A model generated the notes under the pieces. That model did no database searches. It was not told the origin of the DNA and worked only from the letters and a program-made list of their open reading frames with translations. From Pyrobaculum oguniense TE7 (GTDB taxonomy: Archaea > Thermoproteota > Thermoprotei > Thermoproteales > Thermoproteaceae), in NCBI GenBank assembly GCA_000247545.1, contig CP003316.1, positions 1,521,233 to 1,585,232 on the forward strand: DNA of 64,000 nucleotides. The letters run 5' to 3'. The number at the start of each line of letters is the position of its first letter. The first letter of the stretch is position 1. The position numbers were made by a program, and so were the translations under genes. Below are positions 1 to 64,000 of the stretch, piece by piece.

Positions 1-1
1 T

Positions 2-997
2 ATCACATACCTCAGCCTAAGCGAAGACAAGCCGGATTACTACTTGGTGGTCCCAGCGTTGGGAGTCCGCGTAGACGGGGTCAAGCCTTGGACCCCCGAC
101 TTCGTCCTTTGGTTCTCCCCCAACCAAACAGCGGCGGTGGGCAAGCCGAGGGTGGTGGTGGAACAAGTAAGAATCCCCGTGGCGGGGGAGTGCAACGGCA
201 CGGCCACGGTGTCTAACCCGCTGGAGAGGCCGTACCAGGTGCTGGTGAAGCTAGACACTGGAGAAGAATACGCACTGCAGATGTACCAGCCCCCCTCTGT
301 GGTGAGGACTTGGAGGCTCAGCGGCGCTGAGGCCAAGACCGCCGACGGCAAGCCCCTGCCTGTGTACATGGTAACCACAGAAGACGGGTCTCCAGTGGCC
401 ATGTGCATCGTAGAGGGGGCTACGTACTACCTCTACGTGAAGGTGGGCGACACGCTATACCGATACCCCGCGACGTCCTCCTCGGGCGTATTAGAGGCCT
501 ACACCGACTTGGTAAAGCCTAGGGTGGTGCTAGACTACCCCGGCTTCAACGCCACCGCGACGCCGGAGGTGGCTAGACTAGGCGAAAACATCACGGTGAA
601 GGTATACTACAACGACACCTTTGTGCAAGAATACCGCGTGAAGGCATCTCCTCTAGTTGCCCTCAACGTCTCCCGCCTCTTCGTGGAGGTGAGGGTTGAA
701 GATGTGTTGGGCTCTCCCATAGATAGCTTCTACGTATACGTAGGGGGGCTAAGGTTTAGGGGGCAGGGAGGGACGGCGCGCATACTTCCTCTGGCTGACC
801 CAATAGCGGTAGAGATTAACGGAGTCAAATATCTCACAAGACTTCAGCCCACTGTACGTGTACCTACGCTCACGCAGTCTAGCTTTCTCAAAATCGTAGC
901 AGCCGCGGTTGCTGTCGGCGGAGGCATCGCCATAGGTTTCAAGAGAAGGGAGAGCTCCGCTAAAGAGGACAGAGATCGCGACGTGCTGGAAATCTGA
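2..997 (+). CDS. Membrane-anchored surface protein, 5' partial
   Basis: The frame is open from the first bases of the window, so the start lies upstream and about 331 residues are visible. The sequence is rich in beta-branched residues, Asn-X-Ser/Thr sites and short repeats of extracellular type. It ends in one hydrophobic helix (about 25 residues) followed by a charged tail with KRR and DRDRD. This is the layout of an exported archaeal protein with a C-terminal membrane anchor and a large outside domain. No catalytic motif or known family was recognised, so the function is unknown. It is followed convergently by an MscS-type channel gene. Confidence 0.6.
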   Translation: MTYLSLSEDKPDYYLVVPALGVRVDGVKPWTPDFVLWFSPNQTAAVGKPRVVVEQVRIPVAGECNGTATVSNPLERPYQVLVKLDTGEEYALQMYQPPSVVRTWRLSGAEAKTADGKPLPVYMVTTEDGSPVAMCIVEGATYYLYVKVGDTLYRYPATSSSGVLEAYTDLVKPRVVLDYPGFNATATPEVARLGENITVKVYYNDTFVQEYRVKASPLVALNVSRLFVEVRVEDVLGSPIDSFYVYVGGLRFRGQGGTARILPLADPIAVEINGVKYLTRLQPTVRVPTLTQSSFLKIVAAAVAVGGGIAIGFKRRESSAKEDRDRDVLEI

Positions 998-1102
998 CAG
1001 CAACTCTCAGCTAGAAGCTAAGCCCCAAAAGGCTTCGCCGTGTCCGAGTAAACTGGCCAGCCTCGGCTAGCTTGAGGGAGGCGGGGGTGGGCCTTGGCCC
1101 TT

Positions 1103-2092
1103 TCAGCTGTTGGCAGATTTTACCATCTCGGCGGCGTATTTGTCGCAGAGAATGCCTCGGGTGAGGCAGGCATATCTGTAGAACTTCTCATGTATTTTGG
1201 CGTCGCGGTATTTCAACAGCCTTTTAAGGGCTTCGCTCTTAGCGGCGCGCCAGTCGACGCCTTCGGGAACCTCTATTTTTATCCTCAGGATCACGTAGTC
1301 CTTATCGCTCTGTTCTGTGTAGTCTACTGCCAAGACTTTCAACCCGCCGAGAACCTCTGTTATTTCCTTCTCCAAATTGTCAAAATCGATTATCGAGAGG
1401 GGTAATTCTAGCCGTATCATGACGATGTTGCGCTCGCTCCACTTAGGCGTGTAGTCCACGACCCCCGAGCTTAGGACGATGGAGTTGGGTATGCGCATCT
1501 CCTGGCCCGTGTCGAGGATGATTGTGGTGTAGAACAGCCCAATCTCCACGACGCGCCCCTTGTACCCGGGCACGACGTAGTCGGGGGAGAACCACTTATA
1601 CGCGGGTAGCATTGCCCACTGGTAGGGGAGGCCTGTTGAGGTTATCCTCACCACGTCGCCTACTGTTATGAACCTGGTGGCTAAGATGATGAGGCCGGCA
1701 AATAGGTTCCCCAGAACTTGTTGTAGCGCGAGGCCCAGCACAAGCCCCGTGACGGTGCCTCCGAGCACCGCCGCCTCTGCGCCTATCTTCGCAATGGTGA
1801 ATGCTATGATGATCGAGAAGAAGAAGCCGAGTAACTTTACCACGTTGCCAACGGAGAACGCCTTCTCCTTGAGGGCCGGCCTCAGGTGGACAATCAGGGC
1901 GTTGCCAACGATATTCGACACTATGACCCCCGCCGCGGTGGCTATGAAGGCGGCGGCGAAGCCGTATGCCTCTTGGGTAAGGCCGAGATTGAACACCGCG
2001 TTGAGAAACTTTATCGAGTAGTACGCAACAACGCTCGCCGCCACGACGACAGCAACCTTCACGACGGTCGCCGCCCAGAGCCTCGTCTTCAT
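1103..2092 (-). CDS. mscS: MscS-family mechanosensitive ion channel
   Basis: This 329-residue protein has four N-terminal hydrophobic helices. They are followed by the Gly/Ala-rich pore helix typical of MscS (VLGLALQQVLGNLFAGLII), the beta domain (FITVGDVVRI, GRVVEIGLFYTT, RIPNSIVLSS) and an alpha/beta C-terminal domain. MscS channels open on membrane tension and let solutes out during osmotic downshock. The gene faces away from the trehalose synthase/phosphatase gene with about 70 bp between the starts, so it probably shares a divergent promoter region with it. That pairing fits an osmotic-stress role, since trehalose is a compatible solute. Confidence 0.9.
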   Translation of the reverse strand: MKTRLWAATVVKVAVVVAASVVAYYSIKFLNAVFNLGLTQEAYGFAAAFIATAAGVIVSNIVGNALIVHLRPALKEKAFSVGNVVKLLGFFFSIIIAFTIAKIGAEAAVLGGTVTGLVLGLALQQVLGNLFAGLIILATRFITVGDVVRITSTGLPYQWAMLPAYKWFSPDYVVPGYKGRVVEIGLFYTTIILDTGQEMRIPNSIVLSSGVVDYTPKWSERNIVMIRLELPLSIIDFDNLEKEITEVLGGLKVLAVDYTEQSDKDYVILRIKIEVPEGVDWRAAKSEALKRLLKYRDAKIHEKFYRYACLTRGILCDKYAAEMVKSANS

Positions 2093-2164
2093 AAACCGCC
2101 GCGACGCATCGGTATAAAAAGGTGAGGCATCCTAACAAATTTATTCTAGCCACACCGGATTGAT

Positions 2165-4372
2165 GTGGCTAAGCTTGTAATCGTGTCCAACCGCCTGCCG
2201 GTAGCGGTCTCTGTCCGCGGCGGATCTGTGGAGATTAGGGAGGCGGTGGGCGGCCTGGCCACCGCGATTAAGTCGTTTTTGGCGGCCACGGAGAGTGGGA
2301 AGACGCTCGGCTTCGATGAGTTGGTGTGGGTTGGTTGGTCGGGGGTCAAGGCGGAGCAGGAGACGGAAGAGGTCAGGGCAAAGTTGAGGGAGATGGGGCT
2401 GTTAACAGTGCCCCTGACCGGCGAGGAGTTCCAATTATTTTATGAGGGCTTTTGCAACTCGACGCTTTGGCCGCTGTTCCACAGCTTCACGGTGTATACG
2501 GTCTTTGAGGCTAAGTTCTGGGAGTCCTATCTCCAGGTTAACCATAAGTACGCAGAGGCCGTGTCTGCCGTGGCGCGTCCAGGAGACTTCGTCTGGGTTC
2601 ACGACTACCACCTCATGCTGGTACCGGGGATGTTAAGAGAGCAAGCCCCTGAGCTGGCCGTGGGCTTCTTCCTGCATATCCCCTTCCCACCCGCAGAGGT
2701 GTACCAGCTGATGCCCCCGCCCTGGAGGACCGCCCTGCTGGATGGGCTCCTCGGCGCGGACCTAGTCGGGTTCCATATCCACGAGTACGTTAATAACTTC
2801 CTCCGCTCGGTTTCCAAGTTCTTGGGCTACAGGACTGAGGCGGGTATGGTCTACGCAGGCCGCCGTAAGATTCGCGTGGGGGCCTTCCCCATCAGCATAG
2901 ACTTCGACTTCTTCCACAACTCGTCGGAGGTGCCGGAGGTGGAGAGGCAGATCGAGGAGCTGAGGCAGAGGCTGAGGGGGCTGAAAATCGTCTTTTCAAT
3001 AGACAGGCTGGACTACACCAAGGGCGTAATCAACCGTATACATGCATGGGAGCGTTTTCTAAAAGAGCGGCCGGGGTGGAGGGGCAGGGCCACGTTTATC
3101 CTCGTGGTGGTGCCGTCTAGGACCGGGGTGCCGCAGTACGAGGCGATGAAGAGGGAGATCGAGAGGGAGGTGGGGCGGATAAACGGGGAGCTGGGCGAGG
3201 TGGACTGGGTGCCCATTGTGTACATCTCCCGCTACATCCCCACCACGACGCTTCTGGCTTTGTACAACATCGCCGACGTGGCGCTTATCACGCCTCTAAA
3301 AGACGGGATGAACCTCGTGGCGAAGGAGTACGTGGCTTCTAGAAGGGATTGCAGAGGCGTCCTCATACTTTCTGAGACGGCCGGCGCGGCCCACGAGCTG
3401 GTCCAGGCCCTTGTGGTCAACCCCAACGATGAGAGCGGGATTGTAAACGCCATCGAGAGAGCGCTCAGCATGGATCCGGAGGAGCAGTGCCGGCGCATTA
3501 AGTCGATGCAGGAGAGGATTAGGCAACACAACGTGGTGAAGTGGGGGGTGGACTTCATCCACGCCTTAGCGTTGGCGTATAATGACAACTTGATGTCAGC
3601 CGCCACGCCTGCTAGGATACTAGACGGGGAGGCGGCTGAGGAGATCGCGTCGGCCTTCCGCAACTCTCGAAAGAGGCTTCTTATGCTCGACTATGACGGC
3701 ACGCTTGTTCCGCACTACCCATACGCGTACCAAGCCGTGCCCGACGCAGAGCTGAAACAGATGCTGAGAGACTTGGCGAACATCCCCAACACCAGTGTCG
3801 CAGTTGTCAGTGGAAGACCAAGGGACTTCCTTGAGGCGTGGCTCGGCGACCTCAATATATACCTAGTCGCAGAGCACGGAGCTTTTATAAAAGAGCCTGG
3901 CGGGGGCTGGACGCAGTTGTTTCCCTTTGACCTAAGCTGGAAGCCCGCCGTTAGGAAGTTAATGGAGGATTTCACGGCTCTCACCCCCGGCACCTACATA
4001 GAGGAGAAGGAGGTCTCCGTAGCGTGGCATTATAGAAACGCCGAGGCTGAAGTAGGCGAGGCCGCTGCGAATCGCCTAGTTGAGGCCCTCTCCGGTCTCC
4101 TCGCCGGCACTCCTGCAAACATCTTGCGCGGCGTGAAGGTGGTGGAGGTGAGGGCCGCCGGGGTGAGCAAGGGGGCGGCGGCCAAGCTCCTATACGAGAA
4201 GCTGGCCCCCGATTTCGTCCTCATTGCAGGAGACGACTACACAGACGAGGAGATGTTCAAAAGCGTGCCGGCCGCCTTCAGCGTGAAGGTCGGAAGGGGC
4301 GAAACGGCGGCTAAGTTCATGGCACCGTCGTACAGGAAGGTGAGAGAGCTTCTTAGGAGACTTATATCATGA
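2165..4372 (+). CDS. otsAB: Trehalose-6-phosphate synthase/phosphatase fusion
   Basis: This 735-residue bifunctional enzyme starts at GTG; an ATG two bases upstream is out of frame. Residues 1 to about 480 form a GT20 synthase, which joins a nucleotide-sugar glucose to glucose 6-phosphate. Motifs include SNRLPVAV at the N terminus, VWVHDYHLMLVPGML, FLHIPFPPAEV, DRLDYTKGV and PLKDGMNLVAKEY. Residues from about 500 form a HAD phosphatase that releases trehalose, with nucleophile motif DYDGT near residue 505, VSGRP, AEHGAF, a KGAA lysine loop and GDDYTDEEMF. Separate OtsA and OtsB are usual in bacteria; a fused form is known in Thermoproteales and in eukaryotes. The 3' end overlaps the opposing glycosyltransferase gene by 6 bp. 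Confidence 0.95.
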   Translation: MAKLVIVSNRLPVAVSVRGGSVEIREAVGGLATAIKSFLAATESGKTLGFDELVWVGWSGVKAEQETEEVRAKLREMGLLTVPLTGEEFQLFYEGFCNSTLWPLFHSFTVYTVFEAKFWESYLQVNHKYAEAVSAVARPGDFVWVHDYHLMLVPGMLREQAPELAVGFFLHIPFPPAEVYQLMPPPWRTALLDGLLGADLVGFHIHEYVNNFLRSVSKFLGYRTEAGMVYAGRRKIRVGAFPISIDFDFFHNSSEVPEVERQIEELRQRLRGLKIVFSIDRLDYTKGVINRIHAWERFLKERPGWRGRATFILVVVPSRTGVPQYEAMKREIEREVGRINGELGEVDWVPIVYISRYIPTTTLLALYNIADVALITPLKDGMNLVAKEYVASRRDCRGVLILSETAGAAHELVQALVVNPNDESGIVNAIERALSMDPEEQCRRIKSMQERIRQHNVVKWGVDFIHALALAYNDNLMSAATPARILDGEAAEEIASAFRNSRKRLLMLDYDGTLVPHYPYAYQAVPDAELKQMLRDLANIPNTSVAVVSGRPRDFLEAWLGDLNIYLVAEHGAFIKEPGGGWTQLFPFDLSWKPAVRKLMEDFTALTPGTYIEEKEVSVAWHYRNAEAEVGEAAANRLVEALSGLLAGTPANILRGVKVVEVRAAGVSKGAAAKLLYEKLAPDFVLIAGDDYTDEEMFKSVPAAFSVKVGRGETAAKFMAPSYRKVRELLRRLIS

Positions 4373-5581
4373 CGCCAGCCGCATTAGTAAAGTCTCCGCC
4401 AGTTTAACGGCAGTTCGCTCGGTTGCCTTTTTCCTTGCCTTGAGGCTCATTTCGTCTCTGAGCTCGGGCTCGCGCAATAAAGTTGAGACCCAGTTGACAA
4501 ACCCTTCGATGTCATTGGCGCTTTCTAGGTGTATGCCGTCTACGCCGTTAGTGATAAAGTAAGCCGCGTTTGAGGTCGGGGGAGCGGCGTACGGCACTCC
4601 GAAGTATAGGTACTCCAGCGCCCTTATGCCCATCGGCTCGTAAAAGGCTAAGTCCACGCCTGCCAGCGACCATCTAATAATAGAAGCTAGGGTCCTAATA
4701 CCATGCTCTCTAATGAGTATCACGTTCTTCCGGCCCTCTGCCTCCCGCCTAAATTTCTCCTCTGCCTCACCCGCCCCCGCGACTATTAGTGCTCCGTTTC
4801 CCATTGTTGCGATTCTCTCCGCGACTTTTATTAAGCCGCGTATGTTCCGGTCTTCGTCAAGAGGGCCAATGTAAGAGACGTAGAAGTCGTATCCCTCCGC
4901 TTGCTTGGGCCTTTCCAGTTGCGCCCCGGCCAGCTCGGCCACGTCGGGGTCTACCCAGTCTCTGCACTCAACTATCTTATCTTCTGGAACGCGGTATTGG
5001 CGCAGGTCGTAGAACTCGTTGCTAGAGACGGCCACCACAACATCGACTTGTTGCAAAACCTGTGGGAGGTAGAGCGTCGACCACATAACTCTAGAGGCGA
5101 CCTCCATAGGTTTTTTCAAAGGCGCCCTTCCGCCTAGTACGGGCACGTATACGAAAAAAGGCCTTTTAGACACCTCGCCGATGGCGAGGAGGGACTTCTT
5201 TATCGAAATCCACCTCGCCACGTCCTCCGGCCCGTTCCAGAAGCTTGAAACGACCACCACAGCGTCTAGGCCGTAGGCCTCGTCGATTGCGTTGAGCACC
5301 CTTGGGAAGTTTCTCAGATATATCGCAGACGGCGGGACTAGGGACCTGCCGCTGATTACCCGGATAGCAGGCACCCCGGAGACGTCCCCCTCCACCACCA
5401 CGTAGCCACCCTCGCTTTTCTCCACGGCATCTACGTCGACCGCCGGCCTTCCGTCGTGGAAGATGCTTGTAATTAGCCACGACTTGTGCCCAAGCTTCAG
5501 AAACGCCTTTACCAAGACGGCGGCGGCGCGGTATGTGTCCTCCCAGTGGGAGCTCTGGGGTGCCACAACGGCGATGTTCAT
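4367..5581 (-). CDS. Glycosyltransferase, GT-B fold (GT4-like)
   Basis: This is a 404-residue protein. The start was set at 5581 because MNIAVVAPQSSHWEDTYRAA begins a Rossmann strand and the ATG overlaps the stop of the upstream gene as ATGA; sequence before it is not protein-like. The C-terminal half has the GT-B donor site: VSYIGPLDEDRNIRGL, ALIVAGAGEAEEKF, and an EPMGIRALEYLYFGVP block corresponding to the family's E-x7-E region. The acceptor is not evident. Its position between otsAB and an MscS-like gene suggests a sugar-related stress role, but this is inference only. Confidence 0.75.
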   Translation of the reverse strand: MNIAVVAPQSSHWEDTYRAAAVLVKAFLKLGHKSWLITSIFHDGRPAVDVDAVEKSEGGYVVVEGDVSGVPAIRVISGRSLVPPSAIYLRNFPRVLNAIDEAYGLDAVVVVSSFWNGPEDVARWISIKKSLLAIGEVSKRPFFVYVPVLGGRAPLKKPMEVASRVMWSTLYLPQVLQQVDVVVAVSSNEFYDLRQYRVPEDKIVECRDWVDPDVAELAGAQLERPKQAEGYDFYVSYIGPLDEDRNIRGLIKVAERIATMGNGALIVAGAGEAEEKFRREAEGRKNVILIREHGIRTLASIIRWSLAGVDLAFYEPMGIRALEYLYFGVPYAAPPTSNAAYFITNGVDGIHLESANDIEGFVNWVSTLLREPELRDEMSLKARKKATERTAVKLAETLLMRLAS

Positions 5582-6177
5582 TTCTTTTTTACAGACTCGG
5601 CTACTAACACCGCGACTAGAGCCGCGGCAAGGGCCCAAGTAATCGGCGTCAGCATGGAGCTAAGCGTGGTGACGTTTATGCCGCCTTGCTCCAACGCGAA
5701 GGTGATCACCACGAGGTAAAGGATTATCCTCACGTACTCGGCCACCACGCCGACTACTACCTCGCTTTTCGACAACGCGCCTTTGTAGATATACTCGACG
5801 AAGCCGTCTACCAAAATGAAGCCGAAGATGGAGATTATGAAGAACTTCACAAAACCGTAGACGTAGGTGTACAAGATACTGAGTATAAGGGCGTAGCTGT
5901 CCTGATAGCCGAAGTTCAGAGCTATGTATGCAAGCGCGAGGAGGAAAAACACGATGTACACCACCCAGGCGGCTACCGAGCCGAAGAACTCCCCTGCAGT
6001 GTAGCCCGAGCGCAACAGCGCGCGCCCTATGTTGAAGCTTCTGAACCAGTCGTTGAGGCCTGTACGTCGGAAGAAGCTGTCGAGAATATGGCGAATTGCC
6101 CTCCCTAAAACATACCCGACAACAGCGATTAGAAGAGCCACGGCGATGTAAAACACGGCGCTCCACAAGTCAGGCAT
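5578..6177 (-). CDS. MscS-like conserved transmembrane protein without beta domain
   Basis: This 199-residue protein has about five hydrophobic helices. The first, with VALLIAVVGYVLGRAIRHIL followed by a basic/amphipathic stretch and a Gly-Leu, resembles the conserved TM-helix module found in MscS-related proteins. The soluble beta domain of a full channel is missing. The protein ends in a lysine run (ESVKKK). Its stop overlaps the start of the downstream glycosyltransferase gene by four bases (ATGA), so the two are an operon. The sequence fits a membrane protein of the osmotic block; channel activity is not shown. Confidence 0.65.
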   Translation of the reverse strand: MPDLWSAVFYIAVALLIAVVGYVLGRAIRHILDSFFRRTGLNDWFRSFNIGRALLRSGYTAGEFFGSVAAWVVYIVFFLLALAYIALNFGYQDSYALILSILYTYVYGFVKFFIISIFGFILVDGFVEYIYKGALSKSEVVVGVVAEYVRIILYLVVITFALEQGGINVTTLSSMLTPITWALAAALVAVLVAESVKKK

Positions 6178-6271
6178 ACATGTACCTATGCAGAGATTCT
6201 TAAAAGTTTAGAAGCCTTCGCCGGCCACGTCCGCGAAGCATAGCCCTCGGAGACGCCTAAAGCCGGTGTGG

Positions 6272-6278
6272 TTAAATA
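6272..6278 (+). promoter_or_regulatory. TATA box for the TreT operon
   Basis: The TTAAATA box is centred about 24 bp before GTG 6299. That is the spacing expected if the message starts at or next to the start codon, and it helped choose 6299 over the earlier in-frame codons at 6266 and 6290. Confidence 0.55.
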
Positions 6279-6298
6279 CTCCACAGTGTATGTGCTAT

Positions 6299-6964
6299 GT
6301 GAAGCTCGGCGCAAAGTCGCTCGACACGTCGGGTAGGGGCATCCCATTTAAGTTCTATACGGCGTATTATCTATCTTTCTACAGCCGGAGGAGGGCGAAG
6401 ACGTTGAGGGATCTCCTAGAGGGAATAAAGGCGGCGGATAAAAACACGCTTTTCCACCACCTGTTCCACACTATAAGATCCAAGCACTTGATACCCCCTA
6501 AGTACACCAACGACTTCGCCCACTGGGTAGGCGAAGAGGTAGGGGATGAAGAGCTCGCCGCGGCGTTGTCCGACATATCCGGCGCAGAGCCGGCCACCAT
6601 CGAGGACATCAGGAGGGAGATAGTGGAGATCCTAGAGCCACACGCCGATGACAGGGCTGGCAGATCGGAGTTCGTCTTTGTAGCCATGGAGCCCGTGGTG
6701 GTTGAAACAAACTACGTTGCGAACACCCTGGGGGAGTTTCTAGACATGTTAGAGGTAGTGCCGGGGGAGTCTATAGTATACCACTTCGTCACTAGGCGCG
6801 TCCTCGACGGGACAGGCCGAAACGACTTCTCCACGTGGCTTGAGAAGAACTTCGGCCTGGCGGAGGTCGCGGAAAGCCTCAGCCGCATAGACCCGTTGAT
6901 GTACAACAGCGAGGAGGCGCTTAGGGGAGCCATCTTGAAGACGCTGAGGCGGTGGCTGTTATGA
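6299..6964 (+). CDS. DUF5752-like protein, partner of TreT
   Basis: This is a soluble protein of about 221 residues. The domain from FKFYTAYYLSFYSRRRAKTL through the LFHHLFHTIRSKHLIPP and NDFAHWVGEEVGDEELA motifs recurs partly in the C-terminal half (YHFVTRRVLD, NDFSTWLEKNFGLAEVAE), which suggests an internal duplication. Proteins of this kind are commonly found directly upstream of TreT in archaea; no activity is established. The start at GTG 6299 is inferred from the TATA spacing. The gene overlaps treT by four bases (ATGA), so they are translated from one message. Confidence 0.7.
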   Translation: MKLGAKSLDTSGRGIPFKFYTAYYLSFYSRRRAKTLRDLLEGIKAADKNTLFHHLFHTIRSKHLIPPKYTNDFAHWVGEEVGDEELAAALSDISGAEPATIEDIRREIVEILEPHADDRAGRSEFVFVAMEPVVVETNYVANTLGEFLDMLEVVPGESIVYHFVTRRVLDGTGRNDFSTWLEKNFGLAEVAESLSRIDPLMYNSEEALRGAILKTLRRWLL

Positions 6965-8166
6965 TTGAGAAATACGCCCAGTTCGTGGGGGAGGACGAAA
7001 TAGACGCAATAGTCAAGCTGGCGGAGCGGCTCCAAGACCTCTCCATCCTACACGTGAACTCCACCGCCGCCGGGGGCGGCGTTGCGGAGATCCTAAACAG
7101 GATGGTGCCCCTAATGCGGGAACTGGGGCTAAGGGTTGACTGGAAGGTGATACGGGGCGACGCGGAGTTCTTCACCGCTACTAAGACTTTCCACAACGCC
7201 CTCCAGGGCACGGTGCGGGATGTGCCGAGCCATCTGTATTCCGTATACGAGAAGTGGCAGGAGATAAACGCCAATGAGCTGGATCTCGACTACGACGTGG
7301 TTTTCATACACGACCCCCAGCCAGCCGGCCTTATCAAGTACAGGAAGAGGGGAAAGTGGATCTGGAGATGCCACATAGACCTCTCTACGCCGCATCCCGA
7401 GGTCTGGGCGTTCCTCAAGCGGTACGTCTCCATGTACGACCTCGCCATATTCCACATACCCGAATTTGCCAGAGACGACCTGGAGATACCCCAGCTCCTC
7501 ATACCCCCCTCGATAGACCCCCTCAGCCCCAAAAACAAGGAGCTGCCGCCAACCACGGTGGAGCGCATAGTGGCGAAATTCGACGTCGACACGGAGAGGC
7601 CAATCTTGCTGCAAGTCTCCCGCTTTGATTGGGCTAAGGATCCCCTGGGCGTCGTGGAGGCGTATAGGCTGGCCAAGCGCCACGTCCCCGACCTCCAGCT
7701 GGTCTACCTGGGCAGCCCCGCGCACGACGATCCCGAGGGGGAGGCCGTCTATAAGAAAACTGTGGAGGCCGCCGGCGGCGACCGAGACATACACCTCCTC
7801 ATGCTACCACCCGACAGCCACGTGGAGGTCAACGCCTTCCAACGCGCCGCCACAGTGGTGATGCAGAAGTCTATAAGAGAGGGCTTCGGGCTCACGGTCT
7901 CGGAGGCGTTGTGGAAAAGCAAGCCGGTGGTAGGCGGAAGGGCGGGGGGCATTAAAATCCAGGTAATACACGGAGTCACCGGCTTCCTCGCCACCTCCCC
8001 CCGCGTCGCCGCCCACTACGTCACCTTCCTCCTCAGGGAGAAGGAGATAAGGGAGAAGATGGGCGCCGCTGGCAGAGAACACGTCCGGAGAAACTTCCTA
8101 ATAACCCACCACCTGAGGCGCTACCTCATGGCAATAGCCTACGCAACCGGGAGACACAGAAGATAG
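6961..8166 (+). CDS. treT: Trehalose glycosyltransferring synthase
   Basis: This 401-residue GT4 enzyme makes trehalose directly from a nucleotide-glucose and glucose. Visible motifs are the N-terminal glycine loop HVNSTAAGGGVAEILNRMVP, VFIHDPQPAGL, WRCHIDLSTP, the donor-site strand LLQVSRFDWAKDPLGVVEAY and the catalytic block SIREGFGLTVSEALWKSKPV. All match characterised TreT of Thermoproteus. The ATG at 6961 overlaps the upstream stop. With otsAB 4 kb away, the organism has two routes to trehalose. Confidence 0.92.
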   Translation: MIEKYAQFVGEDEIDAIVKLAERLQDLSILHVNSTAAGGGVAEILNRMVPLMRELGLRVDWKVIRGDAEFFTATKTFHNALQGTVRDVPSHLYSVYEKWQEINANELDLDYDVVFIHDPQPAGLIKYRKRGKWIWRCHIDLSTPHPEVWAFLKRYVSMYDLAIFHIPEFARDDLEIPQLLIPPSIDPLSPKNKELPPTTVERIVAKFDVDTERPILLQVSRFDWAKDPLGVVEAYRLAKRHVPDLQLVYLGSPAHDDPEGEAVYKKTVEAAGGDRDIHLLMLPPDSHVEVNAFQRAATVVMQKSIREGFGLTVSEALWKSKPVVGGRAGGIKIQVIHGVTGFLATSPRVAAHYVTFLLREKEIREKMGAAGREHVRRNFLITHHLRRYLMAIAYATGRHRR

Positions 8167-8175
8167 CCACACCTC

Positions 8176-8181
8176 TTTTTT
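8176..8181 (+). terminator. Oligo-T terminator after treT
   Basis: A run of six T follows the treT stop by about ten bases, in the coding strand. Archaeal RNA polymerase stops at such tracts. No stem precedes it. Confidence 0.4.
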
Positions 8182-8703
8182 CCTCGTAGGCCCGTATCGA
8201 GGCGTGTATGTGCAACTTCCAGACCTCGGGGGTGCCATTATGAGCCTCTCTGCAATTTCCCTGAGGAACATCTCTTACAGTGATCCCCCCTTTACTCAAT
8301 CATAAAGCCTCTCTCGTCAGTGGATTAGGCACGAGAGTAGCTACTTGTCTCCTCCCAAGGCAAATAGGTTTGTCCCACCCATCAAGGTGCTCTTGGTTCA
8401 CGAACTACTGGTTACTAGAAAAACCGAAGAGGAGTCGGCCGAAGCGCCTACCGCATAATCCTTCTTTTTCTCAAACCGCTTGCCGATTAGGCCTTAAGGC
8501 CCCCTTAGAAAGCCTACCGTCTATTTGCCTAAACTTATCTTCTGTCACCCCGAAACCGTCCAGTATAACCCCCGCCCAGTATGCCTATAACAGTGAGAGA
8601 AGTGTCAACTACAGCTAGTATCACTTTCGCCGCGATAATTCTAGGCAGAAAGATTTAGAGGCAGAGATAACTAGTTTAAAAAGATCTCAATGTGGAGAGT
8701 TGC
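8182..8703. other. Gene-free stretch, possibly degraded coding DNA
   Basis: About 520 bp without a convincing gene. The forward reading frame across 8280-8618 has a composition unlike the neighbouring proteins. On the reverse strand two short protein-like segments lie in different frames (AKVILAVVDTSLTVIGILGG, then GVTEDKFRQIDGRLSKGA at about 8500-8545). They would fit a membrane/coiled-coil protein broken by a frameshift and stops. The signal is weak. The TATA box of the next gene sits at the right end. Confidence 0.3.
8675..8682 (+). promoter_or_regulatory. TATA box for HAD phosphatase gene
   Basis: The TTTAAAAA box is centred about 25 bp before GTG 8704, which supports a leaderless start there and not at GTG 8692. 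Confidence 0.55.
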
Positions 8704-9411
8704 GTGATAGGGCTGTTTACTGACTACGACGGTACCCTGGCGCCGCCGGAGAGGGCGAGAGAGGAGGGGGCTATCCCCCCGGAGCTGGAGAAGGTGTTGA
8801 GGGAGCTGTCGACGCTTATCCCAGTGGCTGTGGTGACGACAAAGGACTGCCACTTCGTGAGGCGGAGGGTTCCCTACGCGGCGGCGTATGCCTGCATCAA
8901 CGGCTTAGAGGTACACGCCGGGGGCTACATGGCCGTTGCAGAGGGGCTGAGGTCGGCGGAGCTGGAGCAACTTCTCCCGCTGGCCCAGGGACTAGACGCC
9001 CTTGTTGAGGCAAAGAGGACTGCGGATGGGCGGCTGGCGGGGATTACAATTGACTGGCGGGGGCGCGGGGGGCCGCCGGAGGGGCTGGAGGCCGTGATCG
9101 CCGAAGCCCAGAGGCTTGGCTTAAAGGTGTTGAGGTACTCCCGCCACCCCTTTGTCGACATATACGGCGCAAACAGGGACAAGGGGGATGCGGTCAAGAT
9201 CCTAAAGGCGTTGCTTGGGGTAAGGCACGTGGCCTACATGGGGGACAGCGAAAACGACATACCGGCGTGGAGGGAGGCCGATGTGAGAATTGTGGTTGTG
9301 AATAGCTTAAACCGCGGTTTGGCAGTAGAGGGGACCATCTACATAGAGTACGCAGATCTGCCAGCCTACCTAGGCGAGGTTTTGAAAAACATAAAAGGCC
9401 CGGAGAAGTAG
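8704..9411 (+). CDS. HAD-superfamily sugar phosphatase (OtsB/MPGP-like)
   Basis: This is a phosphatase of about 235 residues. Motif I (FTDYDGTLAP) lies at the very N terminus, motif II is VAVVTTKD, and the cap begins NGLEVHAGGY. The C-terminal block YMGDSENDIPAWREADV is motif IV. The layout is that of trehalose-phosphate or mannosyl-3-phosphoglycerate phosphatases (Cof/OtsB-like HADs). Being close to treT and otsAB, it may act on a sugar phosphate linked to trehalose, but otsAB already carries its own phosphatase domain. The substrate is therefore uncertain. An alternative start is GTG 8692. Confidence 0.75.
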   Translation: MIGLFTDYDGTLAPPERAREEGAIPPELEKVLRELSTLIPVAVVTTKDCHFVRRRVPYAAAYACINGLEVHAGGYMAVAEGLRSAELEQLLPLAQGLDALVEAKRTADGRLAGITIDWRGRGGPPEGLEAVIAEAQRLGLKVLRYSRHPFVDIYGANRDKGDAVKILKALLGVRHVAYMGDSENDIPAWREADVRIVVVNSLNRGLAVEGTIYIEYADLPAYLGEVLKNIKGPEK

Positions 9412-9474
9412 CTATACGGTCTTTTCCGCGGCTGGTGTTACAAAAGCCCCTTGGTACAGCCGCGTTGCGCGATG

Positions 9475-9529
9475 GCTTTAAATACTCATCTAGTCTAAAA
9501 ATCGCAACAGTTCTTTAGTTCCTGTTGCG
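9475..9529 (+). promoter_or_regulatory. TATA box followed by an 8-bp hairpin; possible small RNA start
   Basis: CTTTAAATA at 9475-9483 is a good TATA box, yet no protein-like frame follows it. About 25 bp downstream, where transcription should begin, lies CGCAACAG (9503-9510) and its exact complement CTGTTGCG (9522-9529) with an 11-base loop. This looks like a small RNA beginning with a stem-loop, running toward and antisense to the 3' end of the cytochrome gene. No C/D-box motif was seen. Confidence 0.4.
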
Positions 9530-9617
9530 TAGCTACGTTGCTCCCAGTTGCTGGTAGAAGCCTTTTGGGAGGTTTTGTCCGGTTTGTCGAGAAAGAGGGC
9601 GGGGGTGAAAAAGGAAT

Positions 9618-10216
9618 TCAGCTTTTAGCCGCAGCCATCTTCAACATCTCCACTAGGGCCGGTACGTACTCGTTAACCCACTTATCGCCGAGTTGTTGCT
9701 TAAATGCGGCGATTTGCACCATCATTGTGGGGGCCAATTCTTTATCGCCATCAATGAGGAATTTTGCAATTATCTGGGCGGCCTTTTGGGGATCCGCCGC
9801 TGGGTCCTTTAGGCCGTGTTTCTCGAAGTATTTCATTAACATGGGGCCGCCCGCTGTGCCCTTTTCAATCCCGACGCTTCCGAACAGCGATTTGCTTAGA
9901 TCAGGTCCTATATTCCCCCCTACCTCAATGCCCGCCGCTTTGACAGTGTGGCACGCGTTGCACGCCAGTTCCTTGAAGTACTGGAGCCCCTTCTTGGCTA
10001 AGTTTTCGTCGTATGAGATCTTCGGCGGCGCGGTCGCTCCCGGCGTGGTAGCTGTTGTCGTGCCAGCGGCGGTGACCGTGACGGGGGACTCCGTGACGGT
10101 TGTGGCTATGGTGTTGACCTTGTTTTCACGTCGACGCCTGGCTTGTATGTAAATGACAAAGCCCCGGCCATAATTGCAACAACTGCGACCACAGCGTATA
10201 TAACCTCCCTTGCCAT
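9618..10216 (-). pseudogene. Monoheme cytochrome c with frameshifted membrane anchor (nirC-like)
   Basis: The C-terminal 150 or so residues are a good class I cytochrome c: CNACHTV heme site, GPDLSKSLFG, a distal-region methionine and VPALVEMLKMAAAKS at the end. It is closely similar to the intact cytochrome at 21162-21695. The expected N-terminal anchor (MAREVIYAVVAVVAIMAGAL, from ATG at 10216) lies in another frame and stops in the linker. The frame carrying the heme domain has only a hydrophilic start, so a frameshift falls in the Thr/Ser-rich linker at about 10085-10150. It lies divergent to the broken nirS and was probably its electron donor. A sequencing error is possible. Confidence 0.65.
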
Positions 10217-10302
10217 GGCGACTCATAACGCGCTAGTAACTTAAGAATTTTGGTTAATCAAGTTAACCATAATGTTTAATCCCACGGACGTAGTGTGCGT
10301 CC

Positions 10303-11916
10303 ATGGGCGCCGAGACCAAACAACCGAGGCGTGACTTCCTCAAGGCGGCCGCCATGGCGGGGATAGGCTTCGCGGTGGGTAACTGGGCAGTGGCGCTGAG
10401 CCCGGAAAAGCCGTTGTGGAGGTAACCCATGAGAAGGTCGCGGAGACAAGAGTAATGCCACAGGTACAAGTAGTGCAGTCGGCCCCCACCGTGCCGGCGG
10501 CGCCGCCGCGCCCAGCTGTCGAAAAGAGGGGGCTGGCGTATTAAAAACCTGAGACGATTCAGAACACGCTTAGGGTGCTGGTGCCGGAGGACTCCCTACC
10601 CCCTAAGCCCACTGCCTACAATATAAATGACTTGGACTGAATAGCTATATTGATTGAGAGCCGCTACCACGAGCAGGTGGTCGAGATGGTAGGCGCTTAC
10701 ACATTCCTAGATGTGAAAAACTTCAAGGTGTTGAAGAGGCTTGAACGCCGGCGACCGCGTCCACGTGGTGAGGTTCGGCCGGGAGGAGTGGCCCGAAAGC
10801 AAAAGGAGGTTTGCTCTAGACATGTCGAGGGGCTGCTGGCTTTCCAAGATAGATCTCTACACCATGCAGATTGTGAGGCAGATAAAAATAGGCGTAGACT
10901 GCCGTAGCGCCGCATATGACAAGGACGGGAAATACATAATAGCAAGCTCCAAAGACCCGGGACACGTGGTTATACTAGACGCAGACACCTTCAAGGTGTT
11001 GAAGGTGATACCATTCCTGGGCGTCTCTAAGTTCTTCCCAACCCCCATGATGGGGCGCCAAGGGGCTATACTCACCACAGACCTGGGCTACTGGCTTGTC
11101 AATGTAAAAGATGCCGGGATGGTCCTAGTTATAGATTACAGAGACCCGGAGTTTCCCATTGTCCACGCACTCACGAGCTACGACAACAACTCCAAGAACA
11201 GAAGGGTGAAAGTGCAGATAGGCGACAAGACATATGAGGTGACTGGAATTGGCAAGAGCCCACATGAGCTAAACAAGCTGGATAAGGAGGGCCGCTACGT
11301 AGCCGTCACCAGGCAGGAGAGCGACACCATAACCATACTCGACATGAAGAACTTCGAAATTATCAACGTCGTTCCGTGCGGCAAAAAGCCGCACCCAGGG
11401 CCTGGGACCTTAGTCCCCGGCAAGTACTTCCTAACCAACGCAATTGCGGAGGGGAAGATCACCGCTATAAACCTCCAGACGATGGACGTGGAGAAGTACA
11501 TCACCTACCCCAAGGAGTTCCCCGCCGACACAGGAGGGGGGCTATACTCCACTCCGCCGCTGCCAGACGGCAGAATCCCCAAGGGGCTGGCATGGTTCGA
11601 CACGTCGTTTAACATAAACAAGGGCGCATTCGCCGTTGACATTAACCTCATGGACGTGGCCACCGCCCCGCCCAAGCCTGCCGTGTTCTCCCCCAACAAG
11701 CCGGGCAAGTGGGCGATGCACCCGGGCCACACCCCCGACGGGCGCTACGTGATAAGCGGCTTGGAGAGGACAGACACAGTGTATAGAGTAGACGCCGAGA
11801 CTGGCGAGATCGTGGGAACAATAAAGCTAAAGGAGATAGAGCCTGTACAGTTGCTAGAAGAGCCCTCTCCCACCGGCATATTCCCAGCCTGGAGGATAAA
11901 GGCGCCTTGGTTCTAA
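10303..11916 (+). pseudogene. nirS: Cytochrome cd1-type nitrite reductase, decayed
   Basis: The 391-residue frame from 10741 is a heme d1 beta-propeller domain of NirS (for example GKYIIASSKDPGHVVILDAD, KSPHELNKLDKEGRYVAVTR, KWAMHPGHTPDGRYVISG). Upstream the rest is present but broken. A Tat signal (RRDFLKAAAMAG) from ATG 10303 ends at TAA 10423. The next segment is in another frame and holds stops TAA 10542 and TGA 10638, and it continues as IESRYHEQVVEM. A further shift at about 10740 joins it to the propeller frame. At least two frameshifts and two in-frame stops show that nitrite reduction by this gene is lost. The 3' part is still open, so decay seems recent. Confidence 0.8.
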
Positions 11917-11918
11917 GA

Positions 11919-11927
11919 AATATAAAT
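11919..11927 (+). promoter_or_regulatory. TATA box for heme O synthase gene
   Basis: AATATAAAT lies directly after the nirS stop and is centred about 24 bp before the GTG start at 11947, giving a leaderless message. Confidence 0.55.
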
Positions 11928-11946
11928 CGAAAACATTTTTTCGTCT

Positions 11947-12786
11947 GTGAACCCATATTTAACCCTACTTAAGCCCAGGGTCATCTGGCTTTTGATCCTA
12001 GCCAGCCTAGCGGGGTACCTCTACTCGGCGCGGCAACCAGATATCGCCCAGGCATTCTCGCTTTTGCTTGTGGCGTTCCTCTCCACGGGCGGCGCCGCTG
12101 CGTTTAACCACTTCTGGGAGCGCGACATAGACGCGGCGATGAGGAGGACGGCAAAGAGGCCACTACCTGCCGGCTTGGTTGAGCCCCGCAACGCGCTGGC
12201 GTATTCCCTAGTCCTCTCCGCCCTGGGGATTGCTCTGGGATTCCTCTTACTGGGCCCCCTACCGGGCCTCTTCGTATTTCTGGGGTGGTTCTTCTACGCT
12301 GTGGTGTACACTGTAATTTTAAAGAGGAGGACGTGGCTCAACATACTCGGCGGCGGCTTTGCTGGCAACGCCACCTTCCTCGGCGGCTACGCCCTAGGCG
12401 CAGGTACGGTGGACTTACACGCTGTGCTGATCTCCTTCGCCATCTACCTCTGGATCCCATCGCACATATGGGCGCTGGCTTATAAATACAGAGACGACTA
12501 CAGAAGAGCCGGCATCCCCATGTTGCCCACAGTTGTGGGGGAAAAAGCCGCTGTGGTCATAATCTCCCTATTGAACTTAGCAAGCGCCGCCTACATAATG
12601 GCCTTGTACCTCGCCTTTGGCGGCGGGCTTCTAGGTGGGGCCCTCGTCGCCGCCGGCGTAGTGGCGACAATCGCCACTGGAGCCTATGCCCTGGCCACAA
12701 AGACAGACGAGGCCATGTGGAAGATGTACAAGGCCTCAAGCCCCGTGCTCACCCTTTTCCTCCTGGCTTTGATAGCCAATGCGTAA
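11947..12786 (+). CDS. ctaB: Protoheme IX farnesyltransferase (heme O synthase)
   Basis: This 279-residue UbiA-superfamily enzyme adds a farnesyl-type chain to heme b for heme-copper oxidases. It has about eight membrane helices. The two prenyl-diphosphate/Mg sites are [20 protein letters not shown] near residue 55 and the [16 protein letters not shown] loop. It starts at GTG by TATA spacing. The last eight bases overlap the start of the copper chaperone gene. It belongs to the oxidase assembly genes around it (copper chaperone, CtaA-like protein, oxidase subunits). Confidence 0.92.
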
Positions 12787-13204
12787 GGCCCTCTTCTTAA
12801 TAGCCTTGGCGGTAGCCGCCGCCGTTGGGTACATAGCATTGGTGAAGCCCTACGTAAAAGACGCCTCCTACATCGCCACGGCCCCCGATACGGCCATGGC
12901 GGTCTTCACTTTTGTAAACCCCACCCCATTCACAGTCTGCATAACAGGGGCCGAAGTCTTGAAGCCTCCTGGCGTGTCGGCGGAGCTCCACGTTACGGAA
13001 ATCAACGGGACTCTGGTTGCTATGAGGCCCATAGACAAGGTCTGCGCGGCCCCCTTCTCTGCTGTGAAGTTCACGCACTTTGGCTACCACTTAATGCTCA
13101 CTGGCAACATAACCGGCGATGTGGAGATAAGGCTTAGGCTGAGCAACGGAGAAGACCTAGTCTTCGCCGCAGCTCGGACGCAGCTCGAGATACACATACA
13201 TTAA
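12779..13204 (+). CDS. PCu(A)C-family copper chaperone
   Basis: This 141-residue protein has an N-terminal signal/anchor helix and a cupredoxin-like domain of the DUF461/PCuAC type. His and Met residues ([16 protein letters not shown], then [13 protein letters not shown]) follow the H-M...H-x-M copper-binding arrangement of the family. Such proteins carry Cu(I) outside the membrane to the CuA site of oxidase subunit II. The gene overlaps ctaB by eight bases and lies next to oxidase genes, which supports that role. It also ends in HIH, a possible extra metal ligand. Confidence 0.75.
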
Positions 13205-13285
13205 TATATTTGAATACATTAATCTAAAATTAGCGATAAAAAAACTTATAAATATATAACTATCGAAAAAGTTGTAAAATGTAAA

Positions 13286-13295
13286 TACTTAAAAA
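13286..13295 (+). promoter_or_regulatory. TATA box for the regulator pair
   Basis: TACTTAAAAA is centred about 25 bp before ATG 13316, which supports that start. The surrounding 100 bp are very AT-rich. Confidence 0.5.
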
Positions 13296-13315
13296 TTTAG
13301 AACAATGTGATAATA

Positions 13316-13774
13316 ATGAGGTTTCTTGAAATAGTTTTTCGGGGGTGTGGCAAACTCCCCCGCGACGCGGTTTTTCACTTAGGTTTTAAAATCGCCAACG
13401 GCAAGATCTCACATGCGGTCTATACGCCGAGGGGTGTTGTATATGTCTCGTCGAAATGCGAGGAGTGCGTCGTATACCGCGTGCTCGAAAAGGGGCACGT
13501 GTATAGGATAAAGATACGTGAGGGGCTTGTATATGTTATTACCGAGGAGAAAAAGGCCGTTGTTAAGCTACTCCGGGAAAACAGGGAGAGGGTACTGGCC
13601 TATAGGCCAGTCCCCGTGAAGCGGATTGTCGTGACGCCCTTCCAGGGAGAGGTTTTAGCAAAGATGGCAGATGGTGGAAACCTCTCCACCACGGCGAGGG
13701 CAAGGGGGGTCTCCAAGGTGGCTGTCTATAAGACGTTTAAATTAGCGTTGAGAAAGGTAGTCGAGCTTGTATGA
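13316..13774 (+). CDS. Predicted HTH transcription regulator
   Basis: This protein of about 152 residues was not recognised at family level. The N-terminal 100 residues are beta-rich with a Cys pair (KCEECVVY) and another early Cys (FRGCGKLP). The C-terminal 45 residues, FQGEVLAKMADGGNLSTTAR followed by GVSKVAVYKTFKLALRKV, form a helix-turn-helix resembling the sigma region 4/LuxR type. It overlaps the next regulator gene by ATGA. Placed between oxidase assembly genes and the convergent oxidase operon, it may sense metal or redox state and control respiration; this is inference. Confidence 0.55.
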   Translation: MRFLEIVFRGCGKLPRDAVFHLGFKIANGKISHAVYTPRGVVYVSSKCEECVVYRVLEKGHVYRIKIREGLVYVITEEKKAVVKLLRENRERVLAYRPVPVKRIVVTPFQGEVLAKMADGGNLSTTARARGVSKVAVYKTFKLALRKVVELV

Positions 13775-14301
13775 GGGTTAAAATAGTGCCCCGCGGGGTC
13801 CTAGCCGCCGTCGCTCAAGAAGAGAGAATTCTATGTCTATACGCCCGCGGGCTGGGGGCGAGGCAGATATCTTTCATAACAGGTCTGCCGCTGAGCACCG
13901 TATACAGGAAAATTGCTAAGTTGAAAAAACTAGGCGTGTTGCAACCCGGCATATACATAGCGGCCGAGGCGCATGACGGCCTTGTAAAGATACTGGGAAA
14001 ACCTGTGCTCCTCGTGACGGAGGACTATTGCGCCTACATCCCAGAGAGGTGCCAATACGACAGCTGTATGTCGTGTCCCCACTACGTCGCCCATCTCAAG
14101 GCGCTCCACGCCATGGGGCTGGCGGAGGGTCAGTACGCAGAGCCAAGGCACTTAGTTGAGGAACTTGTGGAGAGGGTGAAAAAAGCTGTGGGGGACGGCT
14201 TCTGGGTAGAACTGCATGTTAGCCGATCTTCCAAAAAGCCAGCGCGAGCGCCACGAAGGCGTAGGCTATTACAAAAACCGACACGGCCGCCGCCTGTATA
14301 A
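13771..14301 (+). CDS. HTH regulator with cysteine cluster
   Basis: This is a protein of about 176 residues. Residues 15-55 form a helix-turn-helix (EERILCLYARGLGARQISFI, then TGLPLSTVYRKIAKLKKLGV). The middle has cysteines in the arrangement C-x7-C-x4-C-x2-C (DYCAYIPERCQYDSCMSCPH), which could hold an Fe-S cluster or zinc. The last roughly 28 residues are read antisense to the 3' end of the opposing membrane protein gene and are Arg/Pro-rich, so this tail may be functionally unimportant. It is co-translated with the preceding regulator (ATGA overlap). An oxygen or redox sensor for the oxidase operon is a reasonable guess. Confidence 0.55.
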   Translation: MRVKIVPRGVLAAVAQEERILCLYARGLGARQISFITGLPLSTVYRKIAKLKKLGVLQPGIYIAAEAHDGLVKILGKPVLLVTEDYCAYIPERCQYDSCMSCPHYVAHLKALHAMGLAEGQYAEPRHLVEELVERVKKAVGDGFWVELHVSRSSKKPARAPRRRRLLQKPTRPPPV

Positions 14302-14722
14302 AGGCGAGTCCAAGAAGCAGTAGGAAGACTCCGAGGGCGTAGGCGGTGAAGGCCAGTTGGAAGAGACCGATTCCTGAACATCTGCTGAGCTCCCTAACGG
14401 CGAGGTAGAAGGGCGGAACTGTCATTAGCCACGCCAGCGGCACCGCTGGGTGGAGTTGTCCCAGGTACACTGTGATAAAGGTGAGTTTCATAGTAGCCGC
14501 TATTGTCAACGACGCGGTGATAGCCGCCGCGAACCAGAACACGCCGAAGGTGAAGATCGACCTTCTGCCGCAGTAGTGCGAGGCCCATCTGTAAGTTAAA
14601 AGAAGAAACACGTGGGCGGCAACTGCCACGGGTAGTATTACCCCTTCTAGGATAAAAGAGAGGGATCCGATAAGCCCAAAAACCCTAATGAGACTCGGAT
14701 CTCTCTCTGAGCCACCTCTCAT
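14219..14722 (-). CDS. Membrane protein of the A-type oxidase operon
   Basis: This 167-residue protein has about five membrane helices and no motif that assigns a family. It is the last gene of the operon 17953 to 14219 and overlaps the small subunit gene before it by 38 bases. Position suggests an accessory subunit or assembly factor of the oxidase. Two cysteines (HYCGRRS, SRCSG) lie in loops. The 3' end overlaps the convergent regulator gene by 83 bases. Confidence 0.5.
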   Translation of the reverse strand: MRGGSERDPSLIRVFGLIGSLSFILEGVILPVAVAAHVFLLLTYRWASHYCGRRSIFTFGVFWFAAAITASLTIAATMKLTFITVYLGQLHPAVPLAWLMTVPPFYLAVRELSRCSGIGLFQLAFTAYALGVFLLLLGLAFIQAAAVSVFVIAYAFVALALAFWKIG

Positions 14723-14876
14723 ACCACCTTTCGAAGTAGTAATAGGATAACGCCATCATGCCCACTACGAGAAATGATGAGAAGAGAGGCGGGTCAAAAG
14801 CAGTGGCTGCGTTTAATATAGCCGCCCCGATCATCAAAACGGCGACGCCGAGCGCGAACGCCTTAAGCGCTCTCAT
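14685..14876 (-). CDS. Small two-helix oxidase operon protein
   Basis: A 63-residue protein starting MRALKAFALGVAVLMIGAAI. It has two hydrophobic helices and a charged end (WYERWLRERSESH). Its ATG overlaps the stop of the subunit I/III gene by four bases, which fixes the start. Size and location match the small subunit IV that often ends cytochrome oxidase operons. There is no sequence motif to prove it. Confidence 0.55.
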   Translation of the reverse strand: MRALKAFALGVAVLMIGAAILNAATAFDPPLFSSFLVVGMMALSYYYFERWYERWLRERSESH

Positions 14877-17284
14877 ATCGCTGTCGGCGCCGGCGCTATC
14901 ATGTTCACAGCGCCTAGGTAGAAGGTCAAGAACAAGACGACCCAAACGGCGTCGACGAAGTGCCAGTAGTATTCCGCAGCCTCAACGCCGTCTGGCCTCT
15001 TCTCGTTCCAGTAGCCAAGCGCCACTAGCACCCCCACCAGCCCCCAAAACACCAAGCCTATTATGACGTGGAAGCCGTGTAGGGTGACGATCGTGAAGAA
15101 ATAGCTCGCAATTATACTGCTGCCTGGCGTGAAGCCGTGTGCAAAGAGCTCGGGATACTCGGCGAAGAATTGGGCAGCCGCGAAGAAGATTCCCAGGGCC
15201 ATGGTGGCGGCTAGCCAACCGAAGAAGCCGCCCCTCCTCCCCTTAAGCAAGCTCCTCCTAGCCATCATGGCGGTGAAGCTACTACTCCACAAGGCGAAGG
15301 ACATGGCCAGCGAAAGAGGCGTGATGAGCTCGGGCACGTGATGAAGCGCGGCGTTCCAGCCTTCATAGAGCACCACCCGCGCGTAGTATACAGATGAGAT
15401 GAAAGAGCCGAAAAATGCAATTTCAGAGAGGATGACCCACGAAATAGACACCTTTAAGTCGCCCCAGAGGCTGGGAGGCTTAGGTATCTCAAAGTGCGCC
15501 GCGCCGTTCATAAGCCTAAGCATCCTCGCCGTCTTGACCTGATCTAGGACGAACCAAGCGACGCCAAGCGCGATGAAGGTCCCGACGGCGGCAAGCCCGA
15601 TGTGGGGCCCCGACAAGAAACTGTAGTTGGCCAACTTCGGCGACACCTCCTTCAGCAACGAGAGCGCGCCGAGGCCCAGCGGAATCATGCCAACGCCCAG
15701 TATAAAGGGCCAGGGATTGGGCTCGTGGTGGGGCTTCACGACAGGCGGGATTACGTCGGGTAGCCCGTATTTGGAGGAGCCCCACGGATCCGCCCTGTTC
15801 TCGACAGGCCTCCCGTTGAAGAGACTGTACAACAGGTTGGCGAAGTAGATAACCAAACCTGCTGCTAAAATTATGGTGAAAATCGTCATCCCCACGTGGT
15901 ATGGATACACGTCGGGGGTCGGCACCGCGGCGTATCTCCTCGGCGACCCCAAAATACCGGCAGCCGACATGAGGGTGTAGGCCATGAAGCCGCCCACAGT
16001 GATAAGCCCCCAGCTCAACACGGCCAGCCTCTCGTTGTACCACCGGCCGGTGAGGTGGGGGAAGTAGTAGAGCAGGGCGCCAAGCGCTCCGAAGGCGATG
16101 GCGTTTACTATGTAGTGGAAGTGGCCCAACACGAAGTAGGTGTCTTGCAGGTGGAGGTCTAGGGTGACTACCGGGAAGAAGACGCCCGTTACGCCGCCAA
16201 CTATGAAGAACAGCAAGAAGGTCAGCATGAACAACATGGGCGCTCTAAGCGAGATCCTTCCCCCGTATAGGGTGGCGACCCAGTTGAAGACCTTGACACC
16301 CGACGGGATGGCCACAGCCATGGTGGTTAGGGCCATGGCTATGCGGGGAGCGTAATCTTGTACTGCGGTGAACATGTGGTGCATCCACACGGCGAAGCTT
16401 ATCGCGGCTATGGCCACAGACGACACGGCGATGGCCGTGTAGCCGTAGGCCCTCCTTCTGGCCATGCGCTGTATCACCTCAGACACTAAGCCCATTGCCG
16501 GGAGCACGAGGATGTACACCTCCGGGTGTCCGAAGAACCAGAAGATGTGCTGGAACAGCCTGGGATCTCCCGAAGCGGCTGGGTTGCCCGGCGTCACGTC
16601 GAAGAAGGGAAGGCCGAGGTGCCGCTCGAGCAATAACATCACCGCCCCCACGGACAGCGGCGGGAGTGCCATCACCATCAACATAGACGACGCCAGCACT
16701 GACCAGGCGAAGAGCGACATGTCCAGCATCTTTATGTCGGGGCGGCGTAGTCTTGTAATAGTCAAGATAAAGTTAATCCCCGTAAGCGTCGTGGAGAGCC
16801 CGCCAATGACGATGCCTATCAGAATTAGATCCACCCCAAGCGACGGCGAGCGGGTGCTCAGAGGTGGGTAGAGGGTCCACCCGATGGAGTCGCCGTCTTG
16901 CCAGAAGAACAGCGAAGACCAGAGGAACACCGTGAAGGGGATCTGCATCCAGAAGGACAGAGCATTTATCCTGGGCCAGTACAAATCGGGCGCGCCTATG
17001 AGCTTAGGCACTAGGACGTTGGCGAGCCCAACGAGGGCCTGGGTGGCGAATAGGAGGAGCATTGCCAAGCCGTGGAGCGACATGAACCACGTGTAGAGCT
17101 GATCGTTGAAGGGATCGGAAACGGCAGTTGCCGGCGGCGTTGCGGCGATGGTATATCTCATATACATAGCGGCTACACCGGCCAGCACGAAGTTGATGAT
17201 CGACAGGATTAGGTACATCAAGCCTATTTTATGCGCGTCTGTGGTCGTGAGGTAGTCGAGGAGCTTATCGGCTAGCTTGCTCAT
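14873..17284 (-). CDS. coxAC: Heme-copper oxidase subunit I-III fusion (A-type)
   Basis: This 803-residue membrane protein is the catalytic subunit that reduces O2 to water and pumps protons. Residues 1 to about 530 are subunit I, with the WFFGHPEVYILVLPAMG segment (CuB ligand and proton-channel Glu), HHMFTAV for the CuB histidines, and LGHFHYIVN for the heme-ligand histidines. Residues from about 590 on are subunit III with its typical seven helices (SEIAFFGSFISSVYYAR, TLHGFHVIIGLVFW, EYYWHFVDAVWVVLFLTFY). Fused I-III proteins are known in some bacteria and archaea. It overlaps the subunit II gene (ATGA) upstream and the small subunit gene downstream. Confidence 0.95.
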   Translation of the reverse strand: MSKLADKLLDYLTTTDAHKIGLMYLILSIINFVLAGVAAMYMRYTIAATPPATAVSDPFNDQLYTWFMSLHGLAMLLLFATQALVGLANVLVPKLIGAPDLYWPRINALSFWMQIPFTVFLWSSLFFWQDGDSIGWTLYPPLSTRSPSLGVDLILIGIVIGGLSTTLTGINFILTITRLRRPDIKMLDMSLFAWSVLASSMLMVMALPPLSVGAVMLLLERHLGLPFFDVTPGNPAASGDPRLFQHIFWFFGHPEVYILVLPAMGLVSEVIQRMARRRAYGYTAIAVSSVAIAAISFAVWMHHMFTAVQDYAPRIAMALTTMAVAIPSGVKVFNWVATLYGGRISLRAPMLFMLTFLLFFIVGGVTGVFFPVVTLDLHLQDTYFVLGHFHYIVNAIAFGALGALLYYFPHLTGRWYNERLAVLSWGLITVGGFMAYTLMSAAGILGSPRRYAAVPTPDVYPYHVGMTIFTIILAAGLVIYFANLLYSLFNGRPVENRADPWGSSKYGLPDVIPPVVKPHHEPNPWPFILGVGMIPLGLGALSLLKEVSPKLANYSFLSGPHIGLAAVGTFIALGVAWFVLDQVKTARMLRLMNGAAHFEIPKPPSLWGDLKVSISWVILSEIAFFGSFISSVYYARVVLYEGWNAALHHVPELITPLSLAMSFALWSSSFTAMMARRSLLKGRRGGFFGWLAATMALGIFFAAAQFFAEYPELFAHGFTPGSSIIASYFFTIVTLHGFHVIIGLVFWGLVGVLVALGYWNEKRPDGVEAAEYYWHFVDAVWVVLFLTFYLGAVNMIAPAPTAI

Positions 17285-17727
17285 GGCTCCACCACGATTT
17301 TGCCCACCATAAGGTAGTGACCAGCGCCGCAGAACTCCGCACAGAGGATGTGGTACGTCCCAGGCCTATCTATCTTCACCCACATGACGTACCACTGCCC
17401 GGGTATGGCGTCGTACTTATACCCCAGCTCGCGGATGTAGAACGAGTGGACCACGTCTACCGAAGTGACCTCGAAACGGTAGAGCCTCCCGGCCTTGATC
17501 TTGACCTCGTTGATAGTCCTCGTGCCGTTCACATCGAACACCCACCTGTACTGAACAGCATATACCCTAACCGTGGTGTACTCACCTGCACCAAAGGCTG
17601 TCTTCTCCGCGGCTTTACCATAGTTGTCGATTTCGTAAAGCCCAACAGCGGCGACGTACGCCAGCACCCCCAAAACAGCCGCGGCGCCGAAGATGGTCGC
17701 CATTTCTAGAAGCCTACCCCTCTCCAT
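17281..17727 (-). CDS. coxB: Heme-copper oxidase subunit II, CuA domain
   Basis: This 148-residue protein has one N-terminal membrane helix and a cupredoxin domain. It carries the complete CuA site: DVVHSFYIREL for the first His, then CAEFCGAGHYLMVG for two Cys, the second His and Met. CuA takes electrons from cytochrome c and passes them to heme a. It is shorter than usual subunit II because the first part of the membrane region appears to be encoded by the preceding 79-codon gene. The two overlap by 14 bases and the downstream coxAC overlaps by four. Confidence 0.92.
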   Translation of the reverse strand: MERGRLLEMATIFGAAAVLGVLAYVAAVGLYEIDNYGKAAEKTAFGAGEYTTVRVYAVQYRWVFDVNGTRTINEVKIKAGRLYRFEVTSVDVVHSFYIRELGYKYDAIPGQWYVMWVKIDRPGTYHILCAEFCGAGHYLMVGKIVVEP

Positions 17728-17953
17728 GGCCCCTCTCCCTGAACTTCACGACGAAGTAAATCATTGCTCCTATGAAAATCGACGCTACTACGCCCGCCGA
17801 GATTACAACCATGGTGTACGCGTTGAAGATTATCTGCGAAATAGGCGATGCCGGAGGAAACGGTGGCCTACCGAAATCAACAGCAAATAGCCACATAAGT
17901 AGTACTACCCATATCACCCCTACCATTAGAATTGTGTCTCTATTTGACCACAT
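17714..17953 (-). CDS. Membrane-hairpin part of oxidase subunit II
   Basis: A 79-residue protein with two hydrophobic helices (DTILMVGVIWVVLLMWLF and AYTMVVISAGVVASIFIGAM) and a basic, charged end (VKFRERGHGEG). Canonical subunit II begins with a two-helix hairpin before the CuA domain. Here that region is a separate first gene of the operon, overlapping coxB by 14 bases. The motif MIYFVVKFRER matches the end of the second helix in subunit II proteins. It is either a split subunit II or an independent small subunit. Confidence 0.6.
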   Translation of the reverse strand: MWSNRDTILMVGVIWVVLLMWLFAVDFGRPPFPPASPISQIIFNAYTMVVISAGVVASIFIGAMIYFVVKFRERGHGEG

Positions 17954-18052
17954 GACCCCAAAAGTGATTTCAACTTTTAAACTTTATCTCCCGAAATTGT
18001 GAAGTATCAAAAGGTGTGTGCAAATATCTTCTGGAACCGTTTCGACAAAAGC

Positions 18053-18061
18053 TTTTAAAAA
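18053..18061 (+). promoter_or_regulatory. TATA box for the ctaA/ccmF unit
   Basis: TTTTAAAAA is centred 25 bp before ATG 18082. Divergent to the oxidase operon, whose first start is at 17953. Confidence 0.6.
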
Positions 18062-18081
18062 CAGAACAAATGTTGCTATGC

Positions 18082-18951
18082 ATGATTCCCTTAAGAGTAT
18101 CTGCAAGATATGCTTTTTTTTCGGCGCTCGCCACCAGCTTTACAGGGGGCCTGACGGCTGGCCTAGGCCAAGGCTTTGACCTAGGCACCGAGTGGCCCGG
18201 CCCAGTCCTCACGTTGTTTCTCAAGGCCCTTTCGGGCAGCTTTGAGCCTATCCATCGTTTTTTGACAGTGCTTACGTCCATTCTCTACATCGCCGTGGTG
18301 GTCCAGGCAGTACGCCTTAGGGTCAAGCGCATATTGCTACTGACGGGGCTAGCCCTCGCTTTTTTATTCGCCACAGCGATGACGGGCAGAGCCGTCTTGC
18401 TTGTGCTGGGGGGCGAGATAAAGCCCCCCCTAGCCTTCGCCGTATACCCCCTCAACAATAGTCTCGCCCTATCGGCGGCGCTCACGATGGCCCTACTGTG
18501 GGCCTACGTGACGCCTCAAGGCGCTTCGGCGAGGCCCACGCTGTTTAGGGGAGCGGCCGTGTGGGGCTTCATCGCCTCGGCCACAGGGGCCTACATGCTT
18601 GGCTACCACAAAATCGCCAAGGAGCCCCTTCAGTACAGCCTAATCCCGTCGCTCAGTCTCGACGAGTTGCCGTGGGCCCTCCACCTAGTCGCCGGCTTTC
18701 TAGCAACCTCCCTAGCAGTGGTTGCTGTGGCCTTGGACAGCCGTAGGGGCTTCTGGCACTGGGCCGCCCTCCTCTCTGCCTTGGCCCAGCCGGCAACGGG
18801 GATCTTGATGTTCTTTGGCGCCTCTGCCGACCCTTGGGCCCCGGGCGTCCAGACGGCCTTCCACGCCGCCTTCGCCCACCTCCTTGTAATATCGGCATTT
18901 GTGATATACGCCAAGAGCAGATTCGGCGGGAAATGGACGTCCTCTACCTAG
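18082..18951 (+). CDS. CtaA-like heme A synthase (divergent)
   Basis: This 289-residue protein has eight membrane helices in two similar halves. The first half has EPIHRF, matching the ExxHR heme-binding motif of CtaA/COX15. Further histidines in helices (LHLVAGFLATS and FHAAFAHLLV) could complete the paired heme ligands. CtaA oxidises heme O to heme A. The rest of the sequence is strongly diverged, so the call rests on the motif, the topology and the neighbours ctaB and coxAC. ATG 18082 was chosen by TATA spacing. The 3' end overlaps the next gene by 19 bases. Confidence 0.65.
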   Translation: MIPLRVSARYAFFSALATSFTGGLTAGLGQGFDLGTEWPGPVLTLFLKALSGSFEPIHRFLTVLTSILYIAVVVQAVRLRVKRILLLTGLALAFLFATAMTGRAVLLVLGGEIKPPLAFAVYPLNNSLALSAALTMALLWAYVTPQGASARPTLFRGAAVWGFIASATGAYMLGYHKIAKEPLQYSLIPSLSLDELPWALHLVAGFLATSLAVVAVALDSRRGFWHWAALLSALAQPATGILMFFGASADPWAPGVQTAFHAAFAHLLVISAFVIYAKSRFGGKWTSST

Positions 18952-21107
18952 CCCTGCTCGCCGCCGCCGCGGCCCTCAGCGCCGCCGCAACGTGGCGCGT
19001 CAAGCTCGGCCCGGCGGCTCTTGGAGCCATCACCGTCTTGGCGGGGTACCACTACGCTGCCTACTTCGCGGGGAAGTTCGACCTGGTGATTGTGTACATA
19101 AACGCCGCGCTGGGCCAGAGCCCCCTGGAGAGGGCGGCTGGCGCCTTGGCGACGATCCCGGGCGCTGTCCTCACAATGGTCCTCCCGCTCGCCGTGGCTG
19201 GGGTTTGGGCGAGGAACAGGTGGCCCTTCGCCGCCGCCGCGTTGCTCCTTCTCTACGCCGCGGCTGAGAAGCCCTTCGCGACGGTAGACGACGTATTTCC
19301 GGGATACAGCCCCGCCTCCGGCATGGGGCTAAACCCCCTGCTCAGAAGCATATGGGCGGTGCCGCACCCCGTCGCGGTGCTTGCAGGTTACGGCCTGCTC
19401 CTCGGCGGCGCCCTTGCAAGGCGGCTCGACATCTTTAAGTGGGGCTGGTGGCTCACCTCGCTGGGACTTCTGCTAGGGGCGTTGTGGAGCTACGAGACCT
19501 TCGGCTGGGCTGGGTACTGGGCTTGGGACCCCGTGGAGAACGCCCTTCTAGCCGTGTGGCTCGCCGCTACGGCGGCCATCCACCTCAAGAGCTGGGGGGC
19601 CCAGTTGGCCACGGCGGGGGTCCTGCTCGGCGCCGTGGCGCTTAACCAAGGCGGCTTCTCCGCCCTACATAGCTTCGTCGGGAGCACCCCCACTCCCCAG
19701 ATCCTGCTTTTCGCTTCTGCGGCTTTGACCGTCCTCGGCCTACTCCGCATCGCGGTGCCCAAGGACTTAGGCTTAGGCGTCGCCGCCGGGGGGATGTTGG
19801 CAACGGCGCTGGTCATATACGTCGTAAACGCCGCCCCTGCGCTGTATTCTGCGACGACCGGCGCCTCCATAGCGCCGCCTGCAGGCGACGTGTTCGTGGC
19901 GTGGCTCCTCTTGCCGCTGGCATCTGCCGTCTATGCGGGGACGGCGGTGATGTCTATATACTACGCCGGGGTGAGGAAATGGAAATATATAGTTGCTCTG
20001 TATGTGCTATATATTTTTGTGGCAGCCGCCGTTGCGTGGGTGTACAAATACGCCTCTGAAAGCCCAACGTCTACAAATTTCTTTATTTACCTCCTCTGGA
20101 TGGGGTCGGCCACGGCCGCATACTACGTGGCAAAGTCGCGCCACTCGACGCTCCATAAGGCCCTCCACGTGGCCACCCTCCTCCTGTTAATCTTTATAGC
20201 GGCGAGCGGGCCCTACGCCTACAGCCAGTCCTACTACAAGCTATTGGCAGTGGACAGCATAGGCGCCAGGTACTTCACCCTCCTCCCTTGGCCATACCCC
20301 CAGTCCATATCTGTGGAAAAGGTGGAGGTAGTGCCTGACGGGCGGGTGGTGGAGATACCCCCAAACGCCCCCCTCCGCAATCCTCCAAACTACACGGCCT
20401 TTGTGGAAAAGGTCGGCGGGAGGTTCGCACTAGATGGGCTAAACTACACGGTGGTTGACGCAGGTGGCGTGAAGTACGTCGTGGTCTGGGGCGGCGGCCA
20501 GAAGCTGGGGAGCATCGGCGAGGTGCCAGTGGTGAGGGTGGAGAGAAACGGCACGGCTGTGATCTTCCCAGCCCCCCTCGACTTGGTGGAGGCGCTCTCC
20601 GAGAACCCAGCCGCCGTGGAACGATACCTCCGTTGCCACGGCAACAGAAGCGCCTTGGTGCCAGGCGGCTTCATAATAAACGCCGTTCTTACAGCCGACG
20701 GAAAGGATATCCCGCTAACCCTCCGCTTTGATGTATCCGGAGTCCTCAAAGGAGTCGGCGCCGTGACAATAGGCGTTGGCCGCTTAGAGGGCTTAGTGGG
20801 CTACACGTTGTTGCTCCTCCCGCCTTCCAGCCTGGAGATAGGCGGCCCCGCTTGGGATCTAGCAACCGCGCTGTATGTGAAGACGCTGATTGAGCAGTGC
20901 AACCCCAGCGCCGCGCTTTTCATAATAGAGAGGATGGGGGGCAGAGGCCTCGCCGATTTGGCGCGTTATTTGCACCAAGGAGGCTCTGTATGGGTAGTTG
21001 CCTTTAAGCCAGTACCTGCGGCAACTCTGATGTGGGCTACCTCGGCGGCGGTGCTCGTGATATCTTTCCTGATGATAATAAAGACAAGAAGAGCGCTAGA
21101 CTCTTAA
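18933..21107 (+). CDS. CcmF/CcsA-type cytochrome c heme-attachment protein
   Basis: This is a membrane protein of about 724 residues from ATG 18933. The region GMGLNPLLRSIWAVPHPVAV then YETFGWAGYWAWDPVENALL is the Trp-rich WWD signature and the preceding conserved segment of CcmF. These proteins hold heme and help attach it to CxxCH apocytochromes outside the membrane. After about 13 helices comes a large outside domain (residues about 450-690) and a final helix with a basic end. Downstream are a cytochrome c and a bc-type complex, its likely clients. It overlaps the CtaA-like gene, so both are in one message. Confidence 0.85.
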   Translation: MDVLYLALLAAAAALSAAATWRVKLGPAALGAITVLAGYHYAAYFAGKFDLVIVYINAALGQSPLERAAGALATIPGAVLTMVLPLAVAGVWARNRWPFAAAALLLLYAAAEKPFATVDDVFPGYSPASGMGLNPLLRSIWAVPHPVAVLAGYGLLLGGALARRLDIFKWGWWLTSLGLLLGALWSYETFGWAGYWAWDPVENALLAVWLAATAAIHLKSWGAQLATAGVLLGAVALNQGGFSALHSFVGSTPTPQILLFASAALTVLGLLRIAVPKDLGLGVAAGGMLATALVIYVVNAAPALYSATTGASIAPPAGDVFVAWLLLPLASAVYAGTAVMSIYYAGVRKWKYIVALYVLYIFVAAAVAWVYKYASESPTSTNFFIYLLWMGSATAAYYVAKSRHSTLHKALHVATLLLLIFIAASGPYAYSQSYYKLLAVDSIGARYFTLLPWPYPQSISVEKVEVVPDGRVVEIPPNAPLRNPPNYTAFVEKVGGRFALDGLNYTVVDAGGVKYVVVWGGGQKLGSIGEVPVVRVERNGTAVIFPAPLDLVEALSENPAAVERYLRCHGNRSALVPGGFIINAVLTADGKDIPLTLRFDVSGVLKGVGAVTIGVGRLEGLVGYTLLLLPPSSLEIGGPAWDLATALYVKTLIEQCNPSAALFIIERMGGRGLADLARYLHQGGSVWVVAFKPVPAATLMWATSAAVLVISFLMIIKTRRALDS

Positions 21108-21132
21108 TGTAGTCCAAAGGTCGCGTAATAAG

Positions 21133-21140
21133 TTTTAAAT
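21133..21140 (+). promoter_or_regulatory. TATA box for the bc-complex operon
   Basis: TTTTAAAT is centred about 25 bp before ATG 21162 of the cytochrome c gene, so the operon can be transcribed separately from ccmF. Confidence 0.55.
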
Positions 21141-21161
21141 ATTAAGGTTATTCCTGTAAGC

Positions 21162-21695
21162 ATGCGTCTGGTGACAGCAACCATAGTACTCGCAGTAGTG
21201 GTGATTGCTGTTGTGACGGCGCTGACCCTATCAGGCCTAGGCGGAGGAGGCCAAGCCCAAACCCCCTCTCCCCTTACCCCAATAACCACCGAGCAGCCGC
21301 CCACACAGCCCTCTGGGCAGGTGGGCGCGGTACAGTACGACGCCCAGCTGGCGCAGAAGGGAGTGGAGTACTTTAGGAACGTTGGCTGCACCGCGTGCCA
21401 CTCGGTAAGATCGCTTGGGATTTCGGGCGGTGCCGTGGGTCCTGATCTAAGCAAGGCGCTGTTTTCCAATACCCAGTGGCTGGGGCGCTACTACAAGGAG
21501 AACGGCCTCGACAACCCGGCGTCGGATCCCGTAAAGGCGGCTCAGTTGCTGGCTCAGTACATGATAAACCCACCGGACTACTCCACAACCATGAGGTCGC
21601 AAACCGCGGCCTACAAGTCGCTGTACGGCGATCAGTGGGAGAAAGACTACGTCCCTGCCCTTGTTGAAATGATGAAAATGGCCGCATCGAGGTGA
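21162..21695 (+). CDS. Membrane-anchored monoheme cytochrome c
   Basis: This 177-residue protein has an N-terminal anchor helix, a Pro/Thr-rich linker (residues about 30-55) and a class I cytochrome c domain. Heme site CTACH is in VGCTACHSVRSLG. Candidates for the distal methionine are in YMINPPDYSTTM. It is the intact paralogue of the frameshifted cytochrome at 9618-10216; both end VPALVEMMKMAA/VPALVEMLKMAA. Directly before the Rieske and cytochrome b genes, it probably takes the place of cytochrome c1 and passes electrons to the CuA site of an oxidase. Confidence 0.9.
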   Translation: MRLVTATIVLAVVVIAVVTALTLSGLGGGGQAQTPSPLTPITTEQPPTQPSGQVGAVQYDAQLAQKGVEYFRNVGCTACHSVRSLGISGGAVGPDLSKALFSNTQWLGRYYKENGLDNPASDPVKAAQLLAQYMINPPDYSTTMRSQTAAYKSLYGDQWEKDYVPALVEMMKMAASR

Positions 21696-22255
21696 TGATC
21701 GACGAAAATAGGAGGAACACCATCAAGATTTTCCTAGGCGCCACAGCCGCCTTGGGAGCAGGCATGCTGGCAACGCCGCTGGTGGGAAGCCTCGTGGCTG
21801 AGAGGGCGGGCTATATCCAGCCACAAAGGACAGGGGCGATACCCATTGAGGTCTGTAAAAGCCCAGACAACTGTCCCGAGGAGTACGCGGTACCTCTGGA
21901 AGAGCTGAAGAACGGGCCTGTGTTCAAGTTGCTTAAGGTCAACACTATGGCTATCCCCGCAGTGTTTGGCATAGTGAGGGCAACGGACGGGAAGGAATAC
22001 CCAGTGGCCTACGTCTCCATATGTACGCATTTTGGGTGCCCCCTCAACGTTTCAGGCGGCAAATATCTGACAGGATTCCACTGTCCGTGCCACGGCTCTT
22101 CATTTATTGTGTGCAATAACCCGGATGGCTGTCCAGATAAAAAAGCGGCGTTCTTGGAGATGTATGTAAGTAGCGGACCTGCCGTGAGGTCGTTGCGGGC
22201 CGTTAAAGTTGAAGTTAAGAACGGCAAGGTGTATCCCTTGGTGGCGTACGTATGA
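21695..22255 (+). CDS. Rieske [2Fe-2S] protein of bc-type complex
   Basis: This protein of about 186 residues has an N-terminal anchor/Tat-like segment (NRRNTIKIFLGATAALGAG) and a full Rieske fold: CTHFGCPLNV and CPCHGSSF provide two Cys and two His cluster ligands plus the two Cys of the disulfide. An extra Cys-rich loop (VCNNPDGCPDKK) follows. It accepts electrons from quinol oxidised at cytochrome b. Its ATG overlaps the stop of the cytochrome c gene (TGATG), and its 3' end overlaps cytochrome b (ATGA). Confidence 0.93.
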   Translation: MIDENRRNTIKIFLGATAALGAGMLATPLVGSLVAERAGYIQPQRTGAIPIEVCKSPDNCPEEYAVPLEELKNGPVFKLLKVNTMAIPAVFGIVRATDGKEYPVAYVSICTHFGCPLNVSGGKYLTGFHCPCHGSSFIVCNNPDGCPDKKAAFLEMYVSSGPAVRSLRAVKVEVKNGKVYPLVAYV

Positions 22256-23484
22256 GGTGGCTGGTACGGCTCTGGGAGCTGATTCTAGAGCGCTTCCACC
22301 TTAAGGAGTTCTTAGAGCACCCGGTACCTCGCTACAGCAATATAAACCCGTTATACTGGTTTGGCGACGTGGCGGCTGTGAGCTTCTTCCTACTTGCGCT
22401 TACTGGCTTTTTCCTCGCGTTGCTCTACACCCCTGGCATGGCCGTGAAGGAGGTGCCGACCAGCGCCTTGATGCCGTGGGACGTCCTGCACCCCAAGAAG
22501 ACTGAGACCGTGCAGGCCACGCAGAGCTACCTCAGCGTCTACACGATAACGTACTTAACTCCCTTTGGCTTTATCCTTAGGCAGTTCCACTTGTGGGCGG
22601 CCTACATGATGATTATGGCCGCCTTTGTCCACTTCTTTGCCAAATTCGTGCTAGGCTCCTACAAGAGAAAGGGGGGAGGCGCCCTCTGGTTTTTGGGCGT
22701 GTTGCTAGGCTTCCTCACAGTGAACCAAGCCGTGTTGGGCTACATACTACCTCTCCACCTCGACGGCATTTTGGCATTGCTGATAGGGCTCAACCTATTC
22801 CGCTATTTCGACTACATCGGTATTCCGGTAGGCGGGTTGATAATCGCCCTTCTGGGTAGCAACTACCCCACCGACGCCGTGATTAAGATGATATACGTAG
22901 CCCACATCTTAGTCGTGCCGGCCATAATACTCATCCTGCTGGGGCTTAAAATACAGGGCATCCTATACGGCGGCGTATCCCCGCCACCGGTACGGGACCA
23001 GGAGCTCGCCAAGAAAATGGTGGATGACAAAGAGCCCTTCTACCCACACCGCTTCGCCCTGATGACTGGACAAGTATTCCTCCAGATATCACTGTTGCTG
23101 TTGCTGGTAGCCTTCTTCCCACAGCCGCTTTTGGAGCCGTGGGCGCCGGGCGAGATTGTGCCGGCAGGTGTAAGGCCGCCTTGGCCTGTCATGTGGTACT
23201 ACACCTACGTCAAGATGATAGACCCCTTCATATCAGTGGGCATACCCATAATCATGGTGCTATTCGCGTTGGTGGTGCCCCTCCTTGACCGGAGGGGAGG
23301 TAGCTCAATATCTGAGAGGTGGTTGTGGATTCTAATAGCGATAATCTATATGGCCATCATCGGATACGGATCGGTTCTAGGCTTCATAATCGAGATTCCG
23401 AAGCAGATAACGCCGTTTACCCGCATTGCCGTGCCGCCCGACAGCGCAGTCCCATATATAGGAACGCCATCGCCTATAGGGTAG
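22252..23484 (+). CDS. Cytochrome b of bc-type complex
   Basis: This 410-residue membrane protein has about nine helices. The N-terminal half holds the four-helix heme-b core: HLWAAYMMIMAAFVHFF and later histidines give the b-heme ligands, and the quinone-site region follows. The second half resembles the b6f subunit IV/C-terminal cytochrome b region (DKEPFYPHRF, WYYTYVKMIDPF). It oxidises quinol and transfers electrons to the Rieske protein. It is translationally coupled to the Rieske gene (ATGA). Confidence 0.93.
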   Translation: MRWLVRLWELILERFHLKEFLEHPVPRYSNINPLYWFGDVAAVSFFLLALTGFFLALLYTPGMAVKEVPTSALMPWDVLHPKKTETVQATQSYLSVYTITYLTPFGFILRQFHLWAAYMMIMAAFVHFFAKFVLGSYKRKGGGALWFLGVLLGFLTVNQAVLGYILPLHLDGILALLIGLNLFRYFDYIGIPVGGLIIALLGSNYPTDAVIKMIYVAHILVVPAIILILLGLKIQGILYGGVSPPPVRDQELAKKMVDDKEPFYPHRFALMTGQVFLQISLLLLLVAFFPQPLLEPWAPGEIVPAGVRPPWPVMWYYTYVKMIDPFISVGIPIIMVLFALVVPLLDRRGGSSISERWLWILIAIIYMAIIGYGSVLGFIIEIPKQITPFTRIAVPPDSAVPYIGTPSPIG

Positions 23485-23486
23485 CC

Positions 23487-23816
23487 ATGGATCCCATAGC
23501 CCTTGCCTGGATCACCGCCGGCATCGCCGTGCCGGCCGCCGTGCTGGTGTATGTGTTTATTGGTACAGACATGAAGTGGGCCGTGGCGACTGGGCTCACC
23601 TCGGTGTTGTTGCTCCTCACGTTATTCGCGTACACCGCAAACATAATAACGGCCCTTTACACAGCCGTCAGTTGGCCGCCTGACCCGCAGATTGTCCAGC
23701 AGGGCGTGATGTACCAGCGGGTTGCAGCCGGGCAACTGGCAGCCGCTTCTTTCATTGTGGGGATTCTAGCCGTGGGGTACTACATGGAAATAAGCAAGAA
23801 GAGGGGCCATGAATAG
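23487..23816 (+). CDS. Small membrane subunit of the bc-type complex operon
   Basis: This 109-residue protein starts MDPIALAWITAGIAVPAAVL three bases after the cytochrome b stop. It has three hydrophobic helices and a short charged end (EISKKRGHE). No family was recognised. Tight spacing within the operon suggests an accessory subunit of the quinol-oxidising complex. It overlaps the next small gene by eight bases. Confidence 0.6.
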   Translation: MDPIALAWITAGIAVPAAVLVYVFIGTDMKWAVATGLTSVLLLLTLFAYTANIITALYTAVSWPPDPQIVQQGVMYQRVAAGQLAAASFIVGILAVGYYMEISKKRGHE

Positions 23817-24066
23817 CGCAACACTTCTCCTACTTCTTTCGGTGGTTGTTGCTGTCGGCATGGTGTTGCTAAACTACGGGCTGACTTATTCAAAAGCTGT
23901 CTACGACGCATTTGCCAACTCCCCCGGAGACCCGGCAACGCTGAGAGAAGACCCAGTGGAGCGGACATGGATGTTGCAAAGCGCTGTGTGGACGTCAATT
24001 TTTGCGTTGTCGATTATTGCGGTAATGGCGTATCTCTACTACCTAGCCAAAGAGGAGTTCAAGTAA
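23809..24066 (+). CDS. Small two-helix protein ending the bc-type operon
   Basis: An 85-residue protein with helices at residues about 5-25 and 55-78 and a charged loop (ANSPGDPATLREDPVERTW) between. No family was recognised. It is the last gene of the bc operon, before a T-rich terminator, and is likely a small accessory subunit. Confidence 0.6.
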   Translation: MNSATLLLLLSVVVAVGMVLLNYGLTYSKAVYDAFANSPGDPATLREDPVERTWMLQSAVWTSIFALSIIAVMAYLYYLAKEEFK

Positions 24067-24130
24067 CTACTTTTCTGTTTTTTCGTATACAAAGCTACTA
24101 TTTTTTCCGATCTTATCAATTTTTCAGCAC
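24067..24130 (+). terminator. T-rich terminator after bc operon
   Basis: Three coding-strand T tracts follow the stop at 24066 (TTTT...TTTTTT, TTTTTT, TTTTT) with no stem. This is a typical archaeal termination region. The DNA up to 24240 is strongly AT-rich and also holds the promoter of the next operon. Confidence 0.45.
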
Positions 24131-24228
24131 GAAGATTTATTTATTTTCACTTTTATCTACTTTTCTAGATATTTATATATAATTATATAGTGATCTAGAA
24201 AAAAATGTAAAAGTAATTTTGAGAAAAA

Positions 24229-24236
24229 CTTTTAAA
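24229..24236 (+). promoter_or_regulatory. TATA box for ba3 oxidase genes cbaD-cbaB
   Basis: CTTTTAAA is centred about 24 bp before ATG 24257, giving a leaderless message for the small subunit gene. Confidence 0.55.
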
Positions 24237-24256
24237 CAGTATTTTTTCTAGTTTTC

Positions 24257-24382
24257 ATGCCTGCTGAAAAAGAATTCGAGGCCAAGGGCGCTTTGGCTGT
24301 TATGTTGATCTACGCGGCGATCTTCGCGGCTTTGTGGTTTGCGGTGTATGTGCTAACCCTCGCAAGGGGGATAGTTGGGTAG
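24257..24382 (+). CDS. cbaD: ba3-type oxidase subunit IIa
   Basis: A 41-residue single-helix protein. The segment KGALAVMLIYAAIFAALWFA followed by VYVLTLARG matches the pattern of Thermus ba3 oxidase subunit IIa (KGALAV..., ending FFARG), which supplies a helix missing from the short subunit II. It has its own TATA box and ends two bases before the ATG of subunit II. It is easily missed because of its size. Confidence 0.8.
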   Translation: MPAEKEFEAKGALAVMLIYAAIFAALWFAVYVLTLARGIVG

Positions 24383-24384
24383 AT

Positions 24385-24858
24385 ATGCCATTCCACGGCG
24401 AGGAGAGGATTTGGGTGGGGGTGGTGGCCGCCATGGCCGTTATATTCCTCGCCGCGTTGGCCTACGCGGCGTGGGTAGTGGGGCTTCAAGTCCCGGGCGG
24501 CGACGTGCAGTTGGTTGAACCACAGAAGGCCCTCCAAGAGCTCAAGCCGGGGGTGAGGGAGATAGCGCCGGGTAGGTACGAGGTGATCATTGTGGCTAGG
24601 ATGTGGCAGTGGTTCCCCAGCAACATAACCTTGGTGAATCCTGTGGAGGTTAAGTTTAGGCTCACCGCCCTAGATGTTATTCACGGCTTCCATATCGTCG
24701 GCACGAACGTCAACGTGATGGTGTTCCCGGGCTACGTGGCTGAGATTACGTGGAGGGTGCCTCAGGATGCGAAGGGGAAATACCTTGTGGTCTGCAACGA
24801 GTACTGTGGCCTAGGCCACCAGAACATGTACGGAGTTATAAATATAATAAGATATTAA
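24385..24858 (+). CDS. cbaB: ba3-type oxidase subunit II (CuA)
   Basis: This is a 157-residue protein from ATG 24385. It has one N-terminal helix and a cupredoxin domain with the CuA site: DVIHGFHIVGTN, then CNEYCGLGHQNMYG (two Cys, His, Met). The single helix is typical of B-type oxidases, where a separate subunit IIa gives the second. It receives electrons from cytochrome c. The next gene is the matching subunit I. Confidence 0.93.
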   Translation: MPFHGEERIWVGVVAAMAVIFLAALAYAAWVVGLQVPGGDVQLVEPQKALQELKPGVREIAPGRYEVIIVARMWQWFPSNITLVNPVEVKFRLTALDVIHGFHIVGTNVNVMVFPGYVAEITWRVPQDAKGKYLVVCNEYCGLGHQNMYGVINIIRY

Positions 24859-24879
24859 ATTTTGTAAAGAATAGAAAAG

Positions 24880-24888
24880 TTTTTAAAT
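24880..24888 (+). promoter_or_regulatory. TATA box for ba3 subunit I
   Basis: TTTTTAAAT is centred about 24 bp before ATG 24908, so subunit I can be transcribed independently of subunits IIa and II. Confidence 0.55.
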
Positions 24889-24907
24889 AAATTTCATCAT
24901 TTTTTAC

Positions 24908-26581
24908 ATGGAAAATCCAAATATGTTTAGAATAGAAGATAGGGTGGCCAAGGTGGCGCTTGTGTTTAGCTACGTCTTATTGCTACTAGGCGGCCTCTTT
25001 GGGTTTCTCCAAGTGTTAAGCAGGGCGCCAGGAATGCCGAGGTTGGAGACGCCTCAGCTGTACTATGATGGCCTTACGTTGCATGGGGTAGCCCTAGCCA
25101 TTCTCTGGACCGCCTTCTTCATAGTCGCTTTGGCGGTGTTCGTAATTACGCGTGAGCTAAAGATCAATATGAACGCCCCCCTGCTTAGGGGCGGGTGCAT
25201 TTTGGCAGTGGGCGGTAGCCTCGCCGGCGCCGTGGCCATACTCACGGGCCAGGCCACGGTCCTCTACACCTTCTACCCGCCGCTTCAGGCATCGCCTCTG
25301 TTCTTCATAGCCTTGGCCGTAATCCTAATTGGGACGTGGCTAATAAGTGCAGCTGTTATAGAGGCGATCTGGAGGTGGAAGAAGCTGAATCCAGGTAAGG
25401 AGGTGCCTCTTGCCACGTACGGAGTCTTCACCACAATTGCCATATGGTTGCTCGCCACGCCGCCTCTAGCCTATGCAGTAATAGCCAGATCTTTACCCAT
25501 GTCGCTGTTCAACGCCCCCGTTGACGTCTTGGAGTGGAGGTTGTGGTTCTGGTATTTCGGGCACCCGCTGGTCTACTTCTGGCTGGTGCCCGCGGTGACG
25601 ATATGGTATACAATCCTCCCCAAGGTTCTGGGTACTGAGGTGTATAGTAAAACGGCTGCAAAAGCCGCCTTTGTGCTTTATTTAATCGCCTCTGTGCCCG
25701 TCGGTCTCCACCACCAGTTTGTCGACCCCGGCGTCCACCCGGTGTATAAATATTTACACACAGTACTGACATATCTGGTGGCGGTTCCCTCGTTTATCAC
25801 CGCCTTTAATGTCATAGCCACTTTGGAGAAGGCCGGCAGGATGCGCGGTGGCAAGGGGCTCTTCGGCTGGATCACGGCGTTGCCTTGGGGCAAAGACCCA
25901 GTGTTCACGGGCATTACGTTTGCCATAATCCTCTTCGGCATCGCAGGCTTTTCCGGCGTGGTCAACGCCTCGTTTAATGTTAACTACAACGTACACAACA
26001 CGGCGTGGATAGTGGGCCACTTCCACCTCACCGTGGGCGGAGGCGTCACGCTGACCTTCATCGCGACATCTTTCTTGCTGGTGCCTCTGCTCTTCGGTAG
26101 AGACTACGTGGGGAAGAAGTTCCTAATAGCGGTGCCAACGCTGTGGTTTGTGGGGCAACTGATCTTCGGCATATCCTACCACATCGTGGGTCTGCTACAC
26201 GCGCCGAGGCGCACCTACATCGCCGAGGCCGGCTACCTTAACGACCCCAACTTGCTGAACTCCCTCCACCTAGTGGGCCAGTGGATACCGTGGCTCCAGT
26301 TGGGCGCCATAGGTGGCGTAATATTCGCACTAGGCGGCGCCTTGTTCCTATTGTTGACCTTCGCCACAATATTCAGAGGCCCGAGGATTGGGCTAAGCGG
26401 AGGCGAGCTCCAGATATCGCCAACACCCGGCCCCGCAACCATCTTCGACAAGCTTGGCTTGTTGGCGCTCATCGCCATTGTGATAATCGTCATCGCCTAC
26501 TCCCTTCCCGCGGTTGAAATCTACTCAAGGGGCCTCTCGCCTGCGCCTCCGTATTGGCCAAGCGGCGCCCCGGCCGGGTAG
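24908..26581 (+). CDS. cbaA: ba3-type oxidase subunit I
   Basis: This 557-residue membrane protein has about 13 helices and is the O2-reducing subunit of a B-type heme-copper oxidase. Landmarks are LHGVALAILWTAFF (heme ligand), WFWYFGHPLVYFWLVPAVT (CuB/Tyr region, with HPLVYF in place of the A-type HPEVYI), VGLHHQFVDPG (CuB histidines) and WIVGHFHLTVGGGVTL (heme histidines). B-type enzymes have high oxygen affinity and suit low-oxygen hot water. The window thus holds both an A-type and a B-type oxidase. Confidence 0.95.
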   Translation: MENPNMFRIEDRVAKVALVFSYVLLLLGGLFGFLQVLSRAPGMPRLETPQLYYDGLTLHGVALAILWTAFFIVALAVFVITRELKINMNAPLLRGGCILAVGGSLAGAVAILTGQATVLYTFYPPLQASPLFFIALAVILIGTWLISAAVIEAIWRWKKLNPGKEVPLATYGVFTTIAIWLLATPPLAYAVIARSLPMSLFNAPVDVLEWRLWFWYFGHPLVYFWLVPAVTIWYTILPKVLGTEVYSKTAAKAAFVLYLIASVPVGLHHQFVDPGVHPVYKYLHTVLTYLVAVPSFITAFNVIATLEKAGRMRGGKGLFGWITALPWGKDPVFTGITFAIILFGIAGFSGVVNASFNVNYNVHNTAWIVGHFHLTVGGGVTLTFIATSFLLVPLLFGRDYVGKKFLIAVPTLWFVGQLIFGISYHIVGLLHAPRRTYIAEAGYLNDPNLLNSLHLVGQWIPWLQLGAIGGVIFALGGALFLLLTFATIFRGPRIGLSGGELQISPTPGPATIFDKLGLLALIAIVIIVIAYSLPAVEIYSRGLSPAPPYWPSGAPAG

Positions 26582-26590
26582 CTTTAAAAA
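26582..26590 (+). promoter_or_regulatory. TATA box for sco gene
   Basis: CTTTAAAAA starts just after the cbaA stop and is centred about 24 bp before ATG 26610, fixing a leaderless start there. Confidence 0.55.
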
Positions 26591-26609
26591 TTCCAAACCC
26601 CCTTTTTCC

Positions 26610-27230
26610 ATGCGTCTTCAGTACCTCTTACTTTTCGTGGCTGTTTTAATCCCCATTGTTGTGGCGGTTATCTTCACAAGCCAGGGGGGGTACGGAGAGG
26701 GGCACTTCGGCATATTTGAGAGAGTTGTGCCAGTCTGCTACCCTCCGGGCAGGGAGCCCCCCGCGGCTGACTTCTCCTTAATAGACCAGTACAACCGCAC
26801 GGTGACGCTGTCAGAGTTGTGGAGCAAGCCCGTCCTAGTGACCTTTACTTACACCTACTGCCCCGACGTCTGTCCTGTGATGCACCTAGTCCTCAACAAG
26901 ACGTTGCCCCTCGTGCCGGGGCTCTTCGGCGCCGTGTTGGACGTATCGCTGGACCCCGAAAGGGACACGCCTAGGAGACTTCTGGCCTACTCCAAGGGGA
27001 ATAACTATAACTGGACTTTCCTCACTGGTAGCTACAGCCAGCTCGAAGCCGTGTGGAAGGCCTACGGCGTGACGAGATACGTGGAGAATAGAGGCGGCAC
27101 GCCGTATATAGTCCACGACGTAGTGTGGGCGGTGGTTCAAGACGGCAAGATCCTAGGCGTTGTAAAAGGCATCCCGTCCCCCGAGACGCTTGCCGATTTA
27201 TTAAAGAAAATAGTGAGGCGGGAATGCTAA
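26610..27230 (+). CDS. Sco1/SenC-type copper chaperone
   Basis: This is a protein of about 206 residues with an N-terminal membrane anchor and a thioredoxin-like domain. The copper/redox site is TYTYCPDVCPVMH (CxxxC), and the conserved distal His is in YIVHDVVWAVV. LDVSLDPERDTPRRL is the typical loop. Sco proteins insert copper into CuA. Position right after the ba3 oxidase genes supports a role in maturing that enzyme. Confidence 0.9.
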   Translation: MRLQYLLLFVAVLIPIVVAVIFTSQGGYGEGHFGIFERVVPVCYPPGREPPAADFSLIDQYNRTVTLSELWSKPVLVTFTYTYCPDVCPVMHLVLNKTLPLVPGLFGAVLDVSLDPERDTPRRLLAYSKGNNYNWTFLTGSYSQLEAVWKAYGVTRYVENRGGTPYIVHDVVWAVVQDGKILGVVKGIPSPETLADLLKKIVRREC

Positions 27231-27252
27231 AATTATAGACTCTTTTTTAGAT

Positions 27253-27518
27253 ATGGAGTGGGCGGCACACATTATCTTGAGGGCCTTCACGGCGTGGTCC
27301 CTAGTACCCCTCTGGAACCTCCCGATGGAGATGGAGGTATCTATGGGGCTCCTCTTCTCGAACTCCCTATTGGCATATACCTCCTTGCCCCCTATATACA
27401 TGGGGTACCTTTTGTCCAGAAGCTCCCTCTCCACTAGATCTAGGGCCGCCTCGTACCTGGGATGTATCGACTCATCGGCTAATAGGGTTACGTAAGTTAC
27501 CTTCCCAGCCGTCTTATA
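27253..27518 (-). pseudogene. 5' fragment of a P5C-type aldehyde dehydrogenase
   Basis: Reverse-strand reading gives DESIHPRYEAALDLVERELL, then KRYPMYIGGKEVY and EKRSPIDTSISIGRFQRGTR. This is the N-terminal end of aldehyde dehydrogenases of the pyrroline-5-carboxylate type. It stops shortly after HAVKALK, where a further 400 residues including the catalytic domain should follow. No proper start codon was found. It is a truncated gene relic at the left edge of the aromatic island. Confidence 0.6.
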
Positions 27519-27583
27519 TTTGCGTTCGTGATGTGCTTATATAGTAAATTCCGCGCGCTCACCCGTACAGCGCCTGGGCCAAC

Positions 27584-27598
27584 GTGCAATTGTTGCAC
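27584..27598. repeat. Inverted repeat, possible operator
   Basis: GTGCAA-TTG-TTGCAC is a perfect 6-bp inverted repeat with a 3-bp centre, about 40 bp before the DsrE-like gene. It could be a regulator site. The short length means chance cannot be excluded. Confidence 0.3.
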
Positions 27599-27636
27599 TT
27601 ATCGAGGGCCTTATAGGGATAGGTCGTCGGTAGGCC

Positions 27637-28101
27637 ATGGAACAAGAGAGGAAATTGGGGATAGTAGTTCAGTCGGGCGCGGCGAATAGGATATGTTGCG
27701 TCGTCGTGTACACCGCTGCGGCGCTCGCCTCTGGCTGGAAGGTGGTCCTCCACCTGGTGAACGAGGGCTTGGTGGCCTTCAGGAAGGACACGGCCAAGAG
27801 GGTGTGGTCCAGCCTCGATCCGAAGGACTTCAGCCTCTACCCTTCATACTACGCCCCTCATGTGGCAGTCTTCTTGAAAAACGTCCAGGAGATGATCGCG
27901 TCGGGCAAGTTCAAGGATTGGCCCGAAATGCTTGCGGAGCTCAAGAGGCTACATCCCGATAAACTCAAGATCTACGCGTGCCCGTTGGCCGCGGCCACAT
28001 ACGGCATCAAGAAGGAGGATCTGCTCGATATAGTGGACGACATAAGAGGCGCGGAGTCGTTCCTCGAGGAGGTATATCCCGGCGTGGTCATGGTCTTCTA
28101 A
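27637..28101 (+). CDS. DsrE/F-like protein
   Basis: This 154-residue soluble protein has the DsrE-like alpha/beta fold: LGIVVQSGAANRICCVVVYT as the first strand and loop, GWKVVLHLVNEGLVAF, and KLKIYACPLAAATYGIKKED with the conserved Cys region. The family includes sulfur-relay proteins and uncharacterised peroxiredoxin-like relatives. It is a separate gene at the left end of the aromatic island; its role there is unknown. Confidence 0.65.
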   Translation: MEQERKLGIVVQSGAANRICCVVVYTAAALASGWKVVLHLVNEGLVAFRKDTAKRVWSSLDPKDFSLYPSYYAPHVAVFLKNVQEMIASGKFKDWPEMLAELKRLHPDKLKIYACPLAAATYGIKKEDLLDIVDDIRGAESFLEEVYPGVVMVF

Positions 28102-28214
28102 ACTCGGCAATCCGCCCTTTTAGTTCGCCTTCATCAATCGATGAGTTTAGATGGGAATAAGGGTCTCGTTGTGTATACAGCTCGCAAAATATATTATGCT
28201 GGTGTATCATTGTC

Positions 28215-28616
28215 ATGGACTTCGAGGTCGTCGTGGAGGCCGTCAGAAGGGGTGTAGAGAGGGCAACTGTCATGGGGATTAAGGTGGCCATAGCCGTCGT
28301 GGATGGAGGCGGACTTCCCGTCCTTGTATATAGAATGGCTGGCTCGTACCAGTTTACCCACGACGTGGCGCTCAGAAAGGCCATCACCGCAGCCTATTTC
28401 AAAAGGGCGACAGGGGAGCTCGCCGAGAGGGCCGCGCAGAACCTCCCGCTGTATCTCGGCTTGACCATACACGAGGGGCTTATCTTCGGGAAGGGAGGAC
28501 TGCCCGTCTTCAAAGACGGAGCCCTAGTCGCGGCCGTGGGCGTCAGCGGGGGGACCGGCGATCAAGACGAGGAAGTTGCTAAGGTCGTGGCAGAGGCCTT
28601 GCAGCGATCCCTCTAG
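28215..28616 (+). CDS. GlcG/HbpS-family protein (DUF336)
   Basis: This 133-residue protein shows the family layout: IKVAIAVVDGGGLPVLVYRM, AITAAYFKRATGELAE, LPVFKDGALVAAVGVSGGTG, QDEEVAKVVAEAL. Members bind heme or small molecules and often sit beside genes for aromatic or glycolate metabolism, but the reaction is unclear. It ends convergently with the IMPase-like gene, overlapping by four bases. A TATA-like AAATATATTA sits about 24 bp before the ATG. Confidence 0.8.
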   Translation: MDFEVVVEAVRRGVERATVMGIKVAIAVVDGGGLPVLVYRMAGSYQFTHDVALRKAITAAYFKRATGELAERAAQNLPLYLGLTIHEGLIFGKGGLPVFKDGALVAAVGVSGGTGDQDEEVAKVVAEALQRSL

Positions 28617-29368
28617 GCAAGCCCCGCCCGAGCCGCGGCGATATCGGCGAGGCTGGATTCGCCGGCTACGACGGAGACCCTCAGGCCCTTGGTTCTCACA
28701 TATGCCTTGAACTTCTTGTTATGCCTCCCGAACACCAGCGCCGGGGCTACGTCCCATACGCCCAGCCTATATCTGAGGTCCAAAAACAACGCGACCCTCC
28801 CGAGGGCCGCTAGGAGGGCCGAGTATGTGGCACAGCCCAAGCTCCTCGCCTTCAGTCCCAGCACCCTGGGGATCTCCAACTGGATCTGGGGATAGTCCCT
28901 CCCCAGCTCCACCAAGGCGACGGAGGAGCCGTCGGTTATCGGTAACGGAGACCCGTTGAGGAAGACGCCCTCCGCAGACGCCGTGAACACTTCGTCGGTT
29001 TTGGGCAACGCGATCACGGCTACCTCTAAATCGGCGAGATCGCCGGACTTATACCTACCTCCGGCCAGCGCCACCGCGAATAGGGGGATTCCGGCGAAGA
29101 AGTTCTCACTGCCGTCTAGGGGGTCGAGATAGATTACGTGGCGCTCGTCTCCCCACCTCACCTCCCCCGATTCCTCGGCTATAACAAGCGCTCCCTCCGG
29201 GAACTCCTCCCTCAACGCCCGCAGAGCTGCCTCCTCAGCCTCCGCGTCCGCCGCCTTGGTCACGTCCACGTCGCCCCTCCTCACCACAACGTCGCCTCCC
29301 CCCTCTTCGTACCTCCTCAACACGACGGCCTTGGTCCTCTCGGCAACTCTCAACAGTTTTGCCAACAT
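28613..29368 (-). CDS. Inositol-monophosphatase-family phosphatase
   Basis: This 251-residue protein of the Li-sensitive, Mg-dependent phosphatase fold has GDVDVTKAADAEAE, IAEESGE, LDPLDGSENFFAGIPLFAVA (metal-binding DxxDG) and LGVWDVAPALVF (second metal Asp). Archaeal relatives act on inositol phosphate or fructose 1,6-bisphosphate. Here it overlaps by 19 bases the 3' end of a phenylphosphate-synthase-like gene in the same orientation. A role in removing phosphate from an aromatic phosphate is therefore possible but unproven. Confidence 0.8.
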   Translation of the reverse strand: MLAKLLRVAERTKAVVLRRYEEGGGDVVVRRGDVDVTKAADAEAEEAALRALREEFPEGALVIAEESGEVRWGDERHVIYLDPLDGSENFFAGIPLFAVALAGGRYKSGDLADLEVAVIALPKTDEVFTASAEGVFLNGSPLPITDGSSVALVELGRDYPQIQLEIPRVLGLKARSLGCATYSALLAALGRVALFLDLRYRLGVWDVAPALVFGRHNKKFKAYVRTKGLRVSVVAGESSLADIAAARAGLA

Positions 29369-31098
29369 AGGACCTCCACCACCCCCCTCCCCCCGTCAAC
29401 CCTCACCTTTGCGCCGTCCCTCAACACCTTAGTGGCGTTGCCCGTGCCCACTACTGCGGGTACGCCGTATTCCCTGGCCAAAATCGCCGCGTGGGACATC
29501 ACGCCGCCTGAATCGGTCACCACTGCGGCCGCCTGAGACAACAGAGGGGCCCAAGTTGGCGCGATTGTGGGGGCCACGATGACCACGCCGCTCCTCACCT
29601 TGGCGAAATCGTCGTACCCCCTCACCACTACAACAAACCCCTCAGCGACTCCCGGCGAGGCGCCCACGCCGACTAGTCCCCTTCCGCCGTCTCCCCCTCC
29701 TATTCGATGCAACATGGCCAAGTTGGAGTCCCGTACCGCCGACGGCAACGCCCCTAGATACGGCGCCGTGGTCTCCCGCGAAAGCGCCTTGAGAAACTCC
29801 TCCCTCCTCCTGGCGACTCTCCCCCACCAGTGCTTGCCCACGGGGCTCCTCCCCGATGCCCACACAGTGGCCGCCTCCAGAAGTGCTTGCATCACCTCAA
29901 ACCAGTTCAAGTACCATATATCATCCTCCGACGCCAGGACCCCCCATTTGGCCAGAAGCCTGCCCACTTGATGTATCTTCTTGTAGCCCACCGAGAAGCC
30001 CCAGTTCTCCACGTAGAAGCTGTGCTCCTCTATATAGGGGTAGACCCTCCTAGCTACGTCGAGGTACTTCCAGAAGAGGTCTCTCAGATCCTCGGGGAGG
30101 AGCTGGGCGTAGCCGAGGGCGACGGCGTCGGGATCTGGTCTCGGCCGCTCGGGAGGCGGGCTACGTATGTAGTTCTTCAAAATCGCGAGGGGTATCTCGG
30201 GCCTCTCGTCCCATCTGGCGTCCGTGTGGAGCATGCCGCTGCCGGTCGACACATGGAAGTGTGCGAAAGACTCTCGCCACGCCGCCAGCCACTTGGCGCC
30301 GGCCTCGCCGGCGCCTGCTAAGGCTTTTTCTAGATCCTCCGGCGTCTCCGCCGACAGCACTAAGTCGCCTACGCCCAGCTCCCTCGCCAGCTTTGCGAGC
30401 TCCCTCAACGTCTTTTCGGGCAGCTCAACGTCTAGGGGGCGGCGTCCAGACATCATCAACGTGATGTGGTGGTCGGGGATATCGGGAAACACTGCCTTGC
30501 AGAAGCGGTAGAAGAAGTCATAGACGGCGTAGCCCAACATGAGCATCTCGTAATGCCTAAACCACAACCTCATCCACAGGGCGAGGAGCCTCATCCAGTT
30601 CTCCAAGAGGCGCTGGGGCGAGGGGTAGGCGCGGCTGTAGACGGCCTCGTCGGGCTCGTAGCCTTCTGGCAGCTCAAACTCAAGCGATTCCAGCTCCTTT
30701 ATTATCTCTAGGACCTCCCTCTTCCACTGCTCGTAGATAGAATCCCAGTTCTCGAGGTAGAAGCGTAGTCTCCTCTCAAACACCTCGGGGTCGCCCACCT
30801 TTCCCTCTTGGAAGGAGGTGCGGTAGGGCCTCCCCTTGACCATAATCGTGGCGCGCCCCCGGGAGGTGGGCATGGCGAAGACTCTGTTGTAGTAAGCCGA
30901 CTGCGTCATGTCCATCAGCATGACCGTGAGGGAGTAGTCCATCGGGTATAGGGGGCCGTCGCCGAAATGCACAGCGTCGTGGTACCAGAACCTTCCGTCC
31001 TCCTCGGCGACGAGATCGGCCGGCGGGTCAGCGAAAAGCTCCCTGATAGGCGTTTGGAAATACAAGTAGGGCCGCGCCTCAGAGGCGCACATGCACAT
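29350..31098 (-). CDS. PpsA-like phosphotransferase, second paralogue
   Basis: This 582-residue protein has an N-terminal region of about 460 residues that aligns in pattern with the PpsA-like protein at 35364-37220: FWYHDAVHFGD against FWYHDALHHYD, PDIPDHHITLMMSG against PDIPDQHIALMVAG, HSFYVENWGF against HNFYVEHWGH. The C-terminal swivelling domain carries the phosphohistidine GGVMSHAAILAREYGVPAVV, His at about 536. It has no ATP-binding domain and no neighbouring partner gene, so it may use PpsB at 34360-35367. The diverged substrate region suggests a different phenolic substrate. It overlaps the Rieske gene upstream by 20 bases. Confidence 0.75.
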   Translation of the reverse strand: MCMCASEARPYLYFQTPIRELFADPPADLVAEEDGRFWYHDAVHFGDGPLYPMDYSLTVMLMDMTQSAYYNRVFAMPTSRGRATIMVKGRPYRTSFQEGKVGDPEVFERRLRFYLENWDSIYEQWKREVLEIIKELESLEFELPEGYEPDEAVYSRAYPSPQRLLENWMRLLALWMRLWFRHYEMLMLGYAVYDFFYRFCKAVFPDIPDHHITLMMSGRRPLDVELPEKTLRELAKLARELGVGDLVLSAETPEDLEKALAGAGEAGAKWLAAWRESFAHFHVSTGSGMLHTDARWDERPEIPLAILKNYIRSPPPERPRPDPDAVALGYAQLLPEDLRDLFWKYLDVARRVYPYIEEHSFYVENWGFSVGYKKIHQVGRLLAKWGVLASEDDIWYLNWFEVMQALLEAATVWASGRSPVGKHWWGRVARRREEFLKALSRETTAPYLGALPSAVRDSNLAMLHRIGGGDGGRGLVGVGASPGVAEGFVVVVRGYDDFAKVRSGVVIVAPTIAPTWAPLLSQAAAVVTDSGGVMSHAAILAREYGVPAVVGTGNATKVLRDGAKVRVDGGRGVVEVLCWQNC

Positions 31099-31393
31099 CG
31101 CCGTCTACCACCTCAACGGGATACCGCCTTATGGGCGGCGCGGGCTTGCCCTCGACTGTGCCCTCGCCCGAGACGAGATCCCAGACGCCCCCGTGCATAG
31201 CGCAGAGGAGCATAGGCCTTCCCTCTCTGTTCAGGAATATCCTGCCGATAAAGCCGAGAGGCCACTTGGCGTGGGGACAAAGCGACTCGAACGCGTAGAC
31301 CGAGCCGCCGAGCCTCGCCACGGCGCAGTGTCTGTTCCCCGCCACCACCACCTTGGGCTTCTCGCTGAACTCCTCCAGCCTCCCCGCCCTCAT
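31079..31393 (-). CDS. Rieske-type [2Fe-2S] ferredoxin
   Basis: This 104-residue soluble protein has both cluster halves: SLCPHAKWPLG (Cys-x-His) and LLCAMHGGVWDLVSGEGT (Cys-x2-His). This is the small ferredoxin type that feeds electrons to oxygenases, not the anchored bc-complex type. It has no disulfide Cys pair, as expected for the oxygenase class. The upstream di-iron gene overlaps it by ATGA, so the two are almost certainly partners. Confidence 0.88.
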   Translation of the reverse strand: MRAGRLEEFSEKPKVVVAGNRHCAVARLGGSVYAFESLCPHAKWPLGFIGRIFLNREGRPMLLCAMHGGVWDLVSGEGTVEGKPAPPIRRYPVEVVDGDVHVRL

Positions 31394-32193
31394 CGCGAGG
31401 ACTCCGCCGCCTCTATCCTCTTGATCTTGGCAATAGTGGAGAGCTCCAGGGCCCCTACGGCGCAGTCCAGTATCTCAGCCCTCATCTCAGGAGTCGTAGC
31501 GTATTTGGCCCACACCCTCTCTGCGATGGTCCAGTGAAACGACTCATCGTCTTCGATTTCCCTGGAGAATTCCACCAGCATCCGGGTGGCGTCTCTATAC
31601 GGCTCTTTCCAGATCTCGGGGTTGAGGTGGGCGTTGTCTACAATCCCCTTGTGCTGAACGGTGGCGGTTAGCTCTACCGTCTGGAAGGCGCCCGTAAATT
31701 TGGCCTGGAAGTAGGGCTTTTCCAGCCGTTTCGTAGCGCATCTAAGCGGCCACTCGAAGAGGTCGGCCCATTCCTTTATGGGCTGGAAGTCCTCCATAGA
31801 GCCCCCGTACATCTTTAACACCTTTGTCCTAATGTAGAAATGCCTAGCCTCGTCAGAGACTTGGTGGGCGAAGACGTTTAAAAACTCGTCGTCTATGTAG
31901 TCTCTATATTCTGTAATGAGCTTGGCGAGCGCTGAGTTGGCCGCCCACTCGTTCCACGCCCCTTGTCTTGTCCAGAGAATTATGCCCTTAACGGTGGCGT
32001 TCCTAATCCAGAGGGCGCCCGTCTTGTAGTTGATTTCCAGTATGGGGTCGATGGTCGCCTTAAACCAGTCTATGAACTGGTACGAGTCGCGGAACTGGGC
32101 CAAGAAATCCAAGCTGGAGGCAGCCCTCTTGAGCTCATCGAAGACATACCGCTTTGACTCAAACTCTTCTCTGAGGATTTTTGCTATAGACAT
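31390..32193 (-). CDS. Di-iron oxygenase-like protein A
   Basis: This 267-residue all-helical protein has a full carboxylate-bridged di-iron ligand set: Glu82 (WNEWAAN), Glu115 and His118 (SDEARHFY), Glu174 (QTVELTA), Glu217 and His220 (EDDESFHW). The spacing E-33-ExxH-56-E-43-ExxH is that of bacterial multicomponent monooxygenases and related ferritin-like enzymes, but the protein is only half their size. It is coupled to a Rieske ferredoxin gene. Prediction: O2-activating subunit acting on an aromatic compound. Two paralogues lie at 44556 and 45394. A TATA box on this strand at 32214-32222 suits the ATG at 32193. Confidence 0.75.
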   Translation of the reverse strand: MSIAKILREEFESKRYVFDELKRAASSLDFLAQFRDSYQFIDWFKATIDPILEINYKTGALWIRNATVKGIILWTRQGAWNEWAANSALAKLITEYRDYIDDEFLNVFAHQVSDEARHFYIRTKVLKMYGGSMEDFQPIKEWADLFEWPLRCATKRLEKPYFQAKFTGAFQTVELTATVQHKGIVDNAHLNPEIWKEPYRDATRMLVEFSREIEDDESFHWTIAERVWAKYATTPEMRAEILDCAVGALELSTIAKIKRIEAAESSR

Positions 32194-32217
32194 AAAAAAT
32201 AATCTTAATATCTATTT

Positions 32218-32853
32218 TTAAGAATATTTTGAAATTACTTTAATTAATTCACAGAGGCTGTTATATATTTCGGCTATCTTGAAATCATGGCTGGTTCGGC
32301 CGTTAGTTATGCCGACGAACTTTACCCCGGCCGCCGTAGCCGAGGCCTCGTCCCACTCGCTATCCCCTATCATTACAGCATTCCTCGCGTTGATCCCAAG
32401 CCTCCTCAAGGCCACTAGCACGGGGTCGGGAAACGGCTTAGGCCTTATCCCCTCCTCTCTAGCAACCACCGCATCCGCCCTTATGCCAAATTTTTCCAAC
32501 ACGACGGCGGTGGCGCGGGGGCCCAACAACGTGACGATTGCCTTCTTATATCCCTCAGTCGCCCTCAAGAACTCGGCTAAACAAGGCATCGGCGCCGAGC
32601 GGACAGCGCCCTGCACCTCGTAGCGCTCTACCACCTCGTTGGCCATACGCCACGAGGGGGTTCCCGCAAGGGCGACGAGGGCGTCCATCGCCGCCTTCGT
32701 GCATTTGCCCCAGTAGGTTTTAGGCGTCTCGGCGCCTCGGGCAAGGCCCAGTCGTGACAGCTCCGCGTAGGCAGAGCAGTAGTCAACGTAGCTCTCTATA
32801 TCGACCAGGGTCCTGTCTAGGTCGAGCAGAAGCGCCGCCACGCCTACCACCAC
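32218..32853 (-). CDS. HAD-superfamily phosphatase (PGP-like)
   Basis: This 211-residue protein has all HAD motifs: ALLLDLDRTLVD (nucleophile and general acid Asp), IVTLLGP, the KPFPDPVLVAL lysine and VMIGDSEWDEASA. The helical cap lies between motifs I and II, as in phosphoglycolate phosphatases. It overlaps the end of the aldehyde dehydrogenase gene by ten bases, so it belongs to the aromatic operon. It could remove phosphate from an aromatic or other small phosphate. Confidence 0.8.
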   Translation of the reverse strand: MVVGVAALLLDLDRTLVDIESYVDYCSAYAELSRLGLARGAETPKTYWGKCTKAAMDALVALAGTPSWRMANEVVERYEVQGAVRSAPMPCLAEFLRATEGYKKAIVTLLGPRATAVVLEKFGIRADAVVAREEGIRPKPFPDPVLVALRRLGINARNAVMIGDSEWDEASATAAGVKFVGITNGRTSHDFKIAEIYNSLCELIKVISKYS

Positions 32854-34319
32854 CTTTGCATTACCACCTTGCGGTCAGTGAAGAAGTCCACGGCGTCTAC
32901 TTGGGCGTGCAACACGCCGAAGAAGGACTTCTTGCGGCCGCCGAACGGGAAGTGGGGGGTGGGCTGGGCTATGGCCATGTTTATGCCTATGTTGCCGGCG
33001 TTGACGCGCCTGGCGAATTCCCTGGCGTATTTGCCGCTTGATGTGAATATAGATGCGGCGTTGCCGTATTTAGTCGCGTTGGCGAACTGCACGGCCTCTT
33101 CGAAGTTCCTGGCGTATATTATGGGGAGCACGGGGCCGAAGACCTCCTCCTGCGCGATCTCCATGTCCATGTGAACCTCGTCGAGGACCGTGGGCCCCAT
33201 GTAGAAGCCCTCCGGATAAGCCTCCACCCGGTAGCCCCTTCCATCCACCAGTGGCTTCGCGCCCGCCTCCACGGCCCTCGTCACCATCCCCTCCACCCTC
33301 TGCTTGGAGGCCGAGGAAATGAGCGGGCCCATATCTGTATTGGGGTCAAGCTGGTAGCCCACCCTAATCTTCTTGACCCTCTCGACTATGTGTCTCTTGA
33401 ACTTCTCATAGGCCTCGCCCACTAGGATGAGGTTGCCGGGTGCCAGACAACGCTGGCCCGCCATCACGAAGAACCCCGTGGCTATATTCTCCACGGAGTT
33501 GGTCAAGTCGGCGTCTGGCATAACCACCACGGGGTTCTTAGCCCCGGCCCCCACGAGCGCCCTCTTCCCATGGGCGGCGGCCAAGGCGTACACCTTTTCC
33601 CCCACCTTGGTGGACCCCACGAAAGCAACACCTACGACCTCCGGGTGCTTGATCAAGGCCTCAGCCGTCGACCCGTCGCCGTGTATCACGTTGAAAACGC
33701 CCGGCGGGTAGCCCGCCTTCTGGAAGAGCTCGCCGAGAGCCGCCGCGGGTATGGGGTCTTGCTCGCTGGGCTTGAGGACGACTGTGTTGCCTAGAGTGAT
33801 GGCCAAGGGGATGAACCACTGGGGTATCATCACAGGGAAGTTAAACGGCGTAATGATGGCGAAGACGCCCAGCGGCTCCCTCACGGTCTCCATGTCTATT
33901 TCGGGCTCCGTGTTTGCGATATTCATCACCTTCTTCACGTCGGCCAGGAAATGGGGGGACGCGAGAGCCATGTCGATAGCCTCTAGGCCCCTCCTAAGCT
34001 CCCCCACGGCCTCCGCAACGGTCTTGCCCACGTTTTTGGCCACCACCTTGGCCAGCTCCTCCATATTCTGCTCGTACACAATCTTCAGCCTCACCAAGTA
34101 CTGTAGTCTCTCGTAGATGGGGAGCCTCGACCACTTCTCGAACGCCGAGGCGGCGGCCCTCACGGCGGCATCCACCTCCGACGTAGACGCCACCGGCACC
34201 TCCCCAATCCTACTACCGAGGCCGGGGTCGTATGTGGGGAGTCTTTTATCTCCCCCCACCTCGTATCTCCCGTCGATGAACATCGGCACTACGCCGTAAG
34301 AATCCCTCAGACTTATCAT
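32844..34319 (-). CDS. Aldehyde dehydrogenase, methylmalonate-semialdehyde type
   Basis: This 491-residue NAD-dependent enzyme has TPFNFPVMIPQWFIP, the cofactor loop FVGSTKVG, and catalytic Cys in VMAGQRCLAPGN. Instead of the general-base motif of ordinary aldehyde dehydrogenases it has GAGAKNPVVVMPDAD, like the GAKNH region of the CoA-acylating methylmalonate-semialdehyde dehydrogenases. The C terminus (HFPFGGRKKSFFGVLHAQ) also fits that group. It may turn a semialdehyde from ring cleavage into an acyl-CoA. It sits between pps genes and the HAD gene. Confidence 0.85.
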   Translation of the reverse strand: MISLRDSYGVVPMFIDGRYEVGGDKRLPTYDPGLGSRIGEVPVASTSEVDAAVRAAASAFEKWSRLPIYERLQYLVRLKIVYEQNMEELAKVVAKNVGKTVAEAVGELRRGLEAIDMALASPHFLADVKKVMNIANTEPEIDMETVREPLGVFAIITPFNFPVMIPQWFIPLAITLGNTVVLKPSEQDPIPAAALGELFQKAGYPPGVFNVIHGDGSTAEALIKHPEVVGVAFVGSTKVGEKVYALAAAHGKRALVGAGAKNPVVVMPDADLTNSVENIATGFFVMAGQRCLAPGNLILVGEAYEKFKRHIVERVKKIRVGYQLDPNTDMGPLISSASKQRVEGMVTRAVEAGAKPLVDGRGYRVEAYPEGFYMGPTVLDEVHMDMEIAQEEVFGPVLPIIYARNFEEAVQFANATKYGNAASIFTSSGKYAREFARRVNAGNIGINMAIAQPTPHFPFGGRKKSFFGVLHAQVDAVDFFTDRKVVMQRWW

Positions 34320-34359
34320 AAAGAGTCAGCTCCTCAGGAGTTAAAAATGATTAGGAAAA

Positions 34360-35367
34360 TTATTTACTCTTTATCGACATTAAAGTTCTCACTATATCTT
34401 TAATTATATCTCCCGAGCTCTCCCATTTGTGGACCGCCTTCTTGGACCACACGGTCTCCGGCCTGCTCTGCAGGACGTAGACGTCATCGCCGTAGGCCCA
34501 CTCGACGTCGACGGGATGTCCGTAATATCTCTCAAGCCTCATCACCACGTCGGCTATCCTCAACGCTTGCTCGTCCGTGAGGGAGGGCCTCGAGGTCTCA
34601 TCCGGGGGCAACTCCTCCTCGACCACGGCGCCATCCCTCAGCGCATATTTCTTGGTCTTCTGATCCGAGATAACCCTCTTGATGATCTCGCCCGTGACCT
34701 TGCTCACATAGAATCTGTCGGGCGTCACCTCGCCGGACACCACAGCCTCGCCTAGGCCCCAGCTGGACTCTATAGCGACCACGGACTTATCACCGGTGGT
34801 TGGGTTGAGGGAGAAGGCAACGCCGGCTGACACCGGGTCGATCAGCTTCTGGATCACGACTGCCATGAGCACCTTCGAGGGCGGGATCTTGTTGTCAAGC
34901 TTATATGAAACGGCTCTCTCCACAAAATTACTGGCCCACACCCGTTTTACATACGCCCGCACGTCGCTACCCCTAACGCCGAGGTAGGTGTCGTGGATAC
35001 CCGCGAAGCTGAAATCGGGGGAGTCCTCGTAGGTGGCTGACGATCTGACCGCCAGATAGTCGTCGAGGAACTCCTCCTCCACCCTCCGTAGGTGCTCGTC
35101 CAGCTCAGGCGGTATGTCGCCCGCCAGGATCCTCTCCCTTATCTCCGCAACTATGGAAAACGGGTTCCCCTCACCTCTGTCTAATCTGGCCACGAGCTTG
35201 TCCAGATTATTGTACTCGAGATAAGCTCTGTAAGCCTGTGACGTTACCACATATCCAGGTGGCACTCTGGCGCCTGCCGCGATGAGCTCGCCAAGCGAGG
35301 CGCCCTTGCCTCCCGCCAGAGCCACGTCGGTTCTCCTCAGCTCTGGGATAGGGATTAAGTATTTCAT
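34360..35367 (-). CDS. ppsB: Phenylphosphate synthase ATP-binding subunit (PpsB-like)
   Basis: This 335-residue protein starts at ATG 35367, which overlaps the stop of the PpsA-like gene (ATGA). It matches the N-terminal ATP-grasp domain of PEP synthases: LAGGKGASLGEL, AVRSSATYEDSPDFSFAGIH, VAFSLNPTTGDKSVVAIESS, WGLGEAVVSGEVTPDRF, PVDVEWAYGDDVYVLQSRPE. The size is that of PpsB of Thauera (about 40 kDa), which with PpsA uses ATP to make phenylphosphate, AMP and phosphate from phenol. It lacks the His domain, which is supplied by the upstream gene. PEP synthase is excluded by this split. Confidence 0.82.
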   Translation of the reverse strand: MKYLIPIPELRRTDVALAGGKGASLGELIAAGARVPPGYVVTSQAYRAYLEYNNLDKLVARLDRGEGNPFSIVAEIRERILAGDIPPELDEHLRRVEEEFLDDYLAVRSSATYEDSPDFSFAGIHDTYLGVRGSDVRAYVKRVWASNFVERAVSYKLDNKIPPSKVLMAVVIQKLIDPVSAGVAFSLNPTTGDKSVVAIESSWGLGEAVVSGEVTPDRFYVSKVTGEIIKRVISDQKTKKYALRDGAVVEEELPPDETSRPSLTDEQALRIADVVMRLERYYGHPVDVEWAYGDDVYVLQSRPETVWSKKAVHKWESSGDIIKDIVRTLMSIKSK

Positions 35368-37220
35368 TCTAGGATCTCTACTACGCCCTTGTACCCGTCT
35401 ACCCTTATCCTTTGCCCGTCTTTTATTAGGCGGCTGGCGTTGCCCGTGCCCACCACCGCGGGAACGCCGTATTCCCTGGCCACTATAGCGGCGTGGGCCA
35501 TCAAGCCGCCTATGTCGGAGACAACAGCCTTGACCTTGGCGAATACCGGGCCCCAGGCTGGCGAGGTGTTGGGGCAGACCAGTATATCGCCCTCCTTCAC
35601 TTTGCTCAGCTCCTCCACGCTCCTCACCACCACGGCCTTGCCCTCCACCACGCCTGGCGAGGCCGGGAAGCCCTTGATGATCTTGCCGGCTGCGGCCGCG
35701 GTGCCTAGCCAATCATCGATGCGCTCCCTCGTGACGCCCCATAGCATCACGGTGAAGGGCTCTGTGACCACCTCGGGCGGTCTGCCGCTGGCTGGCGGCG
35801 TGATCGCCTGCTTCAGCTTGGCGAGGATCTCCTTTCTTTTCGCTATCTCCCTAGGCCAGTAGTACTTGCCCACAGTAGGCATCACGACGGCCCAGCTGGC
35901 CACTAGATCCATCAAGGCTTGGTATACCTCCATCCAGTTCATGTAGAAGATGTCGTCCTCCCTTTCCAAGAAGCCGTGCTTCACCAATATCCGCGCCACC
36001 TCCTTGACCTTCTGGTAGAACACCGTATGGCCCCAGTGCTCCACGTAGAAGTTGTGCTCCTCAACATAGGGGAATACGGTGCGAGCGATCTGAAGGTACT
36101 CCCTAAAAGTCTTCCTATCCTCGGGCGGGAGGAGCTCCTCGTACTTCCTCGCTATCTCGTCCCTCTGAGCCCTCAGCCTCTCGGTGGCCGTCTCCAGCGT
36201 TTCGCCGCGCTTGACCTTAACTATGTAGTCCTTGAGGAAGTTGAACGGGACATTTAAGTCGTCGATCCACCTCGGCTCGTGGTGGTAGAAGCCGATGCCC
36301 GTGGTGTAGTAGAACCACGGGTATTTGGCGTTGTTCCACTCCTGGAACCACCTCCTCTCCTTCTCGTTTGAGGAGCGGGAGAGCTCCGCCTCCATCTGCT
36401 CTGCGGATGTGAAGGACAAGATCCTATCAGCAACGCCCAGCTCCACGGCGAGCTTGGCAAGCCTGCGTAGCTCTAGATCGGGCTTGAACAATATTACGTC
36501 GATGCCGGCAACCATCAGCGCAATGTGCTGATCGGGTATGTCGGGAAACTTCTGCTTCATGAACTGGTAAAACAGGAGGTAGGCGGCGTAGCCCAAGTTC
36601 AACATCTCGAAGTGCTTCCACCACAGCCTCTGGTGCAGCATGATGAGCCTCAGCCAGTTCTCCACGAGACTATAGATAGACGGCGAAATACCCTTGTGCT
36701 CGAATACGACGCTCTCGTCCTCTAACTCGGGGAGATCCTTAAACTCGAGGCTCTCCATCTCCTTGACTATGCGCTCTGCCTCCGGCTTCCAGTACTTCTC
36801 ATATATCTCGTTCCAGTTCTGATAGTAGTGGCCCGCCCTCCTCTGGAAGTATTGGAGCCTCTTCTCCACCTCCTTTGGGTCTGTCACTGGCACGAAGGAT
36901 ATGAAGAGCTTCCCGTTCACTATCCTATGGGGTATGCCGTTTGCGGGCGGGACGACGAATATGCGGGAGTTATAAGCGGAGAGTACCACCTCCCAGTGCG
37001 TCGGGTGTATATCGTCAAACGGGTACATGACATCGTAGTGGTGTAACGCGTCGTGGTACCAGAACATGCTCCTCTCCCACTCGATGAGCTCCTTAGGCGC
37101 ATCTTTGCCGAACAGCACAGAGGCGGGCAGTCTATAATACAGATACATCCTCTTGTATGTCTCAACGTCTACGTCCTTAGGCAACTCTATTTCATCTAAA
37201 TAGGGGAATCTTGCCGACAT
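35364..37220 (-). CDS. ppsA: Phenylphosphate synthase His/substrate subunit (PpsA-like)
   Basis: This is a 618-residue protein (about 71 kDa). The N-terminal roughly 500 residues are the substrate-binding region (no ATP-grasp fold). The C-terminal 100 residues are the swivelling phosphohistidine domain: KGFPASPGVVEGKAVVV, NTSPAWGPVFAKVKAVVSDI, GGLMAHAAIVAREYGVPAVV with His at about 576. This equals the domain order and size of PpsA of anaerobic phenol degraders, where the His carries phosphate to the phenol oxygen. Coupled to ppsB by ATGA. A TATA box on this strand at 37241-37250 precedes it. The unusual point is the aerobic context. Confidence 0.82.
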   Translation of the reverse strand: MSARFPYLDEIELPKDVDVETYKRMYLYYRLPASVLFGKDAPKELIEWERSMFWYHDALHHYDVMYPFDDIHPTHWEVVLSAYNSRIFVVPPANGIPHRIVNGKLFISFVPVTDPKEVEKRLQYFQRRAGHYYQNWNEIYEKYWKPEAERIVKEMESLEFKDLPELEDESVVFEHKGISPSIYSLVENWLRLIMLHQRLWWKHFEMLNLGYAAYLLFYQFMKQKFPDIPDQHIALMVAGIDVILFKPDLELRRLAKLAVELGVADRILSFTSAEQMEAELSRSSNEKERRWFQEWNNAKYPWFYYTTGIGFYHHEPRWIDDLNVPFNFLKDYIVKVKRGETLETATERLRAQRDEIARKYEELLPPEDRKTFREYLQIARTVFPYVEEHNFYVEHWGHTVFYQKVKEVARILVKHGFLEREDDIFYMNWMEVYQALMDLVASWAVVMPTVGKYYWPREIAKRKEILAKLKQAITPPASGRPPEVVTEPFTVMLWGVTRERIDDWLGTAAAAGKIIKGFPASPGVVEGKAVVVRSVEELSKVKEGDILVCPNTSPAWGPVFAKVKAVVSDIGGLMAHAAIVAREYGVPAVVGTGNASRLIKDGQRIRVDGYKGVVEILE

Positions 37221-37240
37221 GTCATGAGATGCGATAATGA

Positions 37241-37250
37241 GATTATAAAG
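37241..37250 (-). promoter_or_regulatory. TATA box for ppsAB
   Basis: The reverse-strand CTTTATAATC is centred 26 bp before ATG 37220, the first gene of the ppsA-ppsB unit. Confidence 0.5.
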
Positions 37251-37389
37251 ATTTCCAAAAATTCTTACAAGTGATTATCTAAATATTTATGATTTTGTAA
37301 ATTTAAATTTATTTGTGGCAAATTAAAAACCCTAGGCGAGAAATAAAATTCCCAAAAAGAATATCTTGACGCAAACCCAAGCACGTTCC

Positions 37390-38166
37390 ATGAACAAGGT
37401 CGTCACATATTTTCTGGACGTGCAAGGCACGTTGGTGCGCCGGGATCCAGCCACCTTAAAGAGCAGACTTATTGGAGGGAGAGAAGCCTTGAGAAGAATC
37501 AGGGAAGTCGGCAAGAGGGTTTTTATCTTATCTAACGCCCCGCGACTCACGGAAGAGGTGCACAAAGACCTCGCCTCCGTAGGCCTTGATATAAGCCTAG
37601 AAGAGGTAATCACTTCTGCGCAAGTGACTGGGGAGTACGTCTTGAGAAAGTTCGGCCCGAGCAAGCTCTACGTGATCGGGTCGGACAGCTTCAAGGCAGA
37701 GCTGGCTAAATATGGCCACGAAGCAGTTGACGACGGGGCAGACGTCGTGGTGGTGGGGATCGACCGGCAGCTCACCTTCGAAAAGCTTAATAAGGCCTTC
37801 AACATGCTCCTCTCCGGCGCCAAGCTGGTGGCGGCGGGGATGTCTAGATTCATACCTGAGGAAAAGCCTACCATTTCCATCGGCCCCATAGCCATGGCCC
37901 TCTACTACGCCTCCGGGGTGCGGCCTATCAACACGGGGAAGCCCTCCCGCATAATGTATACATACGCCTTGATTAAGGCTAGGAGCTATCCCGAGGAGTC
38001 GGCTGTAGTAAGCGATGACTTGGAGGACCTAGTTATGGCTAAGCGGATGGGCATGTATACCGTCCTGGTCCTCACGGGTACCACCAAAAAGGAGGACCTA
38101 GAAAGAAGGGGCTTCAAGCCTGATCTGGTGTTGGAGAACGTAGATGAGTTAGCCAAATATATATGA
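37390..38166 (+). CDS. NagD-like HAD protein 1, altered motif I
   Basis: This protein of about 258 residues starts MNKVVTYFLDVQGTLVRRDP. It has HAD motifs I (FLDVQGTL), II (FILSNAPRL), III (TGKPSRIMYTYAL) and IV (VVSDDLEDLVMAKRMG), with a C2-type cap as in NagD/4-nitrophenylphosphatase relatives. The second Asp of motif I, the usual general acid, is Gln (DVQ). It is coupled (ATGA) to a paralogue and divergent from ppsAB. Family enzymes cleave aryl phosphates; in anaerobic phenol pathways a HAD protein is a subunit of phenylphosphate carboxylase. The start follows the better N terminus; TTG 37366 is an alternative. Confidence 0.75.
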   Translation: MNKVVTYFLDVQGTLVRRDPATLKSRLIGGREALRRIREVGKRVFILSNAPRLTEEVHKDLASVGLDISLEEVITSAQVTGEYVLRKFGPSKLYVIGSDSFKAELAKYGHEAVDDGADVVVVGIDRQLTFEKLNKAFNMLLSGAKLVAAGMSRFIPEEKPTISIGPIAMALYYASGVRPINTGKPSRIMYTYALIKARSYPEESAVVSDDLEDLVMAKRMGMYTVLVLTGTTKKEDLERRGFKPDLVLENVDELAKYI

Positions 38167-38981
38167 TAAGGCTGTTTGCCTTTGACGTCCACGGGGTTTT
38201 CATCACCAGAATACTCGACGACCCAGAGATTCTCGGCGGGCAGAAGCTGGTGGACGAGCTGAAGAGGCGCGGCTACAATGTTGCTGTTATAGCCAGCGGC
38301 TCCAACTGGAGCACTAAGGAGTACGCAGCGCGGCTGAGAAGCCTCGGCTTTAACTTCGACGACGACGAGGTGTGGCCCGCCAGCAGGGTGGCGGCCCTAC
38401 ACCTCTCGCGGCTATTCGGCAAGGCGAGGTGTCTAGTTCTAGGCGAGCCAGGCCTTGTCGATGAACTCACTGGATGGGGACACGAGGTCGTCGACGACTG
38501 GAGAATCGCCGAGGCCGTTGTGGTCGGGCTTGACAGACAGCTCACTTACAAAAAGCTCACCGACGCCATAAGGGCGGTGCATAGGGGGGCCTACTTCCTC
38601 GCAGTTAACAAGGTGAGGTGGTACTATATGCCGGGCGAGGGGCCGATCGCCTCGCCGGGCGCCATCGTCGCGGCTATCGAGTACCAGACGAGGAGGGAGG
38701 CCGTGGTGGTAGGCAAGCCCAGCGTGGTGCACTACTATACTGTGCTCTCCCACTTTGGGATCAAGCCTGAGGAGGCCGTGATGGTAGGCGACGATGTAGA
38801 GGCAGATCTCATACCCGCCAAGACGGTGGGGATGAAGACAGTGCTTGTGTCTTCGGTGGATAGAACCGATAAGCAAGAGGCGCCGCCCAAGGCAGTGGAC
38901 ATAGCCATTAGCCACGTGGATGAGCTACTTAAATACGTAGACAATGGTCAATTATATATTATGTCAGAAAAAGTTAAATAA
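38163..38981 (+). CDS. NagD-like HAD protein 2, altered motif I
   Basis: This 272-residue paralogue of the preceding gene has motif I FAFDVHGVF, with His replacing the general-acid Asp, II VIASGSNWS, III VVGKPSVVHYYTV and IV MVGDDVEADLIPAKTVG. Shared segments such as VVGLDRQLTYKKL against VVGIDRQLTFEKL show a tandem duplication. The two may form one heterodimer. Loss of the general acid suggests slow turnover, binding only, or a changed reaction on a phosphorylated aromatic. A short extra tail (NGQLYIMSEKVK) extends past the common end. Confidence 0.75.
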   Translation: MIRLFAFDVHGVFITRILDDPEILGGQKLVDELKRRGYNVAVIASGSNWSTKEYAARLRSLGFNFDDDEVWPASRVAALHLSRLFGKARCLVLGEPGLVDELTGWGHEVVDDWRIAEAVVVGLDRQLTYKKLTDAIRAVHRGAYFLAVNKVRWYYMPGEGPIASPGAIVAAIEYQTRREAVVVGKPSVVHYYTVLSHFGIKPEEAVMVGDDVEADLIPAKTVGMKTVLVSSVDRTDKQEAPPKAVDIAISHVDELLKYVDNGQLYIMSEKVK

Positions 38982-39000
38982 TTCCAAATATTTACATATA

Positions 39001-39990
39001 ATGTCCCGCGGTCGCTATCTCCGGCGAATTCAAAAAATTAAAACCGGTAGCTTCATGGTCAGTCTCCCCATGGACTGGGTTAAGCGGAATAACCTCTCAT
39101 CCCAATCACCTGTCTTCGTGATAGAGGATCCCAACAACAACGTAGTGGTGCGCATTCCCACTTCAAAATGCCTCGTGGAGGTGAACGTGAGCCAGCTGAG
39201 TATAAGCGTTTTAGAGGACGTCTTAAAGATTCTGTATATGCAAGGGCTATCAAAGATTATTCTAAAGTCCGAGACCGGGTTCTCAGAAGAGGTAGTTAGG
39301 TTGGTTAGATCTCTGAGGCAAGATCTCATAGGCTACGAGGTTGAGGATATAGGCTTTAAGCAGATTATAATCGAAGTGAAGGACTCCATCGAGTATGTAG
39401 ATAGCGAGACGTTTATGCGTTATTTTAAGAAGTCGTTGAGATACTTAAAATCGGCTCTAGCATCTCTGCCTTCTCACGTCCAGTCGTACAACGCGAAGAA
39501 TGTAAAGGAGGTGTTGCTGGAGGCCAAGAGGACATACCGCTACCTTGCCCGCCTGCTAGCTTTGGCGCTAAAAGAGCCGGAAAGAAATGGCCTCCCCGCA
39601 TCGCTACATGTAGTATATATAGAGAATATAACGAGACTTAGGGAAATTGCATACTACATATACAGGATGGTGGATTTCGTAGAGAGCTTGACGCCGAAGG
39701 ACGTAGAGCTTCTCAAGCCTATGATATCGGTAGTTAGTAGGGCTATAGACCTGCTAGAAAATGGCCTCGATATAGATGCGTTAGCGTCTCTAAGGGAGGA
39801 GGTCAATTCCTCAGAGGAGGCGTTAATCGCGCAAACGCACAACCCGAAGCTAATCCACTCCGCCTTTGCCCTACGTCGTATTATGCACAACCTTCTCAGA
39901 ATAGTAGAGAATTTCTACGCCGTGGCAAAAGTGCAAGACGTCAAGTGCGTGGCGGAGGAGCTGGAAAAAACAGTGGAGTTTAGTGGCTAG
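39001..39990 (+). CDS. AbrB-like/PhoU-like regulator
   Basis: This 329-residue protein starts MSRGRYLRRIQKIKTGSFMV. Residues 10-50 (SLPMDWVKRNNLSSQSPVFV, then VVVRIP) resemble the swapped-hairpin AbrB/SpoVT DNA-binding domain. Residues from about 150 are helical with repeated Glu/Asp/Arg-rich segments, as in PhoU-type archaeal regulators. These are linked to phosphate uptake or signalling. It lies directly after the HAD pair and could regulate the island or phosphate use. It ends convergently with the LigA-like gene, overlapping by four bases. Confidence 0.65.
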   Translation: MSRGRYLRRIQKIKTGSFMVSLPMDWVKRNNLSSQSPVFVIEDPNNNVVVRIPTSKCLVEVNVSQLSISVLEDVLKILYMQGLSKIILKSETGFSEEVVRLVRSLRQDLIGYEVEDIGFKQIIIEVKDSIEYVDSETFMRYFKKSLRYLKSALASLPSHVQSYNAKNVKEVLLEAKRTYRYLARLLALALKEPERNGLPASLHVVYIENITRLREIAYYIYRMVDFVESLTPKDVELLKPMISVVSRAIDLLENGLDIDALASLREEVNSSEEALIAQTHNPKLIHSAFALRRIMHNLLRIVENFYAVAKVQDVKCVAEELEKTVEFSG

Positions 39991-40262
39991 AAGCTGGGGT
40001 CATTTATTCTCTTCACGTACTCGTCTCTTTTTATCCCAAGAACATGGGCGAGGTGGTAGAGCAGAAGTTGGTGCACACCCATCTTGTATAATGTATACAA
40101 GCGTCCCTCCTTTAGGAGGGGCCAAAAACGCTTGTCAATGCCGTATTCGGCCATTACGGCATCCGGCTCTTTTTTAAACCGCTCCCTTATCTCGGGCCTT
40201 AGGTGGAAATCCCTCAGCAACCGCTCGATTTTAAAGATCTCGTTTCTGCTTACGGTCTCCAT
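39987..40262 (-). CDS. LigA-like small subunit of extradiol dioxygenase
   Basis: This 91-residue helical protein has DFHLRPEIRERFKKEPDAVM, then AEYGIDKRFWPLLKEGRL and MGVHQLLLYHLAHVLG. It matches the alpha (LigA) subunit of protocatechuate 4,5-dioxygenase-type enzymes, which covers the active site of the LigB subunit. It overlaps the LigB-like gene by 13 bases. Confidence 0.8.
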   Translation of the reverse strand: METVSRNEIFKIERLLRDFHLRPEIRERFKKEPDAVMAEYGIDKRFWPLLKEGRLYTLYKMGVHQLLLYHLAHVLGIKRDEYVKRINDPSF

Positions 40263-41080
40263 ACCGCCCAGGCGCTGCCTATGTTGTAGCCCGGCACGTA
40301 GTCCACCACCTCCGCGGGCTTTCCCCTCATGACGCCCCAGACCACCACCCAGTTTAGAATTTCGTAAGAGCCTCCACCTGTGGCGAAAACCTCGTCCGGC
40401 GTCAGAGCCAGCGCTGACCTCACATCGCCGCTTGCCAGATATGAGAGGAACCTCTTGTCAAATTCCTCGTCAACATAGCCCCATCTCGGCCCTCCCGGGT
40501 CGTGGGAAAGCCCCCCAGTAGCCAGAACAGCTACTCTTAATTGCTCGGGATAGCTCTCCAGCGCCTCCCTCATGGCCAAGCCCAGCTGGTATCCCCTAGC
40601 CAGAGACGGGACGGGCTTAACAAAGGCGTTGGTCAAGACCGGGACAACCGGGTATTTAATAACGCCGCGTTCCCTATCGCCGGCGAGGAAGTGGAGCGGA
40701 TTCATAGTGGCGTGGTCGAGGAGCGGGTTGCTGGAAAAAGCCACGTCGAATCCCTTGTCCACCAAGCTCTTCAAGAGGTACTCAGCCAGCCTCCTGTGTA
40801 TCCTCACCTTGTATTTAGGTATTCTGAGCCATTCATAGTCCGGAGGCCCCTCATACTCGTCGGCGACTACTATGAGGAACTGGGGAATTATCTCGAACAT
40901 GTAGGTAACGTGGTCGTTGGCGACGGTGACTATCACGTCTGGCTTCGTCTCCTCTAACACCCCCCGTAGCTTTTCGTAATTCGAGTACACCCTGGCCCTC
41001 TTCTCTGGCGGCTCCTCCTCAGCTCTTGCAGTAATTCCAGGAGCGTGGGTCGCTGCAAGACCTAAAACCATCCTCGCCAT
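40250..41080 (-). CDS. LigB-like class III extradiol ring-cleavage dioxygenase
   Basis: This 276-residue protein of the LigB family has GLAATHAPGI near the N terminus (iron-ligand His), DVIVTVANDHVTYMFE (second His), VLATGGLSHDPGG, and TGGGSYEILNWVVVWGVM near the end. Such enzymes use Fe(II) and O2 to open catechol-type rings next to the hydroxyls, and need O2. With the LigA-like gene downstream it forms a two-subunit dioxygenase. This is the strongest single sign that the island breaks down aromatic rings aerobically. Confidence 0.85.
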   Translation of the reverse strand: MARMVLGLAATHAPGITARAEEEPPEKRARVYSNYEKLRGVLEETKPDVIVTVANDHVTYMFEIIPQFLIVVADEYEGPPDYEWLRIPKYKVRIHRRLAEYLLKSLVDKGFDVAFSSNPLLDHATMNPLHFLAGDRERGVIKYPVVPVLTNAFVKPVPSLARGYQLGLAMREALESYPEQLRVAVLATGGLSHDPGGPRWGYVDEEFDKRFLSYLASGDVRSALALTPDEVFATGGGSYEILNWVVVWGVMRGKPAEVVDYVPGYNIGSAWAVWRP

Positions 41081-41161
41081 GATACCATGGGGGTTAATCG
41101 TTAAAAAAATACCTCAAATTTAATTCGATAGTTTAATGTTTAAATTAAATAAAAGTTTTTG

Positions 41162-41797
41162 CTAACATCGCGGCACCACTGCCCTCTCCAATAGTATCGG
41201 AATTATCTGAAGGGCGTCTCCCACTACGCCGAGGTCGGCCACTTTGAATATGTCCGCATGTCTATTTACATTAACCGCCACGATATAGCGCGCGTTTCTA
41301 ATGCCCACCAAGTGGTTTATGTGGCCTGAAACGCCGAAAGCTATATAAAGCTTCGGCGCGATGGCCCTGCCAGATACGCCGACTTGCACCTTATAGGGTA
41401 ACCACCCCGCGAGCACCACATTGCGGGTAGCGGCGACGGCGGCGCCGAGCTTTTTAGCAAGCGCGATGGCCAACTCTACGTTTTCTCTGCGCTTTAGCCC
41501 CCTCTCCACGCCAATCACCACTTCGGCCCCCTCAAGATCGGGGTGGCCTATATCAACTGGGCGTCTGGCCAAGATAGAGATCCGTCCGCCAGCGTGCATC
41601 ACGACCCGCGTCACCTCGCCCCTGCGGCCAGGGTTGGGGACGAGAGGCTTGAACATGCCGGGTCTCGCCGTGGCCATCTGTGGCTTTGTCTTCGTTGTTA
41701 TAAGCGAGACCACGTTGCCGCCGAAGGCCGGCTTATGCATAACAAGCTTGCCTTCTTTTACATCAAAATTCATACAGTCGGCGGTAAGCCCTATCAC
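41162..41797 (-). pseudogene. etfA: 3' fragment of electron-transfer flavoprotein alpha gene
   Basis: The 211 codons match only the C-terminal FAD domain of EtfA: IGLTADCMNF, ERGLKRRENVELAIALAKKL, GAAVAATRNVVLAGWLPYKV, QVGVSGRAIAPKLYIAFGVS, GHINHLVGIRNARYIVAVN, FKVADLGVVGD. The N-terminal domain of about 110 residues that contacts the beta subunit is missing, and no etfB gene is near. Upstream in this frame the sequence turns at once into the other fragment (41763-42185). It is best read as a deletion remnant; expression of a lone FAD domain is possible. Confidence 0.7.
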
Positions 41798-42185
41798 TGG
41801 CCAAGTTCCTCCACTCGCCGGCCTTCCCGAATTTGGCCATGCGGGCCTCTCCCGGGACGGCCTTGTATTCAGGTATGGGTTTTGCCGTTATGTGGATGCA
41901 GAACGCGCCTCCGTGGTAGGCGGGATCTAGTTTTCTGTCCAGTTCGGCCCTCAGCGCTGCATCGCGCACGGCGAATTGATCCATTTGCCGCTGGTTAGTC
42001 ACATACTCCCTATGGGTGACCTTATAGGAGGTGTCGTATTGCTCAGCCCAGACGTCTATGGGCAGATAGGGCAAACTGTGCATATCTACGGGAAATAGCT
42101 CCTTCTCTCTGACGTATTTCGGCGTCAACTCAAGCCTGTTTGCTGGGTCGTAGTACTCGTCTCTCGTAGGAAGTCTTGGCTCCAT
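41763..42185 (-). pseudogene. 5' fragment of toluene-monooxygenase-type hydroxylase alpha gene
   Basis: The first about 125 residues follow the N terminus of TmoA-type di-iron hydroxylase alpha subunits: TPKYVREKELFPVDM, YDTSYKVTHREYVTNQRQMD, PEYKAVPGEARMAKFGKAGE, RNLAS. Glu of PEYKAV corresponds to the first iron ligand. The gene ends where the DExRH helix should follow, so five of six ligands and about 370 residues are missing. After RNLAS the frame runs out within a few codons and overlaps the etfA fragment out of frame. It cannot be an active oxygenase. Confidence 0.7.
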
Positions 42186-42336
42186 TTTTGTTGTTTGCAC
42201 GACCACAATTTTTGTAATTTTTTCAGAAATATTTCTCAATATTTATTATAGAAAAATTTAAAATATATCAAAATAAGAAGACATAAAATGTACTTCTAGG
42301 GAAAATTTTTTGAGAGAAGGAAATAAAATTCAAACG

Positions 42337-42642
42337 CTAAATCTCCACGTATACGGCCCCGTCCTTTATCACCGCCTCATACGTCCTTATGTAGTACTTA
42401 TATCCTTTCAATTCCCCCTCGCCTGTTTCTAGGTTGTAGACAGTGCCGTGGCCCTTGCACGTCAAATGCCCGTCCCTGTACGTGCCGAGGCTGAGCAACC
42501 ATCTACCGTGGGGGCATATGCCGTCGGCCACGTAGATCTTATCTCCGTCTTTAACCACCAAGAGCGCCTTCGTGCCTACCGCGACGGGCACCGGCGCCTT
42601 CTCCGGCAACTTAGCCACCTCGATGACCTTTACCATTACCAT
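42337..42642 (-). CDS. Rieske-type [2Fe-2S] ferredoxin
   Basis: This 101-residue protein starts MVMVKVIEVAKLPEKAPVPV. Cluster ligands are in DGICPHGRWLL (Cys-x-His) and LTCKGHGTVYNLETGEGE (Cys-x2-His). It is the soluble oxygenase-ferredoxin type. The start overlaps the helical-Rieske fusion gene by seven bases, so both are made together. It probably transfers electrons to that protein or to the di-iron proteins. Confidence 0.88.
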   Translation of the reverse strand: MVMVKVIEVAKLPEKAPVPVAVGTKALLVVKDGDKIYVADGICPHGRWLLSLGTYRDGHLTCKGHGTVYNLETGEGELKGYKYYIRTYEAVIKDGAVYVEI

Positions 42643-43607
42643 GGCACCCTCACGTAGATTACTCCATCGGCGATCTTTACTTGGTACCTCGGGAGGGTTC
42701 TCGCCTCGCCGTGGTTGGGGTGTAGTATAACCCTGCCGCTCCTGGCGTCGAAGGTGGCGTGATGGGCGAGGCAGGTGAGCTGCTTGCCCATTAGGTAGCC
42801 GTAGTGGAGCGGGTCCCGCTCGTGGGTGCACCAGTTCTCAAACGCCGCGACGACGCCGTCGACGTATGTCAGCAAGACCTCCCTCCAGAGGCCCACGACG
42901 GCCATCTTCTTGCCCACGCGCTGTAGCTCATCTACTGTGGCGACCCTCTCCCATTGGGTGTCTGGTAGCTGCGGACCCCCATCATCTACAACCTCGGGGG
43001 GTTGGAAGAAGTCGAAGTAGATTGGCGTGATGGCGTTAAACAGCTCTAGGTCGACCCCCTCTCTGTCCGGCTTGTTAACGCCAACGGCCTGTAGGGCGTC
43101 GTCTATGACCTTTATCTCGTCCTCTTCCCTCATGTATGCCAGATAGGCCAGCTGGGCTACGTGTCGGTTGTTAGCGTTGTAGGCAGCCGCCCTATATCCC
43201 GTGTGGGTGAACTTCACGGCGATCCTTGCCGCCATGAGGCCCCTCTTGATATCCTTCTTCGCCACGCCTACGACGTAGTCCATCAGCTCCTTGATCTTGG
43301 GAGGTATCCGCAGCCCGTTGAGGCCCAGCGCTCTAGATGCCACGAACCACCTCCTATACACGCTGCTCTCGTGCCAGTCCACGATCCAGCCCATCTTGTG
43401 GTATATATCGGGCTCCGCCATGAGCTCCGGCCTCTCTACGGCGGCCCTCACTAGTTGTATTGTAAACAGCTCTTCCAGCAACTTCTGTTGCACGAACCTC
43501 CTGTAACCGTAGAGACCGGGATCGCGCCTAAACCACTCCACCCAGCTTTCGTGAAGTGTAAATTCGAACTCGTCTATCTTATCCCTAGTTGCGATTGGTG
43601 TTTGCAT
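42636..43607 (-). CDS. Helical domain fused to a Rieske domain
   Basis: This is a 323-residue protein. Residues 1 to about 205 are mostly helical with conserved-looking segments (KMGWIVDWHESSVYRRWFVA, HTGYRAAAYNANNRHVAQLA, YMREEDEIKVIDDAL) that I cannot assign; no ExxH di-iron motif is seen. Residues 225-323 are a Rieske domain with Cys260/His262 (NWCTHERDP) and Cys279/His282 (LTCLAHHATFD). A fusion of this type would deliver electrons within one chain. It may be a reductase or coupling component for the di-iron oxygenases. Operon with the Rieske ferredoxin downstream. Confidence 0.7.
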   Translation of the reverse strand: MQTPIATRDKIDEFEFTLHESWVEWFRRDPGLYGYRRFVQQKLLEELFTIQLVRAAVERPELMAEPDIYHKMGWIVDWHESSVYRRWFVASRALGLNGLRIPPKIKELMDYVVGVAKKDIKRGLMAARIAVKFTHTGYRAAAYNANNRHVAQLAYLAYMREEDEIKVIDDALQAVGVNKPDREGVDLELFNAITPIYFDFFQPPEVVDDGGPQLPDTQWERVATVDELQRVGKKMAVVGLWREVLLTYVDGVVAAFENWCTHERDPLHYGYLMGKQLTCLAHHATFDARSGRVILHPNHGEARTLPRYQVKIADGVIYVRVPW

Positions 43608-43629
43608 ATAGGTTGGTTTTCAATATTTT

Positions 43630-44157
43630 TTAATAGTTATCAAAATCTATTTTATTTAATTTTGCGCAATATAAGGCGAGAGCCGCCGTGGCTCTCAGAT
43701 CCTCTATCTCCATCTTATGGGCTTTTTCGCACGCCTCTGACAGAGGGATTTTGACCACTTCGATCACCTCATATGGCTCCGGGGAGATCCTACCTGGAAT
43801 CGTGTCGCGCGCGAGAAATATATGTGCCACCTCTGTGCTGTATCCGGGGCTCACGATGCCCTTAAATAGAAGCTCTAATGAAGTCGGCTTGAAACCCGTC
43901 TCCTCCTCCAGCTCCCTCGCGGCGGCATCCTCAGGCGTCTCGCCGTCTGCCACCACGCCGGACGGGAGCTCAAGGGTGTAGCGGCCTAGAGCAGGGCGGT
44001 ACTGCCTCACGAAGAGCACATCCCCGTCGTGAAGTGCCAGCACCGTCACCACAGGCGGGAAGACCACCCTCTCAGCGGTGGTTTCTAGGCCGTTAGGAAG
44101 GCGCACCGGCCCTCCCTCCACCGTAATCCTCTTCCCCCTGTACTTGACCTCCATCAT
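43630..44157 (-). CDS. Nudix hydrolase, ADP-ribose pyrophosphatase-like
   Basis: This 175-residue protein has the Nudix box GETPEDAAARELEEETGF in SGVVADGETPEDA..., preceded by FVRQYRPALGRYTLELPSG, typical for ADP-ribose or nucleotide-sugar pyrophosphatases. ATG 44157 overlaps the stop of the upstream Rieske gene by four bases (ATGATGG). A direct role in aromatic metabolism is not obvious; it may clean up a nucleotide by-product. Confidence 0.85.
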   Translation of the reverse strand: MMEVKYRGKRITVEGGPVRLPNGLETTAERVVFPPVVTVLALHDGDVLFVRQYRPALGRYTLELPSGVVADGETPEDAAARELEEETGFKPTSLELLFKGIVSPGYSTEVAHIFLARDTIPGRISPEPYEVIEVVKIPLSEACEKAHKMEIEDLRATAALALYCAKLNKIDFDNY

Positions 44158-44507
44158 AGAACAGTGGGGGACGCCACCACTGGGAGATCTACATATATGT
44201 ACCCGTCTACCTCAACAGCAGCGTAAACCCTAAGCTTATTGCTAGGCTTTCCCTGTACTGCGCCCTCGCCTGTAGACAGCGACCAGAGGCCGCCGTGTCC
44301 TTTGCATAATACTTTCACATCGCCGTCAGCTCCCACAAAGCACATGCCAGAGGCGCCTAGATTCCACTTGCTGTGTGGGCAAAAGGCTTCAAAGACAACT
44401 ACTCTCCCGTTAACCCTCGCGAGGGCTACCGGCGTGATGCCGACTATCTTAACAACAGGCTTGCCGCCCTCGGGCACCTCCGCGGATCTGGCGACTTTTA
44501 CAAACAC
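44154..44507 (-). CDS. Rieske-type [2Fe-2S] ferredoxin
   Basis: This 117-residue protein has cluster halves FEAFCPHSKWNLG and VLCKGHGGLWSLSTGEGAVQ, very like the Rieske at 31079-31393. It has no membrane segment. It lies just downstream of two di-iron proteins in the same orientation and is their likely electron donor, mirroring the pairing at 31.1-32.2 kb. Confidence 0.88.
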   Translation of the reverse strand: MFVKVARSAEVPEGGKPVVKIVGITPVALARVNGRVVVFEAFCPHSKWNLGASGMCFVGADGDVKVLCKGHGGLWSLSTGEGAVQGKPSNKLRVYAAVEVDGYIYVDLPVVASPTVL

Positions 44508-44555
44508 ATATACGAACCCCTTGGTAGATTTTAAATTCCCGAAAAATTATTTTAT

Positions 44556-45338
44556 TTATATTGCCCTCTTCTCGGAAAGCTCTACCCTTCTCACCCTAGC
44601 CTCGGTGGAGACTCTAAGCGCCTCTGCGGCGCATTCCAGGATGTTCCGAATAGCCTCAGGCGATCTGGCATACTTCTCCCACATCCTCTCCGCGATGGAC
44701 CAGTGGAAGAGCTCATCGTCCTCTATCTCGCGGAAAGACTCTCTCAACATCTCGGCGGCCTTTGCGTAGGGCCCGGAGTACAGTTGCCTATTCCTCTCCA
44801 AGTTGTCGTGCACCCCTCTGTGGTGGTACACGCTGGTGAGCTCCACGACTTGGAGGGTAGAGGTGAGCCTCACCTGGAGGTACTTCGGGTTCTTCGGCGC
44901 GCAGACGAAGGGGAGCTCAAACAACTCCACCCACTCCTTTATCGGCTTAAATCCCTCCATGGAGCCGCCGAAGGCCTTCAGTATTCTGCTTCTGAGGTAT
45001 AGGTGGCGCCCCTCGTCCGCGATCTGCTGGGCAAACATGGTCATGAACTCCGTATCTATGTAATCTCTATATTCATTGATAGATCTTGCCACGTCTGATG
45101 CGGCTGCCCACTCGTTCCACACGCCTTGCCTCAGCCACGCGATCACGCCGGGGACGTCGGTTGTGGTCGCCCAGGCTGAGCCTATTTCGTAGTGGAATTG
45201 TAGCACGGGATCGGCGGCCGCCTTGAACCAATCCACGAACTCCACGGGGGATTTAAACGCCGTGGCGTCTACCTCCTTTATCTTAGCCCACACATCCTTG
45301 ACTTGTTCTACTTTTTCCCAAAGTTTTTCGTAGACCAT
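44556..45338 (-). CDS. Di-iron oxygenase-like protein B
   Basis: This 260-residue paralogue of the proteins at 31390 and 45394 has the ligand set intact: Glu76 (WNEWAA), Glu109/His112 (ADEGRHLY), Glu166 (QVVELTSVYHHRGVHDN), Glu209/His212 (EDDELFHW). It ends RVELSEKRAI, nearly the same as paralogue C, so B and C are recent relatives. It begins about 55 bp after paralogue C. Prediction: O2-activating catalytic subunit. The paralogues may form a mixed complex as in other multi-subunit di-iron enzymes. Confidence 0.75.
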   Translation of the reverse strand: MVYEKLWEKVEQVKDVWAKIKEVDATAFKSPVEFVDWFKAAADPVLQFHYEIGSAWATTTDVPGVIAWLRQGVWNEWAAASDVARSINEYRDYIDTEFMTMFAQQIADEGRHLYLRSRILKAFGGSMEGFKPIKEWVELFELPFVCAPKNPKYLQVRLTSTLQVVELTSVYHHRGVHDNLERNRQLYSGPYAKAAEMLRESFREIEDDELFHWSIAERMWEKYARSPEAIRNILECAAEALRVSTEARVRRVELSEKRAI

Positions 45339-45393
45339 GGACTATTGCCGTTTTTCGTATTAAAAAAAGCGTAAAATTTAATTTAATTGATTG

Positions 45394-46197
45394 CTAAATG
45401 GCCTTCTTCTCGGATAGCTCCACGCGCCTGATCCTAGCCTCCATCGCGGCCCGCAACGCGCCTCCTGCGCAGTCCAGTATCTCCGCCCTCGCCTCGGGCG
45501 TGTTGGCGTACTTCATCCACACCCTTTCGGCAATGGACCAGTGGAAGAGCTCGTCGTCCTCTATCTCCCTGAAGGTCTCCATGAACAACTGGGACGCCTC
45601 CCTATACGGCTGAACCCACAGCCTCGGGTTGTTGGGGAAGTTGTCATGCACCCCTCTGTGGTGGTACACGCTGGTGAGCTCCACGACTTGTAGCGTCGAG
45701 GTCAGCTTGACTTGGAAGTACGGCCACTCTAGCCTCTTGGAGGCGCATCTCAGCGGGAAGTCGAACAGCTCAACCCACTCCTTTATGGGCTGGAAGCCCT
45801 CCATAGAGCCCCCGTACATCTTCAACACCTTGGACCTTATGTAGTAGTGTCTGCACTCGTCGGAGATCTGTTGCGCCAACACGTTCATGAACTCGGTGTC
45901 TATCAAGTCGCGGTATTCGGTAATGGATCTGGTGATCACCGTGTTCGCGGCCCACTCGTTCCACACGCCTTGCCTCAGCCACGCGACCACGCCGGGGACA
46001 TCGGCGTTGAGGATCCACTGGGCCCCTATCTGGTACTGGACGTTGAGTAGCGGATCCACAAAGGCCTTGAACCAATCTATGAACTCAACTGGCGTTTTGA
46101 ACTGGGCTAGGAACTGCCTATCGTTTTTCAGCTTCTCCATTTCGTCCAGGATATACCTCCGCTCTTGATACATCTGCTTTAATTTTTCAGCAGACAT
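45394..46197 (-). CDS. Di-iron oxygenase-like protein C
   Basis: A 267-residue protein with di-iron ligands Glu81 (WNEWAAN), Glu114/His117 (SDECRHYY), Glu173 (VVELTSVYHHRGVHDN) and Glu216/His219 (EDDELFHW). It shares most of its length with paralogues A and B. The first-shell ExxH motif has Cys beside the Glu (DECRH). It is the first gene of the unit C-B-Rieske-Nudix. The sequence upstream (46198-46251) is AT-rich and holds its promoter. Confidence 0.75.
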   Translation of the reverse strand: MSAEKLKQMYQERRYILDEMEKLKNDRQFLAQFKTPVEFIDWFKAFVDPLLNVQYQIGAQWILNADVPGVVAWLRQGVWNEWAANTVITRSITEYRDLIDTEFMNVLAQQISDECRHYYIRSKVLKMYGGSMEGFQPIKEWVELFDFPLRCASKRLEWPYFQVKLTSTLQVVELTSVYHHRGVHDNFPNNPRLWVQPYREASQLFMETFREIEDDELFHWSIAERVWMKYANTPEARAEILDCAGGALRAAMEARIRRVELSEKKAI

Positions 46198-46251
46198 ATT
46201 CCCCCTTATGCGAATCCCTAATAAATAATTCGAAAAATTAAGTAAAATAAT

Positions 46252-47233
46252 TTAATGTATTTGTATAATTACCTTGCCGAGCCTCTCGGGGCTGTCAAGC
46301 GCCTTAAGGGCCTCGCCGGCTTGATCCAGCCTATACCTCTGCGATATCGGCGTCTTGATCCTGCCTCTCTCGGCGAGCTCCACGAGAACGGCGAGATCCC
46401 CCCTCCTCCCCCCCGGTGCTCCCCAACACCGACAGCTGTGCGCCGTAGAGCCTCCTGAGGTCGAGCCTCACCTCGCCCCCCGTGAGGGCGCCCGCCGTTA
46501 CGTACCTCCCGCCCCTGGCCAGCATGGAGAAGCTCAGCTCCCAAGTCCCGGCGCCGAGCGGGTCCACCACGACGTCGAAGCCGCCCGCCCTAGACGCCTC
46601 CTGAGGGGTCAGCACCTCGTCGGCGCCCAGCCTCTTGAGCTCTGTCGCGAACTTATCGGCCCTCCTGGTCACCGCCACGACGTAGGCCCCCATCAGCTTA
46701 GCCAGCTGGACGGCGAACACGCCGACGTTCCCCGTGGCCCCCACCACGGCCACTCTCTCGCCCGGCGACACCCCGGCCCTCCTCAGCATGTTATAGGCAG
46801 TGAGGCCGCCCACCGGCAGGCCCACCACGTCCTCGAAGGGGGCTGAGGTCCTCACCAAGTTCCTCGCTGGGACGGAGGCGAGCTCTGCCCAGCCGCCGTG
46901 TGTGGCGACGCCAATTATCCCCCCGGTCTCGCACAGCTGCGTCTCGCCCTTCAAGCAGTGCCGACAGACGCCGCAGAACAGCCTATTGTACACAACAACG
47001 CGGTCCCCCCTCTTGAAATCGCTGGCGCCGGGGTCGAGGACCTCCCCCACGAACTCGGCCCCGGGGACGTGCGGGATGGGCCTCGCCTGCACAGATCCAG
47101 TCACTGTGAATCTGTCTATGGGGTTTACGACGGCCAGCGTAACCCTTAGGAGAACCTCGCCGTGTTTATGCTCGGGGTTTGGGAAATCGCCTACTATAAG
47201 CTCGCCCGGCTTTTCAAAAAAGGCCGCCTTCAT
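46252..47233 (-). pseudogene. Zinc-type alcohol dehydrogenase/quinone-reductase family gene with poly-G frameshift
   Basis: The open part (47233 to about 46415) is a medium-chain dehydrogenase: GAEFVGEVLDPGASDFKRGD, CGVCRHCLKGETQLC (structural-zinc lobe), VVGATGNVGVFAVQLAKLMG (NAD(P) loop). The last 55 codons (LAVLVELAERGRIKTPIS, ending GKVIIQIH at TAA 46252) are in another frame. The switch lies at seven C on the + strand (46408-46414), where six would keep the frame. It is one extra base: a mutation, slippage site or sequencing error. FAH gene upstream overlaps by ATGA. Confidence 0.75.
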
Positions 47234-48138
47234 TCCTCCACCACGTAGTTCCTCAGCCTCCCCACCGACTCGACCTCAGCCTCCACCATGTCACCGCCTT
47301 TTAGGAACTTGCCCTTGGGGAAGCCCACGCCCGGCGGAGTGCCGGTGAATATCATGTCGCCGGGCTTGAGGGTTATGCCCTGGGACGCCCAGTGTATCAA
47401 CTGCTGGACGCTGAAGATTAGGTCTGAGGTGTTGCCCTCTTGCTCCAGCTGGCCGTTTACCCACAGCCTAAGCCCCAGCTTGTTCGGATCGGGGACCTCG
47501 TCCTTAGTAACAATCCAAGGCCCCACCGGCGCGGCTGTGTCCATGGACTTGCCCCATATCCAGTTTTGCCCGTATGGATTGAGTTGTTGCGGCCATCCCG
47601 GCGGGAACTGCCAATCCCTTATCGACACATCGTTGCCTACTGTATAGCCAAAGACGTAGTCAAGCGCCCTCTCGGGGTCGATGTACTTGCCAGCTCTCCC
47701 AATGACAACCACAAGCTCCACTTCCCAGTCTACCTTCTGCGCCACTTTGTGCTTTATTATGCGGCCCTCGTGGCCGACCAGCGCGTTGGGGAACTTGGGG
47801 AAGAGGTAGGGCCTTTCAGGCGGCCTAACCCCGGCTTCTTGGCCGTGAGCCCTGTAGTTAACCGCCACGGCGAATATCTTCTCCGGATCGGGGACCGGCG
47901 GCTCCCAAACAAACTCGCCGGGGGCGTAAAAGGGCCCCTTAGCCCTGGCCTCCAACTTTTTAACTACTTCAAGGGCAGGCTCACCCACGGCGATTAGTTT
48001 TTTCATGCTGTAGAGAAAATCCGGCGCCTCGTATGTGCCAAACACTTGCTTATACGCCTCGGGGAGATCTAGAACTCTCCCCTCTTTCCAAAGCCCTACT
48101 TTTGTCACTTCCCCTTTTCTAAACGTAACTAACTTCAT
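47230..48138 (-). CDS. Fumarylacetoacetate-hydrolase-family enzyme
   Basis: This 302-residue protein has the FAH fold: KIFAVAVNYRAHGQEAGVRP, metal-binding VDWEVELVVVIGRAGKYI, VGNDVSIRDWQ, WGKSMDTAAPVGPWIVTKDE, and DMIFTGTPPGVGFPKGKFLK. Members hydrolyse, isomerise or decarboxylate 2-oxo-dienoic acids made in meta ring cleavage. With the LigAB-type dioxygenase it would form the lower pathway. It overlaps the dehydrogenase gene by four bases. Confidence 0.87.
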   Translation of the reverse strand: MKLVTFRKGEVTKVGLWKEGRVLDLPEAYKQVFGTYEAPDFLYSMKKLIAVGEPALEVVKKLEARAKGPFYAPGEFVWEPPVPDPEKIFAVAVNYRAHGQEAGVRPPERPYLFPKFPNALVGHEGRIIKHKVAQKVDWEVELVVVIGRAGKYIDPERALDYVFGYTVGNDVSIRDWQFPPGWPQQLNPYGQNWIWGKSMDTAAPVGPWIVTKDEVPDPNKLGLRLWVNGQLEQEGNTSDLIFSVQQLIHWASQGITLKPGDMIFTGTPPGVGFPKGKFLKGGDMVEAEVESVGRLRNYVVEE

Positions 48139-48198
48139 AGCATCTGCATTATGAATGCCTTAAAAATTATCGATATAATTAAATGTCTAAAAAACAAA

Positions 48199-48417
48199 TT
48201 AAATTATTAAAAGGCGGTACGATATGCCACGCGCTGGGCAGTTCTCCACGGCTTTTTGAATCTTGGGAAGATCTTCTAAAGGCCTTAAAATCTTGTGCTC
48301 CCCATTAGGTAGCTTCACAACACGATTTACTTTAAAAAGCTCTGGAAAAGCCTCTTCACAGTACGGACAGCCCCTGCACCTCTGTGGGATAATTACTACC
48401 TCAACCACCCTCTTCAT
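48199..48417 (-). CDS. Single-cluster [4Fe-4S] ferredoxin
   Basis: This 72-residue protein has CRGCPYCEEAFPELF giving Cys-x2-Cys-x2-Cys near residue 14, and the fourth ligand in ENCPARGISY. The region between is enlarged and basic, as in single-cluster ferredoxins. It is the first gene in the reverse direction at the right end of the aromatic island and may feed electrons to its Rieske proteins. Confidence 0.82.
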   Translation of the reverse strand: MKRVVEVVIIPQRCRGCPYCEEAFPELFKVNRVVKLPNGEHKILRPLEDLPKIQKAVENCPARGISYRLLII

Positions 48418-48839
48418 GAAAATTAATTTTTCCTCGTAATATTAATATATCTCAAAATTAAATTAATTATTTTATCTGTTGAGCTCTGCCCTTCATACTG
48501 CCTCTTCGAAAGACACGGCTCACATCTAAGTGCACTTTTCAACGGGTTTGACTATCAATTTCCCAAGGAGTCTCAGGTAATTCAGCTACCGTCCTCCGTT
48601 ATCAAACTCCTGGCGATTCCTCTAAGGCCAAGACCCAAGCATTCCAATAATCGAAGAAGTCACTAATGCGCACACTCTCGTGCCCACCGACGCCTGTTTA
48701 TACACCTAGACGCCTCATCTTGTAAGAGAGAATTGCTAGAGGCCGTGGTCAAGCTTAGCATAAGGCTGAGACAGCTTCTGGGCGTAAACAGATCGAGATC
48801 TAGCTCTACTTTTATATCAGTTCCGCATCGAGCTACGGC

Positions 48840-49130
48840 TAAGGATTTATATAGGCAGACCTGGTAGTAGAGGTGTAGCTCACTAAGCCGTGGACAGACT
48901 TAGAGAAGTCGAGGCGTGGTAGGTTAAGGAATGCGTTATATGAGGCGTAACTGGCTGACAAATAAACGTCCGCCTCCGAAACACCCCACCCTCCAGTCGC
49001 CCCGGGGGGACAGGGCTCTAAGTCACTCCCGAAGCGGGGCCACTGGAGAGCCGCTAGCCCCCTTGGCTTTAGGCCCGTTCTCAAGGGCTTCCCGCCTCCG
49101 AGATCCCGCCCCCTTTCTACGTCAACCCCT
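48840..49130 (+). pseudogene. Degraded reading frame, possibly a transposase (OrfB/TnpB) tail
   Basis: One frame reads DLEKSRRGRLRNALYEA, then two stops (48948 and 48963), then SETPHPPVAPGGQGSKSLPK and RAASPLGFRPVLKGFPP. The long Pro/Gly/Arg tail is reminiscent of the ends of archaeal IS605-type OrfB proteins, and several stops mark it as dead. The zinc-ribbon cysteines that would prove this are not seen. Low confidence. Confidence 0.3.
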
Positions 49131-49273
49131 CCCTTATTAACCCCATCACAGCGGCGAGCCTCCTCTTATCTCTAGGAGCCCTAACCTACGTGCTCCCCGT
49201 TGCGGCCCTTACCGCGCCTATAGCCGTCTTTCTAATCCTAGCGCACGTGAAGTATACAAACCTCCTTAAATAG
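49073..49273 (+). pseudogene. 3' fragment of a membrane protein gene
   Basis: A frame without start codon reads GLPASEIPPPFYVNPSLINP, then ITAASLLLSLGALTYVLPVA and ALTAPIAVFLILAHVKYTNL and ends at TAG 49271. These are two hydrophobic helices and a basic end, as at the C terminus of a multi-span membrane protein. The rest of that gene is absent, with the preceding relic lying in its place. Family not identified. Confidence 0.4.
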
Positions 49274-49484
49274 ATTTAAAACCATGCCTTGTCGAAAACG
49301 TGGGCGGCTTCCCACCTGCCCTGGGGGCGACTCGTGGGTCCTCCTCAATAGCCCGGCCCCTGTCGTCCCGGGGCAGTTGGGGCCAAGTAAAACGCTCTCT
49401 CTCTAGGATTTTTGGGCAACACCTGTTCCTATTCCCTGCATCTGGAAGCGAGGCCTTCGCTGATAGGCACCGGGGTTGTGGGGT

Positions 49485-49850
49485 ATGGAGTCTGCCATAA
49501 TGTCGTATCTAGGCCGTTGCCCCGGCCCTTACCTTAGGCAGTTAGCAAAGGAGCTGTCTGTGCCCATGGGCACGTTAAATTACTACCTCTTCAAACTGAT
49601 AAGAGACGGCCTTGTGTACAGGCTAGGGTCTAGGCCTAGGTACTTCCCCTCGGAGATCGAGGAGGAGAGGGGGTGGGCTATATACCTCCTCCGGGAGGGG
49701 CCTCGGGCACTCGCCGAGGCGCAACCCCTTATCTGCGGGAGGAGGCTCTGCCCCCACGTCCGCGACCTCTTGTTGCACTCTATAGAGGCGTATCCTTGTC
49801 TCCGGAGGGACATCGTGGACAACTTTATAGTATTGATGTCGATGCTCTAG
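49485..49850 (+). CDS. Winged-helix transcription regulator
   Basis: This is a protein of about 121 residues. Residues 5-55 (IMSYLGRCPGPYLRQLAKEL, then TLNYYLFKLIRDGLVYRLGS) are a winged helix of the type that reads one half-site per monomer. The C-terminal half has four Cys (ICGRRLCPH, YPCLRRD) that could bind metal. It sits 70 bp before the nos genes in the same direction and is a good candidate for their regulator, possibly sensing copper or nitrogen oxides. Confidence 0.65.
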   Translation: MESAIMSYLGRCPGPYLRQLAKELSVPMGTLNYYLFKLIRDGLVYRLGSRPRYFPSEIEEERGWAIYLLREGPRALAEAQPLICGRRLCPHVRDLLLHSIEAYPCLRRDIVDNFIVLMSML

Positions 49851-49919
49851 AACAGCCCCGGCGTGTAGATGCGGCGTGTTGTACTACATATTTTATAATT
49901 CTCTCTCTTACAGAAGGCT

Positions 49920-50687
49920 GTGAGGACAGAGTGGCTTGCGGCGGCTGTGGTGGCGGTGGTTGTGGCTGTCGCCGCCTATTTTGCGGGGCTATCTGCGGGG
50001 GGCGGCGCTACGAAGACTTTGTCCACAACTATTACCCAGGTCTCAACGGTTACGGAAAGGGTCACCACCACCGCTACGGCCACGCAGACGGTTACCACCA
50101 CGGTTGTCCTGACGTCGACCGTCACGCAGACTGTTGCGCAACCGTCGCTGAAGTCTGTAATTGAGCAGATGGTCTCCAACGGCACTTTCTTACACAGATG
50201 TGTCTTCTGTGGCATGGACGTGGCAGAGGCGGAGCACATGGGCGTCTCGGCGGTTGTTGTGTTCAGCAGTGGCGTGGTTGCCAAAACTGACGACATTGGC
50301 TGTGTTTTCAGAATGCGCCTCATGCCGGTGGATAGGTGGCCGTTTATGAGGAGGCTGATCGGCGCAAATTTGACGACGGCGGAGGAGGTAAGGCGGGTAT
50401 TGGGTAACGTGGTGCAAGTGCTGGTGCCGGACTACGGCGCATTTATGCACGGCAACGAGTCCTATGTGGACGCTGAGAAGGCGTACTACGTCATTCTACA
50501 GGATGGGAAGACCCCTATGGGGGACTGCGTCTTCGCCTTCTCCTCCAAGGAGGAGGCCGCCATGCACAACTCCACTGTATACACCTTCGACCAAATGCTA
50601 CAGCTCTATCAGCAGGTAATGAAGGAGAGGGGGATGCCTAGGCCGATGTGGTGCAGGGGAGAAGGCGGAATGATGCACCACGGCTAG
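49920..50687 (+). CDS. nosL: NosL-like copper-binding protein 1
   Basis: This is a 255-residue protein starting at GTG, with a TATA box (TTTTATAAT) about 25 bp upstream. An N-terminal anchor helix (WLAAAVVAVVVAVAAYFAG) is followed by a Thr-rich linker and a NosL-like domain with LHRCVFCGMDVAEAEHMG. NosL binds Cu(I) at the CxxCGM site and helps mature nitrous-oxide reductase. A Met/His-rich end (MWCRGEGGMMHHG) may add a copper site. One base separates the stop from the next NosL-like gene. Confidence 0.8.
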   Translation: MRTEWLAAAVVAVVVAVAAYFAGLSAGGGATKTLSTTITQVSTVTERVTTTATATQTVTTTVVLTSTVTQTVAQPSLKSVIEQMVSNGTFLHRCVFCGMDVAEAEHMGVSAVVVFSSGVVAKTDDIGCVFRMRLMPVDRWPFMRRLIGANLTTAEEVRRVLGNVVQVLVPDYGAFMHGNESYVDAEKAYYVILQDGKTPMGDCVFAFSSKEEAAMHNSTVYTFDQMLQLYQQVMKERGMPRPMWCRGEGGMMHHG

Positions 50688-50688
50688 C

Positions 50689-51309
50689 ATGGCGCGCGGC
50701 AAAATCTCGCGCCGTTTTTTCCTCGCCGCCGTCGCCGGGGGGGCCACCCTCGGGGCGGCTCTCCTCTTCCTCTCCCGTTTTAAGCCGGCGGAGGGTGGCG
50801 GCGTCTTCTGCGGGGAGGCGCCCCCGCTGGTGTACGGCAGGGAGGAGTGCCCCGTGTGTAAGATGGTGGTGGACTACCCGCCCTCCTCCGCCGCGATGAG
50901 GGCTAGGGTGAGGGGTGTAGAGCGGTGGTACTTCTTCGACGACGTTGGGTGTCTGGCGACGTGGCATAGGGAGGTGCTGAGACAGGGCGGCGAGGTGGTG
51001 GAGGCTTGTGTGAGGGATAGGGTGGACGGGCGCTGGCTTAGGGCTGACAAGGCGGTTTTTTTGGTCACTACGGAGTTCACAGCTATGGGCACAGGCATAG
51101 TGGCAGTGGCGCCGGAGAACGTGGAAAGGTATAGGAGGGGCGAGGTTAAGGGCCAGTGGTCAGTGAGGTCGGTGGAGGGGCCTCAGCAGTATAACCCGCC
51201 GGCGAAAACCGGGGAGGTCAAGGCGGAGGTGATGTATAAATGTGTTGTTGAGAAGTTTGAGTATGGTCCTGCGTGGTCTGTTCCTCCTGATTGGTATCGC
51301 GGCTGTTAG
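50689..51309 (+). CDS. NosL-like copper-binding protein 2, Tat-exported
   Basis: This 206-residue protein has a Tat signal (SRRFFLAAVAGGATLGAALL) and the NosL motif REECPVCKMVVDYP (CxxCKM). YFFDDVGCLATWHRE and VTTEFTAMGTGIVAVAPENV match the NosL fold. Further Cys near the C terminus (YKCVVEKF, WYRGC) is unusual. Two NosL-like proteins in tandem suggest separate copper steps. It overlaps nosD by 47 bases. Confidence 0.78.
   Translation: MARGKISRRFFLAAVAGGATLGAALLFLSRFKPAEGGGVFCGEAPPLVYGREECPVCKMVVDYPPSSAAMRARVRGVERWYFFDDVGCLATWHREVLRQGGEVVEACVRDRVDGRWLRADKAVFLVTTEFTAMGTGIVAVAPENVERYRRGEVKGQWSVRSVEGPQQYNPPAKTGEVKAEVMYKCVVEKFEYGPAWSVPPDWYRGC
51234..51240 (+). promoter_or_regulatory. Internal TATA box for nosD
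   Basis: GTATAAA inside the 3' end of the preceding gene is centred 26 bp before ATG 51263, allowing nosDFY to be transcribed on its own. Confidence 0.5.
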
Positions 51310-52420
51310 CGCGCTGGGGGCCGAGGTGGTTATCAACACGCCGGGTTATTACAGAGGCGTCGTGGCCGATAGGCTTGTAATCAACGCCAGCGGCGTCTGG
51401 CTGGAGGACGTGACGGTGAGAGGGGGCTATAAGGAGGTGCCGCTCCCCCAGACTATGACGGCGTATAGGGTTAAGCCTGCGGTGGGCTGTCTAGTGGTGG
51501 CGGGGCTCAACGTGACCATCACAAACCTGAGGCTGGAATGCGCCGCGGGTCTGCTAATCTTTAACTCATCCGGCGTCGTCGTCCGCGGATTCGAGGCGCG
51601 GGGGCCTGTGGAGATGGCCGTGTACAAAAGGGGACTAGGCATCTACGTATACAACTCCACAGACGTGAGAGTAGAGGGTGGCAGTCTGTACGGCTTCCAC
51701 GACTGCGTCTACGTGGAGTACTCCCGCGGCGTCTCTCTCGTCTCTTTGAAGGCCCAGGGCTGTAGGTACGGCGTACATGTCATGTTCAGCGAGGGCGTCT
51801 CTATCAAGAACTCTATGGTTTCCGACAGCTATGTAGGCTTCGCTGTGATGTATACGAAAAACGCCTCTGTGGTCAACGCCTCGGCGGTTGGCAACAGGGC
51901 GTGGGCGGAGGGCTACGGCTTCTTGCTGGCGGAGCTCAGCGGCGTTGTGAGGGGTTGTAGTGCTGTGGACAACGTCCACGGCATCTACGTCTTGTACTGG
52001 GGGGGCACCAGGGTGTTGGTGGAGGGCTGCGTCATATCTGGCAACTACTTCGGCATCACGCTGAGGGGGAGGAACGCCACCGGCGTGGAGTTCGTAGGTA
52101 ATGTGATTCGAGGCAATGTGGTTGAGGTGGATCACATGGGGGTGGGGGAGGACGCCCCTGCCGCCTTGTTTAGGGGCAATCTCTGGGGCGGCCACGCCTC
52201 GCCGTCCCCCTACTACTATGCCAGCGCCTTCTCTGACTTGATGACCGCGACGGAGGGGGCGCTGGCATATTTAGCCGCATCCCCGGCCCGCTTCGTGATT
52301 GACGCCGCCATGGGGAGGCCAATTGCCCACGACCCGGCGCCTAGGCCGGATGAGAGGGCCCCGCCGTATTTGTTGCTTTTGGCCCTCCTCCTTGTGCCGC
52401 TGATATGGAAGTCGAGGTGA
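51263..52420 (+). CDS. nosD: NosD, extracytoplasmic beta-helix protein
   Basis: This protein of about 385 residues has a signal segment (VLRGLFLLIGIAAVSALG), a right-handed parallel beta-helix of pectate-lyase type with many N-x-S-x-V/G repeats (NSSGVVVRGFEARG, NSTDVRVEGGSLYG, NASVVNASAVGN) and a C-terminal anchor (PYLLLLALLLVPLIWKSR). NosD works with NosF and NosY to build the copper-sulfide centre of N2O reductase. The start was set by the TATA box. Overlaps nosF by 16 bases. Confidence 0.87.
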   Translation: MVLRGLFLLIGIAAVSALGAEVVINTPGYYRGVVADRLVINASGVWLEDVTVRGGYKEVPLPQTMTAYRVKPAVGCLVVAGLNVTITNLRLECAAGLLIFNSSGVVVRGFEARGPVEMAVYKRGLGIYVYNSTDVRVEGGSLYGFHDCVYVEYSRGVSLVSLKAQGCRYGVHVMFSEGVSIKNSMVSDSYVGFAVMYTKNASVVNASAVGNRAWAEGYGFLLAELSGVVRGCSAVDNVHGIYVLYWGGTRVLVEGCVISGNYFGITLRGRNATGVEFVGNVIRGNVVEVDHMGVGEDAPAALFRGNLWGGHASPSPYYYASAFSDLMTATEGALAYLAASPARFVIDAAMGRPIAHDPAPRPDERAPPYLLLLALLLVPLIWKSR

Positions 52421-53064
52421 GCCTCAGGAAGAGGTTTAGGGGATTCAGCCTAGAGCTAGACGCCTCGTGGAGCGGGCCCGCGCTCTTCCTCGGGCCAAAT
52501 GGTAGCGGGAAGTCCACTGCGTTGCGGTGCATGGCGGGGCTGTACAAATGCAACGGCTGGGTGAAAATAGGGGGGAGGCCCGCCTCCGAGAGGGAATTCC
52601 TCTATGTCCCGCCCGCCCCCCGGGTGCCGCCCACCCTAACTGTGGAGGAGTACCTAAACCACGTCTCCGAGGTCCTGGACGTAGACGTAAAGCCCATCCT
52701 CGGCGTGGACGGGTTTTTGAAGAAGAGAGGCTCCGAGCTCTCCTCCGGAATGGCGGCGCGGGTTGTACTGGCGGCGGCCCTCTCTTCCGGCAAGGCGCTG
52801 TTGCTGGACGAGCCCCTCCTCTACCTCGAAACCTCTGCGAGGCTTGAGCTGGTGAGGGCCTTGAGGGGAAGGCTCTTCGTAGCGGCCACCCACGACCCCT
52901 CTCTTTTCATCCCCCTGGAGCCCGCAGTGGTTCAAATATCCGAGGGCAGGGCCGCGGCAGTGGGGAGCTGGGCATCGCTTAAGGCGCTGGTGCTGAGAAG
53001 ATGCGGCGGCGAGCTCTGCGTCGGGGAGGAGGAGCCAAAGGCGGTGGCGGGGTATGTTGCGTAA
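52405..53064 (+). CDS. nosF: NosF, ABC transporter ATPase
   Basis: This 219-residue ATPase has Walker A FLGPNGSGKSTAL, a Q-loop region replaced by FLYVPPAPRVPPTLTVEEYL, the signature LSSGMAARVVLAAALSSGK (SSGM in place of the usual SGGQ), Walker B ALLLDEPLLYLE and switch His in ATHDPSL. It powers transport by the permease encoded next, for nitrous-oxide reductase maturation. It overlaps both neighbours. Confidence 0.87.
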   Translation: MEVEVSLRKRFRGFSLELDASWSGPALFLGPNGSGKSTALRCMAGLYKCNGWVKIGGRPASEREFLYVPPAPRVPPTLTVEEYLNHVSEVLDVDVKPILGVDGFLKKRGSELSSGMAARVVLAAALSSGKALLLDEPLLYLETSARLELVRALRGRLFVAATHDPSLFIPLEPAVVQISEGRAAAVGSWASLKALVLRRCGGELCVGEEEPKAVAGYVA

Positions 53065-53800
53065 CATCGTGTTATCTACGCTGAGGCGCGACGTCTACAC
53101 GAAGCCCGTGGCGGCGTTGCTTGCCGTGGGCTGGGCCGCCTCGGTGGCCTTAGCGTCCCTGGGCTCCACCTTTGCCGCGGTGGTGACGGCGATAAACATG
53201 CTCTCGCTGATTTCCTCTCTAGTCGCAATGGTGGGCTCCGCCATATTTACGGCGGGCGACAGAGAGGGCTTACTCGAAGTCTACCTCTCGGGCGGGGGCA
53301 GGCCGCGCTACGCCGCCGCGAGGCTTGTCGCAAACGCCGTAGTCTCAGCGCTGTTAGCCCTCGCCGTTTCCGCCCCTTACGTTGCAGTTAGGCAGATAGC
53401 CGCCCCCTTGGCCGCCGCCCTGCTTGCCTCTGTGCCGTCATCCATTGTGGGCACCGTCCTAGGGCTGGCGTACAGCAACAGAGCAGCGCTGGCCGCCGTG
53501 GTGGTGTGGGCCGCCCTCGCCTTGTTGTACGACGTGGTTGTGGCCTTCCTCTCGCTCATACTGCCCCTGGGCGACGTCGCCATCTTGGCCATCCAGCTAG
53601 CCAACTTCTTGAAGCTACCCTCCATCCTGGCCACCACGGCGGTTGACCCCTACTTGCTTACCCTGGGCCCCCTCGGGGATTTCATTACAGCACACTGGGG
53701 GCTGGGCTTGGCCCAGGCCGCGGTGGGGTCTGTGTACGCCGCGTGGCTGATAGCTCTTGTGCTGTTCTACACAGACACGGCGCGGCGGATGGACTTATGA
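53054..53800 (+). CDS. nosY: NosY-like ABC transporter permease
   Basis: This 248-residue protein has six membrane helices, with the ABC-2 permease-type loop FTAGDREGLLEVYLSGGGRP after the second helix contacting the ATPase. It overlaps nosF by 11 bases. With NosD and NosF it forms the transporter that supplies a sulfur compound for the copper-sulfide centre. Identification rests mostly on gene order and topology. Confidence 0.78.
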   Translation: MLRNIVLSTLRRDVYTKPVAALLAVGWAASVALASLGSTFAAVVTAINMLSLISSLVAMVGSAIFTAGDREGLLEVYLSGGGRPRYAAARLVANAVVSALLALAVSAPYVAVRQIAAPLAAALLASVPSSIVGTVLGLAYSNRAALAAVVVWAALALLYDVVVAFLSLILPLGDVAILAIQLANFLKLPSILATTAVDPYLLTLGPLGDFITAHWGLGLAQAAVGSVYAAWLIALVLFYTDTARRMDL

Positions 53801-54150
53801 GGGGGCTTATCTTCTTCCTTATACCAGTGGTGGTCATCCTCTTAGCTTTGGGCCACAGCCACGGAGCTGGGCTATCTCCTGGCCACGCCGTTTTACACGT
53901 GGCTACGGTGATCCTCGCGGCTGTTCTGCTGTACGTGGCTGCGGCCGCCTACGCGAGGGTAAGGGCTGGAAGGTTTAAATGGTTGGTAGCCGCCTTCGCT
54001 GTTTTACTGCTAAGGGAGTTGACTCTCTCCATATCCATGTACGCGCAGATCGTGTTGTTGGTGCCCGGCACCGATATACCCCTAGATCACCTCATGGGGT
54101 TGCTCGGCTTGGCTGTTTTGGCATACGCCCTCTTCAAGCCGGTATATTGA
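53797..54150 (+). CDS. Four-helix membrane protein after nosY
   Basis: This 117-residue protein starts MRGLIFFLIPVVVILLALGH, coupled to nosY (ATGA). It has four hydrophobic helices with several His (GHSHGAG, GHAVLHVATV, PLDHLMGLLG) placed so that pairs could bind a heme or metal. No family was recognised. Co-translation with nosY suggests a part in electron transfer or maturation for the nos system. Confidence 0.55.
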   Translation: MRGLIFFLIPVVVILLALGHSHGAGLSPGHAVLHVATVILAAVLLYVAAAAYARVRAGRFKWLVAAFAVLLLRELTLSISMYAQIVLLVPGTDIPLDHLMGLLGLAVLAYALFKPVY

Positions 54151-54174
54151 AATCTCCATATCGCAAATAGGGAT

Positions 54175-55293
54175 ATGGAGGTGTTCGAGCCTAAGAGGAC
54201 TTTACTAATCATGGCCCCCGGTCTTTTATCCCTGGTGGCTGGGGGCTTGGCGGGCATAGCGGTGATGTGGGCTTGGGCTGGTAGGCAGCTTCCCCTCGGC
54301 CTTTCAATTGACCAACACTTCTACTTGGTGATTGCAGGGTTTTTCGCCGCGTTGATCGGAAACGAGATATTGAACGTTTTGTCTTATGAATGGGCGGGGA
54401 GGCCTGCGGGTTTTGTGCTGAATGTGGCGTACTCTGCGCTTCTCTGGATCACAGTGGCCTCGGTGTTGAGCGGTAACACCAGCCTAGCCGCTCTTACGTA
54501 TGCCCTTATGCTGGTTGCCCTCATTTCCTACTCCATAAGGACGTATCTTAAGCCTTCGAGGATTGGCTTAAGGCCCTCGGCGTATAACTACCTCCTCCCC
54601 GCCTCTCTGGCCTCTTCCATAGGTCTAGCCGCGGCGGCTCTTGCATTGGGGGGCGACGTCGCGGTTGCGATGCTCTATTTTCCCATCAGCGTAATCTTCG
54701 CAGTTATGTCGAGGGATCTGCCGCTGGTTACCGGGACAAGGCCAGGGGGCTGGGCGCTGAACGCCTTGGCCTTCGCCTTAATCACGGCGGCCTTCTCCTT
54801 TTGGACCTTTGGCGTTGAGGCCGCCGCCGGCTTTTTGCTAATCGCCTCCTGGGTTGCGGCTCTGATGGCTTCCGGCCTCATGAGAGTTGCCAAGAAACAG
54901 CGGCTCTTCTCCTATGTGAAGATTCACGTGGCTTACCTATGGCTCGCGGCTGGCGGCATCTTGCTGTTGGCCTCGCCTGGGGGTTTGTGGCGGGACGTGG
55001 CGATCCACGCGCTTTCCCTCGGCTTTATCTTCAACATCGTGTTCGGCGTGGACGTAATTCTCCTCGACATGCTAATGTCTCAGGCGCCGAGGAGGGTGGT
55101 GGTCAAGGCGAGAGGCGGCGTGCCCCTCGTGGAGCTGGCCACCTTTATCCTGCTCAACGCGGGTCTGTTAGCCAGGGCGGCGTACGCCGGCACTCTGGAG
55201 CGCCTCCTAGCCCTCGTCAGCGGGCCGCTGACTGGCATCGCCATAGTGGCCTTTTTGCTCAACATGCAAATGAGGCTTAGGAAAATGGCCTAA
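54175..55293 (+). CDS. NnrS-like membrane protein
   Basis: This 372-residue protein has 11-12 membrane helices. DQHFYLVIAGFFAALIGNEI near the N terminus and IHALSLGFIFNIVFGVDVIL near the end resemble the His-bearing helices of NnrS-type heme-copper membrane proteins found with nitric-oxide metabolism. Overall similarity is low. It is 24 bp after the preceding gene, in a run of four membrane protein genes behind nosDFY. Confidence 0.5.
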   Translation: MEVFEPKRTLLIMAPGLLSLVAGGLAGIAVMWAWAGRQLPLGLSIDQHFYLVIAGFFAALIGNEILNVLSYEWAGRPAGFVLNVAYSALLWITVASVLSGNTSLAALTYALMLVALISYSIRTYLKPSRIGLRPSAYNYLLPASLASSIGLAAAALALGGDVAVAMLYFPISVIFAVMSRDLPLVTGTRPGGWALNALAFALITAAFSFWTFGVEAAAGFLLIASWVAALMASGLMRVAKKQRLFSYVKIHVAYLWLAAGGILLLASPGGLWRDVAIHALSLGFIFNIVFGVDVILLDMLMSQAPRRVVVKARGGVPLVELATFILLNAGLLARAAYAGTLERLLALVSGPLTGIAIVAFLLNMQMRLRKMA

Positions 55294-55300
55294 CGCCTTT

Positions 55301-56269
55301 ATGCCCTCTGTGGGGCTGTGGCTTGAAGTGGGGAAGTCGCAACCGCGCCTATTCTTCTACGCCACGGTTGATGTAATAAGGGCGTCGCGCATCGCCCTGT
55401 ACCTCTCGGCCGCCCTGCTCGCGGCGGGGACCGCGCTGGCTGTGTACGGGCGGTACGACCTCCACCCGCATCTAATGGCCCTCGGCCTCCTCTCTTTCTA
55501 CTACTCGGTGATGTATATCCAGTTGCCTGGCTTCATAAACGCTGCCCCCGCTAAGCCAGTTACGTGGGCCCTCCTCGCTCTTTTCGTAGCCGCCGTGGCC
55601 GCGACTCCGTATGTCGGCTACGCTGCCTTCGCCGGATTCTCGGCCCTCTACGCTGTGCTTTACCTCAAGGGGGTTTGGGGAAGGGCGGCCTACTATCCGA
55701 ACTGGGTCGCCGTCGCCGGCCTTTTGGCCTTGCCCCTCGCCTCTTCCCACATAGAGGCTATGTATTCTTTCCCCCTCGCCTCTGTTTATGCCTTGATGTA
55801 CAGAATAGACAGCTCTAGGGCCAAGAGGCGGTTCACGGCGGCCAAGGCCGGCGCCTTGGCTGTGGGCTACGCCGTTGCCTTCGCCGCGGCTAAGGCGGGG
55901 TATTTGTGGAGCCCCATCATCCCATCGCTGATCCTCACCGCGGCGGCCCCGCCCGTTCTTAAAGACGTATACTCCGCCGTCTCGCTCCTCTTCCGCTTCG
56001 CCCTACCCCTGGCCTTCCTTCACCACCACGCGGCGTACATGTCGTTTGCCATCATTATGTCGGCGTTGTGCATCCCCTATTTCGTGCCCTCTGTGCTGTA
56101 CCGCTACCTGCCTAGCTACGGGCCTGCGCCGCTCGTCCTCTCCCTTATGGCATTCGTTTTTAGGTTGTTTGGCCAAATCGCCGCCGCCGGCGCCGCCGTG
56201 ATCGCCCTAATAGCCTACGTGGCGTACCGGAGCCTCTCCACAGAACCCATCCCCCTAAAGCCGCCGTAG
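55301..56269 (+). CDS. Multi-span membrane protein
   Basis: This 322-residue protein has about nine helices and no known motif. His residues lie in membrane stretches or at their ends (LHPHLMALGLLSFYY, FLHHHAAYMSFAI), a pattern seen in heme-binding membrane proteins. It follows the NnrS-like gene by seven bases, so it is in the same operon. It may be related to the NnrS-like neighbour by distant duplication. Confidence 0.45.
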   Translation: MPSVGLWLEVGKSQPRLFFYATVDVIRASRIALYLSAALLAAGTALAVYGRYDLHPHLMALGLLSFYYSVMYIQLPGFINAAPAKPVTWALLALFVAAVAATPYVGYAAFAGFSALYAVLYLKGVWGRAAYYPNWVAVAGLLALPLASSHIEAMYSFPLASVYALMYRIDSSRAKRRFTAAKAGALAVGYAVAFAAAKAGYLWSPIIPSLILTAAAPPVLKDVYSAVSLLFRFALPLAFLHHHAAYMSFAIIMSALCIPYFVPSVLYRYLPSYGPAPLVLSLMAFVFRLFGQIAAAGAAVIALIAYVAYRSLSTEPIPLKPP

Positions 56270-56288
56270 TGTTAACCAAAAGGCTTAA

Positions 56289-57044
56289 ATGGAGGTGCGG
56301 TTGCCGACCGCCATGAGGTTGATCCCGCGGGAGTGGACAATCACCGGCGTTTTAACCACAAACCTGGCGGTGGCCCTCTCGTTGGGCCTCCCCGCCGAGC
56401 CTTGGCGGGTTGCCCTAGCCGCCGTAGCCTTTTTCGTACACCTCACCACTTTTAGCCCCTTGTTCGAGACCGCTTCGAGGAGGGCCGTCCACTGGCCGCT
56501 GGTGGCCCTCAACGGCGCCGTGTACATACCCATCCTCTGGAGCGTGGAATTGCCAATTTTGACATACTTATTCGCGCTCTCCGCCGTGGTTCTGCTAGTG
56601 GCATCCCACGGCAGGTTGAGGACCGCCTACGGCTACGTGGCGGGCCTAGCCCTTTACGCATCACTGGTTATCCCGATGAGGTATCTCCTCGGGCGCCCCG
56701 ACGCCGCCGAGCTCTACGGCCTGGCGCTCTACGTGGCGTATTTCGTGGCCTACGCCCTCTACGTGGAGAGCCGCTTGGCGTTTAGAAACGTGGACTGCGC
56801 AGTCCCCCTCCTCTTCTGGGCCCCAGCCGCCGGCTTTTTAGTAGGGACAAACCCGTTGCTGGCAGTCCCCGCCGCAGAGCCGACAGCCTCGCTGCTGCAG
56901 AACTATAGGAGGTGCCAGAAGGTGGGCGACTTGGAGTCCATAAAGAAAATGGGCAAATCCATCTTGTTAAGGAGCCTCCTCTTCACCGCTTTGCTAATCG
57001 CGGCTGTGAGACTTGGCTCTACGCGGCCTTTCGCAATGTCGTAG
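56289..57044 (+). CDS. Multi-span membrane protein, YwiC-like
   Basis: This 251-residue protein has about seven helices. An early RLIPREWTITGVLTTNLAVA segment loosely resembles the P-x-E-H/W-G region of YwiC-type proteins that accompany nitrate-respiration genes. A cytosolic patch near the end (LLQNYRRCQKVGDLESIKKM) is basic. It is the last gene of the nos-linked run. A GGCTTAAAT just before the ATG overlaps the likely RBS/TATA region. Confidence 0.45.
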   Translation: MEVRLPTAMRLIPREWTITGVLTTNLAVALSLGLPAEPWRVALAAVAFFVHLTTFSPLFETASRRAVHWPLVALNGAVYIPILWSVELPILTYLFALSAVVLLVASHGRLRTAYGYVAGLALYASLVIPMRYLLGRPDAAELYGLALYVAYFVAYALYVESRLAFRNVDCAVPLLFWAPAAGFLVGTNPLLAVPAAEPTASLLQNYRRCQKVGDLESIKKMGKSILLRSLLFTALLIAAVRLGSTRPFAMS

Positions 57045-57246
57045 TTAACCCCATCTGGGAGGCAGTTGGCTAGCGCCTACCGACTGAAGTAACGTCTCTA
57101 TAACACTGTCTTTGCGTATCCGCTTCTTTGTGGCGCTTTGTCTCGGCTAATTGACCTGCACCTCATCTTCCTCTACGGCGAAATACCACCCCGCCTACGC
57201 TACGGCGCTGGCCACGCTGTTTGCTGTGAGGGTTCAGCGGCGGGGG

Positions 57247-57930
57247 CTAGACCACGGCGCCGCCCTGTGTCTTCTTTTCCATCTCCCTCCTCCTTATCAA
57301 GCCCCTCACCACTGCTATGTACGTCATTAGCTTGGGGTAGTAGTCTAGAAGGTCTTCCCTCCCCGTTTCGATGTACTCGTTGTATATCGCCTCGGCAATT
57401 CTCTCCAGCTCCGCCACGTCGTCCCAGGTGTAGTCCTTAATCTCCTTGTCGAGTAGGGCTATCAGCCTCCTCCTCACCTCCTCGGTGTAGTATTTGGACT
57501 GGACGTAGGGCACAGCCGTTTTGAGACTCCCCCTGAGCAACACGGCTTCCGGCTCGTTTACAACACCCTTGGCGGACAAGAAGTCTATGAGAGTGGTTTG
57601 ATACGTGTAGAAGCCCTTGGCCAACGTCCTCACGTCCCGCCTAAGGGCGTTGAGCCGGGCGGCGATGGAGTCCACCCGGCCCTTCAGCTCGGACATGGAA
57701 CTCTCAACCTTTTCTACTCGGTCTCTCAACTCCGCCACTGAGGCTTCTAATTTTTCTACTCGGTTGCTAAGGCCATCTACTGCCTTTTCGAGCTTGTCGA
57801 TGTGCCCTTTAAGCTCTATCTTGACTTTATCGATTTTTCTATCCAGCGTGTAGTAGAGTATCAAAATCGCGACCGCTACTAGGGGCGCCTGTGCGATCAG
57901 CGAGCTAAGTACTATATCGATATTAACCAC
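57247..57930 (-). CDS. Coiled-coil membrane protein
   Basis: This 227-residue protein has one N-terminal membrane helix (APLVAVAILILYYTLDRK). Residues 35-115 are a heptad-repeat coiled coil (IDKLEKAVDGLSNRVEKLEA, then SVAELRDRVEKVESSMSELK). A helical domain rich in Tyr and Glu follows (WDDVAELERIAEAIYNEYIE), ending in a charged tail. Proteins with this plan are frequent in Pyrobaculum as multicopy families. The function is unknown. Confidence 0.7.
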   Translation of the reverse strand: MVNIDIVLSSLIAQAPLVAVAILILYYTLDRKIDKVKIELKGHIDKLEKAVDGLSNRVEKLEASVAELRDRVEKVESSMSELKGRVDSIAARLNALRRDVRTLAKGFYTYQTTLIDFLSAKGVVNEPEAVLLRGSLKTAVPYVQSKYYTEEVRRRLIALLDKEIKDYTWDDVAELERIAEAIYNEYIETGREDLLDYYPKLMTYIAVVRGLIRRREMEKKTQGGAVV

Positions 57931-58035
57931 GTATTTGGCTGGCCCTTGTTTTAAATGGTTTTCGGATGGATAAGCGGTGGCGCGGCTCTGGCGTCGCGTA
58001 CACGCTGCAGAGCACGTCGACGCCTTGTCGTGCGG

Positions 58036-58719
58036 CTATTTGCGGCCTAGCGCCTTTAGTATAGCCTCCACGTCGTCTGTGGCTATGCCGTCTACACCCC
58101 TCTTCCACAGCTCCGCCGCTGTGGCTGGGTCGTTGACGGTCCACACCACGACGTAGAGGCCAAGCTTGTGGGCTAGGGATATGGCCTTCTCCGTGGCTAG
58201 GGTGTAGCGGGGGAGGACTATGTGGCATTTAAGCTTCTTGGCGTCCAACACGCGGCCTGGGGGCTTGGCATATACAAGCCCCTTGTACCCCTCCACTTGG
58301 GCTAGGGCTTGGTCGTGGAAACTGATTACGGCGGCCCAGCGGGCGGCCCCGGCTTCTTTTATAACCCTCCACACGGCAGCCGCGTCTTCGGGGTGTTTAA
58401 CCTCTACGAAAACCCCAGCCCTCTCAGCCACCAGCTCCAGGGCCTCCCTCAGCGAGGGCACTCTGCCTTTGGTCACACGCCTCACCTCTTCCCACGTTGC
58501 AGTCCTCACGTTTAGGAAGACGCCGAAAGTCCTTTCTAGAGTGTCGTCATGGCTTAGCACCACGACTCCGTCAGCTGTCATCTGGACGTCGGCTTCCACA
58601 ATGTCTGCGCCGCTTTTAATCGCCGCCTCTAATGATGGCAACGTGTTTTCAAGCTCCTTTACAGGATAACCCCGGTGCCCCACTACGGCCCGCCTCTTGA
58701 GAATGTCCAAGATGTCCAC
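58036..58719 (-). CDS. Glycerophosphodiester phosphodiesterase
   Basis: This 227-residue TIM-barrel enzyme has VVGHRGYPVKELENTLPSLE near the N terminus (catalytic His-Arg and Glu-Asn), SGADIVEADVQMTADGVVVL (metal Glu/Asp), SHDDTLERTFG (second catalytic His), VEVKHPED and the end VVWTVNDPATAAELWKRGVD with GIATDD. It hydrolyses glycerophosphodiesters from lipids to glycerol phosphate and an alcohol. In an archaeon this may serve ether-lipid recycling. Confidence 0.92.
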   Translation of the reverse strand: MDILDILKRRAVVGHRGYPVKELENTLPSLEAAIKSGADIVEADVQMTADGVVVLSHDDTLERTFGVFLNVRTATWEEVRRVTKGRVPSLREALELVAERAGVFVEVKHPEDAAAVWRVIKEAGAARWAAVISFHDQALAQVEGYKGLVYAKPPGRVLDAKKLKCHIVLPRYTLATEKAISLAHKLGLYVVVWTVNDPATAAELWKRGVDGIATDDVEAILKALGRK

Positions 58720-58763
58720 GGCTGGGAGGCAAAACCTATTTATATATCAGCCGGCATTGGGAT

Positions 58764-58844
58764 ATGGCATACACTCTGGCTCCGGCATTTCAGCCTTTTT
58801 CGGAGGCAGAATTGGCAGAGGGCGGATATGCGGTTGCTGGATAG
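58764..58844 (+). CDS. Possible 26-residue leader peptide before the E1-like gene
   Basis: ATG 58764 lies about 23 bp after the TATA box TATTTATATA (58737-58746), the right place for a leaderless start, and encodes 26 residues (MAYTLAPAFQPFSEAELAEG...). It overlaps the next gene's ATG by 17 bases. A purine-rich GAGGGCGGA before that ATG can act as its ribosome-binding site. Translation of the short frame could couple to or control the E1-like gene. It may simply be 5' untranslated RNA. Confidence 0.3.
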   Translation: MAYTLAPAFQPFSEAELAEGGYAVAG

Positions 58845-59559
58845 GTACAGCAGGCAAGTTGCGGTAATAGGCGAGGAGGGCCAGAGGAGGATAGGGCAGA
58901 GCTCGGTGGCGGTTTTCGGCGTTGGCGGGCTGGGAACGTTGGTGGCTCGTTACGTGGCAGGTGGAGGATTCAAGAGGCTGTACCTAGTTGATTTCGACAC
59001 AGTCTCCCTATCAGATATCCACAGGCAGATTCTGTATACGACGGAGGATGTGGGGAGGCCCAAGGCGGAGGTGGCGGCGCGTGTCCTCAAGGCTGTGAAC
59101 CCCGAGGTGGAGGTCGTGTCAGTTGCCGAGCCCATTAGCCCAGCTCTCGCGGAGATGATTGCCAAGGAGGCGGATATAATTGTCGACGCGCTTGATAACT
59201 GGGCCTCTCGCCATGTGGTCAACGCCGCAGCCGTAGCCCACCGCAAGCCGCTAATCCACGGTGCGGTGCAGGAGTGGTATGGCCATGTTACTACAATTGT
59301 GCCGGGGAGGACCCCTTGTCTCGAAGACCTCTTTGGTCGCTTCAAGGGACTGCCTTCATGTCAGGCTGGCTACTGCCCGGTGCTCGGCCCGGCGGTGGGG
59401 GTAATCGCCTCGCTGATGGCGCTTGAGGTGTTCAAGACGGCGCTTGGAGCCCCCTCGCTAGCCGGCAAGTTGCTGGTCGTCGACCTGAAGCACATGTCTT
59501 TTGACGTCTTAGAAGTGGCGCGCAACCCTAACTGTCCCGTGTGCGGCCGCTTGGGGTGA
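58828..59559 (+). CDS. ThiF/MoeB-type E1-like adenylyltransferase
   Basis: This is a protein of about 243 residues. RYSRQVAVIGEEGQRRIGQS opens the typical MoeB/ThiF fold. The ATP loop is VFGVGGLGTLVARYVAGGGF, with LVDFDTVSLSDIHRQILY following. A DALDNWASRHVVN segment holds the Mg Asp, and CPVCG at the end is one half of the zinc site; CQAGYC may be the other. It activates the C terminus of a small MoaD/ThiS-like protein. Next to a NarJ/TorD chaperone, molybdenum-cofactor synthesis is the likelier use. Confidence 0.87.
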   Translation: MRLLDRYSRQVAVIGEEGQRRIGQSSVAVFGVGGLGTLVARYVAGGGFKRLYLVDFDTVSLSDIHRQILYTTEDVGRPKAEVAARVLKAVNPEVEVVSVAEPISPALAEMIAKEADIIVDALDNWASRHVVNAAAVAHRKPLIHGAVQEWYGHVTTIVPGRTPCLEDLFGRFKGLPSCQAGYCPVLGPAVGVIASLMALEVFKTALGAPSLAGKLLVVDLKHMSFDVLEVARNPNCPVCGRLG

Positions 59560-59590
59560 AACGCTTTAATACAACCTAAGTACCTCCGCT

Positions 59591-60118
59591 GTGGACACAA
59601 GAGGACTATTATACATTATTGCGGCTAGGGCGCTGGACAGCCCCCTAAAGCTCTTGGAGGTGGGCGAGGAGCTGGCGAAGTTCGCCGAGGAGGCTGGCGC
59701 CGGGGAGCTTCTGGAATTTCTACAAGCCGCCCGGGTTATGGACATAGAGGGGCACAGGGTGGAGATTTTTGAGCTCGCCCCGAAGTGCCCTCCCTACGCG
59801 GGATACTACGCCTTGGGGGAGGACAGCAGGGAGAGGGGGTGGTATATGCATACCATACTGACGTATTACCGCGCCTTTGGCTTCGACATGGATGTGAGGA
59901 GGGAGCTACCGGACTATTTTCCTATCATGCTAGAATTCCTCGGCGCGACGTACGGCGTCGACGACATGGGCAAAGCGGCGATGAGGCGGGACTTCTACCG
60001 GAGGTTTATAAAGCCGTGGTTCAGCAAATTCAAGGAATGTGTAGAGAGGCACAAAAGCCCCTATTCACAAGTCCTAAAGATGGTGGAGAGGCTATTTCAA
60101 GAGTTTGAAAACCTGTAA
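59591..60118 (+). CDS. NarJ/TorD-family molybdoenzyme chaperone
   Basis: This 175-residue all-helical protein starts at GTG, about 25 bp after a TATA-like GCTTTAATA. The family signature is RRELPDYFPIMLEFLGATYG (usually E..DHL..ELEFM), followed by FKECVERHKSPYSQVLKMVE. Such proteins bind the signal or apo form of nitrate, DMSO or selenate reductases until the cofactor is inserted. No reductase gene is in the window, so its client lies elsewhere. Confidence 0.72.
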   Translation: MDTRGLLYIIAARALDSPLKLLEVGEELAKFAEEAGAGELLEFLQAARVMDIEGHRVEIFELAPKCPPYAGYYALGEDSRERGWYMHTILTYYRAFGFDMDVRRELPDYFPIMLEFLGATYGVDDMGKAAMRRDFYRRFIKPWFSKFKECVERHKSPYSQVLKMVERLFQEFENL

Positions 60119-60239
60119 AGGCGCCCCTCCGCCAAGCAAACACGGCCTTGCAGTTGTCCACTTCTGGTACTGGCATTTATATTCTAAGCCAATTTCCACG
60201 TCTGCACATGCCTTCTAATATGAGCGATGTTGTAATGGC

Positions 60240-60764
60240 CTATGTCGAGTTGCATACCTTAATATATGTATCAATTTCGGTACCTATCAGCTCCATTAGC
60301 CTTTTTGCCAGCCAGCAGATGTCGTTTTTTGCGGATTCGCGATCTGGGTATAATGACATCACACCCTCTGGATCTGGTCCGTTGTACTGGTACTGATGCA
60401 GGGCTAGGGCGATGCGCCCCTCCTTCTCAAGCCCTAGGGTTGAAGATATCTTAGCCACAGCCCTCGTAGGCATGTAGGCTATTATCCTGTCTACATCTTT
60501 AAAGGAGGCGGCTAGTTTGTCCCTCTTCTCGCCGGCAACAGCGGCGAGGTATGACTTAAACGCCTGGTAGGCCTTCCCCGCCGCGTTTCTCGTATAGCCC
60601 TCTGCCAACAAGACAAGCGCGAGCCTCAGCTCGACGACTGCTTCGTCAAGCCTCGCCTTAACATACTCCTTTAAGTTTTTCCAGGGTTTCTCTAATACAA
60701 TATCCACAAGACCATCAACTGCTGTGTTTATATCATTTTGGGAAGGGGCGTCTTCTCGCCCCAT
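60240..60764 (-). CDS. PaREP1/HEPN-like protein
   Basis: This 174-residue helical protein has YVKARLDEAVVELRLALVLL, then EGYTRNAAGKAYQAFKSYLA, the repeated-helix pattern of the PaREP1 family, multicopy in Pyrobaculum and resembling HEPN domains. No RxxxxH-type nuclease motif was seen. It lies back to back with another PaREP1-like gene, with about 120 bp between the starts. The function is unknown; some related pairs act as toxin-antitoxin partners. Confidence 0.65.
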   Translation of the reverse strand: MGREDAPSQNDINTAVDGLVDIVLEKPWKNLKEYVKARLDEAVVELRLALVLLAEGYTRNAAGKAYQAFKSYLAAVAGEKRDKLAASFKDVDRIIAYMPTRAVAKISSTLGLEKEGRIALALHQYQYNGPDPEGVMSLYPDRESAKNDICWLAKRLMELIGTEIDTYIKVCNST

Positions 60765-60857
60765 CTAAGAGAGCCATCCAGCGCCTATTTACGCAATTCA
60801 AAAGATGAACTGACAAAAGGTCTTTTTCCAGCTGGCCGTCGCGGCCTGTCCGGTAAT

Positions 60858-60865
60858 GTTTTTAA
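60858..60865 (+). promoter_or_regulatory. TATA box for PaREP1 gene
   Basis: GTTTTTAA is centred about 23 bp before ATG 60885, supporting that leaderless start. Confidence 0.45.
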
Positions 60866-60884
60866 CAGCTGCGTTTATTTGTCT

Positions 60885-61355
60885 ATGGCTTTGACTATTT
60901 CTCCGCTTGTGGCAGAGGCCTTGAGGAGGGCGGCGCGTGGCCGGGACATGGAGGAGTTCCTCCTGGAGCTTCTGGCCGACAGGTTGGATCCCCTAGAGCG
61001 CGCGGAGATATACCTCAAGCTTCATGAGAAGTATCTGCAAGAGGCTGAGCAGTTATATGCAAGAGGCGATCTCCCACAAGCCGGGGAGAAGTACTGGGGC
61101 GCCGTCACCGCCTTGCTAGACGCCATAGCGGAGAAGCGGGGAATGCCCCACTACAGCCACAGAGACTACGCCGAGCTAATTGAGGTGCTATACGAAGAGA
61201 CAAAAGACATGGAAATAGTAGTAGGGTTTCGGATGGCAGAGGGTCTCCACGCCAACTTCTACCACAACTTCATGAGGAGAGAGGGGTTTGACCTACACCG
61301 GGAAGCTGTGCACAAACTTGTCGAAAGGCTAAGACAGCTTCTACACGTCGCATAA
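60885..61355 (+). CDS. PaREP1-family protein
   Basis: This is a protein of about 156 residues. RGRDMEEFLLELLADRLDPL then ERAEIYLKLHEKYLQEAEQL and ARGDLPQAGEKYWGAVTALL are the hallmarks of PaREP1: an antitoxin-like N-terminal strip and a HEPN-like helical repeat. The second half (HYSHRDYAELIEVL, RMAEGLHANFYHNFM) is also typical. The role is unknown. Confidence 0.8.
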   Translation: MALTISPLVAEALRRAARGRDMEEFLLELLADRLDPLERAEIYLKLHEKYLQEAEQLYARGDLPQAGEKYWGAVTALLDAIAEKRGMPHYSHRDYAELIEVLYEETKDMEIVVGFRMAEGLHANFYHNFMRREGFDLHREAVHKLVERLRQLLHVA

Positions 61356-61471
61356 GGCGCTGTGTCCTGGAGCTAACCAGTGATCTATCGGCAAATCACA
61401 GGCCCAATTGTAAGCCGTAAAGGTGATACCTGGTTTTAGATCTGGTGGGAACTTACAAGACTGGGGATGAT

Positions 61472-63841
61472 CTAAGCTCTTTTCAGTCTGAGGGAGTTTA
61501 TTGTTACTGATATGCTACTCAGCGCCATGGCCAAGCCGGCGAGCTCGGGACGGAGGTACAGCGTGGGGTAGAATAGCCCCGCCGCAATGGGTATTAGGGC
61601 GGCGTTGTAGGCAAAAGCCCAGAAGAGGTTGAAGCGGGCGTTGCCCATAATCTTCTTCGCCAAGTCTAGGAACTCCGCCACTTTTGTGAGATCCCCTTTC
61701 CTCACCACCACGTCGCCCGCCTCCTTGGCCACCTCCGTGCCGCTCGCCACGGCGATGCCCACGTCGGCAGATGCCAGCGCGGGGGCGTCGTTTATCCCGT
61801 CGCCTATGAAGATAACGCCGCCTTCTTTCCTCAATTCCTTCACCACCTCCGCCTTCTCGTCGGGGGTTTTGCCGCCGTAGAACCTCCTGATGCCCAGCCT
61901 TTCCGCCACCCTCGCCACGGCCGCCTCATTATCGCCAGACACAATCACCGGCTCGTAGCCCATCTTCCTAAGCCTTTCCACCACCTCCCGCGCCTCTTGC
62001 CTCATCTCGTCTCCTACCACCACGTACCCCCTCACTGCGCCGTCAACCACGACGAAGGCAACCGTATATCCCTCGGCCTTGTGGCGCTCCGCCTCGCGCC
62101 GGAGCTCCTCGGGGATCGCGGCCCCCATGCCCTCCACCAGCTTCTCGTTGCCCACGCCCACCACCGCTCCGTTCACCCTAGCGTATACTCCTTGGCCGGG
62201 GAAGGTCTCGTACATCTCGGGCTCGGCCAGCGGCAACCCTTTCTCGGCGGCGAGCTTTACCACGGCGACTCCGATGGGGTGGGCAGATTTAGCCTCAGCT
62301 GACGCCGCGAGCGACAGCGCTAACTCGTCCCCCACGTATTTAATCACCTTCGGCGCGCCTGCAGTGAGCGTGCCCGTCTTGTCGAAAACCACGTATTTAG
62401 CCTTCAAGGCCTTCTCTAAGGCCTCGGCGTTTTTGATTAAAAGCCCCTTCTCCGCGGCTCTCCCAACGCCCACAACCACCGCCAGCGGCGTGGCTAAGCC
62501 CAAGGCGCATGGACAAGCAACCACTAGGACGGCAACTGCAAATAAAAGCGCTTGCCAAGCCGGGGCGCCTAAGAGGAGCCACCCGGCGAATGTAGCAGAG
62601 GCCACAGCTATGACGGCCCAAGTGAAGGCTCCGGACACCCGATCCACAAGTCTCTGGATTGGCAACCTCGCGTTTTGGGCCTGCCTCACCAGCCTCACCA
62701 CCTCTGCCAGGTACGTGGCGTTGCCCGATCTGGTGGCCCTCACCAAAAGCCTCCCCCCGACCAGCGTTGTTCCCGCCAGCACTAAGTCGCCGGGCCTCTT
62801 CTCGACGGGCATGGGCTCTCCGGTGAAGGCGGATTCGTCCACCGCCCCTACCCCGTCGTCTACATAGCCGTCCACGGGCACCTTCTCCCCCTCTCTCACC
62901 TCCACTACTTCGCCGGGCCTTACATTCGAGGCGTCTACCTCGACCCAGCCCTCGCCTCTCCTTACCCTGGCCTTAGGAGGCTGTAGCTGGGCCAGCTTCC
63001 TCACGGCGTCTCCCGTGCGTAGCTTCATTAAGCTCTCCGCATACCTCCCCGCTAGCACAAAGGTAATAACCAAGGCGGAGGTCTCGAAAAACGTATACCC
63101 TCCGGTAAAGGCCGCGTAGGTGCTGTATAGAAACGCGCTCAGGGTGCCCAACGTGACGAGGGTATCCATATTGGCGGTCTTGTTTCTAAACGCGCGGAAA
63201 GCGCCTGAGATAAACCTCCAACCAGAGTAGAACTGGACAACCGCCGCCAACACGGCCTGGGCCAGCGGCGGGATCAGCTCTACGCCAAACATCATCGGCA
63301 CTAACAAGATCGATATCGTAACAGCTGGTATAAGCCTACGTTTAATATCCCTCGCCTCGAGCTCTGCGGCGCGCTTATCAATATCTACCTCAACACCTCC
63401 TTTTCTAAGATCCTTAACCTTGTACCCAGCCTCTTCCAGCCGCCTTACGACGTCCTCTACGTTTATTTCCAGAGGGTTGTACTCGACGTAGACGACGCCC
63501 GTGGCCGGATTCGCCTTCGCGTAGAAGACCCCCCAGCCCATCGCCCTCCTCTCCACCACATCGGCCTCCTCAGGGCGGAATTCAGCGGCGATATAGGCCG
63601 ACTCCCTATACACGTCGTAGCCGACGCGCCTCACCGCCTTAAGCAACTCGGCGTAGTCCAGGACGTCCGGGTCTACTATCAGCTTCGCCTCGTTGCTGGC
63701 GAGAGAGGCCTCTGCCCACTTCACGCCGGGAGTTGAGAGGAGAGCCCTTTGCACTGTGAGAGAACAAGTGGCGCAGTGCATACCCAAAATCTTCAACACC
63801 GTCTCGCGCCCCCTCACTCTCAGCCCTATTGAAACTTCCAT
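61472..63841 (-). CDS. copA: P1B-type copper-transporting ATPase
   Basis: This 789-residue protein begins with a heavy-metal-binding domain [15 protein letters not shown] at about residues 20-34. A second domain of this fold ([20 protein letters not shown]) lacks the Cys pair. Then come eight membrane helices with the transport motif [10 protein letters not shown], the actuator [13 protein letters not shown], phosphorylation site [19 protein letters not shown] and [20 protein letters not shown]. It exports Cu(I). Given the copper enzymes here (two oxidases, nos genes), it may supply or detoxify copper. Confidence 0.95.
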
Positions 63842-63930
63842 GGATATGTAGACGATCTTATACTATATATTCTTATACTGAAAAATCGCATTGGCCCCGG
63901 TTTCACCTTGCCGAAAATCTGGGTTTGCCC

Positions 63931-64000
63931 TTATGCATACAGCATGACCAGAGCTCCGGCTATTAGAACCAAGATGACGTATGTGCGGAATTTGCGAAAT
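63931..64000 (-). CDS. 3' end of a membrane protein gene, partial
   Basis: The reverse strand carries an open frame running in from the window edge and ending at TAA 63931. The last 22 residues are FRKFRTYVILVLIAGALVML and YA, a basic segment followed by a membrane helix. Too little is visible to name it. Confidence 0.4.
   Translation of the reverse strand, partial: FRKFRTYVILVLIAGALVMLYA

Follow-up and report, generated by a model that had tools for sequence, protein, structure and literature searches.

A gene island of Pyrobaculum oguniense TE7 that may degrade phenolic compounds aerobically by phosphorylating them first

Why would an archaeon keep genes resembling phenylphosphate synthase, known from anaerobic phenol degraders, among genes for enzymes that need O2? 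The question was raised by a sequence-only reading of a 64,000-nucleotide stretch of P. oguniense TE7 (CP003316.1, positions 1,521,233–1,585,232), which we refer to as the window. At ~28.6–48.1 kb of the window lies an island with two PpsA-like genes and one PpsB-like gene, which also encodes three di-iron paralogues, four Rieske proteins, LigAB, an inositol-monophosphatase family phosphatase (IMPase), three HADs, an aldehyde dehydrogenase (ALDH), a Zn-dependent alcohol dehydrogenase (ADH), and a fumarylacetoacetate-hydrolase (FAH) family enzyme. Profile matches and motifs bore out every gene class named in that reading (PpsA/PpsB, three di-iron proteins, Rieske proteins, LigAB, IMPase, HADs, FAH, and ALDH). 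The gene set is present, in rearranged order, in four Thermoproteaceae genomes (P. oguniense and three others), and a Caldarchaeum MAG has a compact version with part of the set, the core genes only. This recurrence, together with purifying selection on core genes (pN/pS of 0.18–0.19 for PpsA1, LigB, dF3, and FAH), excludes linkage by chance, and the gene content is real.

There was no clear signal of a compositionally foreign block (GC of 51%–61% inside the island, 50%–63% in the flanks), and Rfam and tRNA scans of the whole window gave no match. Two COX1 genes lie immediately upstream of the island, and O2 supports growth of P. oguniense. Genes that accompany the island, or sit among its members, include the following:
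28215..28616, + strand: HbpS/GlcG-like protein (PF03928), which adjoins the island in related genomes too
38944..39990, + strand: AbrB/MazE-type DNA-binding protein, a probable regulator (PF04014, sub-threshold)
43630..44157, - strand: NUDIX hydrolase (PF00293)
The AbrB/MazE-type gene is kept in genomes G029, G043, and G044, and the C-terminal half of its product is probably PhoU-like, judged by sequence alone. NUDIX genes likewise occur in the haloarchaeal and Azoarcus PpsAB clusters.

The candidate kinase is encoded by three genes:
34360..35370, - strand: PpsB, predicted ATP-grasp component of the dikinase (PF01326, PPDK_N, E=7e-91)
35364..37220, - strand: PpsA1, predicted substrate-binding and swivel component (motif S-DIGGLMA-H; PF00391, PEP-utiliser mobile domain)
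29350..31098, - strand: PpsA2, predicted second substrate-binding and swivel component (PF00391; motif T-DSGGVMS-H intact)
ATP-grasp and swivel domains are thus on separate proteins, PF01326 in PpsB and PF00391 in PpsA1 and PpsA2. The phospho-accepting histidine motif T/SxxGGxxxH, compared with the motif in PMC12167813, is present in both PpsA proteins, and PpsB is 39%–42% identical to the PpsB of the pps, cre, hpe, and haloarchaeal clusters. We infer a two-component aromatic dikinase of the PpsAB/CreHI/HpeHI type, predicted to phosphorylate a phenolic OH. PpsAB is also homologous to PEP synthase, and the proteins could instead work as a PEP synthase in two parts, or as some other phosphotransferase that handles pyruvate from meta-cleavage. 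We give this very little credence: PpsA1 scores 972.5 bits on NF006153 (cut-off 578) and stays below the cut-offs of the PEP synthase models, it groups in a tree with proteins of the cre, hpe, and pps clusters, and neither PpsA1 nor PpsA2 has the PEP/pyruvate-binding C-terminal barrel (PEP-utilisers C-terminal domain), PF00391 being their only match. PpsA2 is below the NF006153 cut-off.

Which enzyme would act on the phosphorylated product? Searches with tblastn using PpcA, PpcB, UbiD, UbiX, biotin carboxylase, and P450 found no match in the island, in agreement with the earlier claim that it has no UbiD-type carboxylase; PpsC and CoA ligase were not found there either. The genome does have two UbiD genes, both far from the island, and one could picture an anaerobic-type phenol pathway in which PpsAB makes phenylphosphate, an unlinked UbiD carboxylates it, and the oxygenases serve another substrate. 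Against this, UbiD copies are present in all 10 Thermoproteaceae genomes tested and are therefore core genes; six of these genomes lack PpsA of the island type. In G175, the sixth and only other Thermoproteota genome with PpsA, there is no di-iron protein of the island family (dF), and PpsA is linked to a UbiD gene (51% identical to PpcB) and a CoA ligase gene. On these grounds, and with no PpsC or CoA ligase found in the island, we consider an unlinked carboxylase highly improbable, and UbiD was rejected as the island's next step, being absent from it and represented only by distant core genes. The dF family occurs in five of 398 Thermoproteota genomes, each of which has PpsA; the co-occurrence that had been proposed as a check was found, whereas the proposed absence of ubiD was not.

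Across 16 PpsAB contexts, each was linked to exactly one type of next-step enzyme: Ppc/UbiD, biotin carboxylase, P450, Rieske dioxygenase, or the di-iron/Rieske set. On haloarchaeal plasmids PpsAB is accompanied by a Rieske dioxygenase, and Rhodococcus clusters combine PpsAB with a P450, an HD-domain protein, and an ALDH, with toluene monooxygenase genes alongside. The island joins kinase, predicted oxygenase, ferredoxin, and phosphatase in one accessory operon of four overlapping genes, dF1-Rsk1-PpsA2-IMPase, whose order is identical in G029. Besides PpsA2, it comprises:
31390..32193, - strand: dF1, di-iron protein, at the head of the operon (all six ligands present)
31079..31393, - strand: Rsk1, Rieske ferredoxin (PF00355, E=2.5e-9)
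28613..29368, - strand: IMPase, last gene of the operon (PF00459, E=3e-20)
The IMPase counterpart in G029 is 46% identical and in the corresponding position; the PpsA2 copy of G029 is frameshifted. Owing to the exclusive next-step enzymes and this operon, phosphorylation-first catabolism by an oxygenase is a well-supported hypothesis. Phosphorylation might alternatively be a side branch that traps, detoxifies, or stores phenols, with the oxygenases using free aromatics and the HADs recovering the substrate. The sub-micromolar Km of HpeHI, which its description relates to a possible scavenging function (PMC12167813), would fit such a role, as would the altered active sites of two HADs (below), which weaken a simple linear order. 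HpeCBA, however, takes phosphorylated substrate only, and both the one-to-one pairing of PpsAB clusters with next-step enzymes and the tight tie between kinase and oxygenase in the operon speak against a side branch, which we deem unlikely.

The remaining di-iron and Rieske genes lie between positions 42,337 and 46,197:
44556..45338, - strand: dF2, di-iron protein (ligand set)
45394..46197, - strand: dF3, di-iron protein (ligand set; AlphaFold model, pLDDT 94.9)
42337..42636, - strand: Rsk2, Rieske ferredoxin (sequence, CxH/CxxH motif; conserved in relatives)
42636..43607, - strand: BetaRsk, a helical domain of ~210 aa fused to a Rieske domain (PF00355 at 218–305)
44154..44507, - strand: Rsk3, Rieske ferredoxin (PF00355)
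Both dF1 and dF2 are 58%–62% identical to dF3. The residues E81, E114xxH117, E173, and E216xxH219 are invariant among nine aligned homologues, including one from Caldarchaeum, and the dF3 model places these E/ExxH/E/ExxH ligands on helices 67–94, 101–127, 160–189, and 199–230, the ligand arrangement expected of ferritin-like di-iron carboxylate proteins. No Pfam or NCBIfam family matched any of the three proteins, and a PDB sequence search gave no match. In a fold search with the dF model, the best matches were heme-oxygenase-like proteins (TenA, UndA, PqqC), weakly so (E about 5e-3, best 4.7e-3), and ferritin-like YciF matched more weakly still; the Caldarchaeum copy reached 19.3 bits on the Rubrerythrin model, below cut-off. 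Because the fold match is weak, the oxygenase role rests on the ligand pattern and the genomic context, and we refer to the dF proteins as putative oxygenases. Membership in PF02332 or kinship with TmoA was considered and rejected, there being no model match and an empty profile comparison with TmoA. Among 84,980 genomes, peptide patterns placed the family in Thermoproteales MAGs and one Caldarchaeum MAG only, the patterns being strict enough that distant relatives may escape them; a plasmid search found none. BetaRsk is conserved as far as Caldarchaeum and is probably a partner of the di-iron subunit. Its AlphaFold model (pLDDT 50) is too poor for use, and comparisons of its N-terminal domain as a possible dF or TmoE paralogue gave no match. 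A dedicated reductase gene was looked for in the island and none was found.

Candidates for dephosphorylation, ring cleavage, and the lower pathway are as follows:
32218..32853, - strand: HAD1, HAD phosphatase with intact DxD (PF13419)
37366..38166, + strand: HAD2, NagD-like HAD (motif DVQGT, Gln replacing the second Asp)
38163..38981, + strand: HAD3, NagD-like HAD (motif DVHGV)
39987..40262, - strand: LigA subunit of a ring-cleavage dioxygenase (PF07746)
40250..41080, - strand: LigB catalytic subunit of a ring-cleavage dioxygenase (PF02900, E=3e-44)
32844..34319, - strand: ALDH, MMSDH/acylating type (TIGR01722, 479.6 bits, cut-off 448.5)
46331..47233, - strand: Zn-dependent ADH (PF08240/PF00107; 3' end frameshifted relative to relatives)
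47230..48138, - strand: FAH-family enzyme, HpaG-like (PF01557, E=2e-70; sub-cut-off on the HpaG C-terminal model)
In G043 and Caldarchaeum, HAD1 is next to PpsB. HAD2 and HAD3 share homology with a HAD encoded in a Rhizobium hpe-like cluster but have DxQ and DxH instead of DxD, and in Thermoproteales both are without the usual second Asp. The expectation of several phosphatases therefore holds for the gene inventory, an IMPase and three HADs, and is weakened for these two. The LigA and LigB models are both over cut-off and the genes adjacent, identifying a LigAB class III extradiol dioxygenase; LigB is 84% identical in G029 and only 33% in Caldarchaeum.

Between these genes we found two truncated ones:
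41763..42239, - strand: toluene/phenol-monooxygenase alpha subunit, N-terminal portion only (PF02332, Phenol_Hydrox, positions 2–106 of 230)
41162..41797, - strand: C-terminal half of ETF-alpha (PF01012 from position 114 only)
The monooxygenase remnant ends before ExxH, has no other copy in the genome, and abuts the half ETF-alpha gene; two other ETF-alpha genes, 34%–42% identical, exist elsewhere. Together with the ADH frameshift, the remnants suggest partial decay of the island in this strain. The monooxygenase remnant, the ADH frameshift, and the occurrence of the genes in other genomes are additions to the sequence-only reading.

The substrate need not be the phenol first proposed: the gene content agrees as well with a Cre-type scheme in which the side chain of an alkylphenol is oxidised and ADH and ALDH take part. 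An alkylphenol such as 4-cresol would be phosphorylated, its methyl group oxidised by dF/Rieske and converted by ADH and ALDH to a hydroxybenzoate, and, after dephosphorylation, a second dF paralogue would yield a protocatechuate-type diol for LigAB. In favour of this route, CreHI of Corynebacterium glutamicum opens 4-cresol catabolism by phosphorylation; the Rhodococcus clusters couple PpsAB, P450, HD-domain protein, and ALDH near toluene monooxygenase genes, and in the island genes for ADH and ALDH stand with two to three dF paralogues and the monooxygenase remnant. Against it, the ALDH best fits MMSDH, an enzyme type of lower pathways, P. oguniense has a frameshift in its ADH gene, and neither gene is on the Caldarchaeum fragments, whose contigs are short. 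We regard the side-chain route as a rather unlikely competitor.

The earlier remark that no described pathway of this kind was known in archaea needs qualifying: the Cre (P450) and Hpe (biotin carboxylase) pathways of aerobic bacteria begin alike, and haloarchaeal plasmids pair PpsAB with a Rieske dioxygenase, so the logic has precedents, known so far from a few bacteria that use variants of it. Cre (C. glutamicum and Rhodococcus relatives) shares with the island an aerobic setting, a two-component dikinase that phosphorylates the phenol before an O2-dependent enzyme, and an ALDH; it differs in being bacterial and in using a P450 (CreJ) and an HD-domain protein, neither of them found in the island, which has HAD/IMPase in place of the latter. 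Toluene monooxygenase genes lie beside the Rhodococcus relatives where the island has its remnant, and no LigAB or FAH, both present here, is annotated in the stretches of those clusters examined. In Rhodococcus rhodochrous GD02, HpeHI, HpeCBA, and HpeD prove the phosphorylate–transform–dephosphorylate logic in an aerobe. HpeD, of the NagD-type HAD family and acting after the transforming step, is experimentally the aromatic-phosphate phosphatase; the second step is a biotin-dependent carboxylation, for which the island has no enzyme. Thauera/Azoarcus phenylphosphate synthase/carboxylase has PpsA and PpsB homologues in common with the island but proceeds through PpsC and PpcAB/UbiD/UbiX, in place of which the island has aerobic enzymes. 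Archaeal like the island is the haloarchaeal plasmid cassette, with PpsAB, oxygenase, phosphatase, ALDH, ADH, and NUDIX, although its oxygenase is a classical ring-hydroxylating dioxygenase and its phosphatase a metallophosphoesterase. Bacterial multicomponent monooxygenases (toluene/phenol hydroxylase) share the E/ExxH/E/ExxH pattern and a Rieske partner, unlike dF matching PF02332. The literature searched contained no report of haloarchaeal phenylphosphate or of the present gene combination in archaea.

On balance we judge it somewhat probable that the island serves the aerobic breakdown of a phenolic compound that is phosphorylated first, oxygenated by dF/Rieske, dephosphorylated, and cleaved by LigAB. 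By family, PpsB would load phosphate onto the swivel histidine, on PpsA1 or on PpsA2, for transfer to the phenolic hydroxyl. The phospho-aromatic may next be oxygenated by the dF proteins, BetaRsk, and the Rieske ferredoxins, with the ring as the probable site, giving a catechol, and a side chain as a possible further one. A HAD, most likely HAD1, would remove the phosphate, with IMPase as the candidate remover of the accessory set; the vicinal diol so released would be cleaved by LigAB, and its product taken into central metabolism by ALDH, FAH, and ADH. We speculate that the phosphate serves as charged handle and protecting group, which would stop a volatile phenol from escaping the cell and slow the autoxidation of catechol at temperatures near 90°C. 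The exclusive next-step enzymes, the accessory operon, and the homology of the NagD-type HADs to the HpeD family argue for phosphorylation, oxygenation, and dephosphorylation as proposed; the order itself, the substrate, and ring versus side-chain attack we infer. Telling against the pathway are the weak fold match of dF, the HAD2 and HAD3 active sites, the failure to find a dedicated reductase in the island, the signs of decay, the PpsA2 frameshift in G029, and the LigB divergence in Caldarchaeum.

More tentatively, and somewhat short of even confidence, we propose that dF is a di-iron oxygenase family, for which the libraries searched contain no described relative, that works with a Rieske-fused subunit to hydroxylate phenols in phosphorylated form in hyperthermophilic archaea, the phosphate being a removable protecting group, and that with the P450 and Rieske-dioxygenase clusters it represents a general phosphorylate–oxygenate–dephosphorylate strategy with at least three unrelated oxygenase origins. 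If true, this would be, within the literature searched, the first aerobic aromatic pathway of archaea to start by phosphorylation, and dF would define a previously undescribed family of di-iron oxygenases with aryl phosphates as substrates, in a small gene set whose enzymes should be thermostable. Scattered bacterial oddities such as Cre and Hpe would then become instances of a general rule, in which one exchangeable kinase module supplies substrate either to carboxylases or to oxygenases of unrelated kinds.

Gene calls and domain searches of the window bore out every gene class that the sequence-only reading had named for the island (about 28.6-48.1 kb). Its core comprises a two-component dikinase (PpsB and two PpsA-like proteins); three di-iron-like proteins (dF1-3) with four Rieske proteins, one of which (BetaRsk) carries a fused 210 aa helical domain; and LigAB, three HADs, an IMPase, an ALDH, a Zn-ADH, FAH and NUDIX, together with a probable regulator gene. 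The ALDH scored above the cut-off of the NCBIfam MMSDH model (CoA-acylating type).

28613-29368, IMPase
29350-31098, PpsA2
31079-31393, Rsk1, Rieske ferredoxin
31390-32193 (-), dF1
32218-32853, HAD1
34360-35370, PpsB
35364-37220, PpsA1
37366-38166, HAD2
38163-38981, HAD3
42636-43607, BetaRsk
44556-45338 (-), dF2
45394-46197 (-), dF3

The host genome (2,452,920 bases in 2 contigs; published as a chromosome of 2,436,033 and an extrachromosomal element of 16,887) belongs to a facultatively aerobic hyperthermophile described as growing on yeast extract and tryptone, and the genome paper makes no mention of aromatic compounds. The stretch just upstream of the island (14873-26581) encodes heme-copper oxidase subunit I twice, in one case fused to COX3, as well as a protein for cytochrome c assembly; the stretch downstream (49920-53064) encodes an ABC ATPase, a NosD-like protein of the beta-helix type and a pair of NosL-like proteins.

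PpsA1 matched NCBIfam NF006153 at 972 bits (cut-off 578), and both PpsA proteins retain an intact catalytic swivel motif, T/SxxGGxxxH, which is essential for HpeH (PMC12167813). A Pfam search found no PEP/pyruvate barrel in either, and they are therefore not halves of a PEP synthase. In the PpsA tree, a branch with support 100/99 has the island proteins of Thermoproteota on one side.

Six residues of the dF family (E81, E114, H117, E173, E216 and H219, dF3 numbering) are invariant among nine proteins from four genomes. They lie on four consecutive long helices in a confident dF3 model (mean pLDDT 94.9), an arrangement like that of classical carboxylate di-iron proteins, and di-iron binding is likely. 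Foldseek returned only weak matches for dF3. The best were heme-oxygenase-like proteins, including UndA, CADD and HrmI, which are iron enzymes that activate O2; the Caldarchaeum dF matched Rubrerythrin below threshold. There was no match to Pfam for dF1-3, to NCBIfam for dF1 and dF3, or to PHROGs for dF3; dF3 was not found on plasmids, and the family alignment retrieved nothing credible from the PDB by sequence. We infer an oxygenase function from the company of Rieske proteins and a ring-cleavage enzyme.

The expected co-occurrence of island genes held in related genomes: the set recurs, in differing gene orders, in G029, a member of the same genus with a genome of 2.5 Mb, and in two MAGs from another genus of the family (G043 and G044). 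PpsA1, LigB, dF3 and FAH are under strong purifying selection between P. oguniense and G029 (pN/pS 0.18-0.19), and the ratio is 0.49-0.63 for the faster-evolving PpsA2, IMPase, Rsk1 and NUDIX, by a simple counting method with synonymous sites near saturation. The G029 PpsA2 gene is split by a frameshift just ahead of the swivel domain with the catalytic His (L015 5827-7474), and the first UbiD gene of that genome matches as two overlapping, frameshift-like pieces (G029:C1:124626-125199). A Ca. Caldarchaeum MAG holds a compact version of the island:

One contig, FAH-HAD2-LigB-LigA-dF-BetaRsk, plus HAD3 and the beginning of PpsA
Another contig, PpsA-PpsB-HAD1

At the Caldarchaeum locus, one gene joins a putative cyclase domain (PF04199) to HTH and ParB-type N-terminal domains (L026 926-2278).

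Across 398 Thermoproteota genomes, dF was present in five, and PpsA (E<=1e-60) in those five and G175. The latter lacks dF; near its PpsAB are a CoA ligase and a UbiD that shares 51% identity with the phenylphosphate carboxylase PpcB, and G175 serves as a natural control. A plasmid search added 10 records in which a PpsA spans 80% or more of the query. All 16 contexts (10 plasmid, G175 and the five dF genomes) had exactly one type of next-step enzyme, a pattern and not a statistic, since the contexts are few and some of them are related.

Genes accompanying PpsAB
Azoarcus: PpsC, Ppc, UbiD, UbiX
Thermomicrobium, Rhizobium leguminosarum, Rhodococcus JS3073: biotin carboxylase
R. oxybenzonivorans, R. 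ruber: P450 and HD-domain protein, adjoining toluene monooxygenase genes
Four haloarchaea (two Natribaculum, near-identical here, Natrinema, Haladaptatus; plasmid loci L045, L046, L052, L059): classical Rieske dioxygenase, metallophosphoesterase, ALDH; NUDIX and ADH in annotated ones

A polytopic membrane protein with no Pfam match, linked to PpsAB in three lineages of aerobic and anaerobic types and not found in the P. oguniense window, is a candidate phenol transporter:

L016 11765-12661
L026 7027-8016
L055 8738-9862

The sequences show the dikinase components with their catalytic motif, the ligands for a di-iron site, proteins of the Rieske and LigAB families, and a gene set that is conserved and linked. 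The proposed phosphorylation-first aerobic pathway is confirmed in gene content and supported in part as an interpretation. A phenol would be phosphorylated first, the resulting phosphate ester would be the substrate of dF/BetaRsk, the phosphate would be removed by HAD1 or IMPase, and LigAB cleavage would follow. Precedents are the Hpe pathway, where HpeCBA accepts the phosphorylated substrate only and NagD-type HpeD dephosphorylates afterwards, and 4-cresol catabolism, which starts with phosphorylation by CreHI. HAD3 has a homologue in the HAD of a Rhizobium hpe-like cluster (28%, E=1.6e-20). The NagD-like HAD2 (DVQGT, also in Caldarchaeum) and HAD3 (DVHGV; both within 37366-38981) lack the usual DxD; such substitutions at the second catalytic Asp, here in proteins encoded beside the kinase genes, are unusual. 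HAD1, which adjoins PpsB in G043 and Caldarchaeum, is the better phosphatase candidate because it keeps DxD.

The genes for dF1, Rsk1, PpsA2 and IMPase follow one another with overlaps of 4-20 bases. G029 keeps this order, and a search of the island stretch in G043 did not find the four genes. A kinase component, a putative oxygenase, a ferredoxin and a phosphatase thus travel as one set, and within the island nothing hints more strongly at a phosphorylate-oxygenate-dephosphorylate unit.

Parts of the island look decayed in this strain. Within 41162-42239, a toluene-monooxygenase alpha gene ends ahead of its ExxH (it covers PF02332 positions 2-106 of 230) and directly adjoins an ETF-alpha gene of which the C-terminal half is left; PF02332 has no other match in the P. 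oguniense genome or in 45 genomes from its order. The Zn-ADH is frameshifted over its last ~50 codons relative to relatives (about 46270-46424). The junction looks like a deletion scar, and both lesions could be assembly errors. Since the Rhodococcus P450-type clusters also adjoin a toluene monooxygenase, cresols from toluene are a plausible ancestral input of the pathway.

Phosphorylation-first aerobic catabolism is already known from bacteria; what appears undescribed in the literature searched is an archaeal form of it that uses a di-iron/Rieske system. The haloarchaeal PpsA-PpsB-Rieske dioxygenase cassette, for which we found no paper, is a candidate for a second, independent archaeal case of phosphorylation-first aromatic oxidation.

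What the first reader, a model, noticed from the sequence alone, without database searches (positions are those of the whole stretch)
41162..42185. Deletion scar joining a monooxygenase alpha gene to etfA
Reverse-strand reading shows an N-terminal piece of a toluene-monooxygenase-type hydroxylase (through RNLAS) that turns, at about 41800, out of frame into EtfA at PVIGLTADC. Everything between, including the remaining iron ligands, other subunits and the N-terminal half of EtfA, is missing. Sulfolobus solfataricus carries a complete enzyme of this type, so an ancestor here may have had one. It suggests an older phenol/toluene monooxygenase was lost, while the small di-iron proteins remain.
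Basis: partly seen in the sequence, partly recalled or inferred. Interest (0 to 1): 0.75.

Follow-up and report, generated by a model that had tools for sequence, protein, structure and literature searches.

The report
Remnant of a deleted toluene monooxygenase
In this heat-loving archaeon (Pyrobaculum oguniense) the first half of a toluene/phenol monooxygenase gene, apparently acquired from Sulfolobus-type archaea, is joined out of frame to the last two thirds of an unrelated electron-transfer gene; it is an ordinary kind of genomic scar, useful as a record of a lost enzyme.

Summary
On the minus strand, window 42185-41799 encodes the first ~130 residues of a Sulfolobales-type toluene monooxygenase alpha subunit (TmoA-N). 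Within at most 7 nt it passes out of frame into the C-terminal ~210 residues of an EtfA (41791-41162). The TMO piece is 71% identical to intact Sulfolobales TmoA-N, branches inside that clade (95/94), and keeps one of six iron ligands. No other TMO subunit occurs in the window; no other Phenol_Hydrox hit passes the cut-off in the genome. The EtfA piece lacks ~115 N-terminal residues and has no EtfB partner. Both pieces have changed at positions that homologues keep. None of 44 other Thermoproteales genomes has a TMO trace, including three that keep the neighbouring genes. Best reading: a horizontally acquired TMO operon removed by a deletion ending inside a downstream, separately diverged etfA. 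One Sulfolobaceae genome shows an independent scar of the same kind. No undeleted version was found, so a single deletion is inferred, not shown. The "small di-iron proteins" nearby are not TMO relatives by sequence; their fold matches HDO-type oxidases, and they belong to a separate, conserved, mostly intact cluster.

The parts
41763..42185 (-). TmoA-N pseudogene fragment, 140-aa open frame (ATG 42185 to TGA 41763); the first ~130 aa are TMO hydroxylase alpha N-terminus, the last 10 (DRAYRRLYEF) are read out of frame through etfA
   Evidence: Pfam Phenol_Hydrox 2.5e-13; 71% to Sulfolobales TmoA-N; PDB T4MO/ToMO alpha
41792..41798 (-). junction: 7 nt (AGTGATA) between the last TMO codon (GCC, 41801-41799) and the first homologous EtfA codon (GGG, 41791-41789)
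   Evidence: alignments; junction sequence printed
41162..41791 (-). etfA 3' fragment: C-terminal part of the ETF domain plus complete FAD-binding ETF_alpha domain; N-terminal ~115 aa missing; out of frame with the TMO piece
   Evidence: Pfam ETF_alpha 1.4e-28, ETF 114-176/181; PDB EtfA chains from residue ~115 on
42337..42642 (-). small Rieske protein immediately upstream of the scar; pairs with the fused protein 42636-43607 in related genomes, so not the TMO's own ferredoxin (context only)
   Evidence: Pfam Rieske 7.8e-13; Rieske sequence beside the fused gene in G003, G017 and G018
39987..41080 (-). intact LigB (40250-41080) and LigA (39987-40262) ring-opening dioxygenase genes immediately downstream of the scar (context)
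   Evidence: Pfam LigB 3.2e-44, LigA 3e-7; conserved in G003 and G017

Best explanation
The 1,024-bp stretch is a non-functional deletion scar. Shown: half a Sulfolobales-type tmoA-N is joined, out of frame and within at most 7 nt, to the last two thirds of an etfA; the remaining TMO genes were not found in the window and no other Phenol_Hydrox protein passes the cut-off in the genome; no third EtfB exists. Inferred: an ancestor of P. oguniense acquired a Sulfolobales-type TMO operon beside its aromatic-degradation genes. An etfA lay downstream in the same direction. One illegitimate recombination (no long repeats at the ends) or a series of deletions then removed the rest of tmoA-N, tmoA-C/B/C/D/E, any etfB and the start of etfA. 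The two remaining frames have begun to lose conserved residues but have not yet gained stop codons, so the event is fairly recent on the evolutionary scale.
For: Domain and homology boundaries. No other Phenol_Hydrox match above the cut-off in the own genome and no TMO subunit in the window. ETF census of the own genome: two complete A/B pairs plus this orphan piece. Phylogenetic placement of the TMO piece with Sulfolobales G098 at 95/94, branch 0.31 against 0.10. At 24 positions invariant among 11 other TMO alphas the fragment differs at 4 (W24L, P57S, K72M, R124K in alignment columns); 10 of those 11 differ at 0 or 1 in the equivalent test. The EtfA piece differs at 4 of 27 near-invariant positions, where most homologues differ at none. 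Codon-position differences 29/21/85 against G098 show that most divergence happened while the protein was still constrained. Independent parallel: Sulfolobaceae G127 has tmoA-N, with stops, joined directly to the 3' end of the DUF59 gene of the TMO cluster.
Against: No genome with the undeleted arrangement was found, so neither the single-event deletion nor the former TMO-etfA adjacency is shown. P. arsenaticum, the closest relative, was not recognisable among the genomes searched and is reported to lack this region (PMC3558965). Both frames remain free of stops. The constraint tests are small samples: one other TMO alpha (L086, Xanthobacter Py2) also deviates at 9 of 33 positions, and a few divergent EtfAs deviate as much as the fragment. 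The EtfA piece is so divergent (tree branch 1.82) that its origin is unclear.
Confidence: 0.88

Rival explanations
1. Both short frames are functional small genes: a 140-aa TMO-like protein and a FAD-domain-only EtfA translated from GTG at 41797 with overlap-coupled initiation.
For: Both frames are open; the overlap (41763-41797) could allow coupled translation; the FAD-binding ETF_alpha domain is complete.
Against: The TMO piece keeps one of six iron ligands and lacks its partners. The EtfA piece lacks most of its ETF domain and has no EtfB. Conserved residues are lost in both. No relative carries the TMO frame.
Confidence: 0.04
2. The scar was made elsewhere and arrived ready-made: the region was acquired already containing the TMO-etfA junction, so P. 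oguniense never had a working TMO.
For: No other Thermoproteales genome searched has TMO; the region is absent from P. arsenaticum (PMC3558965); the EtfA piece is not from the Pyrobaculum EtfA lineage.
Against: Base composition of both pieces (GC 0.55-0.57, GC3 0.65) is close to the host and far from Sulfolobales tmoA (GC 0.38-0.42), so the DNA has spent long in a GC-rich genome; with the frames still open, the break is more likely later than the transfer.
Confidence: 0.2
3. Assembly chimera: two unrelated loci were joined falsely in the published genome.
For: The junction is abrupt.
Against: The genome was finished with 59x 454 coverage and 500x SOLiD mate pairs (PMC3558965). Neither fragment has its missing partner sequence elsewhere in the genome above the family cut-offs, which a chimera would leave behind.
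Confidence: 0.03

Closest known systems
Sulfolobales toluene/phenol monooxygenase (S. solfataricus Sso1225-1233, split tmoA Sso1227/Sso1228; PMC7820114)
   Same: The first ~130 residues are 67-71% identical to intact Sulfolobales TmoA-N, and the tree places the piece inside that clade.
   Different: Only half of TmoA-N remains; tmoA-C, B, C, D and E are absent; five of six iron ligands are lost; frame broken.
Decayed TMO locus in another Sulfolobaceae genome (G127, L030)
   Same: tmoA-N joined to the 3' part of a downstream gene, operon interior removed.
   Different: Ends in the DUF59 gene of the TMO cluster rather than in an etfA; already carries stops and a 5-bp insertion.
EtfA / FixB-type electron transfer flavoprotein alpha (PDB 7koe, 5ol2; the genome's own two copies)
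   Same: Complete FAD-binding ETF_alpha domain, 35-48% identity.
   Different: N-terminal ~115 residues missing, no EtfB partner, several conserved residues changed.

Membership tests
Toluene/phenol monooxygenase hydroxylase alpha (TmoA; Pfam PF02332) | Sequence match to the family | tested here: met
   Phenol_Hydrox 2.5e-13, above cut-off, but only profile positions 2-106 of 230
Toluene/phenol monooxygenase hydroxylase alpha (TmoA; Pfam PF02332) | Complete di-iron ligand set (E104, E134, H137, E197, E231, H234 in T4moH/ToMO) | tested here: not met
   Only the E104 equivalent (in PEYKA) is present; the frame leaves the family at chain residue 128 before the ExxH motifs (alignment). The ligand list is from general knowledge of T4moH/ToMO.
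Toluene/phenol monooxygenase hydroxylase alpha (TmoA; Pfam PF02332) | Encoded with beta, gamma, effector, Rieske and reductase partners | tested here: not met
   No TmoA-C, B, D or E in the window; TmoC only weakly matches Rieske genes of the other cluster; no other PF02332 match above cut-off in the genome
Electron transfer flavoprotein alpha (EtfA) | C-terminal FAD-binding ETF_alpha domain | tested here: met
   PF00766 positions 1-81 of 81, 1.4e-28
Electron transfer flavoprotein alpha (EtfA) | N-terminal ETF domain | tested here: not met
   PF01012 matched only at 114-176 of 181
Electron transfer flavoprotein alpha (EtfA) | Partner EtfB gene | tested here: not met
   Genome-wide PF01012 finds two complete A/B pairs and this orphan piece only

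The most novel reading that the evidence does not exclude
P. oguniense once ran a Sulfolobales-type toluene/phenol monooxygenase, acquired across archaeal orders, and lost it because the adjacent intact cluster already supplied another aerobic aromatic route. That cluster has a phenylphosphate-synthase-like pair, HAD phosphatases, HDO-like di-iron proteins with Rieske partners, and LigAB. It would be an undescribed hyperthermophilic pathway through phosphorylated phenols that displaced a classical monooxygenase.
Probability: 0.2. Interest if true: 0.65.

Novelty: new member of a known kind. Interest (0 to 1): 0.3.

Why it matters
It is the only trace of a bacterial-type multicomponent monooxygenase found in the 45 Thermoproteales genomes searched. 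It suggests that a Sulfolobales-type TMO crossed into a neutrophilic hyperthermophile and was lost again, beside an intact aromatic-degradation cluster that may have made it redundant. As a scar in itself it is ordinary.

Tried and rejected
Scanning GTDB genome contigs with the TMO piece gave no confirmed relative; with the EtfA piece only distant EtfAs, at most 40%. An undeleted locus in relatives: none; G003, G017 and G018 keep the neighbouring aromatic cluster but have neither TMO nor etfA in the stretches compared. Repeat-mediated deletion: no long direct repeat at the junction in 40-44 kb. Bacterial promoter/terminator scan: nothing above expectation for promoters and not suited to archaea. 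Origin of the EtfA piece by duplication of a Pyrobaculum EtfA: not supported, since it branches outside them on a very long branch. Structure of the fused protein 42636-43607: low-confidence model, not used. Papers on Pyrobaculum with toluene monooxygenase, phenylphosphate synthase or extradiol dioxygenase: only one hit, in a paper on ubiquitin-like proteins. The idea that the small di-iron proteins are TMO subunits: no Pfam match above cut-off, no solved-structure sequence match, and the best fold matches are HrmI, TenA, CADD and UndA types; a ferritin-like ligand set is not excluded.

Full report
Where it is. The window lies at 1,521,233-1,585,232 of a 2,436,033-bp chromosome in a genome of 2,452,920 bases (contig length). 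These are exactly the sizes published for Pyrobaculum oguniense TE7 (2,436,033 + 16,887 bp; PMC3558965). The scar is therefore at chromosome 1,562,394-1,563,417. That paper lists 1,540-1,565 kb as a region present in P. oguniense and absent from its closest relative P. arsenaticum, described there as containing aerobic terminal cytochrome genes; P. arsenaticum thus cannot show an undeleted version.

The observation. Reading the minus strand, an ATG at 42185 opens a 140-codon frame. Its first ~130 residues match Pfam Phenol_Hydrox (2.5e-13, positions 2-106 of 230), the alpha chains of T4MO and ToMO (2e-18 to 9e-17) and, much more closely, the TmoA-N proteins of Sulfolobales (67-71%). The match ends at GCC (41801-41799). 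From GGG (41791-41789) another frame matches EtfA to its C-terminus. Seven nucleotides between them, AGTGATA, cannot be assigned to either parent.

What is missing. In Sulfolobales tmoA is split. In S. solfataricus Sso1227 and Sso1228 are annotated as amino- and carboxy-end fragments, and the cluster Sso1225-1233 is strongly induced on phenol (PMC7820114). Intact TmoA-N has 268 residues in the genomes read here. The P. oguniense piece covers residues 4-136 and keeps only the E104-equivalent ligand (the ligand list itself is from general knowledge of T4moH). TmoA-C, B, D and E are absent from the window; TmoC shows only weak similarity to Rieske genes of the neighbouring cluster. No other Phenol_Hydrox protein passes the cut-off in the genome. 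The EtfA piece lacks about 115 N-terminal residues. The genome has two complete EtfA/EtfB pairs and no third EtfB.

Is either piece still functional? At 24 positions invariant among 11 other TMO alphas from archaea and bacteria, the fragment differs at 4; in the leave-one-out test 10 of the 11 differ at 0 or 1, and one divergent Xanthobacter sequence differs at 9 of 33. The fragment also lacks two codons present in all the others. The EtfA piece differs at 4 of 27 near-invariant positions, while 30 of the comparison proteins differ at none. Differences from the nearest TmoA-N fall 29/21/85 on codon positions 1/2/3, so most divergence built up while the protein was constrained. Together this fits genes that worked until fairly recently and are now drifting. 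The samples are small, and the absence of stop codons means that function is unlikely rather than excluded.

Origin. The TMO piece groups with G098 inside the Sulfolobales TMO clade (95/94), on a branch three times longer than its sister's. Of 45 Thermoproteales genomes (own included) no other has a TMO trace. Horizontal transfer from a Sulfolobales-type donor is the simplest reading. The composition (GC 0.55, GC3 0.65) is near the host's and far from the Sulfolobales genes, so the transfer is not very recent. The EtfA piece is at most 48% identical to anything found and sits alone on a long branch; it is not a copy of the host's own EtfA, and its source is unknown.

Mechanism. The arrangement (two genes in the same direction, both broken inside, everything between missing) is what a deletion leaves. 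No long repeat was found at the ends, which suggests illegitimate joining. A close parallel exists: in Sulfolobaceae genome G127, tmoA-N, already carrying stops, runs directly into the 3' end of the DUF59 gene that closes the TMO cluster, with the interior removed. What could not be shown is an undeleted relative, so a single event and the former TMO-etfA adjacency remain inferred.

The neighbours. The genes on both sides belong to a cluster shared with G003, G017 and (on a short contig, in part) G018, none of which has the scar. It includes LigAB, an FAA hydrolase, an aldehyde dehydrogenase, a phenylphosphate-synthase-like pair (PPDK_N and PEP-utilizer proteins), HAD phosphatases, Rieske proteins and three ~265-residue paralogues without a Pfam family. 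The paralogues conserve E81, E114xxH117, E173 and E216xxH219. A confident model (pLDDT 94.9) aligns best with the N-oxygenase HrmI (Z 18.6, rmsd 3.4, 226 residues) and with TenA, CADD, PqqC and UndA; MiaE is at Z 15.8. Foldseek E-values were weak (best 2.4e-3), so the fold class is suggestive and the di-iron centre is inferred from the residues. These proteins are therefore probably not remnants of the lost TMO.

Verdict. The finding is correct in observation and in its main interpretation. It is an ordinary deletion scar with an interesting evolutionary message: a Sulfolobales-type monooxygenase entered and left a Pyrobaculum lineage that keeps a different, uncharacterised aromatic-degradation cluster.

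Noticed in passing
window 28215-48138: Aromatic-degradation-like cluster largely shared with G003 and G017 (partly G018): phenylphosphate-synthase-like pair (34360-35712 PPDK_N, 35364-37220 PEP-utilizer; second PEP-utilizer 29350-31098), HAD phosphatases (32218, 37366, 38163), inositol-phosphatase-like 28613, ALDH 32844, LigAB, FAA hydrolase. It could be an aerobic route through phosphorylated phenols.
   Followed up: partly
window 31390-32193, 44556-45338, 45394-46197 (all -): Three ~265-aa paralogues with no Pfam family, conserved E81 / ExxH 114-117 / E173 / ExxH 216-219, model pLDDT 94.9, best fold matches HrmI, TenA, CADD, UndA (Z 16-19). Possible new di-iron oxygenase family.
   Followed up: partly
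window 42636-43607 (-): Fusion of a ~210-aa helical N-terminal domain without Pfam match to a C-terminal Rieske domain, 74-75% identical in three other genomes.
   Followed up: partly
window 46331-47233 (-): The alcohol-dehydrogenase-like gene is frameshifted near its C-terminus in a G-rich stretch; intact homologues of 331-333 aa exist in G003 and G017. Either a second lesion in this locus or a 454 homopolymer error.
   Followed up: partly
L030 15750-16500 (G127, Sulfolobaceae): Independent TMO scar: tmoA-N with a 5-bp insertion and stops, joined to the 3' end of the DUF59 gene that closes the TMO cluster.
   Followed up: yes
G188:C23:5252-5992 (L065): A homologue of the 265-aa paralogues, 45% identical, with three stop codons inside: apparently a pseudogene.
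   Followed up: no

Follow-up and report, generated by a model that had tools for sequence, protein, structure and literature searches.

A Rieske domain fused to a helical domain in Pyrobaculum oguniense TE7: a candidate accessory subunit of a di-iron oxygenase encoded among aromatic-pathway genes

The fusion gene and its product

The DNA analysed for the current report is a window of 64,000 nucleotides (C1:1521233-1585232) from Pyrobaculum oguniense TE7, whose genome of 2,452,920 bases has been described as a chromosome of 2,436,033 bp and an element of 16,887 bp (PMC3558965). All positions given below are counted within this window. Its central feature is a gene for a protein of two unlike halves, the 3' end of which is overlapped by the gene for a separate Rieske ferredoxin:

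42636-43607, minus strand: helical domain fused to a C-terminal Rieske domain, 323 aa (ORF, Pfam, alignment)
42990-43607, minus strand: residues 1-206 of the fusion, helical domain outside any known family, probably a non-catalytic partner domain (zero Pfam, NCBIfam or PDB sequence matches; candidate acidic and His residues lost in the remote orthologue L024)
42648-42956, minus strand: Rieske domain of the fusion, from residue 218 or so to about 320, with the ligands C260, H262, C279 and H282 (Pfam PF00355, E=1.5e-11; motif)
42337-42642, minus strand: stand-alone Rieske ferredoxin (R2) overlapping the 3' end of the fusion gene (Pfam PF00355, E=2.3e-13; overlap)

The ORF of the fusion begins with ATG and contains zero internal stops; an error of frame or strand was considered and rejected. 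The single Pfam family detected in its product is Rieske (PF00355), which covers residues 218-305 of 323 with 44.5 bits against a cut-off of 20.3, and the motif C-x-H-x16-C-x2-H runs from residue 260 to residue 282, so that the four ligands named in a preliminary description of this DNA are complete and lie exactly where they had been placed. The ligand set and the above-cut-off profile together identify the fusion as a Rieske [2Fe-2S] protein, whose best relatives among PDB sequences, for the Rieske part, are the ferredoxins of dioxygenases. The overlap with R2 had also been described correctly; the R2 gene has two candidate ATG codons, from which it would span either 42337-42642 or 42337-42636.

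Orthologues and conservation of the fusion

Fused orthologues with 73-74% identity over the full length were found in one other Pyrobaculum genome (G029, locus L008) and in two metagenome-assembled genomes of the Thermoproteaceae (loci L006 and L007). A profile of the helical domain matched only these genomes and the source, four in all, among 398 genomes of the phylum, and a fifth genome (G206), which belongs to a different class, was reached through a search of the same 398-genome sample with the di-iron protein family described below. The remote orthologue in G206 (L024, 5992-6948) is 318 aa long, with a C-terminal Rieske domain (E=5e-13) and an N-terminal domain of equal length, and is 27% identical to the P. 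oguniense protein overall and 22% identical over the N-terminal domain. The Rieske motif is intact in all five of the fusion orthologues. G206 has a single di-iron gene and a single fusion gene, the start codon of the latter overlapping the stop codon of the former (ATGA), and the fusion gene is not directly followed by one for a Rieske ferredoxin. Since this layout is shared with a member of another class, the architecture of the fusion appears to be old and maintained. Searches beyond the phylum covered plasmid records, in which zero relatives of the helical domain were found, and one scan of genome contigs with six short exact peptide patterns.

For the pair L006 and L007, dN/dS is 0.08 over the N-terminal domain and 0.05 over the linker plus Rieske domain, values which indicate that both halves of the gene are under purifying selection. 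This selection, together with the recurrence of the fusion in four other genomes, means that the joining of the two domains is neither a product of chance nor one of assembly. An assembly artefact, which the preliminary description had named as a way in which its reading might fail, is thereby rejected, and its suggestion that the same fusion be sought in other archaea has been answered by those four genomes.

The neighbouring di-iron proteins

Three genes for mutually related di-iron proteins and two further genes for Rieske ferredoxins lie in the same window:

44556-45338, minus strand: di-iron ferritin-like protein 1 (di1), probable oxygenase subunit (E76, E109xxH112, E166 and E209xxH212 invariant in 11 sequences; AF2 model with pLDDT 93.6)
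45394-46197, minus strand: di-iron ferritin-like protein 2 (di2; 67% identity to di1 over 235 aa; alignment)
31390-32193, minus strand: third di-iron paralogue (di3; homology search, alignment)
44154-44507, minus strand: second stand-alone Rieske ferredoxin, adjoining di1 (Pfam PF00355, E=1.4e-9)
31079-31393, minus strand: third stand-alone Rieske ferredoxin, with an ATGA overlap with di3 (motif; overlap)

The ligand pattern E, ExxH, E, ExxH is unchanged in all 11 di-iron sequences, and di1, di2 (its tandem paralogue) and di3 all show this pattern on what is taken to be a helical bundle, the bundle being that of the all-helical di1 model and the ligands being read from sequence. Against Pfam the di-iron proteins gave no family above cut-off; the G206 member matches Rubrerythrin (PF02915) below its cut-off, at E=0.0015, and is 30% identical to an annotated ferritin-like protein. 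When the di1 model was compared with known structures in the PDB, heme-oxygenase-like proteins came first (HrmI and TenA, with Z scores up to 18.7), followed by the ferritin-like MiaE; the alignment with HrmI has a Z score of 18.7 over 225 residues at an rmsd of 3.4, and that with MiaE a Z score of 16.2 over 192 residues at an rmsd of 3.0. The absence of a family from these lists was not taken as evidence. The ligand pattern and the weak sequence matches favour a ferritin-like reading of these proteins. The pairing of di3 with a Rieske gene, which recurs as an adjacent pair in G029, supports the view that Rieske proteins might serve as electron donors of these di-iron proteins. Plasmid records gave a single relative of the G206 di-iron protein, a ferritin-like protein of Priestia megaterium (L049, 5869-6510) whose gene lies in a plasmid-borne ketosynthase/methyltransferase cluster.

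The fusion and the di-iron genes occur in an identical set of five genomes among the 398 of the phylum. Four of the five belong to one family, so this co-occurrence should not be counted as five independent events. The fusion and di2 are divergently transcribed in L006, L007 and L008, and close co-transcription of the fusion with a di-iron gene is therefore not universal.

Nature of the helical domain

The preliminary description had called the first 205 or so residues helical. This stands as a prediction, in that the AF2 model of the fusion is helical there, yet the model, which was built on four sequences with the L024 orthologue left out, has a mean pLDDT of 51.6 and is too poor to place the fold of the domain. 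Beyond its Rieske part, a fold search with it gave a chain resembling aldehyde-deformylating oxygenase at a Z score of 6.4, and fold matches of this kind were set aside because of the low pLDDT. Residues 1-206, whether used as a single sequence or as a five-member alignment, gave matches at chance level only against Pfam, NCBIfam and PDB sequences, and the possibility raised earlier that residues 1-210 would turn out to belong to a known, unrelated family found no support in these three collections. Comparisons by hhalign (with shallow profiles) to the neighbouring di-iron protein, to E. coli PaaC and to the beta subunit of toluene monooxygenase gave probabilities of 0.1-0.3% and indicated no homology.

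The helical domain might itself be a catalytic metal domain served by its own Rieske domain, a "Rieske-rythrin" in which Rieske would take the place of the rubredoxin of a rubrerythrin-like protein; the layout of rubrerythrin is comparable. Candidate ligands for such a center would be D77/H79/E80 and E161/E162/E164, which do not vary among the four sequences from the Thermoproteaceae. Against this, E45, D67, H70, D77, H79, E80, H135, H149, E161, E162 and E164 are all lost in L024, in an N-domain alignment which at 22% identity may be locally wrong; there is no ExxH pair, nor any ExxH common to all orthologues, and the sole [D/E]xxH of the domain (DIYH) is gone in L024. A canonical di-iron protein is, moreover, encoded next door. 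We regard a catalytic role for the helical domain as unlikely. The loss of the candidate metal residues from the remote orthologue leads us to read the domain as a non-catalytic partner subunit, in the way that PaaC is to PaaA, and, with the canonical di-iron protein as its neighbor, the simplest reading is that it presents the Rieske domain to the di-iron subunit.

Aromatic-pathway genes around the fusion

The genes on both sides of the fusion and di-iron genes suggest a setting in the breakdown of aromatic compounds:

35364-37220, minus strand: phenylphosphate-synthase-like kinase subunit with the swivel motif SDIGGLMAH (NF006153, 972 bits; 44% identity to a PpsA homologue beside ppcABCD in Azoarcus; motif)
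34360-35247, minus strand: ATP-grasp (PPDK_N) partner subunit of the kinase (Pfam PF01326, E=2.4e-80)
37366-38166, plus strand: HAD-IIA phosphatase a (TIGR01460, 110.6 bits, above cut-off)
38163-38981, plus strand: HAD-IIA phosphatase b (TIGR01460, 104.3 bits, above cut-off)
32218-32853, minus strand: HAD phosphatase c (TIGR01549, 34.3 bits, above cut-off)
40250-41080, minus strand: class III extradiol dioxygenase of the LigB type (Pfam PF02900, E=3.2e-44)
39987-40262, minus strand: LigA subunit (Pfam PF07746, E=3e-7)
32844-34319, minus strand: aldehyde dehydrogenase of the semialdehyde type (TIGR01722, 479.6 bits, above cut-off)
47230-48138, minus strand: fumarylacetoacetate-hydrolase-like protein, resembling the isomerase/decarboxylase HpaG (TIGR02303, E=7.5e-63, below its cut-off)

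SDIGGLMAH, at residue 568 of the kinase, agrees with the motif T/S-x-x-G-G-x-x-x-H, and with this swivel motif and a separate ATP-grasp partner the products of 35364-37220 and 34360-35247 have the features of a two-component phenolic kinase of the PpsAB/HpeHI/CreHI kind. The motif is known from HpeH, CreH and PpsA, and the CreHI kinase initiates aerobic catabolism of 4-methylphenol (PMC12167813); HpeHI phosphorylates phenolic ketones, and the enzyme that follows it acts on the phosphorylated form only (PMC9618137). Beside the best plasmid homologue of the P. oguniense kinase among the matches listed (44%) lie phenylphosphate carboxylase genes, and a homologue on a Rhodococcus plasmid adjoins a cytochrome P450. 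According to Du et al. in 2016, cresyl phosphate is reportedly oxidised by CreJEF and its phosphate taken off by CreD. No dedicated reductase gene was recognised within the P. oguniense cluster.

The genomes that bear the fusion have in common, with synteny kept, the PpsA-like swivel kinase and its PPDK_N partner, HAD phosphatases, LigAB and an FAH-family protein, although the assembly of G044 is fragmented and some pathway genes lie on other contigs; in G206 the kinase is split over two contig ends, its N-terminal part sharing a contig with the di-iron gene and the fusion. A full-length PpsA-like kinase (62-100% identity) and LigB were found, among 26 genomes tested, only in the five with the fusion. 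This company bears on the idea that the di-iron proteins might be protective enzymes of the rubrerythrin type, reducing peroxide or O2 with the fusion as their donor, and that the aromatic genes might be unrelated to them in function. The weak Rubrerythrin match of the G206 protein would fit such a role, and donors of the Rieske type would be plausible in it, but the match lies under its cut-off, a rubredoxin domain is absent, LigB and the PpsA-like kinase accompany the di-iron and fusion genes in five of five genomes, and those tested relatives that lack one of these genes also lack the others. We therefore consider protective enzymes an improbable reading.

The co-occurrence with LigB can also be turned to another use, in that the fusion might serve a different partner in the cluster, for example by restoring the iron in the active site of the LigB extradiol dioxygenase to its reduced state, and stand outside any hydroxylase. 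Ferredoxins such as XylT do reactivate extradiol dioxygenases. In G206, however, the gene that the fusion overlaps is the di-iron gene and not LigAB, and in L006, L007, L008 and L071 its nearest neighbour is likewise a di-iron gene rather than LigB, which makes service to LigB quite improbable.

Several other features of these genomes may be recorded here. Two PpsA-like swivel kinase subunits that are 45% identical (29350-31098 and 35364-37220, both minus strand) lie near one PPDK_N partner (34360-35247), and possibly represent two phenolic kinases that share a single ATP-grasp subunit; the PpsA2 homologue of G029 (L070, 1864-3466) occupies two overlapping frames, which suggests a frameshift. 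A zinc/quinone-type dehydrogenase (46331-47233, minus strand) aligns with its relatives over about residues 1-275 of 300 only, its C-terminus being apparently out of frame relative to the 333-aa version in L006, and a frameshift is suggested here also. On a haloarchaeal plasmid (Natrinema, L077), PpsA/PPDK_N-like kinase genes lie near genes for an SRPBCC-family/dioxygenase beta subunit and an aldehyde dehydrogenase, a possible further phosphate-primed aromatic pathway in archaea. Finally, 41162-42239 (minus strand) encodes a fragment of the alpha subunit of a bacterial multicomponent monooxygenase (Phenol_Hydrox profile positions 2-106 of 230; about 42% identity to plasmid homologues), which stops near 41798, where a gene for an electron-transfer-flavoprotein alpha subunit that lacks its N-terminus starts. 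The ORF seems to join two genes across a deletion, and no other PF02332 matches were found in the P. oguniense genome or in 20 relatives.

A proposed role for the fusion protein

The fusion gene keeps company with a di-iron enzyme gene and genes for phenol phosphorylation and ring opening, and its product is therefore probably the built-in electron feeder of an aromatic-ring hydroxylase not previously described. More specifically, we favour a di-iron oxygenase of two components in which the fusion is the second, accessory subunit and brings the electron donor with it, and assign this reading a probability of about 0.6. The preliminary description had proposed an oxygenase coupling component; the strict company of the fusion with a di-iron protein, the ATGA overlap in G206 and the Rieske genes beside other di-iron genes all agree with the proposal, in which the function itself is deduced.

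The fusion and its conservation are observed, as are its complete set of Rieske ligands, the ligands of the di-iron proteins and the company of genes; from these we infer a complex, an electron flow, a substrate and an order of steps as follows. The N-terminal helical domain would dock on the catalytic subunit, either or both of di1 and di2, in the manner of PaaC on PaaA. The C-terminal Rieske domain, joined to it by a linker, would supply electrons to the di-iron center for the activation of O2, a task that falls to T4moC in toluene 4-monooxygenase; R2, the ferredoxin of the overlapping gene, is probably an electron relay to the fusion or serves the paralogue. The PpsA/PpsB-like kinase would turn a phenolic substrate into an aryl phosphate, the di-iron/Rieske oxygenase would hydroxylate the aryl phosphate, and a HAD phosphatase would remove the phosphate to leave a catechol-type product (a diol), which LigAB would open by meta-cleavage, with steps of the ALDH and FAH/HpaG-like kinds after ring opening. 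That the substrate of the oxygenase is primed with phosphate is a tentative suggestion drawn by analogy, to which we give somewhat less than even odds. The same caution applies to the whole scheme of an aerobic pathway in hyperthermophilic archaea in which phenols might be phosphorylated before their hydroxylation by di-iron oxygenases of a new family, with the Rieske donor held covalently in an otherwise unclassified helical partner subunit.

No description of such a system was found in the open-access literature that was searched. If the proposal is true, it adds a design for electron transfer in which the accessory subunit of a di-iron oxygenase carries a tethered Rieske domain, a family of oxygenases that has no above-cut-off match in the copy of Pfam used, and, for hyperthermophilic archaea, an aerobic pathway for aromatics that is primed by phosphate.

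Comparison with known systems

The fusion shares with the Rieske non-heme iron ring-hydroxylating oxygenases a Rieske domain joined to another domain and a setting of aromatic degradation, but the order of the domains is reversed, as the preliminary description had rightly observed. The fusion was rejected as an alpha subunit of this class, since its Rieske domain is C-terminal and Rieske is the only kind of family that it matches; nor is it a Rieske oxygenase in its own right, as the Rieske domain is followed by no mononuclear-iron domain.

With the CreHI/CreJEF/CreD pathway for 4-cresol and with PpsAB, the proposed pathway would have in common a two-component phenol kinase, after which come another conversion and a phosphatase. 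It would differ in its oxygenase, which here would be of the di-iron/Rieske type whereas Cre uses a P450 and Ppc a carboxylase, and in the opening of the ring by LigAB, the archaeal pathway itself being deduced from its genes.

With PaaA/PaaC of the phenylacetyl-CoA epoxidase, where PaaC is a structural subunit alongside the catalytic PaaA (PMC9493321), the likeness lies in the proposed pairing of a catalytic di-iron subunit with an inert helical structural subunit and in an activated aromatic substrate; here the electrons would come from the fused Rieske domain and not from the reductase PaaE, and activation is proposed to be by phosphate and not by CoA. Neither the fusion nor the di-iron proteins match PF05138 (PaaA_PaaC), which E. 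coli PaaA and PaaC match at 5e-95 and 2e-96. Nor do the di1-type proteins match PF02332, the alpha subunit of bacterial multicomponent monooxygenases, the only match in the window being the fragment at 41763-42239. As judged by profile, the system is thus a member of neither PaaA/PaaC nor the multicomponent monooxygenases.

T4moC/T4moH of toluene 4-monooxygenase offers the parallel of a Rieske protein presumed to pass electrons to a carboxylate-bridged di-iron hydroxylase, except that T4moC is a separate ferredoxin whereas the Rieske domain here sits C-terminally on a helical domain of 206 residues. Most likely, the fusion system is a variant of the Rieske-coupled di-iron oxygenases in which the donor is part of the accessory subunit.
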